From a virus, in the IMG/VR virus record IMGVR_UViG_3300022227_000005, positions 1-51,480 of that record: a DNA stretch of 51,480 nucleotides; one strand, written 5' to 3'. Position numbers and translations under genes: made by a program. Below, one piece after another: positions 1 through 51,480 of this stretch. A model generated the notes under the pieces. The model had not been told where the DNA came from. It worked only from the letters and a program-made list of their open reading frames with translations, and did not search any database. Within the stretch, counting starts at the first letter, position 1. Every line of letters begins with the position of its first letter.

Positions 1-171
1 TAAACTTCCAAGAAGTTTGTTAAAGTGATAAGTGTAGAATATATTTTCTATCAGAGTTCTGAATGCTCGCTCAATTACGTCACAGTACAACTTATGTCTT
101 AGAGCTGTATTGTCGGTTCTAACATAATCGGCTACAGCTTTTTCTTCCTTTTCTGCCCAATACTTAGCCAT
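1..171 (-). CDS. Partial conserved phage protein, N-terminal 57 residues
   Basis: Starts at ATG 171 with AAGGAAATTT upstream and runs off the left edge with no stop. The visible part is MAKYWAEKEEKAVADYV followed by a helical, charged stretch. The YW..KEEKAV.DY opening resembles a protein of marine T4-like phages that I associate with sigma-like or late-transcription proteins, but too little is visible to assign it. It follows the baseplate genes. Confidence 0.6.
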   Translation of the reverse strand, partial: MAKYWAEKEEKAVADYVRTDNTALRHKLYCDVIERAFRTLIENIFYTYHFNKLLGSL

Positions 172-235
172 AAATTTCCTTTTATTGTTGTTAATGTTTC
201 TATAAATTATAATAACAATTGTATTGTTTCGTAAA

Positions 236-2236
236 CTATACTGCTGTAAGATTCACTCCAGAATCAAATGGCTTAACAAGTGAAGCTTCAATATTTGTTG
301 TAAACGATGATTGATTCAATTGTTCTGTAACTTGAATGATAGTATACGTTCCAGATAATCTCTTAAAAACTCCCTTAACTAAAATAGTTGTATAAGCTTC
401 TATATTTGTAATACCATGAACGACTATACTTGTTCTTTTGAGATATCTTCCTAATAATCTAGAAAATATATCTTCACCACTCAGCAGCCTGGTAGTAACT
501 GTTCTGAAATTTCTCATATCTTGCTGTACTAATTTCGATACTAAACTTGTAGGATTTGGCTGAGCTTTCTGTCCATGCTCATCGGGTTCTGTGAGTAGTC
601 TATCTATTTCTTTGTCCAGACCTGTTCCTTCTAAATTTTGCTTTAATTCTTCTACAGAATCTCCTAGTTCTACGGGCACACGATAAACAGCATAGGCGTT
701 TGGATTTAATGCAGATGTTAGATCTATAGATTCACACAATGAATTCTTTGATCCGAATTCTATAAAAATTGTTACATCGCGATTTTTTTCCACTTCTGGA
801 ATTTCACCATTGGCTACAAAGATTTCTATAGCTCCATCTGTTTTAGTCTTTGTACCCAATATAACTCCAGGTAGATCATGAGTTGTTGAATCAATGAGTT
901 GTTTAACAGTATTTAATAATGAGAGATTAGTGTTAGATATAATATCATCTACAGCTGATACTTTCAAGGGAATTTCAAAAACATTGGTTATTTCATGTGC
1001 TGCATTTGTCTCAAAGAAATCTTCGCTATCAGTTGTGGATAAATTTGGAGGATTATATATATTTTTATAAACATGCTTAACTTTTGCGTCATCGACCGGT
1101 CGATATTCAAAGTTTATTGGCATATTATCTGCTCTTTTTTGATCTTGCATTTTATCATTAGTGGCTTTTTTAAATGCTTCAAAGACCCATCCTAAATAAT
1201 AATATGATTTAACTTCTTCTTTAATAGGAGCTGTTTTAGTTACTGGAGGATCAACTGAGCTATCTAAATATTCTTTTTGATGAATCACATCAGTAATTAT
1301 TGCAGGTTCTTTTAAGCCCGGTCTACCGTCGCGAAGCCAGGGCTGCTTCCTCGTAGGCGCGAGTGTCTTATCTCCAAAGATAATCTTTATAGCAGCATCG
1401 CTCATAAACTCAGTTGACGGCTTTCGTTCACCTTCTCCATTTATTAATTCTGTTACCTTTCCTCTTATTGCTGTATTTTTTAAAAATGTTAGAGTTGCAT
1501 TATGAGGAGACATAAATCCTAATGTTCCGAGAATCTGTCCGGTTTGATCGAATGAAAAATCAAATTTATACAGTCTACAAAGAGCCGCTCTCCAATATCC
1601 CTTATTAGTAGCCGCAAGATCAAATTCAGGAGTCGAAGAAGCTCCTATAATTGGAGCATCAGTAAATAGATCTCCATTACCTCCAGACCATCCATAGATC
1701 ATGAGAAATATTGAGTTCAAGATAATCAAAGGTGTATACTCTAAATTCGCATCAAATATCTCCGCATCAGTAAATGTCATTGATAAATTGAATCTTTCTG
1801 TTAGAGATTCTTTAGTTCCTCTTTGCACTTCTAAGCTAGTAATTCCAACTCCACCTTTTTGATTTAGCGATTGGATTTGAGATTCCATTTCTGCTAGTAG
1901 TACTCCGCGGCGGGTGGATGATCTACCTCCAAAAGTTTCCGATGAATCATTTATTAATCGAACATCTCTAAATCTCCGATTTAAATCGGCCGAGAATGTC
2001 TTGAAATCTTGAAGATTTGAAAATCTTTTATTATTTTGATTCACGGCCTGCTCCTGGCCGCCAATCTTCACGCCCAGAAAATCGGCTATATCTTGGTCTT
2101 CAACAAACGATACTAAATTAACAAAAGGAGATAATCCTGATAATTTCAAACCAGGAGCATCTATTCTTGAATTCCAACCATCTATAATTTCAGGATCAGG
2201 TAAGCCTAGTTGTAAGGGTCTTCCAGCGGCAGCCAT
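236..2236 (-). CDS. Large virion structural protein, probably baseplate/hub
   Basis: A 666-residue protein with no signal peptide. The first 200 residues are mixed alpha/beta. The C-terminal 80 residues contain IEAYTTILVKGVFKRLSG and a 'TYTIIQV...TTNIEASLV' pattern, which resembles the strand-rich ends of baseplate hub proteins of the gpD/gp27 type (G-Y-x-V-x-x-V then T-x-L-x-L). It starts at ATG 2236, one base overlapping the stop of the LysM/gpX-like gene, so the two are translationally coupled. Its place after the tape measure gene supports a baseplate role. The exact T4 counterpart is not clear from sequence alone. Confidence 0.65.
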   Translation of the reverse strand: MAAAGRPLQLGLPDPEIIDGWNSRIDAPGLKLSGLSPFVNLVSFVEDQDIADFLGVKIGGQEQAVNQNNKRFSNLQDFKTFSADLNRRFRDVRLINDSSETFGGRSSTRRGVLLAEMESQIQSLNQKGGVGITSLEVQRGTKESLTERFNLSMTFTDAEIFDANLEYTPLIILNSIFLMIYGWSGGNGDLFTDAPIIGASSTPEFDLAATNKGYWRAALCRLYKFDFSFDQTGQILGTLGFMSPHNATLTFLKNTAIRGKVTELINGEGERKPSTEFMSDAAIKIIFGDKTLAPTRKQPWLRDGRPGLKEPAIITDVIHQKEYLDSSVDPPVTKTAPIKEEVKSYYYLGWVFEAFKKATNDKMQDQKRADNMPINFEYRPVDDAKVKHVYKNIYNPPNLSTTDSEDFFETNAAHEITNVFEIPLKVSAVDDIISNTNLSLLNTVKQLIDSTTHDLPGVILGTKTKTDGAIEIFVANGEIPEVEKNRDVTIFIEFGSKNSLCESIDLTSALNPNAYAVYRVPVELGDSVEELKQNLEGTGLDKEIDRLLTEPDEHGQKAQPNPTSLVSKLVQQDMRNFRTVTTRLLSGEDIFSRLLGRYLKRTSIVVHGITNIEAYTTILVKGVFKRLSGTYTIIQVTEQLNQSSFTTNIEASLVKPFDSGVNLTAV

Positions 2237-2559
2237 TATATTGCAGTCCTTATTTTATTAGATATTTTGTTTAATATTTCTGATATGTTAATAGGAATTC
2301 TTATAATAACTCCCGGTAGTAATCTATCTCCAAAAGGAAGATCTAGATCATTCATGAGACATATCACCCACCAATATCTACCATCTCCTAAATAGTCTCG
2401 TGCTAATGTATCCATTCTCATACCATCAGTATATTGAATAATAATATCATTAGCATCATGTAAATCTTCTGATCTAATATGAGGAAATGATTCTAATCTG
2501 AGCCTTCTAGTTGATTGATCTTTTACTACACCAAATTCTTTGTATCTAGATATAGCCAT
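2236..2559 (-). CDS. Baseplate wedge protein, gp53/gpX-like (LysM-like fold)
   Basis: A 107-residue protein. Residues 40-90 hold the pattern YTDGMRMDTLARDYLGDGRY, WWVICLMN and a closing G..IRIP. This is the arrangement of small tail proteins with a LysM-like domain (P2 gpX, T4 gp53-type wedge proteins). In myovirus tails these sit at the baseplate-tube junction. It is packed between two large tail genes with almost no spacing. Identification rests on motif and position. Confidence 0.7.
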   Translation of the reverse strand: MAISRYKEFGVVKDQSTRRLRLESFPHIRSEDLHDANDIIIQYTDGMRMDTLARDYLGDGRYWWVICLMNDLDLPFGDRLLPGVIIRIPINISEILNKISNKIRTAI

Positions 2560-4263
2560 TTATCTCCTCGCCAATAGATCTACATAAGCTTCATCAGCTG
2601 TTCCTTGATCACCACCTGATCGACCAGAAGCTTTAGTTGGAATTAATTTTGATTCACTCATTCCTGGAGCTAAGCCCCAATAGAAATCATAATCTCTATG
2701 AGGTAGAAAGTCATGAATAACTTGGAAACTCAATGACACGCTTACTGACTGTGGCATTCTTAAATTTTGTGTCAATTCCCATTTACCTCCTGGGCCTCCG
2801 TGATCCCAGTTAAAAGAAAGATTTCTTATATAACCAGGAATTCCTGCAAAAATGTCACCAATTGTCAATCTAACTAATGGACCAGATTTTATTCTATTTA
2901 CATTATTGCTTGAAGCATTGTACGAACCATATGTCTGTTGGGCTAGCCAAGTAGTTCTTTCTCTTACATTCTGTAGTTCTCTCATCGCATTTGCAAATAT
3001 AACAAATTGCAAATCAAGAGTTCTATCTGTTTCTACATAAGTATGTATCTTTTCTGTTCTACCAAAAAATGATTTTGATGACCAGTTGGGTTGATAACTT
3101 TCCTGCAACTGACTCAATGTAGCTTGAAATGAACAATACTGTTTGAATTCTCCTTCTCCTACTCTATTTTCTGTTTCAAAGAGGAAGGGAAAATATTGAT
3201 CTTCTACTGCATCTACATATCCTGCAGGTAATCCATCATCATCGGCTCCTGCTGGAACCTGTTTTATTGCTGATTGTATAGTATTATTCTTAACATTTAT
3301 GTTACTCTGGAATCCTCTCTCCTGTGCATCGGAAGTATAGAAAGATTCATCAGCTTCATATGTAAAAACATCTCCATATCTTTTAGCTTCTTCATTGGTT
3401 GCAGCGTCTGCTTGAATGAGATGTATATTCGTGCCACCCATTAATCCATCGGGAAATTCAGAGCTAGCAGTTCTGTTCCTGCTATATAGATTTTTATGAA
3501 CATCTGATGATGATATATTTTCATCTGGTAGCAATAAATTTTGTTGTAATACTGCATCTAAAGGAACTTTTGCTGGAGTGGGTTTAGGAGTTCTAGCAAA
3601 AACAGGTGAAAAGAGTTCACCGAGCGATGAATCATTAGGTTGTGATACATATTCCACAAAATCCCAGAATGTCATTCGGCCAGATACTACTCCGTGAATT
3701 ATTTCATTGATCCCGGAAGTATCTCTTAGACCGGATTGAGGACCTAATATTTGACCTAGAGTAAATCCATTTTGTGCTGCTGTTTTTATGATTTCTTGAT
3801 CTGGTGCTGCACCAGGAAATCCTTCTCCCGCTGCACTTTTAAAAGCATCATCATAATTATTCAAGGAATTCCATCTAGATATATTAGGTTGGTTATTAAC
3901 TCCCAATCTAACACCTTGGCCATTCTGCGTCATAGCCATTTTACCAGCAACAGTTGCATCAGGAGCAGATATAAGAGATTGATGATATATATCTTTCAAT
4001 CGTTTACCTCTTTTTGCTGCATATTGTTCCGAAAATTTTAAAAATCCTTCGAATCCATATCTATCATATTCGGCCTGAGCTGCAGCTTCAGTTTCTTCTG
4101 CAGATCCGAATTCAGTATCATCTTCATTTCTAGGATATTGCCCAAATTCTGTATACTGGCTAATAACTTGTTGTCTACCAGATGTTAATTTTGCAAAGTG
4201 CTCTGCGTGAGCATCAAATAATACTTTACCTCTTGTATCTAATAATTCTAAATTTGTTGCCAT
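2560..4263 (-). CDS. Baseplate/tail-tube-associated structural protein
   Basis: A 567-residue protein starting at MATNLELLDT (ATG 4263), one base after the tape measure stop; a start 24 bases further upstream would overlap that gene. The last 130 residues contain RLTIGDIFAGIPGYIRNLSF, a 'KWELTQNLRMPQS' turn and 'VSLSFQVIHDFLPHRD'. This strand pattern is typical of tube-like domains in tail-tube initiator or baseplate-cap proteins. By position after the tape measure gene it may play the part of T4 gp48/gp54, but that is inference. Confidence 0.65.
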   Translation of the reverse strand: MATNLELLDTRGKVLFDAHAEHFAKLTSGRQQVISQYTEFGQYPRNEDDTEFGSAEETEAAAQAEYDRYGFEGFLKFSEQYAAKRGKRLKDIYHQSLISAPDATVAGKMAMTQNGQGVRLGVNNQPNISRWNSLNNYDDAFKSAAGEGFPGAAPDQEIIKTAAQNGFTLGQILGPQSGLRDTSGINEIIHGVVSGRMTFWDFVEYVSQPNDSSLGELFSPVFARTPKPTPAKVPLDAVLQQNLLLPDENISSSDVHKNLYSRNRTASSEFPDGLMGGTNIHLIQADAATNEEAKRYGDVFTYEADESFYTSDAQERGFQSNINVKNNTIQSAIKQVPAGADDDGLPAGYVDAVEDQYFPFLFETENRVGEGEFKQYCSFQATLSQLQESYQPNWSSKSFFGRTEKIHTYVETDRTLDLQFVIFANAMRELQNVRERTTWLAQQTYGSYNASSNNVNRIKSGPLVRLTIGDIFAGIPGYIRNLSFNWDHGGPGGKWELTQNLRMPQSVSVSLSFQVIHDFLPHRDYDFYWGLAPGMSESKLIPTKASGRSGGDQGTADEAYVDLLARR

Positions 4264-4264
4264 A

Positions 4265-7200
4265 TTATTGTCTCGCCATTTCTTCAAATTCTTCAGATAT
4301 TATATCTGAAACTCTTCTTCCATTCATGTGGATTGGTCTTTTTGATAATTCTAATATAGCTGCTCTTAATTCTCTTATTTCGTTTATTATTCCGCTTGAA
4401 TCCATTGCTTGGCTTAATATTGCTGGAGCTTTACTTAGAGGTATTACAGCTTCCGGGCCAGCTTCTCCTACAGGAGATAGTACGGGCCTTGTTACTACGC
4501 CCCCGTCTGCCAAGCCGCTGCGTAGATGTCCTAATCCTGGTAGTTTATATGCACCATCATTTGATCCTAATTGACCCCCAGGTCCTAAAACTCCAGCTGA
4601 AACTAATAGATTTGCTGAAGCTTCACTAAATGGTACAGTTCCTGCAACATTCGATCCTGGATATTGTCCACCAACAGAGCTCCAATAATCATTAGCTCTT
4701 GATATTGCATATGATTTTCCTAGATTACCTTTGCCAGCCATTATTTTTTCTAAACCTTCTTCATTTCCTCTAATGGCTTGAAGACCAACTCCTGACCTTT
4801 TCCAATCTTTACTATGTAATAGTCCCATTTGTTCGGCTAAGTTCATTACTGCTTCTTTAGGAACCTTACTTCTTAGATTTGCGCCTGATGCAAATAATTG
4901 TTCAAGAATTGCTGGATGCCATGATGATTCAATTGTTGCTCCTGTCCCGATTCCAAACATCTTCCCTACACCTCCAAATAGTTTTTTTCCTATTGCAAGA
5001 GGTTGCCCGGCTATTCCTTTAAGTGCTCCTTTGAAATCACCTTTGAACAGAGCTTTCATTCCACCTCCCAAACTTTTCAATCCTGCACCAATTGCACCTG
5101 ATACATCAAGTCCTAACATATCTCCCATTTTAGCAATCTGACCAACACCTGGCAGAGAGTATAAAGCTTGTCTTCCTACTCCTTTAGCCATTCCTTTGAA
5201 ACCAGCTTTCATATCTCCTGATAAGAAGCCACCAATTCCTTCTTTTAATCCAGAAGCTAAACCTCCGAATTTTCCTAGTTTTTCTCCCATTTTACCCATT
5301 CCAGGAAGTTTTAAACGTTTCATCATTCCACCAAGCTTGCCACCTCCCATACCACCGAACATATCTTTTAATTTTCCTCCCATACCGCTAAACATATCCT
5401 TCACACCATCAGTTATTCCTTTAAATGGATTCTTTATTCCTTTAAATGGATTTTTCATGCCGCTAAATGGATTTTTTATACCTAGACGATCGAAGAAGCT
5501 TCCTCCTCCCGGTTGTTGCACTTGTTGCGCTTGTTGCATGTTTTCTAGCGAATCTCTTATCGCAGGAAGCTCGTCTATATCTTCGCTCATTGCTTTGTTT
5601 ATATCAAACGTTGCTTTAGCCGCACCAGCCATTGGAGGCGCTTTCAATGTTTTAACAAGCTCTTCTGTATCTTTTCTCATCTTGGGAATTGTTTTGTCAG
5701 CTAAAACTTCTTCTTTAGGAAGCTTTAATTTTGCAGATTCTCCAGGGTTGGATGCGCCTCCCCAGCCGCTTCTTCTACTACCAGAATCCCACCTTTTCCA
5801 ACTCCCCCAGGCCTTTTTCTGGTGATCCCATTGTCGCGACAATGGTTCAGGGCCACTTCCAGGTCCACCGGTTGCAACCTCAGGAATTTCGGAGGCGGAT
5901 ACGCCTCGTTGGATTGCGGCTCCCCAGTTGCCTCTTCTACTACCATCCCACCTTTTCCCGAACCAACGTCCTGGCCCCCAGGCCTTTTTTTCAGGGCCAC
6001 CGGTTCCCAGCTGTCTGGGAATCAATGGATTGATTCCCAGCTGGGAAGGCTGTCTGGGAATCAATGGATTGATTCCCAGCTGGGAAGAGCTGGGAGATTT
6101 CTTTCTATTAAGTAGGTTGGAAATTATTCCTCCTTCACTTAATGAGTTGGCCAACATACCAGAAAATCCACCAGATCCATAGCTTCTAACTAATGAACCA
6201 AACTGACCTCCTCCAAATCGACCACCTTCGCCAAATATTCCACCTTCACCTGAGAGAGCTCCAACTGCGGCTTGAATACCTTTCATCCCACCACCTGCAC
6301 CTTTGTATTCGGCGACGGCGGATCCAACCGGGCCTAATCCTAATTTTTCTCCTAATTTATTAAGTGCACGAGTTAGTTCACTTTTACCAAGAATATTCTT
6401 GAATTGATTATTAACTTTGCTAAACAATGATGTTCCAACTTTGAATTGACGGACACTTCTTGTAAAGTTTTCTGTATTTTCTAGTTCTTTTCTAAATGCA
6501 GTTCTTTCATGTTTCTTAATTTCTTCTCTATAGGCGTCAGCCGATTCTTTAACTGCTTGCATTCTCAGTCTTCTTGAAGCTGGATCGCCTGAACCTGCCA
6601 TAATGCCTACAGATCCTGCGGCTGATCTAGAAGCACCCCTAGCTCCTATAGGAACAACTCTACCACCTGAACCAAAATGAACAACTCCACTAGAATCAAA
6701 TCCACTATGAGGACCCATTGGTATGATCATTTCAGGACCACGTTCACCAATCAAAGCTCTAGTTGGTTTTGTTACTATTCCTCCTGTTCCAAAATCTTCA
6801 GTTTCTTCCCACTGCTCGAGAAGCTTCTTAATGCCATCAGCAGTTGCTTGTTTGCCTCCGCCTCCACTTCTTTTACTTAGTGCTGGAAGCTTCGTGATGA
6901 GCGTATCGAAGTCTGATAAGCCGCGATATGATGCGGTCGATGAGCTGAATGGGTCTTCCATACGCATCATTTGGTCGATCCAAACTTTTTTCGCATCAAC
7001 AGCTGGTCTCCACAGGCCTTGAAATGGATCGGTAATTTGAAATCCTGTAGTTCTATCTTCTCGATCTTTATCTCGAATTTCACGTATTTTCCTTTCTGCC
7101 TTAGTGCCCCCCAATTCTCCACTGGCATACCGCTCACCAACAAACAAACGGCCTAAAGGACTGTCGTCTATTCTATCTAGAAATGCATTTAATACCTTAT

Positions 7201-9025
7201 TGATTCCTGGTGATATTAGACTAGTCCATATTGCTTTTATTCCCGGTGATAGTACGTCAGTCCATAGACCTTTTATTGCAGTAACTGCTACTGGCAAAAC
7301 ATCTTCGACTATGATCTTTACACCTATTTTTAATTTTTTGATTACAGCACTCCATATTGAACTAAGACCATCCCCAACACCCTCCATATTATTTTTATCA
7401 GGGAACCAATAATCAATTGCGTCTGAAATCTTCAAAGCCCAAGGATTAATAACTTCGGATAAATAGAGTCCGACATCCATAAGAATTGGCATGAACTTAG
7501 ATTTAATTGTATTCCATATAAGACCCCAAGATGTTTGTTGCTCTTTTAATTGAGTTTCAATTTTTGAAGCTTCATCTCTTGTTTTGATATAGATAGCTAA
7601 TTCTTCTCCTTCTAAATCTATTAATTTTCCTTTGTCTATGAGCAGCTTAGCCGTTTCTTCAACTGATATTCCCAATAATGAAGCAAGTTTTATTTGCTGC
7701 AACCTGTTCATTTTACCCCATCTATTTTCTTGTATAACTGCATCTAATACTTTTTCCTGAACATCACCGATATCACCAAATATTGCTAATCTATGGAGTG
7801 CTTCAGCATTCAGTTGAGTTCCGAATATATTATTAAGTTCCATAGTTTTTGTAGAAGCTTCTTCAAAATCAAGAAATGATGATGATATTTTTTCAGATGT
7901 GGCTAATGTTACTCCTAATCTTCTAGCCTGAATTGCTGCATCTTTTAATCCTTCTCCTGTACCTTTCATATATAGAGCTAATAGATTAGCATCTCTTGTT
8001 ATATCTCTCATAACTAGATTGACTGATACAAAGTTACTTCTAGCTTTGCTATCTAGTGATTCAACAAAGCTATTCATTTCTTTATTTGTTTTTCCTAATA
8101 CTCTTGTCATTACATCTACAAAACTTGCTATTTCCTCGGCGCCTAGTTGAAAAGTCTTAGACCATTTAGCAGCATTTTGAATCATTTCTTTATTGATCAT
8201 GTTTATAGAACCAAATTCAGTAACTAGAGCACCTGCAATACCTTCTATTTCAGATAAGCTAATATCAAACTTCATTAGATCCCCATAAGAATCTATTATA
8301 GCTCTATTCACTCCTTTCAAATCTTTTCTTAAGAACCCTGTTGATTTAACCATCCTGGACACTACACCTTCAGCTGCCATCAATGATTTGACAATACCTG
8401 TAATCGCCATAATAACAGCACCCGCGGCTCCAAGTTTAAGCATAGATAAACCTCCTCCACCAAGCTTGCCACCTCCCATACCACCTTTTCCACCTTTTTT
8501 ACCAAATATTGACAAACTAACTTTGTCCATTCTATTTTTCCATGCAGAACTAGCAAAGAATTTCGATATTTCTGAAGCTAGTCTTGTGCCTACTAGAGGT
8601 ATACTTGCAACTAATCCAGAAATAGATGTGCTTAAAGTTCTCGAGTATTTATCAGTCATCGATTGAACTTCTTTTTGAGTTTTCAATATCCGTTGTTGCA
8701 ATTTTCTTTCTAATTGTTTATCTTTAAGAACTTGTTTCATCATCACGTGTTGTTCTTTCAAATCTGATGTTTGTTCTTTAACTGCCTTTAAAACTTGTTG
8801 CATACCCACCTTATCGAACTTGTCAAGCTTCTTTTCAGCTTCTTCGAATCCTTTAGCAGTTAATCTACCACCTTTAGCTAGATCTTCAAGATCGTCAGTT
8901 GTATCTTTCAATACTTTATTCAACAAATTAACAAGACTTAGAGTGGTTTCACCACTTTTAGTCATCCTTTCTTGTTGATCAGCGTATTCTCTTAAGACTT
9001 CATTGATGTCATCACTCAATGCCAT
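4265..9025 (-). CDS. Tail tape measure protein
   Basis: A 1586-residue protein, the longest in the window. Residues 1-135 are heptad-rich coiled coil. A Gly/Ala-rich hydrophobic segment (KLGAAGAVIMAITGIVKSLM) lies near residue 205, followed by long helices. Two copies of the tape-measure motif 'GG(I/V)VT(K/R)P...GE.GPE..IP' occur, near residues 740 and 1510. Between them is a low-complexity part rich in GGxGG, KNPFxG(M/I) and tandem repeats. In myoviruses this protein sets tail length and helps eject DNA. It lies between the hub assembly protein and the baseplate genes, as expected. It has an unusually GC-rich repeat block around 5.75-6.09 kb. Confidence 0.92.
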   Translation of the reverse strand: MALSDDINEVLREYADQQERMTKSGETTLSLVNLLNKVLKDTTDDLEDLAKGGRLTAKGFEEAEKKLDKFDKVGMQQVLKAVKEQTSDLKEQHVMMKQVLKDKQLERKLQQRILKTQKEVQSMTDKYSRTLSTSISGLVASIPLVGTRLASEISKFFASSAWKNRMDKVSLSIFGKKGGKGGMGGGKLGGGGLSMLKLGAAGAVIMAITGIVKSLMAAEGVVSRMVKSTGFLRKDLKGVNRAIIDSYGDLMKFDISLSEIEGIAGALVTEFGSINMINKEMIQNAAKWSKTFQLGAEEIASFVDVMTRVLGKTNKEMNSFVESLDSKARSNFVSVNLVMRDITRDANLLALYMKGTGEGLKDAAIQARRLGVTLATSEKISSSFLDFEEASTKTMELNNIFGTQLNAEALHRLAIFGDIGDVQEKVLDAVIQENRWGKMNRLQQIKLASLLGISVEETAKLLIDKGKLIDLEGEELAIYIKTRDEASKIETQLKEQQTSWGLIWNTIKSKFMPILMDVGLYLSEVINPWALKISDAIDYWFPDKNNMEGVGDGLSSIWSAVIKKLKIGVKIIVEDVLPVAVTAIKGLWTDVLSPGIKAIWTSLISPGINKVLNAFLDRIDDSPLGRLFVGERYASGELGGTKAERKIREIRDKDREDRTTGFQITDPFQGLWRPAVDAKKVWIDQMMRMEDPFSSSTASYRGLSDFDTLITKLPALSKRSGGGGKQATADGIKKLLEQWEETEDFGTGGIVTKPTRALIGERGPEMIIPMGPHSGFDSSGVVHFGSGGRVVPIGARGASRSAAGSVGIMAGSGDPASRRLRMQAVKESADAYREEIKKHERTAFRKELENTENFTRSVRQFKVGTSLFSKVNNQFKNILGKSELTRALNKLGEKLGLGPVGSAVAEYKGAGGGMKGIQAAVGALSGEGGIFGEGGRFGGGQFGSLVRSYGSGGFSGMLANSLSEGGIISNLLNRKKSPSSSQLGINPLIPRQPSQLGINPLIPRQLGTGGPEKKAWGPGRWFGKRWDGSRRGNWGAAIQRGVSASEIPEVATGGPGSGPEPLSRQWDHQKKAWGSWKRWDSGSRRSGWGGASNPGESAKLKLPKEEVLADKTIPKMRKDTEELVKTLKAPPMAGAAKATFDINKAMSEDIDELPAIRDSLENMQQAQQVQQPGGGSFFDRLGIKNPFSGMKNPFKGIKNPFKGITDGVKDMFSGMGGKLKDMFGGMGGGKLGGMMKRLKLPGMGKMGEKLGKFGGLASGLKEGIGGFLSGDMKAGFKGMAKGVGRQALYSLPGVGQIAKMGDMLGLDVSGAIGAGLKSLGGGMKALFKGDFKGALKGIAGQPLAIGKKLFGGVGKMFGIGTGATIESSWHPAILEQLFASGANLRSKVPKEAVMNLAEQMGLLHSKDWKRSGVGLQAIRGNEEGLEKIMAGKGNLGKSYAISRANDYWSSVGGQYPGSNVAGTVPFSEASANLLVSAGVLGPGGQLGSNDGAYKLPGLGHLRSGLADGGVVTRPVLSPVGEAGPEAVIPLSKAPAILSQAMDSSGIINEIRELRAAILELSKRPIHMNGRRVSDIISEEFEEMARQ
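5740..6087 (-). repeat. GC-rich repeat block inside the tape measure gene
   Basis: Two nearly adjacent 38-base copies (6011-6048 and 6050-6087) encode a repeated 13-residue unit, SQLGINPLIPRQ plus one residue. Each copy contains the perfect inverted repeat TGGGAATCA...TGATTCCCA, so each can fold into a hairpin. A longer imperfect repeat (KKAWG...RWDGSRRG...W) lies just to the left in coordinates. The block is visibly richer in G and C than the rest of the gene and keeps the reading frame. Confidence 0.85.
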
Positions 9026-9039
9026 TTACTATCTCAATA

Positions 9040-9264
9040 TTAATGTCTAAATTTATCTACGTTAACACCCTGCTTTTTCAAATCAGCTGCCATTATTTCT
9101 GCATATGTCATTCCCGATCCAGCAGGCTTTTTTTGCATAATATTTTCAATTCCTCTAATAGCTGCTCCATACTCGCTATCAGGATCTATATCAGCTTTGC
9201 CAGTAATTAAGGCTTTAAGTACTCCCCACACTTTAGCTTCACTGATCACTTCTTTTAATTTCAT
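9040..9264 (-). CDS. Small protein with capsid-targeting-like N-terminus
   Basis: A 74-residue protein starting at MKLKEVISEAKVWG (ATG 9264). A frame extension upstream reads through the terminator hairpin and is unlikely. The N-terminus has L-K-E and I-S-E followed by A, matching the (L/I)-x-E site cut by T4-type prohead proteases and resembling T4 internal proteins (MKTYQEFIAEA). It shares this start with small genes at 24.6-25.95 kb and 49.7-50.8 kb. The rest has no recognised domain. It ends just before the tape measure gene. Confidence 0.75.
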   Translation of the reverse strand: MKLKEVISEAKVWGVLKALITGKADIDPDSEYGAAIRGIENIMQKKPAGSGMTYAEIMAADLKKQGVNVDKFRH

Positions 9265-9286
9265 ATTAAATCTCGCTTTATTTATA

Positions 9287-9294
9287 ATAAATAT
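9287..9294 (-). promoter_or_regulatory. Late-promoter-like ATATTTAT motif
   Basis: ATATTTAT on the coding strand, 23 bases upstream of ATG 9264. It is one of about a dozen copies in intergenic gaps of this window. It overlaps the tail of the terminator-like hairpin at 9293-9324. Confidence 0.4.
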
Positions 9295-9324
9295 GCTCCT
9301 AAAGGATTTTTCCAATAGGAGCAT
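9293..9324 (-). terminator. Hairpin terminator-like element
   Basis: A 9-bp perfect stem (ATGCTCCTA/TAGGAGCAT) separates the hub assembly region from the next gene. The tail on the coding strand is ATTTATTAT rather than a pure T run, so termination may be weak. Confidence 0.5.
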
Positions 9325-9491
9325 TATTTTTGTTTCGAGTTTGCCTCTTCTATTTCTTTGTTAGTTCTTTTTAGCCACCAGTTCCTTAGCCAAACAGGCA
9401 TATTATAGGCTTCTTGAAACGTCAATTTGCAATGATAAACTAAAGAGAATATTTGTTCATAAATGTATTGTTTGTTACTATCATTCAGGCC
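9324..9491 (-). CDS. gp51-like hub assembly tail, apparently reached by frameshift
   Basis: An open frame of about 55 codons that contains KQYIYEQIFSLVYHCK, 'LTFQEAYNMPVWLRNWW' and a charged end. Short proteins with this Y-H-x-x-x-(T/S)-x-E-x-x-x-M-P-x-x-x-R pattern follow the T4_baseplate protein in many T4-like phages. No ATG, GTG or TTG lies ahead of the conserved part. The frame is +1 to the preceding gene and opens at a T7 run (9492-9498), just before that gene's stop. Options are programmed frameshifting producing a long form of the hub protein, a rare start codon, or a one-base sequence error fusing the two. Confidence 0.6.
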   Translation of the reverse strand, partial: GLNDSNKQYIYEQIFSLVYHCKLTFQEAYNMPVWLRNWWLKRTNKEIEEANSKQK

Positions 9492-10356
9492 AAAAAAATT
9501 CTACCGTAATTGGTAAATCCACCTCCTGCGAATTTCCGCAAGATGGACAGCTGAACATTTGCTTCATTATAATATCAGGTTCTATTTCATCTACAAAAGT
9601 TCTAAATGCTCTTGAATCACTAACTGGCATCATATCTGAATATTTTTGAATTTGAGCTGGCTTTGAATCACCATCTACTGATAAGATTTGGTGTTTAAAT
9701 CTAGTAGTGACATTTCTATCAACTTCTTGACCTGACATTCTCTTAATTTTTGATTGCGAATCGGCTATAGATTTCTGTTCACCTGAAGTTAATATTTTAA
9801 ATTCAATATCTCTTCCCGAGGGAGTTTTAAAGTCGAATTTATTATCTCCTTCAGAAACAGGATCTATATCCAATGTTTTCATTTTTAAACTTGACAAATC
9901 AAATTCAAAAGTGGTTTCTTCTGAGCAGCTCGGACATGCTGTATCAATACTATAGTCTTTTCCATATCCGCTGACTCTTAGTGCAATCATAATTGCATTT
10001 TTATCACCAGCTATAAGATCATCTACATTAACGGATTTATCCATCAAACAATTCTGAATCACTAAGTCAATAGCTTTTCCGCTTCTAATTAAAGATCGTG
10101 ATGTTAATATATCTTCTTCTGAAGCGGTCATCTGCCTTACTTCTACATCTTCTGCATTGTGTAAACTAGAATTTGGAGGGTATACTTTACCCTTCGAAGG
10201 TAGTTTCACAAAATCTCTAGGTACGACAAATCCAGCTTGAGCATCTCTCTTATTACCTTCTTCAAGTGCAACTTGTCTTGCCAAATCTTCACTTGAAACG
10301 CTAGGTTCAACGCTCATTTTTACTGGACGTGCTTCACCTTTAGTTTCTTCTGCCAT
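9481..10356 (-). CDS. Baseplate hub assembly protein, T4_baseplate (gp26-like) family
   Basis: A 291-residue protein. Residues 45-65 hold FVKLPSKGKVYPP, the usual opening of this family. A helical part (ASEEDILTSRSLIRSGKAID), 'DLIAGDKNAIMIALRVSGYG' and two zinc-type CPSC motifs follow (CPSC near residue 138 and CPSC near residue 276). In T4 gp26 helps assemble the baseplate hub and is not a major virion part. The start is well placed, with GGGCGAGAA upstream of ATG 10356. The coding sequence ends TTTTTTT-GGCC-TGAATGA, and the overlapping +1 frame continues a gp51-like protein. Confidence 0.8.
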   Translation of the reverse strand: MAEETKGEARPVKMSVEPSVSSEDLARQVALEEGNKRDAQAGFVVPRDFVKLPSKGKVYPPNSSLHNAEDVEVRQMTASEEDILTSRSLIRSGKAIDLVIQNCLMDKSVNVDDLIAGDKNAIMIALRVSGYGKDYSIDTACPSCSEETTFEFDLSSLKMKTLDIDPVSEGDNKFDFKTPSGRDIEFKILTSGEQKSIADSQSKIKRMSGQEVDRNVTTRFKHQILSVDGDSKPAQIQKYSDMMPVSDSRAFRTFVDEIEPDIIMKQMFSCPSCGNSQEVDLPITVEFFWPE

Positions 10357-10418
10357 ATTTCTCGCCCTCTAAAAGTGTTTTTTACATTCTTATAATTATA
10401 ATCAAGATACTACAAAGA

Positions 10419-10916
10419 TTAAAATTTTAATATGCAATTGTCCATTCTTATTGTTATTTCAATTTCTGTTGGTTCTGCAGCATCATGACTCAAGTCGCCG
10501 AATGTTGCTCCCTGAACCCAAGATCCTTGGATTTCCCAATCTTCAACCACTGCCCCAACTGGGTCTAATGATTTTAGATTAAAATCTTTCTTGTAGAATG
10601 CTGCATAACCAGCTCTACCCGAAATAAATTCATGCGAAAGTCTAATCCACTCCATTACTTTCTGCGAAGCCGAAGGAGCAATTGGATCATACAATCCTAA
10701 TGTTATTTCACCCCAAGAAGGCTTACCAGCAAGGTATCTTCTTGAGTTCATATAATGAATTTCAATTGGGTCCATTGTATAGCTTGGTTTAGAAGCGGAT
10801 CTTGCTATAAATGTAGGAATAGTGTCATCGTCGAACTGAAATAGCCATCTATTCTGACGTTTTGGTTCATACGCGTCCGTCAACATTTCATTGACGGGAA
10901 GAAGATCTTCTGCCAT
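10419..10916 (-). CDS. 19: Tail tube protein, gp19 family
   Basis: A 165-residue protein, close to T4 gp19 in length. Typical features are KRQNRWLFQFDD near the start, 'ARSASKPSYTMDPIEIHYMN' and 'LGLYDPIAPSASQKVMEWIR', ending in a beta-hairpin (EIEITIRMDNCILKF). It forms the inner tube through which DNA passes. It lies directly after the sheath gene in transcription order, as in T4, but with its own upstream motif and a terminator between the two. Confidence 0.9.
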   Translation of the reverse strand: MAEDLLPVNEMLTDAYEPKRQNRWLFQFDDDTIPTFIARSASKPSYTMDPIEIHYMNSRRYLAGKPSWGEITLGLYDPIAPSASQKVMEWIRLSHEFISGRAGYAAFYKKDFNLKSLDPVGAVVEDWEIQGSWVQGATFGDLSHDAAEPTEIEITIRMDNCILKF

Positions 10917-10950
10917 TATGTGTCTCCGTTAATTGTACTTAAATTTCAAA

Positions 10951-10958
10951 ATAAATAT
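10951..10958 (-). promoter_or_regulatory. Late-promoter-like ATATTTAT motif upstream of the tube gene
   Basis: GATATTTAT on the coding strand, 35 bases before ATG 10916 and downstream of the sheath terminator. This would allow separate, strong expression of the tube gene. Confidence 0.5.
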
Positions 10959-10982
10959 CAACATACTCTCATTTTATGTAGA

Positions 10983-11017
10983 TAAAAAACCATGCCATTT
11001 AAAAAAAATAAATGGCA
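10983..11017 (-). terminator. Rho-independent terminator after the sheath gene
   Basis: Perfect stem TGCCATTTA/TAAATGGCA with a T-rich loop, then TGGTTTTTT on the coding strand, 34 bases after the sheath stop codon. Confidence 0.8.
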
Positions 11018-11050
11018 CTTAGAGGGCGTTCTTGTGAGCTATTTATTCTC

Positions 11051-13414
11051 TTATTCAGAGAAGACCGCTCCTGTTCTTGTTACACTGAAGTCAAGAATTA
11101 TGATTTCAGCCGCTGTTGTTGGTTTCAAGAAGATCTTACCCTTAACTATATTTCTATCGATCAAGTCAGGAGTTGTTGTTGTTCCATCCAATACAGCCCT
11201 GAATTCCTGCAATCCTTGAGCAGCTTGGACTGTTCCAAGATATGAATTAACTCTACTCAAAAGGTTAGCTCTCATTGTGACTGAATTTGGTTCGAATACA
11301 AATGATCTTGAGAATCCAGCAATTGTCTTTCTTACTTCAATAAGCATTCTTCTTACATTAACTCTATCGAGCAATGATGCTTTCTTTTGAAGTGTTTTTT
11401 GTCCCCAGATTGCTACACCCATTCCTGGGAATGTTGCAATTGGATTAACATTAGCATTATAAAGATCGTCTCTCTGTGTTTGAGTCAATCTTCTTCTTGC
11501 TTCCAATACACTTTCTAATCCACCACGAGTGAATCCAGCAGGAGCGAACCATGCTTGACCAACTCTGTCATTGAATGCGTAAGCACCCATAACTTCTACA
11601 GATGGTGGAACCCAAAGTAGTCTATCATTATCAGCATCATTGATTCTGATCCATGGGAAGTAAGTAGCACCATAGTTAGTATCATACTTTTTAGCTTCCG
11701 TAATAGCATTAGAAACTGTAAGAGCCAAAGCGTTAGCCGTAGCTGTTCCATTTGAAAGATCAACAATACCGAATGCATCTCCTCTTGATTCAATCATGTC
11801 AAGCATCATTTGTGGAATATTTCCACCTGTGGATGTTGAGTGAGCACCAGGAGCTGCAATCAAATTAAAGTCAATTTCATCAGAATTGCCGAGTGTCTTA
11901 ATAGCAATGTTATAATCTGCTGAAAGTGTTCCATCATTAATATCAACTCGTTTATCAGATCTAGGATCCAAACCATCAAACCCTCTAAACATAGGCACAG
12001 TATATCTAATCTTGTTATTAGATGTAAAGTTACCAGAGTTTGATCCAATCATGTCGATATTTGTTAAACCTGCTGCAATTGATCCTGATCCAGAAAGGTC
12101 TCCACTTACTGCGAAGTAAATTTGACCAGTTTGTCCAGAAGTACTTCCTGAAGCATATGTAACTGATGTTTTGAGAGTATCATATACTCCACCTGATCCG
12201 GCACCAAAGTTGATACCCAAGAATATATTAGGATCTGTATCACTAATTGAATTCAATTGGTTAGCAATAACTGGAGGTTCAGGAACATTAGCAAGAGGAG
12301 GAACTATTTTTGTGAATCCTCTATAACCAGAAGGTCTAGCCGAATCGGGAAAACCATCATACACCTCAACTCTAATGTAGTTAGATCTGTTTTGATATTC
12401 ACCGTCAAATAGAATTTCAGGAGGTGTTGTTCCTAAACTATAAGATGGGTATCTATCACCAATTACTCTTCCAATAAACTGCTTAGAAGCTCTATCCATA
12501 ACTAGATTTTGGAATGTTTCCAAAACATTAGGAAGATCATCAGTATCATTTGCCGATCTTACTAGCAATGTGAATGCTGGAGCTGAAGTTGTTGAAGTAT
12601 CTACCTGAGTGATAGATATTTTAATATCTGTGTTGGCAGCATCACCATCTGATCGAGTATAAACTCTGAATAGATCATGAACTGTGCCATTGAAGTTTTG
12701 TGAAATTATAGCTGGTGTTCTACCTGGCGCAAATCCACCTGTAACTTGTGTTGAATCAGCTGTACAAGTTACAAAGCCTCCATTAGCTGTTAAGTTTCCT
12801 GCAGCGTCAGCCGATACTGTTCCTAAGATAGATCCTACTGCGTGATCAAATACTGCGTCAACATATAAAGCAGTCAAAGAATCGCCGTTTCTAGTTTCCC
12901 GTGGTGATGTTCCAAGAACTTTCTTGACATAATTTGAACTTGATTCTGTCAATGAAAGGTTTGTAGCAGTAACACCTTTACCTACAATCGAAATTGCAAA
13001 GTTTGTTGGTGTTCCACTCAATTGTACTTCTTCTACATCTCCTCTTAATCTTAATATTCCACCCACCATATTAGAAGCCGACAATGCAGCTGTTGCGGTA
13101 GTGTTAGCAATTGGAAATGCCAGCATTACTGCTGTTCCAATACTCGCTGTTGCACGACCCAGCACTCTGACTACATTGAGAGTTCCTGCATTTTTTAAAT
13201 ATGACTTTGCAGCATATGGCGTGTAAAGATCAGGGTCTAAACCACCAAAAATTTCTCTGTATTCGCCAAAGTTTCCAACTTCAACTGGCAAATATGCAGG
13301 CCCTTTCTTAGTCAATCCTACAAGAGCTGCTCCAATAGCTCCAGCGCCTGCTGGAACAAAGGATTCATCGATCTCTTTGGTATAAGCACCTGGTGATACA
13401 AATACTTGTGCCAT
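11051..13414 (-). CDS. 18: Tail sheath protein, gp18 family
   Basis: A 787-residue protein starting at MAQVFVSPGAYTKEID (ATG 13414). A TTG-type extension five residues upstream is less likely. The N-terminal 'SPGAYTKEIDES' and 'GPAYLPVEVGNFGEYREIFG' are typical of myovirus sheaths. The C-terminal 200 residues (AWFAPAGFTRGGLESV, 'INPIATFPG'-like NVNPIATFPGMGVAIWGQKT, 'RRMLIEVRKTI') form the conserved contractile domain. The middle 350 residues are surface-domain sequence and vary more in this family. It has its own terminator downstream. Confidence 0.95.
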   Translation of the reverse strand: MAQVFVSPGAYTKEIDESFVPAGAGAIGAALVGLTKKGPAYLPVEVGNFGEYREIFGGLDPDLYTPYAAKSYLKNAGTLNVVRVLGRATASIGTAVMLAFPIANTTATAALSASNMVGGILRLRGDVEEVQLSGTPTNFAISIVGKGVTATNLSLTESSSNYVKKVLGTSPRETRNGDSLTALYVDAVFDHAVGSILGTVSADAAGNLTANGGFVTCTADSTQVTGGFAPGRTPAIISQNFNGTVHDLFRVYTRSDGDAANTDIKISITQVDTSTTSAPAFTLLVRSANDTDDLPNVLETFQNLVMDRASKQFIGRVIGDRYPSYSLGTTPPEILFDGEYQNRSNYIRVEVYDGFPDSARPSGYRGFTKIVPPLANVPEPPVIANQLNSISDTDPNIFLGINFGAGSGGVYDTLKTSVTYASGSTSGQTGQIYFAVSGDLSGSGSIAAGLTNIDMIGSNSGNFTSNNKIRYTVPMFRGFDGLDPRSDKRVDINDGTLSADYNIAIKTLGNSDEIDFNLIAAPGAHSTSTGGNIPQMMLDMIESRGDAFGIVDLSNGTATANALALTVSNAITEAKKYDTNYGATYFPWIRINDADNDRLLWVPPSVEVMGAYAFNDRVGQAWFAPAGFTRGGLESVLEARRRLTQTQRDDLYNANVNPIATFPGMGVAIWGQKTLQKKASLLDRVNVRRMLIEVRKTIAGFSRSFVFEPNSVTMRANLLSRVNSYLGTVQAAQGLQEFRAVLDGTTTTPDLIDRNIVKGKIFLKPTTAAEIIILDFSVTRTGAVFSE

Positions 13415-13505
13415 TAAAAAATCTCCCAAAAATATACGTTATTTCTATTTAGTTTACAAAGCTTGCTATTAATCGGTTATGTATGAAACTCACAAGCCAT
13501 TTGGT

Positions 13506-13513
13506 ATAAATAT
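13506..13513 (-). promoter_or_regulatory. Late-promoter-like ATATTTAT motif upstream of the sheath gene
   Basis: TTATATTTATA on the coding strand between the preceding terminator and the sheath start, about 92 bases from the ATG. Confidence 0.5.
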
Positions 13514-13532
13514 AAACGACTTAGCCCAAAAA

Positions 13533-13561
13533 CAAAAAAGAGCACACGTCAAGTGTACTCT
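13533..13561 (-). terminator. Rho-independent terminator
   Basis: Stem AGAGTACAC/GTGTGCTCT (one G-T pair) followed by TTTTTTG on the coding strand, 27 bases after the stop of the coiled-coil gene. It closes the glycan-type operon. Confidence 0.85.
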
Positions 13562-13587
13562 TCTTAATAATCTATTAATATTTTTGT

Positions 13588-13911
13588 TTAGAGATCTACT
13601 TCTTCAACTTCAACTTCTTCAGCATTATCAGCTAACTCTTGCGATACAACTTCTAAATCAGGATCAGCAGTTGGTTCAATATCATCTATATCATCAGGTT
13701 GTGATGGAACTTCACTCTCTTCTAGCTGTTGTTTTTTGTCTTCACCCAACAATTGTCTAGTCAATGTTAAAGCACCTAAATTCTGATCTAACTGTCTTTG
13801 AAGCTCTTCTACTAAATCATTTGTTTTCTTGAGTCTCAACTCTAAATTCAAAGCTGTTTGATTGAGACCATCTCTTGTTGCTTCTAAATCTTTATGTGAT
13901 ACGTCTGGCAT
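13588..13911 (-). CDS. Small coiled-coil acidic protein
   Basis: A 107-residue protein. Residues 5-60 are heptad-rich coiled coil (LEATRDGLNQTALNLELRLK). The last 40 residues are strongly acidic (DDIDDIEP...EEVEVEEVDL). It starts at ATG 13911, overlapping the previous stop as TAATG. Marine T4-like phages often carry small proteins beginning MPDV or MPEV near tail genes, but the role is unknown. Acidic tail plus coiled coil would suit a chaperone or a virion-associated oligomer; this is inference. Confidence 0.7.
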   Translation of the reverse strand: MPDVSHKDLEATRDGLNQTALNLELRLKKTNDLVEELQRQLDQNLGALTLTRQLLGEDKKQQLEESEVPSQPDDIDDIEPTADPDLEVVSQELADNAEEVEVEEVDL

Positions 13912-14486
13912 TATACGCCCTCCTTTCTGACATAAATATCACCCATTACTAAAATATCTATGTTTGATTTTTTAAATGTTTTCACTGCATCTGAAGGTGT
14001 TTCTACTATTGGTTCTCCATCGATATTAAAAGATGTGTTTAAAAGCATTGGAATGTCTGTTTTTTCGAAAAACATCTTTAACAGCACGTATAATGTTCTA
14101 TTATCTGATTCACACACAGTCTGTATGCGTGCTGTTCCATCTTCATGAACTATGCCAGGAGCTTTTTCTTTACACATTTCTGTTGCTTTAGCTGAAAATA
14201 ACATATATGGAGATGATCTTTTCATGTCGAACCATTTAGCTGCTTCTTCATCTATGATTACAGGAGCATATGGTCTCCACCATTCTCTATGCTTTATTTT
14301 TTCATTGATATATTTTTTAACATCTGGCATTGCAGGGTTTGCCAATATAGATCTAAATCCTAATGCTCTAGGACCAAACTCTGATCCATTTTGAAACCAT
14401 CCTACTATTTTATTATCTGCCAAGTCTTGTGCTACCTTTGGAAGTACTTTTCTTATACCTGCTTTGCTATTGATTTCTAGTTTCAC
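13911..14486 (-). CDS. Carbamoyltransferase, C-terminal domain as a separate gene
   Basis: A 191-residue protein matching only the C-terminal domain of NodU/CmcH-type carbamoyltransferases. It has GSEFGPRALGFRSILANP, 'HREWWRPYAPVIIDEEA', 'DGTARIQTV' and 'LLNTSFNIDGEPIVETPSDA'. This domain carries part of the carbamoyl-transfer site. It starts at GTG 14486, which overlaps the stop of the N-terminal gene as GTGA, so the two are coupled. The full-length homologue at 16079-17875 shows where the missing half belongs. Both pieces look intact, so a two-subunit enzyme is likely. Confidence 0.8.
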   Translation of the reverse strand: MKLEINSKAGIRKVLPKVAQDLADNKIVGWFQNGSEFGPRALGFRSILANPAMPDVKKYINEKIKHREWWRPYAPVIIDEEAAKWFDMKRSSPYMLFSAKATEMCKEKAPGIVHEDGTARIQTVCESDNRTLYVLLKMFFEKTDIPMLLNTSFNIDGEPIVETPSDAVKTFKKSNIDILVMGDIYVRKEGV

Positions 14487-15625
14487 TTAATTGCCTCTAA
14501 CATATCTTCTTTAGAATATATTTTTCCCAACGATCCCAAGTTGAATGGTAGCTCGATAGAAAGCTTGCTATTGAGATCCCTCTCATGCCACTGAACACAA
14601 TGAATAGCAGCACCAAAGCAGAGCCCGGAATCATTAGCAGCAGGGAATACGAAAATTTCCTTAAAAATCTTTTCATCAAGTAATGCTTTATTCGCGAGAA
14701 CATTTAGAGCACATCCTCCAGCTAAACAGAGATTTTCCTGAATGACATTAAAAGCATTTAAACCTCTGAAATAATCTATTAATGCGTGAGTAAATTGATG
14801 TTGCAACCAGGCAGCTAAATCAGCCGGTTCATATTTCTGCATTTTTTCAAGCGCGGGTAGTTCATTTTGATATATAGAAGGGAAATAGTAACTTTCATCT
14901 TTATACTCTCTTATTGTCCTTTTAAATAGTGAAGGTAACTTAACATTGTTTTTATTTCCATAAGCTGATAATCCCATTATTTTACCAGGAGCTACTTCAG
15001 AAAATATATAAGGATTAGTTATTTTTTCTGCTTTTTCCGGTTCAATCATCTGATAGATGTTTTTAGACATGTAGTTATAAGTCTCTCCTAATGGAAATTC
15101 ATTTTTTTTATTAACTCCATTTATGAAGTGTTTAAAAACTACAATACCTGTACAATTTTTCTTTTGCCCAACTCCATAGAAGCCTGTTTCTGATAACATT
15201 AATCCCTGATGCTGTGTATCAAATGCATTCCCTGCACCATCAAATGTTAGTATCGAAGCCGATTCAAAGGGAGAAGTCCAAAATACTGCTGAAGCGTGTG
15301 CTAAATGATGATCTACAAATCTTATTTCAGCATTTGGAAATTCTCTTTGGAGTATTTTCTTTATATTATCTTCTCTAAACAGACTGTGAATGCTTCTAGT
15401 ATAGCCTACTACATCAATATCATTTTTCTTTAATTTGCCTTCTTTTAGTACATAACTAATGGACAAGGTTGGATATGTACCATCATGTTTTACTCGAGAT
15501 AATCTTTCTTCACTTATTGTGCAAATATGCTTTGCGTCTTTGAATAAAGAGGCTCCAGCACTATGCAGCCATGCATCACGGTGGTCCCAGCCTACGCAGC
15601 CATACAACCCTATTATATTCTTCAA
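14483..15625 (-). CDS. Carbamoyltransferase, N-terminal domain as a separate gene
   Basis: A 380-residue protein with the ASKHA-type (TsaD/Kae1-like) domain of NodU-type carbamoyltransferases. It has IIGLYGCVGWDHRDAWLHSA, 'ISEERLSRVKHDGTYP', 'FVDHHLAHASAVFWTSPF' and 'LCLAGGCALNVLANKALL'. The HHLAHA histidines bind metal in this family. I take the TTG at 15625 as start: it overlaps the upstream stop as TTGA, has AGGA seven bases ahead, and gives the usual short lead into KNIIGLYG. A longer start would overlap the membrane-protein gene by 52 bases. It ends exactly at the linker before the C-terminal domain. Confidence 0.8.
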   Translation of the reverse strand: MKNIIGLYGCVGWDHRDAWLHSAGASLFKDAKHICTISEERLSRVKHDGTYPTLSISYVLKEGKLKKNDIDVVGYTRSIHSLFREDNIKKILQREFPNAEIRFVDHHLAHASAVFWTSPFESASILTFDGAGNAFDTQHQGLMLSETGFYGVGQKKNCTGIVVFKHFINGVNKKNEFPLGETYNYMSKNIYQMIEPEKAEKITNPYIFSEVAPGKIMGLSAYGNKNNVKLPSLFKRTIREYKDESYYFPSIYQNELPALEKMQKYEPADLAAWLQHQFTHALIDYFRGLNAFNVIQENLCLAGGCALNVLANKALLDEKIFKEIFVFPAANDSGLCFGAAIHCVQWHERDLNSKLSIELPFNLGSLGKIYSKEDMLEAIK

Positions 15626-15888
15626 TTGTTTTTCCTGTAATATAAAATCATAGTCACAATTATAAATAAACATGTTCCACTAACAGCATAATTTATAATG
15701 TATAAGAGAGGAATTTCATCAGCTAAAGCAGAACCAAACAACATAGCATATCCTAGCAAAACAAGTAACCAGCCCCATATAGAAACATCATCAGATCTTT
15801 TACGATGGAACATTCTTATCATATGAGGGAAATTGCTACTAAATAAGAGTAATAATCCTATAAAACCGTAAATTTCAACGAATGTCAT
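15622..15888 (-). CDS. SemiSWEET/PQ-loop-like three-helix membrane protein
   Basis: An 88-residue protein with three predicted membrane helices: residues 3-20 (VEIYGFIGLLLLFSSN), 40-57 (WGWLLVLLGYAMLFGSAL) and 62-82. After helix 1 comes 'PHMIRMFHRKRSDDVSIWGW', matching the P-x-x-x-R/K...K-S..D-V-S signature of SemiSWEET and PQ-loop proteins, and the length is right for a half-transporter. These dimerise in the inner membrane and carry sugars. The start at ATG 15888 overlaps the previous stop as ATGA. Its place inside a carbamoyl/glycosyl transferase cassette fits a sugar-related task, but the substrate is unknown. Confidence 0.7.
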   Translation of the reverse strand: MTFVEIYGFIGLLLLFSSNFPHMIRMFHRKRSDDVSIWGWLLVLLGYAMLFGSALADEIPLLYIINYAVSGTCLFIIVTMILYYRKNN

Positions 15889-16076
15889 GCAGCCTCTTCG
15901 CAATATTTCTTTATAGTAATGTATTTTATGTTCTCAACTTCTTTCGTTTCAAATGAAATACCTTCACCCAATCTATCAGGTTGCATTTCATACTCTTTTA
16001 TTTTCAGTTCGTCAAATGTATCTAATATATTCTTGAGTTTGTACCAGCTTATGGTAATCTCACAATCTTCACACAT
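15885..16076 (-). CDS. Small protein of unknown function
   Basis: A 63-residue protein with C-x-x-C near the start (MCEDCEITISWYKL), three more cysteine-free turns and a CEEAA end. It lies between the large carbamoyltransferase and the membrane protein, coupled to the latter by an ATGA overlap. A bit of 'GEGISFET' beta structure is visible. No family recognised. Confidence 0.65.
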   Translation of the reverse strand: MCEDCEITISWYKLKNILDTFDELKIKEYEMQPDRLGEGISFETKEVENIKYITIKKYCEEAA

Positions 16077-16078
16077 AT

Positions 16079-17875
16079 TTACTTCTCCACTAAATAGTAC
16101 TTATCTCCTGCAGTGAATGCTACAACATCTATCTTAGTTTTCTTGAAGCAATTCAAGGCGTCTTCTGGAGTTTCTACTATAGGTTCACCTTGGACATTGA
16201 ATGATGTGTTGATTAGAACTGATTTTTTTGTTTGCTTATACAATTCAGTCAATATACCAAATATCACAGGGTTATCTTTTTCATTTGCAGTTTGTATACG
16301 AGCAGTATTATCCACATGAATTCCAGAAGGAATTTCGTCGGGAATTAAACATTTTAGATTAAAAAGCATGAAAGGATATTCAGATCTTATCAAATCAAAA
16401 TACATATCAGCTTCGTCCTCTAATACAACAGGGCCAAACGGTCTAAATTCTTCTCTATGCTTAACTTTTTTATTGAGTATATCTTTCATTTCGGGATTAG
16501 AAGCACTAGCTAATATTGATCTATGGCACAAAGCTCTAGGACCTATTTCAGATCCTCCTGTAAATAATCCCACAACCTTATCATCTTTTAATTTTGCAAC
16601 TATTCTTTTGTTAAATCTTTCTTTGTCTGGACTAGCACGTTGCAATTTAGTATTTTTAATGGCATCATATATTTCCCCGGCCGAATATATTTTTCCACCT
16701 TCGAAGATTTCTCTTGTAGAATGAATATGTCTCTTACCAGCAGTTGATTGATGAAGTTCTTTCTTTTTATTGATCTTCATATTGTCGGCTACAAATAATC
16801 CTGCACCAATTGTCAATCCATCATCACCACAAGCTGGAGCTGCAAAGAAATTATGATATGAGAATTCCTTCTCCATATTGCCATTCATCGCGCAATTAAG
16901 AAAAGTTCCTCCTGCTAAACAAATATTTTGAGTAATCTTCTGTTCTCTAAGTAGTTTGTGTAGCATACTTTTAACTGATTGTTCTAATATATATTGAGTA
17001 TCTGCTGCTATATTTTTGTGTAAATCATCTTCCCAGTCGGATTTTTTCAGCCAGTATTTGTCTGGTTTTCCACCTTCGCCTTTTAATTGAGGGAAATATC
17101 CTCTCGAATTAGGAATCTTTTTTATTTTGTGCTTGCCCATCAAGTGCATGAACTGATCGCCATGATATAAATCGCCCATTTGAACAACTTTTGGCCAAAC
17201 TATATCACTGTATTTTTTTGGCGCTCCATACGCCGCTAAAGCCATAACCTTACCAGCATCAGTGAGTGAAGGATAGAATCCTAAATAATCACAAACAGAA
17301 GAGTAAAATCCTCCAACATTGAAATCTCCACCTCTTCTTATAGCTCTATAGAATTTGTCTTTTTCATTGAAATAATAAACAGCATGATTGGTTCCCATAT
17401 TATCATTCACATCTAATGAAAAACACATAGCATCATCGAATGGAGACATATACCAGGCATACGCACAGTGAGCAAAATGATGATCAACTAACATGCATGG
17501 TTTTGATAAATCTCCAATATGGAAAGTAAAAAATCCTTGAGCTAGTTGATTTTGATCCTGATGAAACTGAACATAATCTTCTATACTATATTCGATGCCA
17601 TTATCTGTAGTAATAGCGAAACCATCAGCGCTTTTATCAAACAATTCATTGTTTTCATTGTCTCTATCGAAAAACCAATTTACTACTGCAATTAGATTAA
17701 CATCTTTAAATTTGATTCCTTCTTTATCAAGAAGATATTTTATAACTTTTTTATTTACGCCTCGATCGCATTTATTACGTGTCAATCGCTCTGTTGCAAT
17801 AAATCCTACTAGTTTTTTATTTTTTATAAGAGCAGCTGATCCATTATGAGAAAAATTCAATCCTAGTATATACAT
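16079..17875 (-). CDS. Carbamoyltransferase, NodU/CmcH family, full length
   Basis: A 598-residue two-domain enzyme expected to move a carbamoyl group from carbamoyl phosphate to a hydroxyl, usually on a sugar. Residues 1-365 form the ASKHA-like domain (YILGLNFSHNGSAALIK, 'VDHHFAHCAYAWYMSPFDDA', 'NICLAGGTFLNCAMNG'). Residues 410-598 form the C-terminal domain (GGSEIGPRALCHRSILA, 'HREEFRPFGPVVLEDEAD', 'LINTSFNVQGEPIVETPEDA'). ATG 17875 with GGAGG eight bases upstream is the clear start. Such genes are known in marine myoviruses. Here it heads a cassette with a glycosyltransferase, so modification of cell-surface or virion glycan is likely, but unproven. Confidence 0.9.
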   Translation of the reverse strand: MYILGLNFSHNGSAALIKNKKLVGFIATERLTRNKCDRGVNKKVIKYLLDKEGIKFKDVNLIAVVNWFFDRDNENNELFDKSADGFAITTDNGIEYSIEDYVQFHQDQNQLAQGFFTFHIGDLSKPCMLVDHHFAHCAYAWYMSPFDDAMCFSLDVNDNMGTNHAVYYFNEKDKFYRAIRRGGDFNVGGFYSSVCDYLGFYPSLTDAGKVMALAAYGAPKKYSDIVWPKVVQMGDLYHGDQFMHLMGKHKIKKIPNSRGYFPQLKGEGGKPDKYWLKKSDWEDDLHKNIAADTQYILEQSVKSMLHKLLREQKITQNICLAGGTFLNCAMNGNMEKEFSYHNFFAAPACGDDGLTIGAGLFVADNMKINKKKELHQSTAGKRHIHSTREIFEGGKIYSAGEIYDAIKNTKLQRASPDKERFNKRIVAKLKDDKVVGLFTGGSEIGPRALCHRSILASASNPEMKDILNKKVKHREEFRPFGPVVLEDEADMYFDLIRSEYPFMLFNLKCLIPDEIPSGIHVDNTARIQTANEKDNPVIFGILTELYKQTKKSVLINTSFNVQGEPIVETPEDALNCFKKTKIDVVAFTAGDKYYLVEK

Positions 17876-17920
17876 TATATTATCCTCCAAACTCTATTTA
17901 TGTCATTACCCCATATGTAC

Positions 17921-19057
17921 TCATAACGTCACTCTCCTCTTATTTTTATCTTTCTCTAAAATTGCTTCAAGTCGACTTACTTCTTTCAAGACTTGTTCAT
18001 GAGTAATAGATCTCATACAACTATAATGATCACATACCCAAAGTTTTCCATTATTATCCATATCATACATTCCTGGTCTCCAGCAAGCTATTGTTGCACA
18101 AGAATGAGTATTCCAAACATTGATATTATGTCTCCATCCCCAGACATTGGGAGATACAGAGCCCCATAATACAATTCCTCTTTTCTTTATTGATGATGCT
18201 AAATGAGCCAGATAATTATCTATTCCCATAAAAAATTTGCATTTGGGAGACTGTAATAACTGCAATACTGGGTTAAGATTATCAACCTTTATGCTTATAA
18301 CATCTTTTATTTCAGGGTTAAACTGATTCGCATAAACTTGTACGAACTGATATTTGTGTTTAAGCTTTTGAACTAAATTCTCCCATTCTTCTAACGACCA
18401 AACCTTATGGGTTCTGTAGTTTATTCCAGCCATAAACTCATGAGAATTTCTATCAACACCAAGATGCAATAGTATCATTGGTTTGTTAACTTTATTCAAC
18501 AAAGCAGCTACATCTTTATTTTCATCAGTACATTTCAACATAGGAACTCCTCCATCATAATCCAATCCCATTACTTTGCCATAGAGATTGCCTATGAAAG
18601 ACTTCCTATCTGTATCATGCTTATGTTTGTGAATTAATTTTGTAAGGCTGAAACCATATTCTACCTGATAAGCTCTACTCCAATTGTTCGAAAGTAAGCT
18701 ATACATATTACCAGATGAATCATTGTATTGTTGAAAGTTTTTCCTCCAAGATTCTATGAATATAGGATGTTCTAAACTTCCATCAGGTTGAGTCCAGAGG
18801 CCGGGATCTTGAGGCCATTGTTGGGGAGATTCAGGAACTTGAATTCCATGAACGTTTTGGTTAGACAATGCTGCAGACACCATATTCCCTATCAACGTAT
18901 TATCTATTACTAATATGGGCCAGTTGTTGTTTTCTAATTTTCTTTTTCTTATAAGCGAACGAATGAAAACTGTTTGTATAACTCTAGCTCCCAAGCCTCC
19001 GAACAAAATCAACAAATAAACCTTATCATCTTCATTTAATTGTAAAGCATTATTCAT
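17921..19057 (-). CDS. Glycosyltransferase family 9 (heptosyltransferase)-like
   Basis: A 378-residue GT-B-type protein. Early residues hold ILFGGLGARVIQTVFIRSLI, the usual first loop of ADP-heptose:LPS heptosyltransferases. Later come 'ILLHLGVDRNSHE', 'EEWENLVQKLKHKYQFVQVY' and 'FMGIDNYLAHLASSIKKRGIVLWG', matching the G-x-D-x-x-x-x-H-x-A nucleotide-sugar site. The start at ATG 19057 has GGAG twelve bases upstream; a GTG 18 bases earlier overlaps the endonuclease gene. It opens the glycan-type cassette. Whether it acts on host LPS or on virion sugars cannot be told from sequence. Confidence 0.75.
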   Translation of the reverse strand: MNNALQLNEDDKVYLLILFGGLGARVIQTVFIRSLIRKRKLENNNWPILVIDNTLIGNMVSAALSNQNVHGIQVPESPQQWPQDPGLWTQPDGSLEHPIFIESWRKNFQQYNDSSGNMYSLLSNNWSRAYQVEYGFSLTKLIHKHKHDTDRKSFIGNLYGKVMGLDYDGGVPMLKCTDENKDVAALLNKVNKPMILLHLGVDRNSHEFMAGINYRTHKVWSLEEWENLVQKLKHKYQFVQVYANQFNPEIKDVISIKVDNLNPVLQLLQSPKCKFFMGIDNYLAHLASSIKKRGIVLWGSVSPNVWGWRHNINVWNTHSCATIACWRPGMYDMDNNGKLWVCDHYSCMRSITHEQVLKEVSRLEAILEKDKNKRRVTL

Positions 19058-19059
19058 AT

Positions 19060-19881
19060 CTAAATTATTCTCCACTCTTTGTTTAATTCATCATCCCATA
19101 TTCTTATTAATCTATATCCATTATTTTTAGCGAGGTCATTCTTTAAAATATCATTTTCAACTCTTTTATCTATATCGTTTAATCTAGAATAATTTTTATC
19201 ATGCCAATATCTACTATCTATTTCTATTAATATATTATAATCAATTAGATAAAAATCATATAATCTGAATTTTATATCATTGATGAAAATTTTATATTGT
19301 TTTTCAAATTTAATGTTTAAACTTTTCAATATATTTTCAAATTGAATTTCTGGAAAAGTTCCTTTTGTTTTTATGTTATTCAAAATATTAAAGATAGGAT
19401 TCTTTTTCTCTGAAGATATTTTAGCTTTTTTTGATATTAATTCTCTTGTCTTCTTGGTGTGTTTTTTTCCGTAAAAATGATTATTGATGCCTTTATGAAT
19501 TCCTCTTTCTATCTGAGTTTTAGATGACTTCTTTGATAATCTTAAAATTCTTTCATCGGTTTCTTTTGTTAAGCCTTTATTCCATGCTATAATTCTACCT
19601 TCTCTATATGCTTTCTTGCGAGAAATAGATATGTTTTTCTTATGATCATCAGAAAACTTTTTTCCTCGATTAGGAGGGACGATTTTTCCTTCTTCGATAC
19701 CTTTTCTTCTAGATTTTGATATATTGCTTTTATGTTTATTTGAAAATTTTCTATCAATTCCTACTCTAGTTTGATTCCATTTAATTTTATATTCTTTTAC
19801 AGTCAAGTTGTGTTTTTTCAAATGTGTTGCTGTTATAGCTTTAAATTTTTTACTACATTCTTTGCATATTATAAAATTCAT
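19060..19881 (-). CDS. Homing endonuclease, NUMOD3 plus EDxHD/Vsr-like nuclease
   Basis: A 273-residue basic, very AT-rich protein. Residues 1-35 carry a zinc-finger-like start (ICKECSKKFKAITATHLKKH). Residues 45-155 have three NUMOD3-like repeats (FSNKHKSNISKSRRKG, FSDDHKKNISISRKKA, HTKKTRELISKKAK). The C-terminus holds the nuclease, with RLYDFYLIDYNILIEIDSRY, a following WH and 'NNGYRLIRIWDDEL', which is the Vsr/DUF559-type core. Such free-standing genes spread between phages by cutting alleles that lack them. It ends two bases before the glycosyltransferase start, so it sits cleanly between genes. Confidence 0.85.
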   Translation of the reverse strand: MNFIICKECSKKFKAITATHLKKHNLTVKEYKIKWNQTRVGIDRKFSNKHKSNISKSRRKGIEEGKIVPPNRGKKFSDDHKKNISISRKKAYREGRIIAWNKGLTKETDERILRLSKKSSKTQIERGIHKGINNHFYGKKHTKKTRELISKKAKISSEKKNPIFNILNNIKTKGTFPEIQFENILKSLNIKFEKQYKIFINDIKFRLYDFYLIDYNILIEIDSRYWHDKNYSRLNDIDKRVENDILKNDLAKNNGYRLIRIWDDELNKEWRII

Positions 19882-19919
19882 TGTATATTTTCATACTCGA
19901 TAGAGGTTTGATTCGCAAT

Positions 19920-19927
19920 ATAAATAT
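19920..19927 (-). promoter_or_regulatory. Late-promoter-like ATATTTAT motif
   Basis: TTATATTTATATTG on the coding strand, 39 bases upstream of the endonuclease start and just downstream of a terminator. Confidence 0.5.
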
Positions 19928-19960
19928 AAAGCTAATATAAGAAAACACAAATTTACGAAT

Positions 19961-19981
19961 AAAAAATGCAGCCAGGCTGCA
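19961..19981 (-). terminator. Rho-independent terminator after the fibre region
   Basis: Stem TGCAG/CTGCA extended by CC/GG, followed by TTTTTTATTC on the coding strand. The 100 bases between it and the pseudogene at 20083 show no gene. Confidence 0.8.
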
Positions 19982-20082
19982 CTTAATTATATCGAAGAGG
20001 TTATTGCTGATTCATTCAAAGCCTTTCATTTTAAAACATTTGTACAGTAGATTATAGATAATTTGTATAGAATATTAAACTA

Positions 20083-20363
20083 CTATTCAGCTTTATTTCC
20101 TTTGGCTTCAAATTTTGCTTTTTCTCGTGTTTCTTTCTTTCTTTTCTTATTTTCTTTTCTAGTGACTTCTAATCTAGAATTCAATGCTTCTAATTTAGCG
20201 CGTCAGTAATAAGATCATTCATTCCAACTAATAAATTATATGCATCAGCTTTTACTCTACACTGTATATGATCTTCTACAGATTCATGGCTATCGAAAGC
20301 TAAGCAGTCATGTTCAATAGCTGCATATTCTAAATCAGTAATTTCTATTGTAATTTTTGGTAT
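20083..20363 (-). pseudogene. Broken tail-fibre accessory gene
   Basis: Ten bases after the fibre gene a reading frame gives IPKITIEITDLEYAAIEHDC...LITDALN and stops at 20190. In another frame AKLEALNSRLEVTRKENKKR continues to 20083. Together they make one plausible protein of about 93 residues, with a beta start and a basic coiled-coil end as in small proteins downstream of phage fibres. Two faults are visible: the start codon position holds ATA although AAGGAT sits correctly ahead of it, and one base is missing near 20193-20197. Decay of a real gene is likely; a sequencing error could explain the shift but not the ATA. Confidence 0.6.
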
Positions 20364-20372
20364 TTTTTATCC

Positions 20373-22940
20373 TTATTTTTTAATTATTTCTTCTACAAGT
20401 TTTGATTTTGAATCAGAATCCTTAAAGTCTACTAAATTGTGCTTAGCAATTGATTTCAATTCATCTTTTGTCAACACTTCTAATTCGTCTTTTTTGACCA
20501 GTTGTTCAACATCACTTTCCCATTGTTCAACTATCAAGCTTCCATCTGGTCTAGTCTTAGGTTTATTACCTTCACTCAAAACATTTCTAATATGATCATC
20601 ATTTCTTCTTCCTTCAACTCGCCAGTCAAATTCTTGTTTCTTGTTGCCATCTTTTGTAGTGCAAACCACAAATTGATTGTCTTTCACTCTACATTTTATA
20701 ACTAATGGAGACCAACCAAACACTGGTGTCAATTGAATTGTATTCAAATCTGGATGAGTTAGTGCAGCATAATAATGAGGTAGTTCAACAATTGCTATAC
20801 CACAACAAAGCTTAGCAGTTCCTCTTTGATAAACTCCGTGTTCAGGGCCTTCTGATACAGCATGTGTTAATGTCATACTGTTATATTTATTTGGCTTTTC
20901 TTTATTTGCTAGTGGGTGGCGGATTAAGAATGATTTAGCAGGACCAACAAAATCTACAGCAGAACAAATTGTTCCTACGGTATTTTGATTACAATAGAAA
21001 CATACATCGCCGGTAGTTGAAATTCTCATTGCTTCTCTTACTCCAGTTCCACCTTTCGTTACCCAAAACGACGTTTGGCCACAAGCTTGTGCTCCAAAAT
21101 TACATAATACAATTGCAGCTCCAGGGCCTCCACCAATACAAGAACCAGCACCTATAACTATACATTTATCTGCGTCACCGCCAGTATATATAACTGATCT
21201 TCCTGCAGAAGAATTAATTAATTGAGTAGGGCAAGCTGCACACAAGCTAATAGTAGAACCAGTGCCGTCATTGACAACCTGAAAAGCTGGGTTCGTGGAT
21301 GCGGCATTGTTCTGCCTAAAACGAGCCATCGCTGTTGTGGCACTGTTGTCGCCAGTAGATTCAAACTCAAACGGAATGCCTGTAGCTGTTCCTGTGTGAA
21401 CCACATACAAAGCAGTATTAGCTGCAGCTGTTCGAATGAAAGCTGCTGTCTGTGCTGTAGAAGCGTTATCAACGAAGAGCTTAGATGATGGCGCGCAAGA
21501 ACCACACGTAATCCCTATCCCCACGTTGCCACTATGTGCTCGAAAGACCTCAGATCCCCCTGCATAAAATTTCATCGCATTTGCGGTGTGTTCGTAATTG
21601 ATGCGGCCGGGCCATGAGTCTTCAGGGTCGGCAAATGCCAAATACCCATTATCGTTGTTGGGTGTCCCAATAGTGATTCCTGCCGCAGCGCTGTTCTCCA
21701 CGAAAATTTCATCAGCACTGGCATTTGCCGTTGCGCCTGATGAACCAGAGTAAACGTGTAATTTAGTCTCAGGCGTAGTCCCTATCCCTACGTTGCCAGA
21801 AGCGTCTATGCGCATGCGCTCGGTAAAGGTGATATTATTTCCAGCCGTTCCCGATGCGGCACTGTAAAATTGGTGCATCCCATCAGCTTGCAGATATCTT
21901 GTCGCCTCGTCTGTGCTGATGTAATCAAAATTCCCATCAGTGCCCAATGTTGCATTTTGCAAAATGTTGACTTGATTGCTTGCTCCCGCTGCCGTTTTCC
22001 AGTCTATGGTCCCATTACCACCCAAGCGCAGTTCGGTGTAATCAGCGTGAGTGGCTGTTGGCGTAACGCCTATCCCCACATTGCCAGCAGAGTCTATGCG
22101 CATACGCTCTGTGGGTGCTTGTGCGCCATCAGCCGTAGTCATTAGTAATATACGCCCTGGCATATCTCCAGCACCGGGGGTTCCATCCACATCAACCCGA
22201 ATAGCTGCTGCCAGCGAAGCGTAATCAACACCATCATCACCGTACCATCTAATTTCACCTAATTGACGGCCGTCTGTAACTATTGTGTTAGAACCAATTG
22301 TATCATTATTACTAGCTAACATTCTTAATTGAGGTGCAACTCCGCCCGACGACCAGGCACCCATTAACATTTCTGAATCGGGTGCACCTGTTCCTAAAAT
22401 TTGAACTTCTGATATTACACCTGTAGTTTGCTGAGTAACTCCTCCAATAAGTAATCCAGCACCATTAGCTATAAACACATCATTCTGTAAATTAGAACAT
22501 CCAAGAACACATAGACATTGAGTTGCACAAACATTAGTAGCTGTTATTGGTCCTGATCCCATAGTGATTGAACCACCAGTGACCAAATCTCCGGGAATAC
22601 ATATATCCCCACCAGAAGCTGCACATAACAATATGGCTTCACCAACAGTTTCTCTAATTACGAAAGAATCACCATTGATACCAGATGTTGATAGATGATA
22701 TTCAGCATTCACATTCTTAATAACAACCGTTGAATCACCACCAGCTGATGATGAATGGAAAAATGCACTAACTGAATTTGATCCAGACATATCAAAGCAT
22801 CCTCTTGCAGGATTACCTTGATCTTGTCCGATGCTAATAGCGTCAGCTGTTAAGCCTGATACTGTGAATATAGCTGCATTGTCTAATGAAGCATTTGTGA
22901 CTTCGTTGTTTCGAATATTTAAATGGGTAACAAGGGCCAA
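20373..22940 (-). CDS. Tail fibre / receptor-binding-type protein, mosaic
   Basis: An 855-residue protein. I start it at TTG 22940 (read MALVTHLNIRNNE), with GGAG nine bases ahead; an in-frame TTG at 22955 has no such site. The first 250 residues are beta-rich with many cysteines (CATQCLCVLGCSN). The middle has three GNVGIG units, two preceded by ERMRID(S/A)(A/S)G, a common fibre repeat. Near residue 660 begins a C-terminal domain (FLIRHPLANKEKPNKYN, 'EGPEHGVYQRGTAKL') found at the end of many marine phage fibres. The last 35 residues (LTKDELKSIAKHNLVDFKD) resemble a HeH/SAP-like helical add-on. The middle part is strikingly GC-rich. Confidence 0.85.
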   Translation of the reverse strand: MALVTHLNIRNNEVTNASLDNAAIFTVSGLTADAISIGQDQGNPARGCFDMSGSNSVSAFFHSSSAGGDSTVVIKNVNAEYHLSTSGINGDSFVIRETVGEAILLCAASGGDICIPGDLVTGGSITMGSGPITATNVCATQCLCVLGCSNLQNDVFIANGAGLLIGGVTQQTTGVISEVQILGTGAPDSEMLMGAWSSGGVAPQLRMLASNNDTIGSNTIVTDGRQLGEIRWYGDDGVDYASLAAAIRVDVDGTPGAGDMPGRILLMTTADGAQAPTERMRIDSAGNVGIGVTPTATHADYTELRLGGNGTIDWKTAAGASNQVNILQNATLGTDGNFDYISTDEATRYLQADGMHQFYSAASGTAGNNITFTERMRIDASGNVGIGTTPETKLHVYSGSSGATANASADEIFVENSAAAGITIGTPNNDNGYLAFADPEDSWPGRINYEHTANAMKFYAGGSEVFRAHSGNVGIGITCGSCAPSSKLFVDNASTAQTAAFIRTAAANTALYVVHTGTATGIPFEFESTGDNSATTAMARFRQNNAASTNPAFQVVNDGTGSTISLCAACPTQLINSSAGRSVIYTGGDADKCIVIGAGSCIGGGPGAAIVLCNFGAQACGQTSFWVTKGGTGVREAMRISTTGDVCFYCNQNTVGTICSAVDFVGPAKSFLIRHPLANKEKPNKYNSMTLTHAVSEGPEHGVYQRGTAKLCCGIAIVELPHYYAALTHPDLNTIQLTPVFGWSPLVIKCRVKDNQFVVCTTKDGNKKQEFDWRVEGRRNDDHIRNVLSEGNKPKTRPDGSLIVEQWESDVEQLVKKDELEVLTKDELKSIAKHNLVDFKDSDSKSKLVEEIIKK
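21280..22240. other. GC-rich segment within the AT-rich fibre gene
   Basis: By eye, base composition rises sharply here (frequent gccg, gcgc, cgcatgcgc, ccgggg), while both flanks are AT-rich like the rest of the window. The segment encodes the GNVGIG repeats. A change of composition inside one intact frame suggests a recombined fibre module from a GC-richer relative. Confidence 0.75.
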
Positions 22941-22955
22941 CTTGTTTATCTCCAA

Positions 22956-23123
22956 TTACTTAAGAAAATTAACTCTATAAGTATATTTTTTACTATTGCA
23001 ATATTTTTTAGCTGCAATACATTTATTGTTATATTGTATTTTGTTATAAATATGACCTTTAACTTCTTCTAGTACTATATTATTGTCTTTATAGAAAATA
23101 AGAAAGTCTGGAAACTCCTTAAT
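22956..23123 (-). pseudogene. C-terminal remnant of a homing-type endonuclease
   Basis: Directly after the stop of the gp15-like gene, and in the same frame, the sequence reads IKEFPDFLIFYKDNNIVLEE, then VKGHIYNKIQYNNKC and 'AAKKYCNSKKYTYRVNFLK', ending in TAA one base before the fibre region. The P-D-F...E-V-K-G...A..Y pattern is the C-terminal half of a PD-(D/E)xK-type endonuclease as found in free-standing phage homing genes. There is no start codon and the N-terminal half is missing, so it is a relic. Confidence 0.65.
23046..23053 (-). promoter_or_regulatory. Late-promoter-like ATATTTAT motif upstream of the fibre gene
   Basis: CATATTTATAAC on the coding strand about 105 bases before the fibre start; it lies inside the endonuclease relic. 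Confidence 0.35.
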
Positions 23124-23930
23124 TTATATAAATATATTCTCATCCAAGGTTGTTACATCAATATCTTCAACACTTCCAGATTCAACTATCATTTCATCAA
23201 ATGTGAATCTAGATACTGATCTATCTACATGAACATCTTTTTCTTTATCGATTAAATATGCTTGAACATTCAATTGAAATGAGTGTCTGATAATTCTTTC
23301 TTCTGTTGAGAAATCCTCTGTATTACTTTCATTCGAAGATGATTCAAAATTTGAATAGAAAAAGAATCCTTTATACTCTAAATCAGACAGTCTATAATCG
23401 TTCCAGATGTTGTGATGGAATTCATTAGCATGTCTAGCGTATGAAGCCCAAAATGTGATTGTATAATCTACATTGACAAATGTTGGAAATGGTAGCTTAT
23501 AAACAGCATACACAGGATCAGATTCGATATATCTATCATTGCTGAGTTTCCATTTATTGAAAGCTACTCTTCTATCTTTGTCGTTTTTAGATGTTGCAAT
23601 TTCTTTATGGAATACGATTCCTGGATCGCCATCTGGAGTAGTTTTCATATATCTCTCTTCATTAGGCACTACATCTCCTCTACGAATTGATATTAGAGGC
23701 AATCTAACTCTTCCATGCCGATCTCGCATTTCATTTATCTTATCTTCAGTCTTATTACCTTGAATCTGTGCAAATCTTTCCCAAGCTCCAAATATAACCG
23801 GCACTCTTCTTTCATTGATTGTAGTAGGGTGCTTTATATTCAGCCAATTGTATATAGCTGAATCTACTTCTAATAGACTAATCTCATCTATGGGAATAGT
23901 TGTAACTTCACTATTTTTTTCTGTTGCCAT
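23124..23930 (-). CDS. Proximal tail sheath stabiliser, gp15-like
   Basis: A 268-residue protein against 272 in T4 gp15. The order of blocks matches gp15: a 'RVPVIFGAWERFAQI' start, 'GRVRLPLISIRRGDVVP', a central 'VNVDYTITFWASYARHANEF' and a beta-rich end (RIIRHSFQLNVQAYLI). gp15 caps the tail and joins it to the neck. It follows the gp14-like gene as in T4. The last 30 residues are acidic. Confidence 0.7.
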   Translation of the reverse strand: MATEKNSEVTTIPIDEISLLEVDSAIYNWLNIKHPTTINERRVPVIFGAWERFAQIQGNKTEDKINEMRDRHGRVRLPLISIRRGDVVPNEERYMKTTPDGDPGIVFHKEIATSKNDKDRRVAFNKWKLSNDRYIESDPVYAVYKLPFPTFVNVDYTITFWASYARHANEFHHNIWNDYRLSDLEYKGFFFYSNFESSSNESNTEDFSTEERIIRHSFQLNVQAYLIDKEKDVHVDRSVSRFTFDEMIVESGSVEDIDVTTLDENIFI

Positions 23931-24017
23931 TTATATTCTCTATACGAGTCTAATTATATTTTTTTTAGGTCTTTTCTTTCTTTTTAGATCTGATTGCCAT
24001 CTACAACTCTCTTTCAC

Positions 24018-24554
24018 TTAATATGGTTCTTGGCTTGATGTTTCAATTTCAACATCATATACATTTTCTGTTCTTGGTGAGAATACATCCTCCGTGACTG
24101 ATAAGGCTCTTAGCGTTACTCCTATTTTTGTATCTGGTTGTCCTTGGACAAATACAGGAACATCTGAATATTGAATTTCAAAGAATTCATTGTCCCATTC
24201 TAAATAATCACCAATCTTTGGATATATCCCTACTTCAGTTAATCTATCTTTATGAGCATATACTTCTATTCTTCTTCTACGATCGGAACCGAATTGTCCC
24301 GTAACCATTTCAGGCTCATCCATTAGAATCCAAGCATAAACAAGAACAGGCTCTCTAGTAACCTTTCTTTCTGCTTCTCCATATATATCATTTACGTCTG
24401 ATTCATCGGCTTCAATTGCCCAATAGTTTAAATTTTGTTTGGCAACCATTTCAAGCAATTCTGTATTCCACCCGTTGAACATATGCTGTTCTTGTGGACC
24501 AAAAAATAGACTGTATTTAGAATCAGCTGTAGTGCTATCGAAAGTATTAGGCAT
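24018..24554 (-). CDS. Neck protein, gp14-like
   Basis: A 178-residue protein. Residues 42-75 contain YWAIEADESDVNDIYGEAER, the counterpart of the gp14 block with Y-x-x-x-E...D-x-x-x-G-E-x-x-x-K. 'DRLTEVGIYPKIGDYLEWDN' and 'EFFEIQYSDVP' follow, as in the gp14 strand that reads GDLIYFP...FEINWVEP. The neck connects head and tail. It is shorter than T4 gp14 (256), mainly by lacking the long C-terminal part. Confidence 0.7.
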   Translation of the reverse strand: MPNTFDSTTADSKYSLFFGPQEQHMFNGWNTELLEMVAKQNLNYWAIEADESDVNDIYGEAERKVTREPVLVYAWILMDEPEMVTGQFGSDRRRRIEVYAHKDRLTEVGIYPKIGDYLEWDNEFFEIQYSDVPVFVQGQPDTKIGVTLRALSVTEDVFSPRTENVYDVEIETSSQEPY

Positions 24555-24557
24555 TCA

Positions 24558-24749
24558 TTATCTCTTATACATTTTCATTAGTTTAGTTGCTTTAAGCTGA
24601 ACTCTTTTTAAGTTTGCGGCGGTTCTATCAGTTGTAAATCCGCCTTTGATATAATCTTCAAGATTATCCATTGCTTTGAATACTTTATCAAATTCAGTTC
24701 CTAGATACATTCTGGCCATATCATCATTGTGTGCTTCACTTAATTTCAT
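24558..24749 (-). CDS. Small helical protein with capsid-targeting-like N-terminus
   Basis: A 63-residue basic helical protein, MKLSEAHNDDMARMYLG, ending LMKMYKR. L-S-E then A at positions 3-6 fits a (L/I)-x-E prohead protease site. It overlaps the previous gene by four bases (ATGA type) and precedes gp14-like by three bases. No family recognised. Confidence 0.7.
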   Translation of the reverse strand: MKLSEAHNDDMARMYLGTEFDKVFKAMDNLEDYIKGGFTTDRTAANLKRVQLKATKLMKMYKR

Positions 24750-25123
24750 AATATACTCCGTGTTCTTTTTACTGTGTAGTATTTTCCAGTTAATTCAACA
24801 TTATAATATTTTCTTTCTAGTGCTTTCCAAGTACTCTTCGAATGGTCATTTAATGTTAAAGAGCTTCTAAATTCAACCTCATCATACAATTCAAGTATTC
24901 TCTTGATAGTCAATTCATACATCAACAATCCAATTCCTTTGCCTTGATGCCCAGGTTCTAATTCTGAATTGTCTATTTGAAAAACTTTTATACCATCTTT
25001 GCTTTTTTCTATGCTACCTGTTATTTCACCTGCCTTCTTTGTTTTCATTACATCTCTCAAAGTAGCAGTCCAACCTCTTTCAGTCCAATCTATATATAAA
25101 TTTACTTCGAAGAATTGTTTCAC
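24746..25123 (-). CDS. GNAT-like acetyltransferase-fold protein
   Basis: A 125-residue protein. The centre reads 'IDNSELEPGHQGKGIGLLMY' followed by ELTIKRILE, matching motif A of GNAT acetyltransferases (Q-G-x-G-I-G, acetyl-CoA phosphate binding), with a beta-alpha frame around it. 'NDHSKSTWKALERKYYNVEL' further on fits the later GNAT helix. GNATs transfer acetyl groups to amines; the target is unknown. It overlaps both neighbours by four bases. A similar role among packaged phage enzymes would be new, and this is inference. Confidence 0.7.
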   Translation of the reverse strand: MKQFFEVNLYIDWTERGWTATLRDVMKTKKAGEITGSIEKSKDGIKVFQIDNSELEPGHQGKGIGLLMYELTIKRILELYDEVEFRSSLTLNDHSKSTWKALERKYYNVELTGKYYTVKRTRSIL

Positions 25124-25584
25124 CAGTTTCTTTTAGCTTTCATTTTTTTGTATTCATCCCAATTGACTCTAGATCCAATGTATGGTTCTGAATCTTTATC
25201 TGTCCATTCATCTTCAGGATAAGTTTTCTTGAGATGTTTTTTCTGTGACTGTGTTTTCTTATTGAATTTACTTTTCTTTTTATATCCTCCCACGATTCCT
25301 CTAGCTTTACCAATATATTTTATAATTTCAGCACTATCAACTTCTACATCATCCCAAATACCTCTTTTTATTTTGCCAATTGGTTCTACTTCATAGACGT
25401 GCCAATCTTCTTTAACAGCATGTTTTAAAATTGAATGATGAGGGAGAGGCTTTGTAGTAAGGAAAACAGCATGATGCTGCCAACCTTTATCTTTATTGCC
25501 TCTACCTGGCGTCAATATAGAACCGAATTTTAAACGCTTAGGAGAAGCATGATAGAATTTTGTTATAGCTTCTATTAACTTCAT
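25120..25584 (-). CDS. Arr-like ADP-ribosyltransferase-fold protein with CTS-like N-terminus
   Basis: A 154-residue protein starting MKLIEAITKFYHASPKRL (ATG 25584, TAATG overlap with the previous stop). 'FYHASPKRLKFGSILTP', 'HAVFLTTKPLPHHSI' and 'WHVYEVEPIGKIKRGIWDD' followed by 'SAEIIKYIGKARGIVG' match, in order, the YHG(T)...G..L.(T/P)G, Y(F)..., V.EP.G...DD and (E)...(R)IVG blocks of rifampin ADP-ribosyltransferase (Arr). The catalytic His and an acidic site are present; the usual middle Tyr reads Phe. The C-terminal 45 residues are basic. Arr-fold enzymes use NAD+. L-I-E-A at positions 3-6 fits a prohead protease site. Confidence 0.7.
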   Translation of the reverse strand: MKLIEAITKFYHASPKRLKFGSILTPGRGNKDKGWQHHAVFLTTKPLPHHSILKHAVKEDWHVYEVEPIGKIKRGIWDDVEVDSAEIIKYIGKARGIVGGYKKKSKFNKKTQSQKKHLKKTYPEDEWTDKDSEPYIGSRVNWDEYKKMKAKRNW

Positions 25585-25952
25585 TACACATCCATTGGGC
25601 AATAAGAGCTGAAATTACTACTGTTCCAGAATTTTCTAATTTCAGCATCGTTTACGTTATGTTCTATTGTTTCACTATCTAGATATATCATCTTGCTCTT
25701 ATCTTTAGAATTTACATATACTACTTCACTAGGTATTAAAGCATATTCATAATCATCTTCATTTTTACCAACTTGATATATACTTCCTGATTTTAAAATC
25801 CAATTACCCACTTTTTTATCTAATTTTTTAGTGTCGTGGCACAGCGTCATGCCTCCGTAATTATCGGCACCGAAATCTTTATCCGGCTTCCATTTTTTAG
25901 TTTTACCTTTAAAAGAAGGTCTACCTTCTTGTAACAATGTTTTTAATTTCAT
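25584..25952 (-). CDS. Protein of unknown function with CTS-like N-terminus
   Basis: A 122-residue protein, MKLKTLLQEGRPSFKGKTKK and onward. L-Q-E then G at positions 7-10 fits a (L/I)-x-E prohead protease site. The body is beta-rich with aromatic residues (GNWILKSGSIYQVG, 'YEYALIPSEVVYV') and one late cysteine. It is the first of four overlapping genes inserted between gp13-like and gp14-like. Confidence 0.7.
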   Translation of the reverse strand: MKLKTLLQEGRPSFKGKTKKWKPDKDFGADNYGGMTLCHDTKKLDKKVGNWILKSGSIYQVGKNEDDYEYALIPSEVVYVNSKDKSKMIYLDSETIEHNVNDAEIRKFWNSSNFSSYCPMDV

Positions 25953-25963
25953 TTTTTCCTCCG

Positions 25964-27193
25964 TTATCCTGTGAAAATGATTGGTGCTGCGAAAGGTACT
26001 CTTTGGTATTGCAATTCAATAGCTTCAGCCAATTGTGCATCCTGTTCCATCAATCTAAGATTGGATGTTTCTTCTAGATTCTCGACAAGGGTTTCTTTCA
26101 ATTGTTCTTGTTTTTCCAACCCTTCAGCTACTAAAGCGTCTCCATCTAATGTAACTTCACTATTTGGAATTGGAACTGTTGAGAATTTTCTTCTTATTCT
26201 ACCCAATGTTTCCATACAAATACCCAGACAAAATTGTCTTATCCATCTTCTACCAAATGAATTTGTATCTTCGTATTTAATATCTTTGAAAGGAACATTT
26301 GAGATAGATGAAATTCCTGTTACTGATGGATCGCCTGTGTCTAAAGCATAATCAGGACCGAATGGATCCATATCAACTGTATAGTCTATCCATAGTTTTA
26401 TATCACGAGTAGGTTTTGGTAGGAATCGAATTCTATCACCAAAAATATTGTATGAGTGATTTGATCTTCTAACTCTATCATTAGTTTCCAACAACCCAGC
26501 CCTTAAAATATCAGTCCAAATCGGTAGCACATGGAATACTGTCTCATTCGAAAATGATTCATATTGAAATTCTTGTGATAAAACATTCAACGAAGAATAA
26601 GGATCATAATATCTATACATTGTTGCAGGTTCTGTATGCCAAACATCTCTAACTTCAATTCTTGCTCCAGCAACTGAGGCTAGATAGGCAGAAACAGATG
26701 ACCCTGATTCATTATCTGTAAAATCATCTAGCAAATCATAGTCAGTATCTGTTGCATTGATTGTGATATAAGCTCTTCTCTTATTTTGTACACCTCCAAC
26801 CCCAGCTTCAGTACCATATGGATTGGCTAATCTTCTAAGATAATCTAATGTTTGATGAGGTAGTTTGTTGGTGAAATCTTGTGTTGATTGGTCTCTCGAC
26901 AATCCAAGGAAGTTTGCTAACCAGTTCTTTGCTTGAAATCTATTGATCAATGCTGAATATTCTATATTAGCTTCTTCGAATGAAGCATAGATCTGTAAAT
27001 TATCTAATTCAACTGTAAGCTTGGGTTCACCAAGTCTATATCTAATCCACTTAACTATTTCAGCACCTTCAGCTGAAATTGATGTCAGGTCTGCGGATAG
27101 TACTAATGTCGATGCTGTTGTTCCAAATATTCCAGAATATCCAGCATCACTTCCACTGCTTGTTAATCCTGTAAAAAAATTCTCAAAAGACAT
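25964..27193 (-). CDS. Neck protein, gp13-like
   Basis: A 409-residue protein. Near residue 45 comes 'IVKWIRYRLGEPKLTVELDN' and then 'LQIYASFEEANIEYSALINR', matching the start of gp13-type neck proteins of T4-like marine phages. The middle has DILRAGLLETNDRVRRSNHSYNI-type strands (quoted in part: DRVRRSNHSYNIFGDRIRF) and 'RDIKLWIDYTVDMDPFG'. The helical C-terminus ends near 'VPFAAPIIF'. It is longer than T4 gp13 (309). It precedes gp14-like and gp15-like, as in T4. Confidence 0.7.
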   Translation of the reverse strand: MSFENFFTGLTSSGSDAGYSGIFGTTASTLVLSADLTSISAEGAEIVKWIRYRLGEPKLTVELDNLQIYASFEEANIEYSALINRFQAKNWLANFLGLSRDQSTQDFTNKLPHQTLDYLRRLANPYGTEAGVGGVQNKRRAYITINATDTDYDLLDDFTDNESGSSVSAYLASVAGARIEVRDVWHTEPATMYRYYDPYSSLNVLSQEFQYESFSNETVFHVLPIWTDILRAGLLETNDRVRRSNHSYNIFGDRIRFLPKPTRDIKLWIDYTVDMDPFGPDYALDTGDPSVTGISSISNVPFKDIKYEDTNSFGRRWIRQFCLGICMETLGRIRRKFSTVPIPNSEVTLDGDALVAEGLEKQEQLKETLVENLEETSNLRLMEQDAQLAEAIELQYQRVPFAAPIIFTG

Positions 27194-27229
27194 TCATATT
27201 CTCGCAATACGGTACACGCCACTTTTTTT

Positions 27230-27237
27230 ATAAATAT
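27230..27237 (-). promoter_or_regulatory. Late-promoter-like ATATTTAT motif upstream of the neck operon
   Basis: GTATATTTATAAAA on the coding strand, 37 bases before ATG 27193 and downstream of a strong terminator. Confidence 0.55.
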
Positions 27238-27251
27238 ACAGTTATATCGAT

Positions 27252-27336
27252 AAAAAAACCCTGCATGGGTTATTAATCTCTCATTCTAACTTACTTTCAC
27301 TTAGTCTGAATGTTGAAGAGATATACTCTTGCAGGG
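27252..27336 (-). terminator. Long-stem rho-independent terminator
   Basis: Outer stem CCCTGCA/TGCAGGG, inner stem ATCTCT/AGAGAT with CATTC/GAATG, then TTTTTTTAT on the coding strand. It separates the 27370-27795 gene from the neck operon. Confidence 0.85.
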
Positions 27337-27350
27337 CTTAAAGCTTCAAT

Positions 27351-27358
27351 ATAAATAT
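27351..27358 (-). promoter_or_regulatory. ATATTTAT motif between gene and terminator
   Basis: GATATTTATATTG on the coding strand just after the stop at 27370 and ahead of the structured terminator. If active it would make only a short structured RNA of about 90 nt. Confidence 0.3.
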
Positions 27359-27369
27359 CTATGAATATT

Positions 27370-27795
27370 CTAGTTTGACAATAAATTTCTTTCCATCAAA
27401 TAATAATCATTTCCTGTACCATTTACATGTTTGTCAAGGTAATGTTGAATCTTTTGATTCTTACTTGTTAGATTGATATAATTGGGTGGATTGTAGTTTT
27501 TCCTTGGTTTGAAGATATTTGATGCTAGGCCTACATATTCTACTCCACAGAACGATAGAGTACGATGATCTTTTCTTCCCAATATTCTTAACCAAGTCTT
27601 GTACAAGACGAGCTTCACAAAAAAGGCTCTGATAATCAATCTATTCAGAGCTTCTGCGTGTGTGATGTTGCTTGGAGCGTATTTTTTTGTTGGAATTAAA
27701 GTTTTGACATTAGATATTGGAGTTCCATCATCTTCGAATCCATCTAATGTTGACATTAAATCATCAATTTCACTTTGATCCATTACATCAGGCAT
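27370..27795 (-). CDS. Protein of unknown function
   Basis: A 141-residue protein starting MPDVMDQSEIDDLMSTLDG (ATG 27795), with GAGGAAGG ideally placed upstream. The same frame is open for 57 more codons to the right, but that stretch is covered by a tRNA-like element and reads as low-quality protein. The C-terminal half is basic with aromatics (LVLYKTWLRILGRKD, 'KNYNPPNYINLTSKNQKI'). No family recognised. Confidence 0.7.
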   Translation of the reverse strand: MPDVMDQSEIDDLMSTLDGFEDDGTPISNVKTLIPTKKYAPSNITHAEALNRLIIRAFFVKLVLYKTWLRILGRKDHRTLSFCGVEYVGLASNIFKPRKNYNPPNYINLTSKNQKIQHYLDKHVNGTGNDYYLMERNLLSN

Positions 27796-27815
27796 GTTTC
27801 CTTCCTCAAAAAATT

Positions 27816-27978
27816 TGCTAGGCCTTCCCGGATTTGAACCAAGTTCCCCTCCAACATTCTCAACAGGTTTCACACTTGTCCCCTGTTTTTTACCATTCGC
27901 CACAAATGGTCGAATGCGATGATTGATTGTGGCGATCAAGAGCATCAGGAGTGCTTTAGCCGCCATAAGCTAAAGGCC
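27816..27978 (-). ncRNA. tRNA-like RNA with an internal insertion
   Basis: The 5' end GGGCCTT pairs over seven bases with AAGGCCT near the 3' end (one G-T pair). After the 5' strand come TA, a D-arm (GCTT...AAGC with GG in the loop) and A. Before the 3' strand is a T-arm, CTTGG-TTCAAAT-CCGGG. The distance is 163 bases, about 90 more than a tRNA. The extra part contains the perfect inverted repeat TCGCCACAA/TTGTGGCGA (27896-27904 and 27926-27934). One reading gives an anticodon loop CT-CCT-GA (Arg), but then the D and anticodon stems compete. The 3' end is GCA, not CCA. It could be an intron-containing, long-variable-arm or decayed tRNA. Confidence 0.5.
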
Positions 27979-27992
27979 CATATATTACCACT

Positions 27993-28000
27993 AATAAATA
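27993..28000 (-). promoter_or_regulatory. Late-promoter-like ATATTTAT motif before the tRNA-like element
   Basis: GATATTTATTAG on the coding strand, 15 bases upstream of the 5' end of the tRNA-like RNA. The spacing suits transcription of that RNA and the gene after it. Confidence 0.5.
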
Positions 28001-28042
28001 TCAATTTTTAATCTTTGTTGAAACGATTGCATAGACCATATG

Positions 28043-28149
28043 CTAAATAGCAATGCTAATCCATACCCAAACAGCCACTTTCATTGCTGATTCCATTTCA
28101 AAACCTTTATTTTATTGAGCAGTTTATTCTCTAAGGGAGAGTTTGCTCA
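28043..28149 (-). other. Intergenic hairpin and possible 17-residue peptide
   Basis: A hairpin (TGAGCA/TGCTCA outer stem, CTCT/AGAG inside, 28116-28149) follows the stop at 28165 but lacks a T run. Below it ATG 28096 with AAAGG seven bases ahead opens a hydrophobic peptide, MESAMKVAVWVWISIAI, ending at 28043. Whether it is translated is unknown. Confidence 0.35.
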
Positions 28150-28164
28150 GGAGAGCCCTATGAT

Positions 28165-28629
28165 TTATACGAATGCTGTTTGAAGAGCTTCAAGAATCTT
28201 GGAAGCCTTTACAGACCGAGCCTTTTCATCCGAAGTGGAAACCAATTCCTCAACCAGCCGAACCACAAACTTTTGGGCCTTAGTACGTCGACCATAAGGC
28301 TTGTATTCAGAAACCCGAAAGGCCTTTTCAACCTTCTCATTCCAGCCAGGAGCCAAAATGTCCTTCACAAAAGCTGTAGTCTTTGGACCAACCTTTGTTC
28401 CAGTAGAAGTTCGAACCACGAACCAGCGATAAGATTCCTTATCCTTGGCCAAAATGTGATCGAAGTAATTAAAATTGGTAGGAACATTCTTGAATTCATC
28501 CGGAGTATTAGTCCGGTCATTCAAAACTTCCAATACTCGTGCTCTGGTTGCAGGCTCAACTTCATAAGCCTTTGTGCCATCAGCCTTTACCTTGTCCTTG
28601 TACATCTTGATACGAAACCGCTTAGCCAT
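28165..28629 (-). CDS. Early-type basic protein of unknown function
   Basis: A 154-residue basic protein, MAKRFRIKMYKDKVKADGTK, with helices and a lysine/arginine-rich part (YKPYGRRTKAQKFVVRL). It is preceded by GAGGTATAAG and, 49 bases upstream, by one of the six conserved promoters. Arginine codons lean to CGA/CGG, unlike the late genes. No domain recognised; nucleic-acid binding is possible from charge. Confidence 0.75.
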   Translation of the reverse strand: MAKRFRIKMYKDKVKADGTKAYEVEPATRARVLEVLNDRTNTPDEFKNVPTNFNYFDHILAKDKESYRWFVVRTSTGTKVGPKTTAFVKDILAPGWNEKVEKAFRVSEYKPYGRRTKAQKFVVRLVEELVSTSDEKARSVKASKILEALQTAFV

Positions 28630-28677
28630 CTTATACCTCCTCAGGTATTGTGTTGTGAAACATTCTATTGACAGTAT

Positions 28678-28706
28678 AATATAACAAATTCTTGATCGAT
28701 TGTAAA
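28678..28706 (-). promoter_or_regulatory. Early promoter P1
   Basis: TTTACA, 17-base spacer beginning ATCG, then TGT-TATATT on the coding strand. One of six promoters of the same design. Confidence 0.75.
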
Positions 28707-28756
28707 CTTAAAACCTCATTTTTTCTCCTTTTTTTCAAATTCGTCCAAAACCTTTG

Positions 28757-28990
28757 TCAAAATTTTCGCCATTCTTTTAGCGATCTGTTAAAGAAATAGT
28801 AATCGTCCTTACTAAGTAGTTCATCATTCTCCATCTCTTGAGCAATCTGACTTAGAAGTTCTAAAGGAAGCTCCATAGCTTCATAAAGTGCATCTCTATA
28901 ATCTTCTGGAATTTCGATATCTCATATATCCTCTTGAGCTTTAGTCAGCAAATCATAGCATCTCTTTACTGCCGGATCGGTGAATTCCAT
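28757..28990 (-). pseudogene. Small acidic gene with an in-frame TGA
   Basis: ATG 28990 overlaps the previous stop as TAATG. The frame reads MEFTDPAVKRCYDLLTKAQE-DI, then TGA (28924-28922), then DIEIPEDYRDALYEAMELPL and on to a TGA at 28757; 77 sense codons in all. The part after the TGA reads as normal acidic helical protein, so a nonsense mutation, a sequence error or stop-codon readthrough are all possible. No family recognised. Confidence 0.6.
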
Positions 28991-29556
28991 TAGGCATCCT
29001 TCTTTTCGAATAGACTTGGGAATTGCTTGTGAACTTCTCGGACCAGGTTATAAGCCTGAGATCGGTTTTTGTAAGGAATCATGATTGTGAATTTAACTTC
29101 TTCACCGGAACCTGAAATCGAAGCCGGGCCATGCCAACGTTCAATTTCATGCTCAGTTCGGATATTTTCAGCAATCTTCTCAGCAGCTTCGCGCCGGTTG
29201 TTTCGTTCGGCTCGTTCCTTCTGAAATTTCTTTTCCAGCTCAACTACTTCAACGATCTTTTCAATTACTCGATCGTAATCAAAATTCATTGTAGAAGCTT
29301 TGAGAGTAGAAGTTCGATATCCAGAACTTGAAGGCCAGTTAATCTTCATTTTCAAACTGTCATCAGGAAATCGGTTTGTAGCTTCATGCGCGAAGGTCTT
29401 CTCAAATTGAATATAAACCCCGACTCCATCAACTCTGCAAATCGAAGGAAGTGAATATATAGATTTTGAAGTCTCAACCTCATATCCCTTTTCCTCCAAC
29501 AAAATCTGGAAAGCGTTGATGTGAAGTTTGGCGAGGGTAGAATTCGTTGTACTCAT
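28990..29556 (-). CDS. Early-type protein of unknown function
   Basis: A 188-residue protein starting MSTTNSTLAKLHINAFQILL (ATG 29556 with GGAG six bases ahead). Residues 20-100 are alpha/beta with 'RVDGVGVYIQFEKTFAHEAT'. Residues 105-140 are a charged helix (ELEKKFQKERAERNNRREAA), and a beta-alpha end follows. It lies 114 bases downstream of promoter P2. No family recognised. Confidence 0.75.
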   Translation of the reverse strand: MSTTNSTLAKLHINAFQILLEEKGYEVETSKSIYSLPSICRVDGVGVYIQFEKTFAHEATNRFPDDSLKMKINWPSSSGYRTSTLKASTMNFDYDRVIEKIVEVVELEKKFQKERAERNNRREAAEKIAENIRTEHEIERWHGPASISGSGEEVKFTIMIPYKNRSQAYNLVREVHKQFPSLFEKKDA

Positions 29557-29669
29557 TTGCTTCTCCTTAAAAACCGTGATTTTGATTTTCCCAGGTATCA
29601 TTGCCCTCTGAGGGTCTTATAACCTTGTTTCCTGTCTGGAGGAAAACCGTATGTTTTTGTAACATGTAT

Positions 29670-29698
29670 AATATAACAAATCTAGCTTCGATATGAAA
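29670..29698 (-). promoter_or_regulatory. Early promoter P2
   Basis: TTTCAT-N17-TATATT with TGT ahead of the -10 box. The flanks (TGTTTCATATCG, ATTTGTTATATTATACATG) are shared with P3, P4 and P5. The terminator for the previous unit abuts its upstream side. Confidence 0.85.
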
Positions 29699-29710
29699 CA
29701 TAAAATCAAA

Positions 29711-29749
29711 TAAAAAACCAAATGAATAAAAAAAAACATCCATTTGGTT
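29711..29749 (-). terminator. Rho-independent terminator ahead of P2
   Basis: Stem AACCAAATG/CATTTGGTT with a T-rich loop, then TTTTTTATTTG on the coding strand, a few bases before the -35 box of P2. Confidence 0.85.
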
Positions 29750-29952
29750 CTAAACCGTACCGTTCTAAGGGTTTAACGATTCTGTGCGTATATCTGTATA
29801 AGTTATTGTATTATAATAAGTTAGGTATATCATAAGTGTTTGTAAAACAACAACTTAGGAGAGGCGTATAGAGTTGGTGTCAGAACGATTTAGATTCTTT
29901 TCTTGATAATTCATACATAACGACCTCCTCACGGCTCTCAGATCGTATTCCC
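29750..29952 (-). ncRNA. Intergenic element A (candidate small RNA or peptide leader)
   Basis: About 200 bases without a normal gene between the stop at 29953 and a terminator. It shares a 22-base identical stretch (29901-29922) and the 12-mer 'acaacttaggag' with element D at 43.6 kb. On the coding strand GAGGAGG stands five bases before ATG 29918, opening MYELSRKESKSF (stop at 29880). Element D encodes the related MYELSRWEFKSFRS. It also shares GGTTTAACGA and GTGCGTATAT with element B. Confidence 0.5.
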
Positions 29953-30201
29953 TCAGGAGCTCTGCTTTGTCTTCCTCAGCTTCCCTAGGTCAGCCACAGC
30001 TTTGATTTCCATCAGATTCAGGATGAAGGTTTTTCCATCGGTATTCTCAAATTCAAAAAATCCATCCCATTCTGGATTTCCAGAGTTTCGACGAATAGAT
30101 TCTCGTAATTCACCCAAAAATGCTGAAGCTTCGCTTGGAGATTTCACGTCAAACTCTCCAAAGTAAGTCCAGAATCTTAGTTTAAATTTGTATTCGTTCA
30201 T
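29953..30201 (-). CDS. Small protein of unknown function
   Basis: An 82-residue protein, MNEYKFKLRFWTYFGEFDVK, alpha/beta, with a basic end (KLRKTKQSS). It starts at ATG 30201, adjoining the previous stop. Last gene of the sigma-factor unit. Confidence 0.7.
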   Translation of the reverse strand: MNEYKFKLRFWTYFGEFDVKSPSEASAFLGELRESIRRNSGNPEWDGFFEFENTDGKTFILNLMEIKAVADLGKLRKTKQSS

Positions 30202-30431
30202 TATCTAGATGCATCCAAAACATCTGAATCTGTAAAATTATCATCCAATAACCATTGAATAGCTATATAGTTCTTGAGAATTTCATCTATCGTATTTCTT
30301 CTATTGACCAATCTCTTTATTCTTACTTCTCCTTCATTGACAGTGTCAATATACAGAGGATCGGCTCTTAGTCTTGTTATTTCAGTATCTAAAGCATTTT
30401 TCAATCTTATAACTTCTTGAATCTTCTTCAT
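30201..30431 (-). CDS. Small helical protein
   Basis: A 76-residue protein, MKKIQEVIRLKNALDTEITR, mostly coiled coil up to residue 55 with an acidic end (DDNFTDSDVLDASR). It overlaps the exonuclease gene by four bases. No family recognised. Confidence 0.7.
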   Translation of the reverse strand: MKKIQEVIRLKNALDTEITRLRADPLYIDTVNEGEVRIKRLVNRRNTIDEILKNYIAIQWLLDDNFTDSDVLDASR

Positions 30432-30979
30432 TTATTCTCCTTGATAAATTTTTCTATGTCGAGATGATTACATATTCTTGCTGCATTTTTTGCATCGGCT
30501 AGAGCTCTATGATTAGTTCCTTCAAATTCCAATCCTAGAAACTTTAGAGCATTCACTACTCCTACTTTTTCTTTGTATTGCCAGTTGAATACTGTTTTTA
30601 GATTGATGTGCCTCATTGTAAAATCAGGAAGTTCCCACCATCGACAATCTCTCTTCCACTGTCTTTTATCAAAATCATCCCAAGATGCCCAGGGAGGATA
30701 GCCGAACGATGCAAATATATTATACATCGTATTATGTGCATCTATGAATAGTGGAGCACATTCAACTTTTTCTTGAGTTATTCCAGTAAGCTCCATACAA
30801 AATTTATCAAGCTCTGGATTTCTAGAAGGTCTTACAAATGTTTCAAATGCACCTGTAGATATTTTGCAACTAGTTTCATGAACAACTAGACCTATCTCAA
30901 TGATTTCAGTTTCATTCCTAGATTTTTCTGGATGTCCTCGCCAGCAAGTGGCCTCAAAATCTATGATGATTATGTTCAT
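30428..30979 (-). CDS. DEDDh 3'-5' exonuclease (ERI-1/RNase T-like)
   Basis: A 183-residue exonuclease domain. Exo I is 'IIIIDFEATCWRGHPEKSRN' (D7, E9) with EIIEIG following. Exo II is near 'ASWDDFDKRQW'. Exo III is 'GTNHRALADAKNAARI', giving the H-x-A-x-x-D form. All catalytic acids and the histidine are present. It would trim RNA or single-stranded DNA ends using two metals. T4 itself has DexA of the same superfamily. It overlaps both neighbours by four bases. Confidence 0.88.
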   Translation of the reverse strand: MNIIIIDFEATCWRGHPEKSRNETEIIEIGLVVHETSCKISTGAFETFVRPSRNPELDKFCMELTGITQEKVECAPLFIDAHNTMYNIFASFGYPPWASWDDFDKRQWKRDCRWWELPDFTMRHINLKTVFNWQYKEKVGVVNALKFLGLEFEGTNHRALADAKNAARICNHLDIEKFIKENK

Positions 30980-31323
30980 TCGTGATATTCACTTTCGCTT
31001 ATATTTCCAAATGCTATTTGCCTATGACCATTTCCTTGCTTGTAAGAGAAAACATCATCCTTTTCTTTGTAGTCAATATCGATTATGTTCTTGATGTTCC
31101 TTAATACGAGCATGAATCTCTTGCAAGCCCATTTAGTTCCTTCGAACAATTGAATCGAGCTTCTTTCATTTCCTCCATATCCCATAGTATCTTTACTAGC
31201 TAGAACATGAAATTCATCTCCGAGTACATTTGGATTTATTCTGATTCTATTAAAATCTGATATATCTACTAATTCGCCATTTGGAATTCTTATCCACTCT
31301 TCTGACATTTTTGACATAACCAT
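30976..31323 (-). CDS. Protein of unknown function
   Basis: A 115-residue protein, alpha/beta, with IRIPNGELVDISDFNRIRI early and 'KRFMLVLRNIKNIIDIDY' in the second half. ATG 31323 overlaps the zinc-protein gene by 34 bases; an internal ATG at 31308 is an alternative start. No family recognised. Confidence 0.65.
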   Translation of the reverse strand: MVMSKMSEEWIRIPNGELVDISDFNRIRINPNVLGDEFHVLASKDTMGYGGNERSSIQLFEGTKWACKRFMLVLRNIKNIIDIDYKEKDDVFSYKQGNGHRQIAFGNISESEYHE

Positions 31324-31445
31324 TTTCTTCTTTCTTCGACATAAGTTGTCGAGTCTAAAGGGAATTCAGTTTGACAGCCTTCACACCACTCGGTCGTTTG
31401 TGCAAATTCTGCTGATTTGGGATCATGTCTACCATCATTTGGCAT
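31290..31445 (-). CDS. Small zinc-ribbon protein
   Basis: A 51-residue protein starting MPNDGRHDPKSAEFA (ATG 31445, AAAGGG upstream). CEGC near residue 22 and CQKC near residue 46 form a four-cysteine zinc site. Longer starts overlap the preceding gene in another frame. Probably a small regulator or protein-interaction module. Confidence 0.6.
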   Translation of the reverse strand: MPNDGRHDPKSAEFAQTTEWCEGCQTEFPLDSTTYVEERRKWLCQKCQKSG

Positions 31446-31461
31446 GATCCCTTTTAGCTTT

Positions 31462-31668
31462 CTAAGATTCATGATCGCTAGGGCCTTCCCAAGCGCGGGG
31501 ACCTTCCCAGGGATGAGGATGTTTCCATTCTCTGGGCTTAATAAATTCATCATAAGTTTCCTCGTGACGAATAATTTTACCTTCGAGATGTTTGATTCTT
31601 TCTTTTATGTCTTTCATATCTGCAAGACACGTCTTCAACTCTTGTAATATTTCAGCATGTTCTGTCAT
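31462..31668 (-). CDS. Small coiled-coil protein with WEGP repeats
   Basis: A 68-residue protein starting MTEHAEILQELKTCLADMKD (ATG 31668, AAAGG seven bases ahead). The first 40 residues are coiled coil and the end has repeated W-(E)-(G)-P units (HPWEGPRAWEGPSDHES) in locally GC-rich DNA. It follows the structured leader at 31669-31762. Confidence 0.65.
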   Translation of the reverse strand: MTEHAEILQELKTCLADMKDIKERIKHLEGKIIRHEETYDEFIKPREWKHPHPWEGPRAWEGPSDHES

Positions 31669-31762
31669 CTCATAACCTTTCATTAGCCGAGGACCTATCC
31701 GGCTTCAGCATCCCTCGACTTGCTCCAGAGGTTGGAAATTCCAACGTGACCGGAACAGCTAT
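31669..31762 (-). promoter_or_regulatory. Structured leader RNA candidate
   Basis: A 94-base gap that is much more GC-rich than its surroundings. On the coding strand TTCCGG pairs with CTGGAG around an inner TTGGAA/TTCCAA hairpin. Then CGAGG...CCTCG and the overlapping AGCCG...CGGCT can form alternative helices that end just before AAAGG of the next gene. Such mutually exclusive stems next to a ribosome site are typical of cis-regulatory RNAs. I could not match a named riboswitch class. Confidence 0.5.
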
Positions 31763-32473
31763 TTATACAAAAGCATCTTCTAAGTCTTCATCCCCTCTAA
31801 GCTTAAGCAATGCTCTATCTTGAGCTTTCTTCAATCCCATTTCAGTATATTTCTTGCCAAACACTGAAGCAGTCAAAGAAGCAGTTTGTGTCAGAGTCTT
31901 TCTTTCTTCACCTTTCAACCCATATCTATGGATGATTGTGAATCTTTCGATGGGAGACAATAGATCTTCCTTATCAAGCACGAATTCAATATGCTCAGAC
32001 AATTCAGTGTCACCATAGATATTCACGGGATCAGCTGTGATTGTGTCCAAAACTTGCTTTTGAATCTTATCTTGATACAGTCTGTTCTCATCACCAGAAT
32101 CAATTGAATAATTATCCAATGGAATTTCCTTTTGGACAATTCGTGATCTGTTAACATCAAGCTCAACTTTATTCATTTGAATCTGTTCATTGATCTTATT
32201 TCGAGGAATGTGAACAACTCTTTTTTCGGCAAGATAGTTCAAAATACCAGCTCTAGCCCAATTGTAGAGATGAGTGGAAGGCTTGGATTTTCCTGCTTCA
32301 TATGTTTCAGCACCCCTACACATCATAACATGAGCTTCTGATCTCATATCGTCTAAATCGACACCTGAAATATGATAATACTTCTTGATGAGTGCATTAA
32401 TCACCCAATCATTTTCCAATACGAGCTTGTTTCTTTCTTCTATTGTGAGGCCATTTTCAAAAAGCTTGTTCAT
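31763..32473 (-). CDS. Sigma-70 family sigma factor
   Basis: A 236-residue protein. Region 2 is seen at residues 15-90: NDWVINALIKKYYHISGVDL, 'DDMRSEAHVMMCRGAETY' and 'STHLYNWARAGILNYLAEKR', including the -10 recognition and melting helix. A linker follows, then region 4 at residues 170-230: 'LSPIERFTIIHRYGLKGEER' and 'GLKKAQDRALLKLRG'. It would redirect host RNA polymerase. It lies directly behind promoter P6 and heads a unit with the exonuclease. It is a candidate reader of the window's own promoter motifs. Confidence 0.85.
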   Translation of the reverse strand: MNKLFENGLTIEERNKLVLENDWVINALIKKYYHISGVDLDDMRSEAHVMMCRGAETYEAGKSKPSTHLYNWARAGILNYLAEKRVVHIPRNKINEQIQMNKVELDVNRSRIVQKEIPLDNYSIDSGDENRLYQDKIQKQVLDTITADPVNIYGDTELSEHIEFVLDKEDLLSPIERFTIIHRYGLKGEERKTLTQTASLTASVFGKKYTEMGLKKAQDRALLKLRGDEDLEDAFV

Positions 32474-32526
32474 TCAGTTTCTCCTAGATTATTTTACACA
32501 CCACTCCTAATGTCCTACTGTCATAT

Positions 32527-32558
32527 ATAAATATAATCAATTTTGAGGCGATTGTAAA
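32527..32558 (-). promoter_or_regulatory. Early promoter P6 (sigma gene), overlapping an ATATTTAT motif
   Basis: TTTACA, 17-base spacer beginning ATCG, then TATATT on the coding strand (32530-32558), 57 bases before ATG 32473. The -10 continues as TATATTTATATA, so both motif types coincide here. Confidence 0.75.
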
Positions 32559-32570
32559 CAAAAAAGAAAA

Positions 32571-32810
32571 TTATTCTACGCCTCCAAGATAATCTTTCCA
32601 GCATTTATCGGAGCACAATCCAGTAAGCCATTGTTCACGATCTATATGAGTTCCAGATTCGAAAGCATCATGCTTATAGGCGAAGTTTGGCTTGTAGTTC
32701 TTCTTACATTGGGGACAATAATGTTTATTCTCGTTCAATGCCTCAAGGGCTGTACGCTCTGGGCATTCATCGGGTAGTATGTCGAGTAAAGTCTTTTGTC
32801 CTTCGTTCAT
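32571..32810 (-). CDS. Small zinc-binding protein
   Basis: A 79-residue protein with CPQC near residue 32 and 'GLCSDKCWKDYLGGVE' at the end, giving a C-x-x-C...C-x-x-x-C zinc site of treble-clef appearance. It overlaps the previous stop by one base. Last gene before P6. No specific family recognised. Confidence 0.7.
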   Translation of the reverse strand: MNEGQKTLLDILPDECPERTALEALNENKHYCPQCKKNYKPNFAYKHDAFESGTHIDREQWLTGLCSDKCWKDYLGGVE

Positions 32811-33022
32811 TAATCAATTTCCTCTGTGATATACTGATGCAACATTGTAGCAAATGGAGCTATCATGTCTTTTTCGTAAGATGGAAGCGTGTTCCCATCT
32901 TGTATATATCTAACCAATGCATTTCTGATTGTTTTCACCTGATTTGCTGATAGATTTTGAAGGAAATATCTCTGTTCTCCAGCATATTCTCCTTCACCTG
33001 TAAATTCTTCAATGTAAGCCAT
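32810..33022 (-). CDS. Small helical protein
   Basis: A 70-residue acidic protein, MAYIEEFTGEGEYAGEQRYF, then two helices (VKTIRNALVRYIQDGNTLPS). ATG 33022 with AGGAGAAAAAA upstream. No family recognised. Confidence 0.7.
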   Translation of the reverse strand: MAYIEEFTGEGEYAGEQRYFLQNLSANQVKTIRNALVRYIQDGNTLPSYEKDMIAPFATMLHQYITEEID

Positions 33023-33031
33023 TTTTTTCTC

Positions 33032-33409
33032 CTATACTTCCCAATCAGGAAATGGACAATCTTCCCAATACTTTGTCACTCGATTTTCTTTAAGAGTTTT
33101 CAGGAATTTTGGTGTTCTCCTGCCAATTCCAAACCAAGCAATATGAAACATTACTGTACAATATGGGTCTGAGAATGATCCACTCCATCTGATGTATGGT
33201 TTTGTGAATTTTCTCAGCAATCCAGCATGCCATTTCCTAGTGAAGAATTCAAATATTCCATTCTTCAAATAGTTTCCTCGTCTGAGGAAGACACCAGTAA
33301 ATCGATATCTTATAAATTGCAATTTCTCAGTCTTGGTGTTCCTTTTAAGATAGAGTCTACCGTACTCAGCTGTAGAAATTCCAGTGTAGTGTCGTTTCCA
33401 ATTAAGCAT
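33032..33409 (-). CDS. Basic protein rich in aromatic residues
   Basis: A 125-residue protein starting MLNWKRHYTGISTAEYG (ATG 33409, GAGGAATAAG upstream), with many Arg, Lys, Phe and Trp (FRYRFTG-like blocks, 'GRRTPKFLKTLKENRVTKYW'). Such composition suits nucleic-acid binding. No family recognised. Confidence 0.65.
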   Translation of the reverse strand: MLNWKRHYTGISTAEYGRLYLKRNTKTEKLQFIRYRFTGVFLRRGNYLKNGIFEFFTRKWHAGLLRKFTKPYIRWSGSFSDPYCTVMFHIAWFGIGRRTPKFLKTLKENRVTKYWEDCPFPDWEV

Positions 33410-33410
33410 C

Positions 33411-33742
33411 TTATTCCTCAATATAGTGTTTTCGATAATTCACAAAGAAATCCGACAGCCAGGATGCATCACCGAAGTTCAATCTCCACATAGCAAACCG
33501 GCCAATGTCTAGCTCATTCTTCTCACCAAACATCATAACCAGATCCATTCGTCCACCTGTAGAAACCATTTTGTAGAATTCACCAAAATCAGCTCTACCA
33601 TTTGGAGAGATTTTTGCGTCATTCAACAAACCTGAAACTCCTTCGAACCATTCCTCTGGCTCTCCACCACATCCTACAGAACCAAACCTTCATCTTCCTT
33701 GTGTTTCTCTTCGAGTTCAACAAAACTTATGTCTTCAAACAT
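33411..33742 (-). pseudogene. Small gene interrupted by a one-base shift
   Basis: ATG 33742 (TAATG overlap) opens MFEDISFVELEEKHKEDEG and soon stops at TAG. One base out of phase, from about 33686, the sequence continues FGSVGCGGEPEEWFEGVSGL and then LNDAKISPNGRADFGEFYKM to the stop at 33411. The two parts make one sensible protein of about 110 residues. The break is at GGTTTGG; adding one T restores the frame. Error, mutation or -1 frameshift cannot be separated from sequence. Confidence 0.6.
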
Positions 33743-34038
33743 TATAGATACGCAGCCTCCAGTTCGTCCTTCGTCATTATTGCTTTATCTCTTTGGAGTC
33801 GATCATAAGGATCCTTTAGATCATCTATAAATTTTTCAAATGTGCTCCAAACATCAATCTTAGCTACATTTGATTTCAAATAAATTCTTGTAGTATCAAT
33901 TTCTTCCATTTCACAAGTGCGTTCATTCTCCTTCACAGTTGTGCCTAAGATTCTAATTTCATTTTCATTTTCAACGATTGTCTGATCGCCTATAAATGTC
34001 TGAGCGAAACCATTGATATGTGTTACTTTTATTACCAT
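33742..34038 (-). CDS. Protein of unknown function
   Basis: A 98-residue protein, MVIKVTHINGFAQTFIGDQT, beta-rich at first and helical later (FIDDLKDPYDRLQRDKAIMT). ATG 34038. No family recognised. Confidence 0.7.
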   Translation of the reverse strand: MVIKVTHINGFAQTFIGDQTIVENENEIRILGTTVKENERTCEMEEIDTTRIYLKSNVAKIDVWSTFEKFIDDLKDPYDRLQRDKAIMTKDELEAAYL

Positions 34039-34040
34039 TT

Positions 34041-34316
34041 CTAATATTCCTCCAAGTCGTCTAATGCATCTGAAAGTTTATAATCTACTGCGATGAATGA
34101 TCTTTCACCCATTGGAGTGAATGGGACGTTATTTCGATTTGCCCATTCAGCAAAAAGGTCGCCTTGCTCTTTATCTCGGCTTCCATCTTCTGACATGAAC
34201 TTGATGAATACTTCATTTTCGTGATCGTTCCATTCTAGGACCGGTCTGACAATATCTTCTAAATCCAGCATAAAAGCATTCAACAATCTCGTCTCAAACT
34301 CCGAGCATTTTTCCAT
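34041..34316 (-). CDS. Protein of unknown function
   Basis: A 91-residue acidic protein with ETRLLNAFMLDLEDIVRPVL early and 'MGERSFIAVDYKLSDALDDL' late. It adjoins both neighbours. No family recognised. Confidence 0.7.
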   Translation of the reverse strand: MEKCSEFETRLLNAFMLDLEDIVRPVLEWNDHENEVFIKFMSEDGSRDKEQGDLFAEWANRNNVPFTPMGERSFIAVDYKLSDALDDLEEY

Positions 34317-34607
34317 CTACATAGTCTCCACAAATTTGTGATTTACTGCCATCAAAGTGTAACCTCGGTCATTTTCGGGCAATTCAAAAACCATATAACC
34401 TTGCTTGCCCCAGTTTGCAGCCCATTCAGGAATTTCACCATTCTTGTCATTAGCTACCGAAACAGGATCTGCTATCAAATCTTCTCGTTCGAATACAGAT
34501 TCTCGTTTGGTGAAAGTAGGTTCGAAACCAGTATTCCATAATGCTCCATCCAATTCAGGATTGTAAGCTTTGATTTCAGTTGCGATAGGAACTCGGAATA
34601 ACTTCAT
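34317..34607 (-). CDS. First gene behind promoter P3, unknown function
   Basis: A 96-residue protein, MKLFRVPIATEIKAYNPELD, with 'EWAANWGKQGYMVFELPEND' in the second half. The ribosome site is TTAGGAGAATCAA. Arginines use CGA. It starts 48 bases after the -10 box of P3. No family recognised. Confidence 0.75.
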   Translation of the reverse strand: MKLFRVPIATEIKAYNPELDGALWNTGFEPTFTKRESVFEREDLIADPVSVANDKNGEIPEWAANWGKQGYMVFELPENDRGYTLMAVNHKFVETM

Positions 34608-34654
34608 TTGATTCTCCTAAGCTGTGGCTGTGATTGTTTATTAATCATATATAT

Positions 34655-34683
34655 AATATAACAAATCTAGAAGCGATATGAAA
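34655..34683 (-). promoter_or_regulatory. Early promoter P3
   Basis: TTTCAT-N17-TATATT with TGT before the -10, same flanks as P2, P4 and P5. A T9 terminator tail lies just upstream. Confidence 0.85.
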
Positions 34684-34691
34684 CATAAAAC

Positions 34692-34763
34692 CAAAAAAAA
34701 AGCACATAATAAACCATTGAATTATAATAAGTTATAACCTTTATTCAATGATTCATTATATGC
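34692..34763 (-). terminator. Long-hairpin terminator ahead of P3
   Basis: Arms 34743-34763 and 34702-34722 pair over 21 bases with a few G-T pairs; TTTTTTTTT follows on the coding strand. Confidence 0.85.
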
Positions 34764-34838
34764 ATAAGGTGTTGAAAACATTAGGTTTAACGACCTCGTC
34801 TGCTTCGTATCTGAGCGATGTTAACTAGAGTGCGTATA
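34764..34838 (-). ncRNA. Intergenic element B
   Basis: 75 bases between the stop at 34839 and the terminator. They share GGTTTAACGA and GTGCGTATAT (plus-strand reading) with element A, and TCTGAGCGAT with the inverted repeat of element C. There is no reading frame of note. Confidence 0.4.
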
Positions 34839-35354
34839 TCAGGATTCGTTTTCGCTATCTTTCAATTTTTTAGTAACATCAGAAAACATCTGCTCTATAT
34901 CATCAGCAATTGGAATATCAGCATCTGAGATTCGTTGAAACTCTTGATCTGTGATAGAACCATCGAGTAAATCTGGGATGTGTTTTCTATAGAATGCTAT
35001 GTTATTCACAATCTTATTCAATAGAGTTTTCGATGCAAATCTGTAATTATCTGTCATATTATGGACATGACTCAGAGCTGATTTGTGGTTTTTCCCTGCC
35101 TGTTCTCTTCGTCTAGGATCTTCTGTGAGTGATAGATCCCACTTGAGCTTACTATCATAGAATTCTGATCTTTCATTTTCATATTTATCTAATACGACGA
35201 TGGTTTCATCATAGCAGCTTTGAACGAGGCCCAAGATATTAGTACAGGTTTGAGTTATCATGCTACAAGCAAATGACATTCGATCATTGTTTTCGTTGTT
35301 ATTATCTGGATCAAAACTTGGCTGTGCATCGGGGTCAAAATTATCATTTCCCAT
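34839..35354 (-). CDS. Acidic helical protein of unknown function
   Basis: A 171-residue protein. Residues 1-25 are Asp/Asn-rich (MGNDNFDPDAQPSFDPDNNN) and the rest is long helices with 'RRREQAGKNHKSALSHVHNM'. AGGAGAGGTGAAAG precedes ATG 35354. Last gene of the P4 unit before terminator B. No family recognised. Confidence 0.7.
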   Translation of the reverse strand: MGNDNFDPDAQPSFDPDNNNENNDRMSFACSMITQTCTNILGLVQSCYDETIVVLDKYENERSEFYDSKLKWDLSLTEDPRRREQAGKNHKSALSHVHNMTDNYRFASKTLLNKIVNNIAFYRKHIPDLLDGSITDQEFQRISDADIPIADDIEQMFSDVTKKLKDSENES

Positions 35355-35438
35355 CTTTCACCTCTCCTAAGATCATTTAAAATATAATGATGTGAGACTA
35401 TAGCTTGAATGATTCATCCAATGAAATCTCATAACAAT

Positions 35439-35446
35439 ATAAATAT
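35439..35446 (-). promoter_or_regulatory. ATATTTAT motif
   Basis: GATATTTATATTG on the coding strand, 85 bases before ATG 35354. A second possible box pair nearer the gene (TTCAAG-N17-TATATT) resembles the early promoters but lacks ATCG. Confidence 0.4.
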
Positions 35447-35463
35447 CACTAAGTTCTTGTGTT

Positions 35464-35751
35464 TCATTTCCATTCAGCTCCGTCAGGAGTATTAACTTCT
35501 TCTACTACCACAACATCTCCTACGATAGTCTGGCCAGCTAAGAATGAAGCACTATTATTAGGAGGATATTGTTTCAACAATCCTTCTTCATCTACAATCA
35601 TGACCCCAGCTTCAACTCCAGGCTTGGCGCTATACACAACCCTTTCAATATATCCTCCCACCAAATCCTGTAATTCTTTCAAAGTAAAGAATTCACCTTC
35701 CGGATTAATCTCATTTGCAGCTCCACCATCCGCGAAAATTAAATGCGCCAT
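35464..35751 (-). CDS. DUF3846-like small protein
   Basis: A 95-residue protein. 'LKELQDLVGGYIERVVY', 'MIVDEEGLLKQYPPNNSAS' and 'FLAGQTIVGDVVVVEE' reproduce the (V/I)GG.IE.V...(V)DEEG.L...P.N..A..L.G..I.GD(V)(V/L) pattern of DUF3846 proteins common in phages and plasmids. Function unknown. GGAGAAAT precedes ATG 35751. Confidence 0.75.
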   Translation of the reverse strand: MAHLIFADGGAANEINPEGEFFTLKELQDLVGGYIERVVYSAKPGVEAGVMIVDEEGLLKQYPPNNSASFLAGQTIVGDVVVVEEVNTPDGAEWK

Positions 35752-35760
35752 ATTTCTCCT

Positions 35761-35886
35761 TTATTTTGGTCCTAACAATATTCCAATAGCTGCGATTACG
35801 TAATAAGCCAAGAAAAGTGTGAGTGCTAATCCAGCTACATTAAAAGCTGTTTTGCATTCTTTCCATATTCGATTAAGCATTTTCAT
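35761..35886 (-). CDS. Small single-pass membrane protein
   Basis: A 41-residue protein, MKMLNRIWKECKTAFNVAGL, then a hydrophobic helix (ALTLFLAYYVIAAIGILLG). ATG 35886 overlaps the previous stop as ATGA and has GGGGAG six bases ahead. Small membrane peptides of phages often act on the host envelope or on superinfecting phage; this is only a possibility. Confidence 0.65.
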   Translation of the reverse strand: MKMLNRIWKECKTAFNVAGLALTLFLAYYVIAAIGILLGPK

Positions 35887-36254
35887 GCTGATCTCCCCAC
35901 TTTTCTGTCGAGTCTATTATCCCCGTCTGTTGGAATGTAGAAATTATTTGAAACTTCTGATTGGACTCCCAAGCCTGCTCCAACAAGCAATATATTGTAA
36001 ACATATTTCTGTGCTTCAATAATACCTGGTGAATTTACAATATTGCTGATCATTTGGTCGAGCTTGTCTATAGAGATATTGACTCCTTTTTCTATAGCTT
36101 CATTGAACTTTTCTATCAAATCTTCTTGAGACATTCTTCCAATTTCTTCTTGGAATGATTCAATATATTTTGTCAGAGTATAAGCTTTCGTGTTACCCGT
36201 TGAGCTTAAATTAACTCTACCCATATCAGCTCGACCTACTAATCGCCTAGACAT
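35883..36254 (-). CDS. Protein of unknown function
   Basis: A 123-residue protein with a basic start (MSRRLVGRADMGRVNLSSTG), a helical centre ('EDLIEKFNEAIEKGVNISID') and a short hydrophobic stretch (YNILLVGAGLGVQSE). It abuts its neighbours. No family recognised. Confidence 0.7.
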   Translation of the reverse strand: MSRRLVGRADMGRVNLSSTGNTKAYTLTKYIESFQEEIGRMSQEDLIEKFNEAIEKGVNISIDKLDQMISNIVNSPGIIEAQKYVYNILLVGAGLGVQSEVSNNFYIPTDGDNRLDRKVGRSA

Positions 36255-36557
36255 TTAATCCTCCGTTGATTGTTTGGTTAAATCAATATCATCAAAATTC
36301 TCTGGAATTCCCGAACCCCAAGACATTCCCTCATCTTCAATTTCGTAATTCAAGTCTCCCCACTTCTCTGAATGTCTTCCATAAACCTCTTCAATTTCTG
36401 TTCCTGAAGCTTTTAATCCTTCCAAATACCCCTCTACTTTTGATCCAATGTTGTCGTGATATTCATCACCCTCCATAACCAATTTTCCATCTAAATAGAG
36501 TGCCTGATAATAATCTCCACCTGATTCTGCTACAAAATTTACGATAGTTGCTTTCAT
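36255..36557 (-). CDS. Protein of unknown function
   Basis: A 100-residue acidic protein with YYQALYLDGKLVMEGDEYHD and 'KVEGYLEGLKASGTEIEEVY', a beta-beta-alpha start as in small DUFs of T4-like phages. Four-base overlap with the zinc/OB-fold gene. Confidence 0.7.
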   Translation of the reverse strand: MKATIVNFVAESGGDYYQALYLDGKLVMEGDEYHDNIGSKVEGYLEGLKASGTEIEEVYGRHSEKWGDLNYEIEDEGMSWGSGIPENFDDIDLTKQSTED

Positions 36558-37933
36558 ACTAATTCCTCCATAACTTTACATCGATTTAAGAGTGTTTGCT
36601 TTACTCCGTTGTACGTATCGTGTTTCTTCACCGTTCCGAGAATCCTATAATCCTTTTCAACTTCCATTTCGTCCTTAGAAGCGAACCAGGTTAGATGATT
36701 TCCTTCAGTATCAATCATTTTGTAGAGATAGGAGATTCCAGAATCATAATAGCTATATGATTGCCTTTCAATTTCCTTCATAAAAATGATATTGACATCG
36801 AACTGGAGTCTGTCTTTAACATTTCCAACATGCTGAGATTCAGGAGCATCAGGTTTCTTCGCCTTATCTTCAGCTTTAGCTTCAATTTCTCTCCAATACC
36901 AAGGACTCATTGAAGCAGCCAAGCCGTAAGACCTTCGATCTACAAACCCAGCCTTAAGAATTGTGGAGAGATTGTGAAAATAATCTCCATCATTTACCAT
37001 ATCGTGGAATTTAGGAGCCCATTCCATAATATTCTCAGACCGCTCCAGAGCTTCCTCAGAAGGATCCCAGTAATCGTTGTCCTTAGGATTCCGTTTGAAG
37101 AAATTTTCTTCAGCATCCCACGTAGTAGGAGTTAGATTAGAATGTCCTTCCCGATCCAGAGATTCCTGATATTTCTTTTTCGAAATCCAACCGTGTCGAA
37201 TAATAGATTCGCAAACATAACCCATAAAATCTGTCAGACCAATGTTTGGAATAGGCTTTCGACCTACAGATTTTGGACCATCATAATCCTCGTCCTGAAA
37301 TTCCTTGACATCTTTGTAGAATCTATCTAGCCAAGAAGCCCATTGGGCAAAAAGCTTAGGATCTGTGTGACCAAGGAAATCCTTTATACAGCCGGATCCA
37401 ACTGCTTTGTAATCAACCGAATCTTCATTATAAACCACAAATGTATTTTTTCGGTTGATATTTCTGTGACAATGTTCACACAAATACCGGCCAGTTGTGC
37501 GATACTTATCTGGAACGGTTTCTCCGGGAACTGTTTTTACCAAAGTTTCTTCAGTTCCATCTAGATGTTCTAGTACCGCAGCTAATTTCCAGCCGTTAAT
37601 TACAGGAGCTTCTCCAACTATCTCAACCAATTTGTAGAATTTCTCTACTGGCTTTGATTGAGTATTTGATTTCCAACCTTCGTATAGCGATCTGTATTTT
37701 CGCCATTCTTTCCTGACGATTTGTGCCGATTGCTTTATGACGATAGGATCGGAGCCAATTTTGATAGCTTTCTTGTTGAGCTTCTCAATCTTGTCTTCGA
37801 GATACATCATATTGTGAGATGGGATTATGAAAAATCCATCTTTAAGATCTATATCGAAGAATGGTTTCGAGTTTTCATATGATTCTTTAACTTCTCTGGC
37901 CCATTCTTGTTCTTTGCTATGTAGCAAATCCAT
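36554..37933 (-). CDS. Zinc-finger and OB-fold-like protein
   Basis: A 459-residue protein starting at ATG 37933 (TGATG overlap). Near residue 153 'LCEHCHRNINRKNTFVVYN' followed by KAVGSGCIKDFLG forms a C-x-x-C(H)...C zinc site with a short strand. The last 95 residues, with 'FDVNIIFMKEIERQSYSYYD', 'TEGNHLTWFASKD' and 'YRILGTVKKHDTYNGVKQT', look like an OB-fold with the G-T-V-K-x-H-x-x-(Y/F)-x-G-x-x-x-T end seen in many phage and plasmid proteins. Single-stranded nucleic-acid binding is the likely activity. Arginine codons are mostly CGA/CGG/AGA mixed. Confidence 0.75.
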   Translation of the reverse strand: MDLLHSKEQEWAREVKESYENSKPFFDIDLKDGFFIIPSHNMMYLEDKIEKLNKKAIKIGSDPIVIKQSAQIVRKEWRKYRSLYEGWKSNTQSKPVEKFYKLVEIVGEAPVINGWKLAAVLEHLDGTEETLVKTVPGETVPDKYRTTGRYLCEHCHRNINRKNTFVVYNEDSVDYKAVGSGCIKDFLGHTDPKLFAQWASWLDRFYKDVKEFQDEDYDGPKSVGRKPIPNIGLTDFMGYVCESIIRHGWISKKKYQESLDREGHSNLTPTTWDAEENFFKRNPKDNDYWDPSEEALERSENIMEWAPKFHDMVNDGDYFHNLSTILKAGFVDRRSYGLAASMSPWYWREIEAKAEDKAKKPDAPESQHVGNVKDRLQFDVNIIFMKEIERQSYSYYDSGISYLYKMIDTEGNHLTWFASKDEMEVEKDYRILGTVKKHDTYNGVKQTLLNRCKVMEELV

Positions 37934-38148
37934 CAATCAACCTCCAGCATATAATTCAGAGTAGTGGGACTTGACATTGAGAATTTGTTTTGTCGGCCAA
38001 ATTCATGAAACTGAATTGACTTAGAATTGTGTTTCGTAACTTGGTAATAGTAAACCGTTTCCTTATACATTCCCAGAGGAAAATATTGTTTGACAGTTGC
38101 TCCAACCGGAAGTCGGTTTTTGTGATCCTGAAGAGTTTTGCAGGACAT
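37933..38148 (-). CDS. Small protein of unknown function
   Basis: A 71-residue protein, MSCKTLQDHKNRLPVGATVK, beta-rich with YYYQVTKHNSKSIQFHEFG. It begins two bases after the previous stop. Second gene behind P4. Confidence 0.7.
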   Translation of the reverse strand: MSCKTLQDHKNRLPVGATVKQYFPLGMYKETVYYYQVTKHNSKSIQFHEFGRQNKFSMSSPTTLNYMLEVD

Positions 38149-38150
38149 TC

Positions 38151-38375
38151 TTAAGCCTCCAAATAATCATGAGGGTTCCGAGAAATTATGTATTCCTCAG
38201 CTTCTTCAAAATTTACCAGCTCGATATCATTTTCCTCGAGCCATTCCGGACCGGCAAACATAACCGGGCACCAGCGTCCAGTTGCTCCCCGGCAAAGGAC
38301 ATAAGCTCCATCCACCGGTTCGTCATACTTGATATTCTTAAAATCGCATTCTGGAACTTTGTGCTTGAGATACAT
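38151..38375 (-). CDS. First gene behind promoter P4, unknown function
   Basis: A 74-residue acidic protein, MYLKHKVPECDFKNIKYDEP, with GRWCPVMFAGPEWLEENDIE and a helical end. It starts 69 bases after the -10 box of P4. No family recognised. Confidence 0.7.
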   Translation of the reverse strand: MYLKHKVPECDFKNIKYDEPVDGAYVLCRGATGRWCPVMFAGPEWLEENDIELVNFEEAEEYIISRNPHDYLEA

Positions 38376-38443
38376 TTAGAATTTCTCCATTTTGATGTTG
38401 AAAACCTTTTCAGGAATTCCGTATCCAATTTTGTAACATGTAT

Positions 38444-38472
38444 AATATAACAAATCTAGCCGCGATATGAAA
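38444..38472 (-). promoter_or_regulatory. Early promoter P4
   Basis: TTTCAT-N17-TATATT with TGT before the -10 and the shared flanks. Terminator C abuts it. Confidence 0.85.
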
Positions 38473-38481
38473 CATAAAACC

Positions 38482-38514
38482 AAAAAAAAGTACCTATTTT
38501 CGATAAAAAGGTAC
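38482..38514 (-). terminator. Rho-independent terminator ahead of P4
   Basis: Stem GTACCT/AGGTAC extended by T/A pairs, followed by TTTTTTTT on the coding strand. Confidence 0.9.
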
Positions 38515-38655
38515 AAGTATTTGATTATATTGAAGTTATATCATATATTTTATTTTGGCATGTCCAGGACGATCTGAGCGATATGATTGCCTATTATGAT
38601 AAAGTATATTGGTTTATGTATAACATCGCTCAGATCGTTGGAAAGAGTGTCGCTT
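38515..38655 (-). ncRNA. Intergenic element C with a perfect inverted repeat
   Basis: 140 bases between the phosphoesterase stop and terminator C. ACGATCTGAGCGAT at 38569-38582 is repeated inverted at 38625-38638, giving a 14-bp stem around a 42-base AT-rich loop. Variants of the same arm occur singly in elements B and D. It may be an RNA hairpin or a protein-binding site. Confidence 0.55.
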
Positions 38656-39282
38656 CTAGCATTCAATATCATACGCCTCTAACTCATTGAGACATATAAA
38701 GTTAGTACGATTGATTTTGACTTTCTTCGATTGATGATGGTGTGCGAAAAACCATCTTCGAGGCTGGTGGATTTTCCACATTTCCTGGAGCATCTTGCAG
38801 GTGTGTGAAGGTATTATCTTCCGATCGTCTGTCAGCACATACGGTAGAATCTCTGCAGGACAGTCATGAGATAGCACAGTTTCTGGTTTTGAATTTGCAA
38901 AAGTTTCTAGCGCTTTATTCGCTTCGTTGTGATTGAGCTCTTCATCTCTCCACCAGTCAATTCCTTCTCTTCTCAATCTATGATCTACTGAAAAAGCTCC
39001 TCGAACCCAAAACATTTCTGAATTGTGATCGTATGTGTGATCTTCTCTATAGAATTTTAAAGTTCCAAAATCTCCTAAAGCATACTCTGGAAGATTATCA
39101 TAATCATCATGATTTCCTGGAATAAAAAAATGTTTGTTTTTATCATATTCCATTCTATCTAGAAAATTATAATGCTTTTTAAATCCCACATCGCCTAGTT
39201 GAATCGAGTAATCACAATCCTTAGTAAGAGGCAGATATTGATATACTTTTCCGTGCACATCACCTATGATTCTGATTTTCAT
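38656..39282 (-). CDS. Metallophosphoesterase
   Basis: A 208-residue calcineurin-like phosphoesterase. Motifs in order are GDVHG (residue 7), GDVG (31), GNHD (55), 'LSHDCP' (near 137) and 'FAHHHQ' (near 182), so all metal ligands are present. Such phage enzymes hydrolyse phosphodiesters or phosphomonoesters; the substrate cannot be told. It ends the P5 unit, ahead of element C. Confidence 0.9.
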   Translation of the reverse strand: MKIRIIGDVHGKVYQYLPLTKDCDYSIQLGDVGFKKHYNFLDRMEYDKNKHFFIPGNHDDYDNLPEYALGDFGTLKFYREDHTYDHNSEMFWVRGAFSVDHRLRREGIDWWRDEELNHNEANKALETFANSKPETVLSHDCPAEILPYVLTDDRKIIPSHTCKMLQEMWKIHQPRRWFFAHHHQSKKVKINRTNFICLNELEAYDIEC

Positions 39283-39328
39283 TTAAATATCCATTGCTTT
39301 CCAAATTGCAATACAGACAGCCGTGAGT

Positions 39329-39336
39329 ATAAATAT
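39329..39336 (-). promoter_or_regulatory. ATATTTAT motif upstream of the phosphoesterase
   Basis: TATATTTATACTC on the coding strand, 47 bases before ATG 39282, with no -35-like box. Confidence 0.45.
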
Positions 39337-39342
39337 ATCACC

Positions 39343-39672
39343 TCAGTCTGTATAGACATTTACATCAGCAACTTTCTTTCCATTGCCTGTTTCGTTTAGA
39401 GTTTCTTCGTAGGTGTTTCCAACTTTTTTGCAAACTTGAATGAATTCAGTAACTGATCCTCCAAAATTTCTCGATTCGAGGGGAGGAAGTTTGATGCTTT
39501 CATCTCTGAGTCCATCACAAAGATTAATCAATTCTTGTTTTTCGGGCCAGGTGCCTTCAATCAATTCGGCTCGGTAAGAATTCATAGTCATTCCTCTTCG
39601 AGTCAATTTATATCGAATTGTACCGGAAGTATTTTCACCAACAAAATCAGTCTTAGTCCAATTGTCGCCCAT
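39343..39672 (-). CDS. Protein of unknown function
   Basis: A 109-residue protein, MGDNWTKTDFVGENTSGTIR, with 'YKLTRRGMTMNSYRAELIEG' and a C-terminal 'GKKVADVNVYTD'. Alpha/beta, no family recognised. Confidence 0.7.
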   Translation of the reverse strand: MGDNWTKTDFVGENTSGTIRYKLTRRGMTMNSYRAELIEGTWPEKQELINLCDGLRDESIKLPPLESRNFGGSVTEFIQVCKKVGNTYEETLNETGNGKKVADVNVYTD

Positions 39673-39677
39673 TTTAA

Positions 39678-40391
39678 CTAACTCCCCATTCCAAATTTAT
39701 AAACTTTTACCGCATTGTTGCAAGAAACATCTTTATCTTGATAAACACTTTCTAGAAACACATGATGAAAATCATGTGTTCTGTAAATCATATCATTAGC
39801 GAATTTAGCAACCTCAAACCAAGTTGGATTTTCAACAACTGGGGATTCATAATTACCACCTTCGTCTGAATCACCTTCCCAGAATGCATCATGAGTCTGG
39901 AAAAATTTAACTTTACCTTCTACAGCTACATCTTCAAGAATATCAACTGGAAGACCTTTGTCGTCGTATGGAGATGCTGACCAGATTACTGAAACTTTTT
40001 CTATGAAAAGAGATTCAAAATAATCTTCCAATCTTTTGTCGATAGCATCACTAGCTTTTCTGTACAATCGATTGTGAGTATCGAATTTCTCTTTGTGACA
40101 ATCGCGACAAACAGCTTGTCCTGTCCAATCATCAAAATCTAAGATGTAAAGTTCTCCGTAAGATTTTGGAAGCTCTATCAATCCCCATTCTTTTAATTGC
40201 TCTTGAGAGTGAGATGTAGTTATCGCATTCGGAGCCTCACAAGAATCTCTACATAATTGACATAATTGAATATTGAAACAAGAAGCATAGGGTTCGGGCT
40301 TTCCATTACGTCCATATTTTTCGTACATTACAAAAAACTTACCGAGTACTTTTACAGCTGTGGGATATACACTTTCATCATAGTTTTTCAT
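39678..40391 (-). CDS. Zinc-binding protein of unknown function
   Basis: A 237-residue protein with two cysteine pairs, 'LCQLCRDSCEAPNAITTSHS' near residue 43 and 'AVCRDCHKEKFDTHNRLYRK' near residue 93. Together these make a four-cysteine zinc site with a histidine-containing helix, somewhat like an HNH scaffold but without a clear HNH triad. The C-terminal half is acidic. Starts at ATG 40391. Confidence 0.7.
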   Translation of the reverse strand: MKNYDESVYPTAVKVLGKFFVMYEKYGRNGKPEPYASCFNIQLCQLCRDSCEAPNAITTSHSQEQLKEWGLIELPKSYGELYILDFDDWTGQAVCRDCHKEKFDTHNRLYRKASDAIDKRLEDYFESLFIEKVSVIWSASPYDDKGLPVDILEDVAVEGKVKFFQTHDAFWEGDSDEGGNYESPVVENPTWFEVAKFANDMIYRTHDFHHVFLESVYQDKDVSCNNAVKVYKFGMGS

Positions 40392-40573
40392 TCTTCTGCC
40401 TTTATATCTATTCTAGCTTCAAACTGTTGTGTGACAATACCTGAAGGTGAACCTTTCTTATAACTTAGCATCACTGGTTCAAATTTATCAATAGTTTTGC
40501 CCGATCGTTCTCTTGCATAATTTCTAACAGCCATTTTTATATCGTCAGTAGTTAAAACTAATTCTTTATGCAT
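40388..40573 (-). CDS. Small protein of unknown function
   Basis: A 61-residue protein, MHKELVLTTDDIKMAVRNYA, then 'KFEPVMLSYKKGSPSG'. It overlaps its neighbours by four and eight bases. Its helix-strand order resembles the gene at 40566. Confidence 0.6.
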   Translation of the reverse strand: MHKELVLTTDDIKMAVRNYARERSGKTIDKFEPVMLSYKKGSPSGIVTQQFEARIDIKAEE

Positions 40574-40760
40574 TATTTTGTTTTCCCTTAAAATTTATAG
40601 TTGCAACAGCGCGTGCTTCTTCAGTATCAAAAAACACTCTATGGTCACCAACAGGAACATCTATTCGATTTTCAACATACTCGAGAACAGCTTGTTCAAG
40701 TTCGATCTGATTCAGCTTAATTGTTATAATTGATGAGAAAGTCCTGCATATCATTTTCAT
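40566..40760 (-). CDS. Small protein with a start altered by duplication
   Basis: A 64-residue frame ending RAVATINFKGKQNNA, with 'IKLNQIELEQAVLEYVENR' as the first well-formed part. The first ten residues (MKMICRTFSS) are encoded by a copy of the 43-base repeat also found inside the upstream gene, so the original start was probably replaced. It resembles the gene at 40388 in layout (a helix ahead of a short strand pair). Confidence 0.5.
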   Translation of the reverse strand: MKMICRTFSSIITIKLNQIELEQAVLEYVENRIDVPVGDHRVFFDTEEARAVATINFKGKQNNA

Positions 40761-40983
40761 TGTCGATTAGATCCATCATTTCGTTTTCCTTACTGTAATT
40801 TCATATTCGCTTTGATCGGGAAGAGTTAGAACTAATCCTTTTGCTTCAGTTCCATAAATCGTGTCGAAATCCAAAACCGAAACATAATTTCCCTCATCTT
40901 CACAATTCAATCCCTGTTGAAGATTCCATTCTTCAATCATATTGATGAGAAAGTCCTGCATATCATTTTCATTGTCGATTAGA
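40729..40983 (-). repeat. 43-base perfect direct repeat
   Basis: Copies at 40729-40771 and 40941-40983, 212 bases apart. The second copy encodes part of the N-terminus of the 40776-40991 protein (DNENDMQDFLIN). The first lies at the start of the next gene in another frame. Confidence 0.95.
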
Positions 40984-40991
40984 ATAGACAT
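40776..40991 (-). CDS. Small acidic protein of unknown function
   Basis: A 71-residue protein, MSILIDNENDMQDFLINMIE, with 'GNYVSVLDFDTIYGTEAKGL' and a basic end. AAGGAGAAAATT precedes the start. Its beginning lies in the 43-base repeat. Confidence 0.65.
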   Translation of the reverse strand: MSILIDNENDMQDFLINMIEEWNLQQGLNCEDEGNYVSVLDFDTIYGTEAKGLVLTLPDQSEYEITVRKTK

Positions 40992-41037
40992 AATTTTCTC
41001 CTTTGATCCTATTAATCAATTTCTTTTCCTTTTTAAA

Positions 41038-41234
41038 CTACGTATACATTCCTTTAGAAACCGCCAGGAGAGCATTATATTCTCCACTCAATCTTGATGC
41101 TTGATCTTTGAGTTCTTTGAATAAATCAGAATCATTGTTTCCAAAAATATTTTTTCCATTCTTTTTGCTATCTCGGTCTGGCTAGTTATGATTTCTCCCA
41201 TTCGGAATGTAACTTTATTCACATTAACAATCAT
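41038..41234 (-). pseudogene. Small gene interrupted by a one-base shift
   Basis: ATG 41234 (TAATG overlap) opens MIVNVNKVTFRMGEIITSQT and 'EIAKRMEKIF'. At a T5 run (41143-41147) sense continues one base out of phase as GNNDSDLFKELKDQASRLSG then 'EYNALLAVSKGMYT' to TAG 41038. In the original frame it runs into unlikely sequence and TGA. One extra T would restore a 65-residue protein. Mutation, error or -1 frameshift are possible. Confidence 0.6.
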
Positions 41235-41434
41235 TATATCACTCTCATCTTTCCTACTAGTCGTTGTCCAAAATCAATGTCGCAATCTACTTTGCAATCT
41301 TCAGGCTTTCCAATTTTCACCCATTCGTCGTAGACCTTTTCAAATATACTGTCTATCATCAAGTGAGCTTCATCAGTAATTCCAGTTACATTTTTGTCGA
41401 ATAATTCTTGAACCTGGTCTTGTCTGATTCTCAT
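41234..41434 (-). CDS. Small protein of unknown function
   Basis: A 66-residue protein, MRIRQDQVQELFDKNVTGIT, with 'KPEDCKVDCDIDFGQRLVG'. It starts one base after the lipoprotein stop region and overlaps the next start. No family recognised. Confidence 0.65.
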   Translation of the reverse strand: MRIRQDQVQELFDKNVTGITDEAHLMIDSIFEKVYDEWVKIGKPEDCKVDCDIDFGQRLVGKMRVI

Positions 41435-41435
41435 T

Positions 41436-42236
41436 CTATAAATCCTTATCTAGAATTTTCTTTACATTATCGTATGACTTGCTAATGCGATGTTTGACCT
41501 TCATAATAGAATATCCATTATCTCCTGTTGGTAAGTCTTCTATCAGAGCGTCTACATGTCTTCGAATATATTTTTTTCTATTTTTTGAACTAGGGTGAGT
41601 CGATGTCCATTCGACCAATTTGTTCATATCATTTTCGATTTTATCGAGAAATGTTAGAAACGCCCAAGGATAGTAGTTGTGTCGCGAAAGGTTGTCTACT
41701 CCATAATAATCAGCTTCTTTCTCAGATTCTCTGCTATTTTTGAGTAATATTAACGTTGAGCCTATAAGGATTTTATCTTTTATAGAAGGTTTTTTGTGAA
41801 ATATTGCTTCACCTGCGATTTGTAAGCCAGTGTGTGAAGTTATAGCTTTAGCCGAGTGCTTTTTTTCTATGTGACCTATTTCGTGGCTAATTACACTGGC
41901 AAGTTCATCTTCAGAATCAGAAGCTAATATTAAGCTTGAGGTTACATATATCCAGCCTCCCAGGACAGCGAACGCATTGATACTTTTATCCAAAATTACT
42001 TTAAATTTATAAGTCACGTTGCTTCTTTTAGAATTACTGGTTAGCGATTGGCCTAAACTGTCGATATATGAATTGACAATTTCATTACGGCACATCTCTA
42101 GTTTTTTCTCTATATAACTTGAATACTCTTCTCCCATTTTAATTTCGTCTGATGTAGAAACTAAATTGATATTTCTAAGTGATGCGCAAGAATTTAGCGA
42201 AGAAATAATCAAGATTGTCGTTATTAATAATTTCAT
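41436..42236 (-). CDS. M48-family metalloprotease lipoprotein
   Basis: A 266-residue protein. Residues 1-17 are a lipoprotein signal (MKLLITTILIISSLNSC, lipobox L-N-S-C). The body is an M48 peptidase like BepA/LoiP: 'GGWIYVTSSLILASDSEDEL', 'VISHEIGHIEKKHSA' (HExxH with both histidines), 'NSRESEKEADYYGVDNLSRH' (third zinc ligand E) and 'EWTSTHPSSKNRKKYI'. It should be exported and lipid-anchored facing the periplasm, where host relatives degrade misassembled outer-membrane proteins. A phage copy in an early-type unit suggests envelope remodelling or exclusion; that is inference. Confidence 0.9.
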   Translation of the reverse strand: MKLLITTILIISSLNSCASLRNINLVSTSDEIKMGEEYSSYIEKKLEMCRNEIVNSYIDSLGQSLTSNSKRSNVTYKFKVILDKSINAFAVLGGWIYVTSSLILASDSEDELASVISHEIGHIEKKHSAKAITSHTGLQIAGEAIFHKKPSIKDKILIGSTLILLKNSRESEKEADYYGVDNLSRHNYYPWAFLTFLDKIENDMNKLVEWTSTHPSSKNRKKYIRRHVDALIEDLPTGDNGYSIMKVKHRISKSYDNVKKILDKDL

Positions 42237-42241
42237 TTTTG

Positions 42242-42463
42242 TTACCTCGTTTCGTATGCTAGCTTTGCTTCTTTGTAAACTTCTTCTTCCTGTCCTTCAC
42301 CATACATTTTCTTCGGGAAATAGTGTCCCCAATACAAGCTTCCATCTTCTGAATTTTCATGGTGAACGATGTAATCATCTTCATTTTCCCAAAGGACGAT
42401 ATTGACTATTGGATCCGGGGTAATTCCCATAAACTTAGTTCGTCGTGCAATTAGCTTTTTCAT
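42242..42463 (-). CDS. Small protein of unknown function
   Basis: A 73-residue protein starting MKKLIARRTKFMGITPDPIV (ATG 42463, GGAAATTAG upstream), with 'LWENEDDYIVHHENSEDGSL' and a helical end. An upstream extension overlaps the ATPase gene and is unlikely. Confidence 0.65.
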   Translation of the reverse strand: MKKLIARRTKFMGITPDPIVNIVLWENEDDYIVHHENSEDGSLYWGHYFPKKMYGEGQEEEVYKEAKLAYETR

Positions 42464-42477
42464 TCTAATTTCCTTTA

Positions 42478-43386
42478 TTACTGAGTTACCATATATTCGG
42501 CCAATTCGGCCCATTCAGATTTCTTGGCTTTTACGTGATAAGCTTTCCGAATTCGAATTACTCGAAGCAAGGATCGGATGTTAAAATCAACCGCATCGTC
42601 CTGCAATTCGGCGAGTAAATCCAAAGCTTCTTCTTTAGAAGAAAGGGCACAATCATCTTCCAAGTCAGGAAGAATTTTCCGCATCCGTTCGATCTTCTCT
42701 TTCTTGGTCATTGAAACATCAACCAAAATTGACCGACTTACGATAGCAGAATCCATCTTGTCTCCAGGAATGTTGGAGATAAAAATGATTTGACCTTTGA
42801 ATTCGAAAGAAGAAGGAAGCGTATCATCTGATTTTTCTGTTCGCCAGTGAACAATTCGCTTGTCAAAAGAATCCAGAGCAGCTTTAAGAATTCCTCGAGC
42901 GATCAGGTCTTTCAAAACATCATCACAATCATCATAAACCACTATTCGATCTTGGTTTTCATAGAGTGATCGGAACATTGCTTTGGGAGTTGAGTGACCT
43001 TTGATAATGACAAAATCTCGGTTTTCTTTGAGATCGTTTTCATGAAGCTTTTTGATAACGCCGTAGGTTTTTCCAGTTCCAGGTTCGCCGGTAATTACCA
43101 AAGATTTCATATCACCATCAACAACCATCTGAGTAAGTTGGCTCATAAAATCCATTCGCTTGTGAATATCGAACCGGCTAGCTTTCTTTCCAGAAGCCAT
43201 AGAAACATCAGTCTCACCAGTTTTATCTACGAAGTCCGTTATTCCAGCCTTATTGACTTTAGCAACTTTTCCGTGGTTAAAACGAACCCGAATTGTCTCC
43301 TTAGATCCTGATTTCATGAGAACGATTCCGGCATATGTGAGATGATATTTTTCACCAACTTTGATGATTTCAGCTGTCTTACTCAT
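42478..43386 (-). CDS. AAA+ ATPase
   Basis: A 302-residue protein. Residues 1-75 are beta-rich. The AAA+ domain starts near 90: Walker A 'VITGEPGTGKTYGVIKK' (residues 96-112), Walker B 'DRIVVYDDCDDVLKDLI' (near 150), sensor 1 'IIFISNIPGDKMDSAIVSRS' and the arginine at 'IVSRS'. The C-terminal helices resemble clamp-type or MoxR-type lids. First gene behind P5, with CGA/CGG arginine codons throughout. Partner and target unknown. Confidence 0.85.
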   Translation of the reverse strand: MSKTAEIIKVGEKYHLTYAGIVLMKSGSKETIRVRFNHGKVAKVNKAGITDFVDKTGETDVSMASGKKASRFDIHKRMDFMSQLTQMVVDGDMKSLVITGEPGTGKTYGVIKKLHENDLKENRDFVIIKGHSTPKAMFRSLYENQDRIVVYDDCDDVLKDLIARGILKAALDSFDKRIVHWRTEKSDDTLPSSFEFKGQIIFISNIPGDKMDSAIVSRSILVDVSMTKKEKIERMRKILPDLEDDCALSSKEEALDLLAELQDDAVDFNIRSLLRVIRIRKAYHVKAKKSEWAELAEYMVTQ

Positions 43387-43430
43387 TGAATCTCCTAAGC
43401 TTGTTTTGGTTAGTTATTTGTAACATGTAT

Positions 43431-43459
43431 AATATAACAAATCTAGAAGCGATATGAAA
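43431..43459 (-). promoter_or_regulatory. Early promoter P5
   Basis: TTTCAT-N17-TATATT with TGT before the -10 and the shared flanks, 45 bases upstream of the ATPase start. A T9 run lies just upstream. Confidence 0.85.
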
Positions 43460-43762
43460 CATAAAACCAAAAAAAAAGACGATTATCTACGAATTCTATT
43501 ACTTTTTTGCTAAACTATTGTGTCGCATACACTTAGTCCTGCATAAACATTTGTTTTTTATGCGATTAGTTTTTGGGCTCAGAGACTACGATCTGAACGA
43601 TTTGAATTCCCATCTTGATAATTCATACATAACGCAGATTTACGCCTCTCTGTGCGAATTGTAGGTCCTAACTGTTTAAAACTAACAACTTAGGAGCCAA
43701 AGATCGGCTAATCTATTAATGGTTGGAATGTAGAAAACGTATAGCTGATCAGCTTTTTACGC
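43460..43762 (-). ncRNA. Intergenic element D (candidate small RNA)
   Basis: 300 bases without a normal gene between the capsid-unit terminator and P5, ending in T9 on the coding strand. Contents: a GCATAAA/TTTATGC hairpin, TCCTAA/TTAGGA around a copy of the element-A 12-mer (43685-43696), and the 22-base stretch shared with A (43613-43634). The short frame MYELSRWEFKSFRS runs from ATG 43630 to TAG 43586. A possible promoter (TTTAGC-N17-TATACG) lies at its right end near 43.73-43.76 kb. Confidence 0.5.
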
Positions 43763-43790
43763 TAAAAAATGGACCCCATTTCTGAGGCCC
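43763..43790 (-). terminator. Terminator of the capsid unit
   Basis: Stem GGGCC/GGTCC (one G-T pair) with a short loop, then ATTTTTTAG on the coding strand, 37 bases after the beta-barrel stop. Confidence 0.6.
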
Positions 43791-43806
43791 ATAATTTACG
43801 CTACCA

Positions 43807-43840
43807 GCTCTATCGTGATACTGGCTCTATCGTGATACTG
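43807..43840. repeat. Tandem 17-base repeat at the end of the beta-barrel gene
   Basis: The plus-strand unit gctctatcgtgatactg occurs twice, at 43807-43823 and 43824-43840. The second copy contains the beta-barrel gene's stop codon, so a recent slip duplication at the gene end is likely. Confidence 0.9.
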
Positions 43841-44309
43841 ATAGTCCTGTTGTGAACTGTACAGAATTTAACCTATCGGAAAAATCCTTCTCAAAAACAG
43901 TATTGAATCTAGCATCAACGAACAGTCCTACACCCCACTGCTGGAGTCTTGCTCCTACAGCACCAGCCAAAAGCCTCTTGATGCCAGTGTTTGTAAACCC
44001 TGTATTCTGTAGACCAGCACCAGCTTCAGCGTATGGAGTTACACCAAGAACATTTCTAAAATGATGCCTGAAATTTCCTGTGATTCCATAAACGGCTTGA
44101 TGTGCATCTGTAATAGCAACTCTCAAACCTAACTGAGTTGTATCTCCAAATCTAAGTGAAGTTACACTTAATCTATCTCCATCTAATGAAGTACTAAAAT
44201 CATCATTAACAGTTGCAGTAACTCCACCTCCAGTTTCCAACTCAAGAGCTTGAGCTATCATTGGAAGTGAAAATACTCCTGCCAATAATACAATAAGCAA
44301 TTTTCTCAT
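43827..44309 (-). CDS. Secreted beta-barrel outer-membrane-type protein
   Basis: A 160-residue protein. Residues 1-21 are a Sec signal peptide (MRKLLIVLLAGVFSLPMIAQ, cut after AQA). The rest is alternating-residue beta strands (LSVTSLRFGDTTQLGLRVAI, 'TPYAEAGAGLQNTGF', 'WGVGLFVDARFNTVF', 'VQFTTGLSVSR') as in small OmpW/OmpX-like barrels. The usual terminal Phe is missing, perhaps because of the 17-base duplication at the gene end. It is in the same unit as the major capsid gene, so it should be made late and abundantly. Possible roles are receptor masking or lysis help. Confidence 0.75.
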   Translation of the reverse strand: MRKLLIVLLAGVFSLPMIAQALELETGGGVTATVNDDFSTSLDGDRLSVTSLRFGDTTQLGLRVAITDAHQAVYGITGNFRHHFRNVLGVTPYAEAGAGLQNTGFTNTGIKRLLAGAVGARLQQWGVGLFVDARFNTVFEKDFSDRLNSVQFTTGLSVSR

Positions 44310-44402
44310 TCTTTCACCACCTCTCTATCTTTAGTTAGTCCTTCTAAGTAAGTCATTAATTTATTGTGTTTCTCTTCGAAATATTCCCAAGAACCTTTCA
44401 AT
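44309..44402 (-). CDS. Possible 30-residue leader peptide
   Basis: A short frame reads KGSWEYFEEKHNKLMTYLEG then LTKDREVVKE and stops overlapping the beta-barrel ATG (ATGA). It has only a TTG as start and no strong ribosome site, so it may be chance or a coupling leader. Confidence 0.3.
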
Positions 44403-44432
44403 TTGATTGAATACTAATATCAATCTATAATA

Positions 44433-44466
44433 AAAAAAGACCAACGGTTTTTAAACCGAAGGCCTT
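44433..44466 (-). terminator. Rho-independent terminator after the major capsid gene
   Basis: Stem GGCC..CGGTTT/AAACCG..GGTC followed by TTTTTTTATT on the coding strand, 27 bases after the capsid stop. Confidence 0.9.
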
Positions 44467-44492
44467 TAATATTTTCTACTTAACCCCAAGGA

Positions 44493-46223
44493 TTAGTATG
44501 ATGCAGGAGATCCAATTACATTAAGATCAACAACCGTAATTGTTCCGTAGTATTCTGGACGGACCATCTGTGTAGCTGCTCTGTGCATAACACCCTTACG
44601 TGGAGTAAAGTCGTTAGGTTCAAAGATAGTTGGTGTAACTACCAATGGAACATATGGAGCATATACAAATCCGGAATCCAAGAATCCAGCTCCCTTATAA
44701 CCCATCAACAATCTATGATGAGGGAAATAAGGATCCTTATAAACAGTAAACCTGTTTGTAAGTGAACCAGTCTTTTCAATACCCAAAGAGTACTGAACTT
44801 CTGTTGGATCGAAGACTGCATTTGGTTTGAATGTAGCAATTGATTCAATGACTGAAGCAATTTCAGGACTGCAGATCAACCAGTTAGCACCCGATCTAAG
44901 ATTTCTCTTATGGATTTCATTCGAAACAGTTGTGATTGTTTCACCAAGAGTCTGGTACCAATCTTGCTGTGTTCCGTGGAAGTCCTGTGTTGATTCGGAT
45001 GTGTTGGCCAATGATACTGTAGAAACAACATCATTTGCACCCCAAGATACATAACGTCCAATCATTCTTGACCAAGCAGCTCTAACGGAAGCACCTGAAA
45101 GAAGCTGACCAAGAATATCTCTGTCAATTTCTGTTGAGATGATTTCAGAAAGAATTGTTGTCAATTCAACTTCAGCATCAAGAGCATGATAAGCGTTAAG
45201 ATCCTGAGCAAGCTCTGGTGTCCATGTAGCTTTCAACTTTCTTGTTTGAGCTGTAACAGCAACCGAACTAACCGATAGGTTAATTTCTGGAATAGCTGAT
45301 GTAGATTCAAAATCGCCAAGGTTGTTTGTTCCACTATCTGAGGATACGTTAGATCTTGCAGGTCCAACTAAAACTGTTGCCGAAACACCAGCGACCCATG
45401 AACTATCATATCCAGCAGATCCAATAGCACCAACACCTGCCTGAGTTGTAAAGACCTGAACAACACCAGCTGTAACAACTGTCATTGTATGATCAAATTT
45501 ACCCCAAAGGGAAGTACCAGATACAGAGTGGAGTGCCCACAAAGTTCTAAATGTTTTGGTTGAATCGCGATTCAATTCACCAGAAGTCGAAGGTCTGATT
45601 TCATGAAGTGAAGCAAGGTCTGTAGAACCAGATGCGACCAGTGTGAAGTTGTAACCTGAAACTGTAGCACCACCAAGTAGTTCAGATGTTGCTGTAACGC
45701 CTGAGTATGTTGGAGCTGCATTTGACAATCTGAAGATTCTCTTGGAATATCCGGATTGCATGTTGTAAAATCCACCAGATGCTGTTTGTTCACCAACTGC
45801 ATCTAGCTGAGGATTGTTATTTGGTGGAGCATTGTCAAGTATTCCATAAACTGATCCACCACTTGTTACACCTGACTTATTTCTATCAAACTTGAAGTCA
45901 AGGAAAAAAAGCAAACCAGATGGAAGGCTCATTGGCTGAACTGAAACGATTTCATTAGCAAGCAACTGTCCAAAAACTCTACGGACAAGAGGAAAGGCAA
46001 TCTTGTTAAAGTTTGCAACGTTTCCTGTCTGAGTTGCCTCATTCATGTTACGCTTAAGTTCGATTGCCTGATTTTCTAGCAATCTTGCCACGACAGAGCT
46101 CTTACCTTCGTCGAGTTTCTTAAGAAGACCAGTGCGACCCCATTTTTCTGCGAGTTTCTTCATTTCAACACGAAGGTCTCTTTCAGAGTGGTCCTTGGTC
46201 ATTTGTTCAATAATATTTTCCAT
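44493..46223 (-). CDS. 23: Major capsid protein, gp23 family
   Basis: A 576-residue protein. The first 60 residues are helical and charged and end near 'SSVVARLLENQAIELKRNMN', where LLE|N is a plausible prohead protease site, as the T4 protein also loses its N-terminus. 'KIAFPLVRRVFGQLLANEIV' and 'SVQPMSLPSGLLFFLDFKFD' are typical of the HK97-fold gp23 family. Later come 'KLKATWTPELAQDLNAYHAL' and 'GANWLICSPEIASVIESIAT'. The C-terminal 'EYYGTITVVDLNVIG' matches gp23 endings. A strong terminator follows. Confidence 0.95.
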   Translation of the reverse strand: MENIIEQMTKDHSERDLRVEMKKLAEKWGRTGLLKKLDEGKSSVVARLLENQAIELKRNMNEATQTGNVANFNKIAFPLVRRVFGQLLANEIVSVQPMSLPSGLLFFLDFKFDRNKSGVTSGGSVYGILDNAPPNNNPQLDAVGEQTASGGFYNMQSGYSKRIFRLSNAAPTYSGVTATSELLGGATVSGYNFTLVASGSTDLASLHEIRPSTSGELNRDSTKTFRTLWALHSVSGTSLWGKFDHTMTVVTAGVVQVFTTQAGVGAIGSAGYDSSWVAGVSATVLVGPARSNVSSDSGTNNLGDFESTSAIPEINLSVSSVAVTAQTRKLKATWTPELAQDLNAYHALDAEVELTTILSEIISTEIDRDILGQLLSGASVRAAWSRMIGRYVSWGANDVVSTVSLANTSESTQDFHGTQQDWYQTLGETITTVSNEIHKRNLRSGANWLICSPEIASVIESIATFKPNAVFDPTEVQYSLGIEKTGSLTNRFTVYKDPYFPHHRLLMGYKGAGFLDSGFVYAPYVPLVVTPTIFEPNDFTPRKGVMHRAATQMVRPEYYGTITVVDLNVIGSPASY

Positions 46224-46264
46224 TCTATTCGTCTCCCATAGCGAATGGTTTCGTATGTGTTATT

Positions 46265-47158
46265 TTAAAGTCCTGCAATTTCAGACATTCTAGAGAATTC
46301 TGATCCTGCGGATTCGTTAAGTGTACTGCGTACTGAAGGAACATTAGGTCTAGAAACACGGTGTTTTCTAACTCTATTTGAGGATCTATAAGCTTCTTTA
46401 AGAGCCTTATAAGTTCTCTTAACTTCATTGACAGATTCACAATCATCAAACTTATCAATAAGTCTATCCTTTTCAAACTTTGTCATTGTTACTTCACCCA
46501 TGATTCTTGATACACCGGCTAGACGTGCATTAAAGAGGTTGACTTCCTTAATATGATCACGCATTGTTCCAAGTGCTGTTTCAAGCTGAGTGATACGGCT
46601 GGACTGTTTCTTAGCGTAAGCCTTGAGACGCTTGTTTTCCCGAGTAAGAGCAGCTTCTTCAAAGTCATCTTCTGGTTCATCATCACCAAAATCAATGTCT
46701 TCTTCATCATCACCCATTTCAGTTATATCATCTTCAACGATTTCGATAACATCATCTTCTTCATCGTCAATATCCATGTCGACATCATCTTCTTCTTCAT
46801 AACCCATATCCAAATCGTCATCATCCTCATAGTCCATATCATCATCATCGAGGAAATCATCTTCTTCAAGCCCAGCTTCAATTACTGCTGGTCCATCACC
46901 TTCATCTGAAAGATCATCACCTGTATCACCTACTGCAGGTTGGTTATCACCTGATCTCTTCTGTTCACCATCTTCATCGTAATCAGAAGGAGGGTCGCCC
47001 CCTGCACCAAGTTCTTCATTGATAGCTCTTGATACGGTTTCTTTGAGTCGATTAGACATAGCATCAGCAATAACTCCCTTTGCTGATTCCAAAGCTGTTG
47101 CCTTAACCTTATGGGCTTCTTCAACAGCTTCTTCAATAATATCTTTCTTTTTTGCCAT
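46265..47158 (-). CDS. 22: Prohead scaffold/core protein, gp22-like
   Basis: A 297-residue protein with a helical N-terminus (MAKKKDIIEEAVEEAHKVKA), a very acidic middle (residues 60-170, long runs of D and E) and a helical C-terminus ('TKFEKDRLIDKFDDCESVNE') ending SEIAGL. Acidic, helical and directly upstream of the capsid gene is the T4 gp22 plan. The core is normally destroyed by the prohead protease, and several (L/I)-x-E sites are present. The protease gene is not in this window. Confidence 0.85.
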   Translation of the reverse strand: MAKKKDIIEEAVEEAHKVKATALESAKGVIADAMSNRLKETVSRAINEELGAGGDPPSDYDEDGEQKRSGDNQPAVGDTGDDLSDEGDGPAVIEAGLEEDDFLDDDDMDYEDDDDLDMGYEEEDDVDMDIDDEEDDVIEIVEDDITEMGDDEEDIDFGDDEPEDDFEEAALTRENKRLKAYAKKQSSRITQLETALGTMRDHIKEVNLFNARLAGVSRIMGEVTMTKFEKDRLIDKFDDCESVNEVKRTYKALKEAYRSSNRVRKHRVSRPNVPSVRSTLNESAGSEFSRMSEIAGL

Positions 47159-47212
47159 TTCTAAAATTCTCCGTTAATAAAATTAATTAGCTTTTGAACA
47201 TGCTAATTTAAT

Positions 47213-47220
47213 ATAAATAT
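47213..47220 (-). promoter_or_regulatory. Late-promoter-like ATATTTAT motif upstream of the scaffold gene
   Basis: TATATTTATATTAA on the coding strand, 55 bases before ATG 47158; followed by a small TTAGC/GCTAA hairpin. Confidence 0.55.
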
Positions 47221-47246
47221 ATGTCTAAATTGTTTAAATACATTAT

Positions 47247-47456
47247 CTAACTCAAATCCTGCATATCCCTACCGTCAGATAACTTTTTACGTCTTCTTTT
47301 TAATCTTTTCTTTGCAGATGGTTTAATGAAATAATCATGCCGCCTCATCTCTACAAATCTGTCATCCCTTTTCAACTTTTGCTTGAACCTTCTTAAAGCA
47401 TATTCTATATCTTCGCCCGGCTTTACTTCTACCGAGAGTGGACCATTACTATTCAT
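47247..47456 (-). CDS. rpsU: Ribosomal protein bS21
   Basis: A 69-residue protein aligned along its length with bacterial bS21: 'VEVKPGEDIEYALRRFKQKL' against the V-x-V-x-x-x-E-x-(F/I)-x-x-A-L-R-R-F-K block, then 'EMRRHDYFIKPSAKKRLKRR' against E-V-R-R-R-E-x-(Y/F)-x-K-P, and a basic end. bS21 sits at the anti-Shine-Dalgarno side of the 30S subunit and exchanges easily. Phage-encoded bS21 is known from marine phages and is thought to steer translation to phage messages. It lies between an exported protein and the scaffold gene. Confidence 0.9.
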   Translation of the reverse strand: MNSNGPLSVEVKPGEDIEYALRRFKQKLKRDDRFVEMRRHDYFIKPSAKKRLKRRRKKLSDGRDMQDLS

Positions 47457-47473
47457 GTCTCCCTCTTTCTGTT

Positions 47474-47794
47474 TTATTGTACGGATCTATTAGGTCTTCC
47501 GCGGGGCCCTCTTCTACCATCAGCTGGGCCTGGTCTTCCTCTTCTTGGCATTTCAATATCATGTTTTTCTAGAAGAGCTCTAAGTTCTTCTGTTAATTTT
47601 GCTTGTTGTTCTCTAAGTTTCGCTAATTCATCTAATTTTCTTACGATAGGTTCTCTATCTTTAACATCAAGCTTTTCTATTTGATCTCTCATCATTCTAT
47701 CTCCACCTCTCATTCTATTTTGAAGTGGTTGAGCATCAATACTAAGAGCTCCAGCAAAACAAATTATCAATGCAATCATTGTATATTTTCTCAT
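47474..47794 (-). CDS. Small exported protein, Spy/CpxP-like appearance
   Basis: A 106-residue protein with a signal peptide (MRKYTMIALIICFAGALSID, cut after DAQ or nearby). A basic helical part follows (MRGGDRMMRDQIEKLDVKDR, 'LREQQAKLTEELRALLEKH') and then an Arg/Gly/Pro tail (RRGRPGPADGRRGPRGRP). Helical periplasmic proteins of the Spy/CpxP kind look like this, but no LTxxQ motif is clear. An exported protein between virion genes is unusual. Confidence 0.7.
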   Translation of the reverse strand: MRKYTMIALIICFAGALSIDAQPLQNRMRGGDRMMRDQIEKLDVKDREPIVRKLDELAKLREQQAKLTEELRALLEKHDIEMPRRGRPGPADGRRGPRGRPNRSVQ

Positions 47795-47795
47795 G

Positions 47796-47990
47796 TTAAT
47801 CTCCCTTTTCTATTTCAGATCGACTGAGTGTTATGGTATCAGATTTTTGTGGTGTAGTAATAGGTCTAACTGAATAATATCCATCATTTGCTAATCTGAC
47901 TATTTTGAATTTTGTATTCTTATTTATACGTTTCTTTTGAGCTCTTAAATGGCCAGTGATGGCTATTATTGCTTTTATATCTGGAACCAT
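47796..47990 (-). CDS. Small basic protein of unknown function
   Basis: A 64-residue protein starting MVPDIKAIIAITGHLRAQKK (ATG 47990, AAGGAG upstream), then 'YYSVRPITTPQKSDTITLSR'. A frame extension reaches back to 48065 but overlaps the preceding gene heavily. Even with the short start the overlap is 71 bases. No family recognised. Confidence 0.6.
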   Translation of the reverse strand: MVPDIKAIIAITGHLRAQKKRINKNTKFKIVRLANDGYYSVRPITTPQKSDTITLSRSEIEKGD

Positions 47991-49017
47991 AACTATGTCT
48001 GTCTCCTTTCTTAAATTCTTCTTTGACAATCTCAAGGCCTGCTTTTCTTGATTCTCTTCTGTCATTTACTCTAATTCCTTTATCTACTAGATACTTTAGA
48101 AACTCTTTGAACCCAACCATATGATCGCCTGATCTGTATACATCTTTAAGGAAATTTCTTACGGTTTCTTTGTCTGTAACTCTGTTGTTTTTAATGCCAA
48201 TGTTTATGTCTTTGAATACAAGAAAAGCTGATTCAGGATCATCATATCTTTCTTTATCATAAGCCAACTGATCATGTGTATACTCTGTGAATACATTACA
48301 ATGAATATACATTTCTGAAAGTTCTCTTACTATTCTATCAACTCTTGAATCCTTCAATTGGTTAATCAGACTAGCATCATAATCACTTTCTAATTTATTC
48401 AATGCCAATTTGATTTCTGATAGTTTGTTCTCATTCTTTTCAGTATTCAATCTAGACTTTAGCAATGCGTACTGATCCCATATAGTATTCGATTCTTCAA
48501 TAGCATTTTCAAAGGCTTTCTTTCTTAACATTTCTAGTTCGGCTCTCTTATCAGCATCTGTGTAACCTTTCTTGCCATATTTCTTTTCTTGTTTTTCTAA
48601 TCTCTTCTGAGCTGCAACTCTTTCATCATCTTTTCTTCTATCATCCTTAGATTCAGTAACTATCCAGGCAGCTTCAACATCATACGTTCCATCTCTGCCA
48701 TCAAATTCTATTTTGAAAGGATTTTCACTAACCATCCAGGCTGTTCCATCTTGAGAAATTGATTTCAAATCATCAGGAGCAGCAGAAGTCAAATACACCT
48801 TAACACTTCCAGATCTTCTTTGTTGATCTTCCCTCGGCCTGGCGATGATTTCAGCTAATTCTCTGTCTAAATCCATCTCATTTACCTCAGTTTCATCATT
48901 GTCTTCAGGGTCATAATCACCTTTAGACTGATCGGCTCCCACATATCCAGTATCACCCTGCAAATCATTGTAGAATGTACTTCCTGGTTTCATTCTTCTT
49001 TTACGTTTGCCATTCAT
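47920..49017 (-). CDS. Charged helical protein in the head region
   Basis: A 365-residue protein, basic start (MNGKRKRRMKPGSTFYNDLQ), then acidic, then a beta domain ('GTAWMVSENPFKIEFDGRDG'), a long charged coiled coil (KRLEKQEKKYGKKGYTDADK) and a helical end. The last 25 residues overlap the next gene in another frame and look less protein-like. By position upstream of the scaffold it may be a core or head-vertex protein; no family recognised. Confidence 0.6.
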   Translation of the reverse strand: MNGKRKRRMKPGSTFYNDLQGDTGYVGADQSKGDYDPEDNDETEVNEMDLDRELAEIIARPREDQQRRSGSVKVYLTSAAPDDLKSISQDGTAWMVSENPFKIEFDGRDGTYDVEAAWIVTESKDDRRKDDERVAAQKRLEKQEKKYGKKGYTDADKRAELEMLRKKAFENAIEESNTIWDQYALLKSRLNTEKNENKLSEIKLALNKLESDYDASLINQLKDSRVDRIVRELSEMYIHCNVFTEYTHDQLAYDKERYDDPESAFLVFKDINIGIKNNRVTDKETVRNFLKDVYRSGDHMVGFKEFLKYLVDKGIRVNDRRESRKAGLEIVKEEFKKGDRHSYGSRYKSNNSHHWPFKSSKETYK

Positions 49018-49042
49018 TGATTTACTTCTGACCTCTTAATCT

Positions 49043-49513
49043 TCATTCGTCGTCTCCAAGGACTCTGTCGATATGAGCAGAAAAATCCATATTCGCAGGG
49101 TCTGTATCATTTATAGTTGTTTCATGCGCTGGTGTTAGTTCTTCTGTCATAAAATTATGATCTACCGATCCATCTTCTGGAGTTTCGGCTGTTTCTAATA
49201 GATCATCCATCGATTGAGGATTGAGTGCTCTTTCATACATTTCTCTTGCTTTAGCTTTTGCCGAAGCATTAGATCTAGCAGCTACAGCTTTTTTAGCAAT
49301 GCTAGTAGATCCATTTGAATGTCTAACAAGAGCACTTTCGTTTAGCATTGTAGCTCTGAATAATTCATTAACTTCTTCATGAACTACTTTTTTAGTGCGG
49401 GACAATACTTTTTTATGATGCTCATTCATAAATTTCTGCATGTGGGGTATCAGTTGTCTTATAACTTCCTTTGCTATACCTCTCGTAAGCTCACTAGTGT
49501 TAACTTCTTTCAT
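49043..49513 (-). CDS. Helical acidic protein in the head region
   Basis: A 156-residue protein, MKEVNTSELTRGIAKEVIRQ, with basic helices in the first half ('NEHHKKVLSRTKKVVHEEVN') and an acidic, Thr-rich second half ('EELTPAHETTINDTDPANMD'). Possibly a core protein. It overlaps the previous gene's end by 14 bases. Confidence 0.65.
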   Translation of the reverse strand: MKEVNTSELTRGIAKEVIRQLIPHMQKFMNEHHKKVLSRTKKVVHEEVNELFRATMLNESALVRHSNGSTSIAKKAVAARSNASAKAKAREMYERALNPQSMDDLLETAETPEDGSVDHNFMTEELTPAHETTINDTDPANMDFSAHIDRVLGDDE

Positions 49514-49679
49514 CTTCTAATTCCCTTATTCTTTTAATTAAAGTTTTTGTGTTCAACAGTGAAGCTCTTGCTAATCTCTCTAAATCTCTTTTGTGGCTCG
49601 GTTCAAATCTTCTTAGATCTATCCTAACTGCAGCTCTATAACATGCTTCAGCCTTTTTCAATACTGCTTTTAAATTCAT
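49500..49679 (-). CDS. Small basic helical protein
   Basis: A 59-residue protein from ATG 49679 to TAA 49500, MNLKAVLKKAEACYRAAVRI, then 'DLRRFEPSHKRDLERLARAS' and a charged helix. It sits tightly between two genes and overlaps the next start, as neighbours do. No family recognised. Confidence 0.65.
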   Translation of the reverse strand: MNLKAVLKKAEACYRAAVRIDLRRFEPSHKRDLERLARASLLNTKTLIKRIRELEDERS

Positions 49680-49685
49680 TTAACC

Positions 49686-49889
49686 TCAACCCCATCGCGT
49701 AATTGGTAGAATATCAATTGCCTTTTTCATATCTTCATATGGCACTTGTACTCTACCATTTTGAATTCTAGTTTCTAATCCATGTTTTTGTAACAACTTA
49801 GCAGCCTTTTCGAGCTTCAAATTGCCTAGCTGGTATTGTCTCCAACCAACCCATTTTTTAGTTTCGCTAAATGCTTCTCGTAGTTTCAT
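49686..49889 (-). CDS. Small protein with capsid-targeting-like N-terminus
   Basis: A 67-residue protein starting MKLREAFSETKKWVGWRQYQ (ATG 49889, GGAG nine bases ahead). L-R-E then A fits a (L/I)-x-E prohead protease site. The rest is a helix-strand unit ('KAAKLLQKHGLETRIQNGRV') of possible winged or SpoIIID-like shape. An upstream frame extension lacks a ribosome site. Confidence 0.7.
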   Translation of the reverse strand: MKLREAFSETKKWVGWRQYQLGNLKLEKAAKLLQKHGLETRIQNGRVQVPYEDMKKAIDILPITRWG

Positions 49890-49936
49890 ATTTATTTCTC
49901 CTAGTATAGCTAGTGTAGCCCGAATCAACTCAACTT

Positions 49937-50674
49937 TTAAAGTGTGCTTTTAAGATAACCTGCACCTGTATTGCTCATGTATTTCTTGAGTACTCTTCCT
50001 AATTCGAACCAAAACAATCTTTGAACTCCAGGGCCCTTTAGATTTCCCGCTTTCTTTTCTATATCGGAGAATTTCTTCATGGCCATTTCTATTTTTTTAA
50101 TTATAGCTCGACCTGCTTGAGCTCCACCTTTAGCATCACCATATTTGAGATCATCTGGTTCATAATTTTTGTTGATGTAGTAATCTAAATTTGTTGCTTC
50201 TTCACCAACTTCAAGTTCACTGAGAATTTCTCTAACAACATCTTTAATTTCTGATTTCTTGATTTTCATTTTCTGCTCCACTTTTATTTTTCTTTTCTTG
50301 AGAGATTTTATAAATTGCTTTATTGTTATTAGATCATTGACCTCACCGGATGTAACTTTTCCAATAAGCATATTGATGTGGTGTCTTCTAATCGTTTTGT
50401 CTTGAATCAAATTTGGATGTTCATTAAATAGAATATCAATAGCTCTGTCTATAAGCTGTTGTTCTATATGGGGATCGACTTTGGATTCTGGTCCATAAGG
50501 ATCACCCTTCTTATTAGCCTTAGGATCTGTGTCTCTTTGATAACCTTTATTTGTCCAAGTCGTAAAGGTTCCAATCTTTAGATCACCTCCACCTCCTGGA
50601 TGTCTAAAACCTGTTGTTGTACTAGTAAACTGTGGAGAAGTGTGAATTTGTTCACCGGCTTCTTTTAGTTTCAT
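49937..50674 (-). CDS. Two-part protein with capsid-targeting-like N-terminus
   Basis: A 245-residue protein starting MKLKEAGEQIHTSPQFTSTT (ATGA overlap). L-K-E then A fits a prohead protease site. A Gly/Thr-rich linker leads to a helical part ('VDPHIEQQLIDRAIDILFNE'). Near residue 135 a second start-like segment occurs, MKIKKSEIKDVVREILSELE, close to the N-terminus of the next gene upstream (MKINRKDLKDIIRPIVEDAV). It may be a fusion of two cargo-type proteins. Confidence 0.7.
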   Translation of the reverse strand: MKLKEAGEQIHTSPQFTSTTTGFRHPGGGGDLKIGTFTTWTNKGYQRDTDPKANKKGDPYGPESKVDPHIEQQLIDRAIDILFNEHPNLIQDKTIRRHHINMLIGKVTSGEVNDLITIKQFIKSLKKRKIKVEQKMKIKKSEIKDVVREILSELEVGEEATNLDYYINKNYEPDDLKYGDAKGGAQAGRAIIKKIEMAMKKFSDIEKKAGNLKGPGVQRLFWFELGRVLKKYMSNTGAGYLKSTL

Positions 50675-50829
50675 ATCATTTTGCTCAAGTAATAAATAAC
50701 TTTTGATAGTTTAACATTTTTAATATGTGAATGTTGGATCTTAGATGAAATCCACTTTTCAAATTCAGGCGCTAAGACTTCAGCTGCTTCTTCTTTTGTG
50801 AAGCCTTCTTTTAGTTGCCTGAGTTTCAT
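50671..50829 (-). CDS. 52-residue protein with capsid-targeting-like N-terminus
   Basis: ATG 50829 to TGA 50671: MKLRQLKEGFTKEEAAEVLA, then 'PEFEKWISSKIQHSHIKNVK' and a hydrophobic end. L-K-E then G at positions 6-9 fits a prohead protease site. The stop overlaps the next ATG as ATGA. No family recognised. Confidence 0.65.
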   Translation of the reverse strand: MKLRQLKEGFTKEEAAEVLAPEFEKWISSKIQHSHIKNVKLSKVIYYLSKMI

Positions 50830-50832
50830 TCA

Positions 50833-51243
50833 TTATCTCGATGCTTTACGCAAAGCCTCACATGCTTTATCTAATTGTTTCCCAGCAGCCCATATAGCTT
50901 TAGCTCTTTTAGGATCATCACCTTGCATCATATCTACCAAATCTTGTATGTCCATAAGATCTTCTACACACGATTCATATGCTTGATTTACAATATCTCT
51001 CCAACCATCACCAGTAATTTCTTCAGTTATTCCCAATCGTCTAGTTTCATCATTAACTCTGTCATTGACTAGAGAATCATATCTTTCTTTCTCTACTGCA
51101 TCATCATCAGGTTGAATAGCATTAGGATCATTTTCTTTTTTGAATTTAAGCTGATCAGATCTAACATAATCGTGCATATCTTTGACAGCATCTTCAACGA
51201 TAGGTCTGATAATATCCTTAAGGTCTTTTCTGTTAATTTTCAT
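50833..51243 (-). CDS. Helical protein with MKI..KDLKDII N-terminus
   Basis: A 136-residue acidic protein, MKINRKDLKDIIRPIVEDAV, with 'GWRDIVNQAYESCVEDLMDI' and 'AKAIWAAGKQLDKACEALRK'. N-termini of the type MKIx(K/R)xxLK(D/Q)II are frequent in marine phage head-region proteins. I-V-E then D at positions 15-18 could be a cleavage site. Function unknown. Confidence 0.7.
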   Translation of the reverse strand: MKINRKDLKDIIRPIVEDAVKDMHDYVRSDQLKFKKENDPNAIQPDDDAVEKERYDSLVNDRVNDETRRLGITEEITGDGWRDIVNQAYESCVEDLMDIQDLVDMMQGDDPKRAKAIWAAGKQLDKACEALRKASR

Positions 51244-51313
51244 TTATTATCTCTTTATGATTTTTGCACGGGCTGCTAATATTCTCATTCTGTTCTGATT
51301 TTTTTATTTTCAT
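51233..51313 (-). CDS. Possible 26-residue peptide
   Basis: ATG 51313 overlaps the previous stop as TAATG and opens MKIKKSEQNENISSPCKNHK, ending at 51233 inside the next gene's start. It repeats the MKIKKSE start seen internally at 49937-50674. It may be a truncated copy rather than a functional gene. Confidence 0.3.
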   Translation of the reverse strand: MKIKKSEQNENISSPCKNHKEIINEN

Positions 51314-51480
51314 TATCTATTCTCCAACTCGGCCCAAAGGTCTTTGAATATTTTAGCACCCGCATTGACTTTCTTTTTTTGTGCGGCAGATAATTCTTTA
51401 TCAAATGCTAATTCTCCAGCCTGATCAAATAGTTTAGATACCTTTGTTATTGTAGCTTTCTTAACAGTGATAGGCTCTCT
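51313..51480 (-). CDS. Partial protein, C-terminal 55 residues
   Basis: An open frame entering from the right edge and ending at TAA 51313: REPITVKKATITKVSKLFDQ, then 'AGELAFDKELSAAQKKKVNA' and KIFKDLWAELENR. Helical and charged; no start in view and no family recognised. Confidence 0.6.
   Translation of the reverse strand, partial: REPITVKKATITKVSKLFDQAGELAFDKELSAAQKKKVNAGAKIFKDLWAELENR

Follow-up and report, generated by a model that had tools for sequence, protein, structure and literature searches.

Seven small genes of a T4-like virus fragment share an N-terminal leader, M-K-L followed shortly by an (L/I)-x-E site, at a frequency above chance both in the fragment and in its relatives. 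These leaders are probably cleavable propeptides that would target proteins to the capsid or prohead core, with one island of genes supplying candidate injected cargo and the genes between protease and capsid more likely serving as core or head components. The DNA analyzed here (the window) is the 51,480-base virus fragment IMG/VR IMGVR_UViG_3300022227_000005, which is coding almost entirely on the minus strand. Judged by the capsid protein, the annotated phages nearest to it are Microcystis phage Mel-JY01, uncultured phage LR756508, Flavobacterium phages immuto, and Rhodothermus phage RM378. In addition, 15 IMG/VR relatives were fetched, the best of which have capsid proteins 74 to 77% identical to that of the window.

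Seven small genes with a common leader

All seven genes of the original prediction, which start with M-K-L and carry (L/I)-x-E-(A/G) inside ten residues, are present, lie on the minus strand, and begin with ATG. They are listed below with a slash at the predicted cut.

9040-9264, minus strand: MKLKEVISE/A, 74 aa; sits between tail-module genes
24558-24749, minus strand: MKLSE/A, 63 aa; island gene; start and SD seen; mature pI 9.6
25120-25584, minus strand: MKLIE/A, 154 aa; island gene; mature pI 9.8
25584-25952, minus strand: MKLKTLLQE/G, 122 aa; island gene; body without known family
49686-49889, minus strand: MKLRE/A, 67 aa; mature pI 10.0
49937-50674, minus strand: MKLKE/A, 245-aa fusion
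50671-50829, minus strand: MKLRQLKE/G, 52 aa

An automatic gene call blind to the motif retained six of the seven starts. Those of 9040, 25120, and 49686 are internal ATGs within slightly longer open reading frames. The 49686 start has a clear AGGAG and the 9040 start a weaker GAG-type site, while the start of 25120-25584 overlaps the upstream stop (TAATG).

The N-terminal motif exceeds chance expectation

The motif was counted as [LI]xE[AG] in residues 2 to 13 and compared with internal windows of the same genes. The (L/I)-x-E rule was not fitted to the window, because it is the already published specificity of the T4 gp21 protease (consensus, L/I-X-E; PMC9026906). Eight of 72 window genes carry the motif at the N terminus, whereas internal windows predict 0.81 (P = 1.7e-6). 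In 5000 trials with residues 2 to 21 shuffled, the mean was 1.1 and the maximum 6, so that 8 was never reached. The motif is present in 7 of the 10 MKL starters and in 1 of the 62 other genes (P = 6e-7); this sole exception is the scaffold protein at 46265, an expected protease substrate. The background set consisted of 2.14 Mb of other viral contigs, namely, the flanks of pattern-scan matches with the selected genes removed. Across its 3327 genes, the N-terminal motif rate of 1.4% equals the internal rate (ratio, 1.02) and is exceeded by that of the window (P = 1.7e-5). The search of N termini against a shuffled background that had been proposed for this DNA thus reveals an excess in the window, replicated in relatives (see below), and the MKL start with the motif is indeed commoner here than among genes of the other viral contigs (7/72 versus 5/3327; P = 1e-9).

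MKL/MKFxEA starts turn up in many unrelated phage genes, as seen among the matches listed in a scan of the viral_contigs set. A lone MKLxEA start is not diagnostic, and the signal is carried by clustering, rate, and context. A swapped control (MKLxAE, viral_contigs) was discarded as confounded, many of the matches listed being gp21 proteases that start with MKLIAE.

Leaders of two types in related viruses

In six relatives (G002 to G007), 32 of 34 MKL starters have [LIV]xE in residues 2 to 13, whereas 9 of 38 background MKL starters do (P = 4e-10). Counted per gene, MKL with [LIV]xE occurs in 32/409 genes of these relatives and 9/3362 background genes (P = 6e-24), although the P values for relatives overstate independence, as some tagged genes are homologs of one another (G005 and G006). 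In some contigs whose capsids are distant (G007 and G010 to G012), little or no enrichment is seen. The residue following E (P1') is loose in the relatives (A, N, E, D, K, and others), with some leaders lacking A/G/S at this position, and the exact cut rule is uncertain as a result.

These counts also bear on a nonfunctional origin of MKLxE, by translation-start bias (A-rich early codons) or by duplication of one ancestral start. MKL starts are common and homology exists among some tagged genes of G005 and G006, as such an origin would predict, but few background MKL starters carry [LIV]xE, the background N-terminal rate does not rise above the internal one, and the tagged bodies represent unrelated folds. 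Translation-start bias is ruled out by the 2.1-Mb background rates, and the nonfunctional account as a whole is highly implausible.

A second leader type is a longer K-rich helix, MKIKKSELKxIIxEVLxE, exemplified by MKIKKSELKQIIKEVIEE/G. It is carried by 9 of 409 genes of relatives and 12 of 63 in LR756508, compared to 0 of 3513 in the background. Within the window, it is internal to the fused gene 49937-50674 and also fronts the following gene:

50833..51243, minus strand: 136-aa protein with type-2 leader MKINRKDLKDIIRPIVE/D; resembles L001:8717-8953 (MKVSKSEIKSIIREVLNE/M)

Tagged items beyond the seven leaders are the scaffold at 46265, the type-2 leader of 50833, and the internal leader within 49937. 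Leaders of a similar kind occur in a cultured relative. In Flavobacterium phage immuto (NC_055915), the starts MRLLELLREA, MKKSQLRQIIKEA, and MKKLIRIVEAG are found just upstream of the terminase. No description of this leader pair was found in the literature searched, which left most subscription journals outside its reach. Both the internal proteins of T4 and phage ADP-ribosyltransferases that are packaged are already known (PMC9026906, PMC9503650).

Protease, capsid, and scaffold

A gp21-type prohead protease was searched for in the 51-kb window and is absent from it. Since 10 of 12 related contigs encode the corresponding domain (PF03420; gp21, peptidase S77) immediately before the capsid gene, the protease gene is expected just beyond position 51480; by synteny to L001 and L003, the end of the window coincides with the protease place. 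The potential substrates among the head proteins are as follows.

44493..46223, minus strand: major capsid protein, gp23-like (phrog_138, 7.3e-71)
46265..47158, minus strand: acidic scaffold-like protein in the gp22 position, MAKKKDIIEE/A; directly upstream of the capsid gene

In the capsid protein, E62 belongs to the cleavage site NMNE/A and lines up with E65 of the T4 gp23 site, FLTE/A. E62 is invariant across 10 sequences, and the next residue varies (A, N, E, D), so the cognate protease may tolerate residues other than A/G in that position.

Alternatively, the leader could be an uncleaved binding peptide for the portal, scaffold, or a tail chaperone, with L-x-E as part of a binding helix. 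The loose P1' residue and the leaders without A/G/S after E are consistent with this, as are the long leaders, which are predicted to be helical. Against it, the capsid protein follows the same rule at the position where cleavage is proven for gp23, and the family of gene 9040 keeps its glutamate (E9 invariant in three homologs) despite differing leader lengths (ISE/A, LDE/A, ISE/G). We consider an uncleaved peptide improbable.

Removal of the leaders would leave mostly basic proteins. The mature pI is above 8.5 for 6 of 7 tagged proteins compared to 13 of 47 other small proteins (P = 0.006), pI not having been a criterion in picking the seven, and relatives display the same trend (P = 0.003). 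PHROGs and Pfam scans of the seven proteins gave no match to an IP family. Taken together, the enrichment, the relatives' protease, the capsid site, and the basic bodies argue for the part of the original prediction that concerned a shared, capsid-targeting-like, and probably cleavable leader.

A variable island of candidate cargo

The three tagged genes at 24558-25952 form an island with a fourth gene, within an operon headed by a neck gene.

24746..25123, minus strand: 125-aa GNAT-like protein; GTG start; QGKGIG motif by eye
25964..27193, minus strand: neck/head-tail adaptor-like protein, 409 aa (phrog_211 head-tail adaptor Ad2, 8.3e-12); heads the island-containing operon

The neck protein has 69 to 76% identical relatives in L025 to L028. 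L025, L026/L027, and L028 lack the island, and in these relatives its two flanking genes, the neck gene and a gene for a 178-residue protein, are adjacent. Two copies of the promoter-like element TATTTATA lie on the coding strand upstream of the neck gene (27229-27236 and 27350-27357), which fits a possible coexpression of the island with head and neck genes. The T4-late element TATAAATA was rejected as a candidate: in coding orientation it has only three sites, two of them within genes, and it is the reverse complement, TATTTATA, that is enriched.

The 25120-25584 product is the strongest cargo candidate of the set. Residues 10 to 73 match Pfam PF12120 (Arr-ms) with 14.9 bits, below the cut-off of 25 (E value, 0.031, or 0.0011 for the record), and the motifs FYHAS...PG...VFLT...VYEVEP follow one another in Arr order by eye. 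This hints weakly at an Arr-like ADP-ribosyltransferase body. Its single-sequence AF2 model (pLDDT, 41) is uninformative on an ART fold, and no homolog was found in viral_contigs, genome_contigs, or phages, nor did a sequence search of the PDB find one. Among 193 genomes of one phylum, none had an Arr domain at E ≤ 0.001. The GNAT-like protein scores 12.4 bits against Pfam PF00583, under the cut-off of 20.7 (E = 0.19); its leader, MKQFFE/V, matches the tag only poorly, and no homolog was detected in viral_contigs or phages. Likewise, 25584-25952 has no homolog in viral_contigs or annotated phages.

Recognized enzymes are found behind the leaders of relatives. These include a CCA-adding enzyme (L004:4311-5765; PF01743, 1e-21) and, in a series of tagged genes that precedes the terminase in G005 and G006, a zeta-toxin/AAA_33 kinase (4e-8) and a pterin-4a-carbinolamine dehydratase (1e-16). 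Motifs suggestive of ADP-ribosyltransferases, (L)YRGT/LYH(A/V)T, occur in several of the LR756508 tagged genes, and two match PTS_2-RNA weakly.

Genes between protease and capsid, and gene 9040

The three genes at 49686-50829 lie in the counterpart of the protease-to-capsid stretch of relatives. Gene 49937-50674 encodes two domains, each behind a leader: the N-terminal leader precedes a helical domain kept in relatives, and an internal type-2 leader (MKIKKSEIKDVVREILSELE/V) precedes the second. An alignment of seven homologs has L-x-E near the N terminus in all; the second domain is fused only in L003, and the second half of the window protein resembles the stand-alone gene L004:6988-7293. The structure model for this family is modest (pLDDT, 58.5). 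The neighboring 50671-50829 is similar in sequence to L004:772-945 (MQLATLLE/A). Their place between protease and capsid and the conservation of the 49937 family, retained in six relatives, make these genes more likely prohead-core or head components than cargo.

One could extend this assignment to every tagged protein, the leaders being processed and all bodies being prohead-core or scaffold parts, like gp67 and gp68, that give the head its shape and are afterwards degraded or remain inside, with none injected as an effector. The T4 core proteins gp67 and gp68 are likewise gp21 substrates (PMC9026906), many tagged genes of relatives lie between the protease and capsid genes, and the retention of the 49937 family agrees as well. 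However, there are recognized enzymes among the tagged bodies, and the window island is missing in three relatives, unlike what would be expected of an essential core protein. Such a core-only role for all is unlikely, and we favor the division into candidate cargo and core or head components. The island is the best-supported and probably injected part of the set, judging from its gene content and distribution.

The seven genes had been placed beside scaffold or neck genes, which does not hold for 9040-9264. This gene lies among tail genes, and its role is uncertain. The window also holds a tail tube gene.

10419-10916: tail tube

Consequently, the proposal that all seven proteins are cargo delivered into the host was too broad, given the conserved 49937 family and the position of 9040; it is best supported for the island.

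Proposed mechanism and comparison with known systems

By analogy with T4, we infer targeting, cleavage, and packaging of tagged proteins and the injection of some. The propeptide would come in two forms, a short MKL(x)nL-x-E and the longer K-rich helix MKIKKSELKxIIxEVLxE. Tagged proteins would be made late in infection, and their leaders would bind the assembling scaffold core, so that the proteins become enclosed in the prohead. A gp21-type protease would then cut after E, leaving basic mature proteins in the head, where they may remain associated with the genome. Some of them, chiefly the products of the island, including the ADP-ribosyltransferase-like protein, would enter the host alongside the DNA, and the genes between protease and capsid would more likely serve the core or head.

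In T4, a ten-residue stretch of IPIII is enough for packaging (PMC9026906). The capsid-targeting sequence of T4 IPI to IPIII (MKTYQEFIAE/A) is likewise a short MK leader cut after (L/I)-x-E, on small, basic, and fast-changing bodies encoded near late or head genes. It differs from the leaders described here in its residues (MKL... here), in its length (10 compared to 5 to 9), and in the absence of an additional longer helical type; moreover, the tagged bodies of relatives include larger recognized enzymes. The five-residue MKLSE is shorter than any proven T4 leader (7 to 10). Alt of T4 is an ADP-ribosyltransferase carried in the head and passed into the host along with the DNA (PMC9026906). 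It combines an N-terminal gp21-cut propeptide with an ADP-ribosyltransferase, a combination that 25120-25584 may share, but belongs to the Alt/VIP2 family (682 aa), in contrast to the small, putatively Arr/KptA-like body here (149 aa, below-threshold match).

The ejection (inner body) proteins of the giant phages phiKZ and SPN3US similarly have many head propeptides removed after E by a gp21-related protease. However, their propeptides can be long, and no common short start was found in the literature searched. Finally, virion-packaged NAD-ADPr enzymes include ADP-ribosyltransferases encoded beside head genes, for which Iyer and colleagues proposed packaging (PMC9503650). Their case rests on gene context and MuF/portal fusion, and the passages found mention no N-terminal address leader.

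A broader reading is that, in an uncultured T4-like clade, MKLxE and MKIKKSELKxIIxEV form a general capsid-loading code by which dozens of unrelated proteins per genome are packaged and then injected as a takeover kit prepared in advance, including an ADP-ribosyltransferase, a CCA-adding enzyme, a zeta-toxin-like kinase, and a pterin dehydratase. We put this forward tentatively, as a serious possibility that falls a little short of even chances. Injected phage effectors are hard to spot, as their bodies evolve fast and lack recognizable likeness. If the reading is true, a leader recognizable from sequence alone would turn the search for effectors into a motif scan across a large group of uncultured phages, and the injected proteome would become predictable ahead of experiment. 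The leaders would also be new short packaging tags, and the T4 internal-protein idea would extend to recognized enzymes of RNA, NAD, and pterin metabolism.

Promoter-like element and gene content

Reading in gene orientation, 11 coding-strand copies of TATTTATA were found in the window, including those at 47212-47219, 39328-39335, 27229-27236, 19919-19926 and 13505-13512. Although 90% of the fragment is coding, nine of the 11 copies are intergenic, located 36 to 157 bases upstream of the next gene start. The reverse complement of TATTTATA is TATAAATA, the T4 late promoter box. TATTTATA is a candidate late promoter of this clade.

The following additional genes were located:

47247-47456, minus strand: phage-encoded ribosomal protein bS21 (TIGR00030, 2.9e-14)
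41436-42236, minus strand: putative lipoprotein-like M48-type metalloprotease (HEIGH motif, read from the sequence)
19060-19881 and 20373-22955, minus strand: HNH homing endonuclease (phrog_559, 1e-15) beside tail fibre gene
13911-17890, minus strand: putative carbamoyltransferase-like genes (by reading), inserted between the tail sheath and tail fibre genes

The bS21 gene lies between the scaffold and the protease-side genes. Relatives carry small genes resembling it at the equivalent place, and RpsU is annotated in Microcystis phage Mel-JY01. The tail fibre neighboring the endonuclease has a weakly endonuclease VII-like C-terminus (phrog_3281, 0.008). Genes similar to the metalloprotease-like and carbamoyltransferase-like genes occur in a compared viral locus (L003:19285-20046) and an IMG/VR relative (G004:31807-32955), respectively.

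Leader-bearing genes and similar starts in other phages

Upstream of terminase, the IMG/VR relatives G005 (14021-17081) and G006 (5229-9332) contain a run of MKL-leader genes; one member encodes a pterin dehydratase and another a kinase of the zeta-toxin-like type. A further recurrent start, MKLxEA(K/L)xxLxxxGFxxE, is present in two genes per locus in L095, L149 and L166, among the viral contig matches listed; it may mark a separate family or another leader type.

In the uncultured phage LR756508, approximately eight genes (25802-31681 and 40030-41510) start with MRLKEILLE-, MKLKGILKEA- or MKFKELLKE-type leaders. Several carry ADP-ribosyltransferase-like (L)YRGT or LYH(A/V)T motifs, and two weakly match PTS_2-RNA. 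The LR756508 genes could represent an expanded family of packaged ADP-ribosyltransferases.
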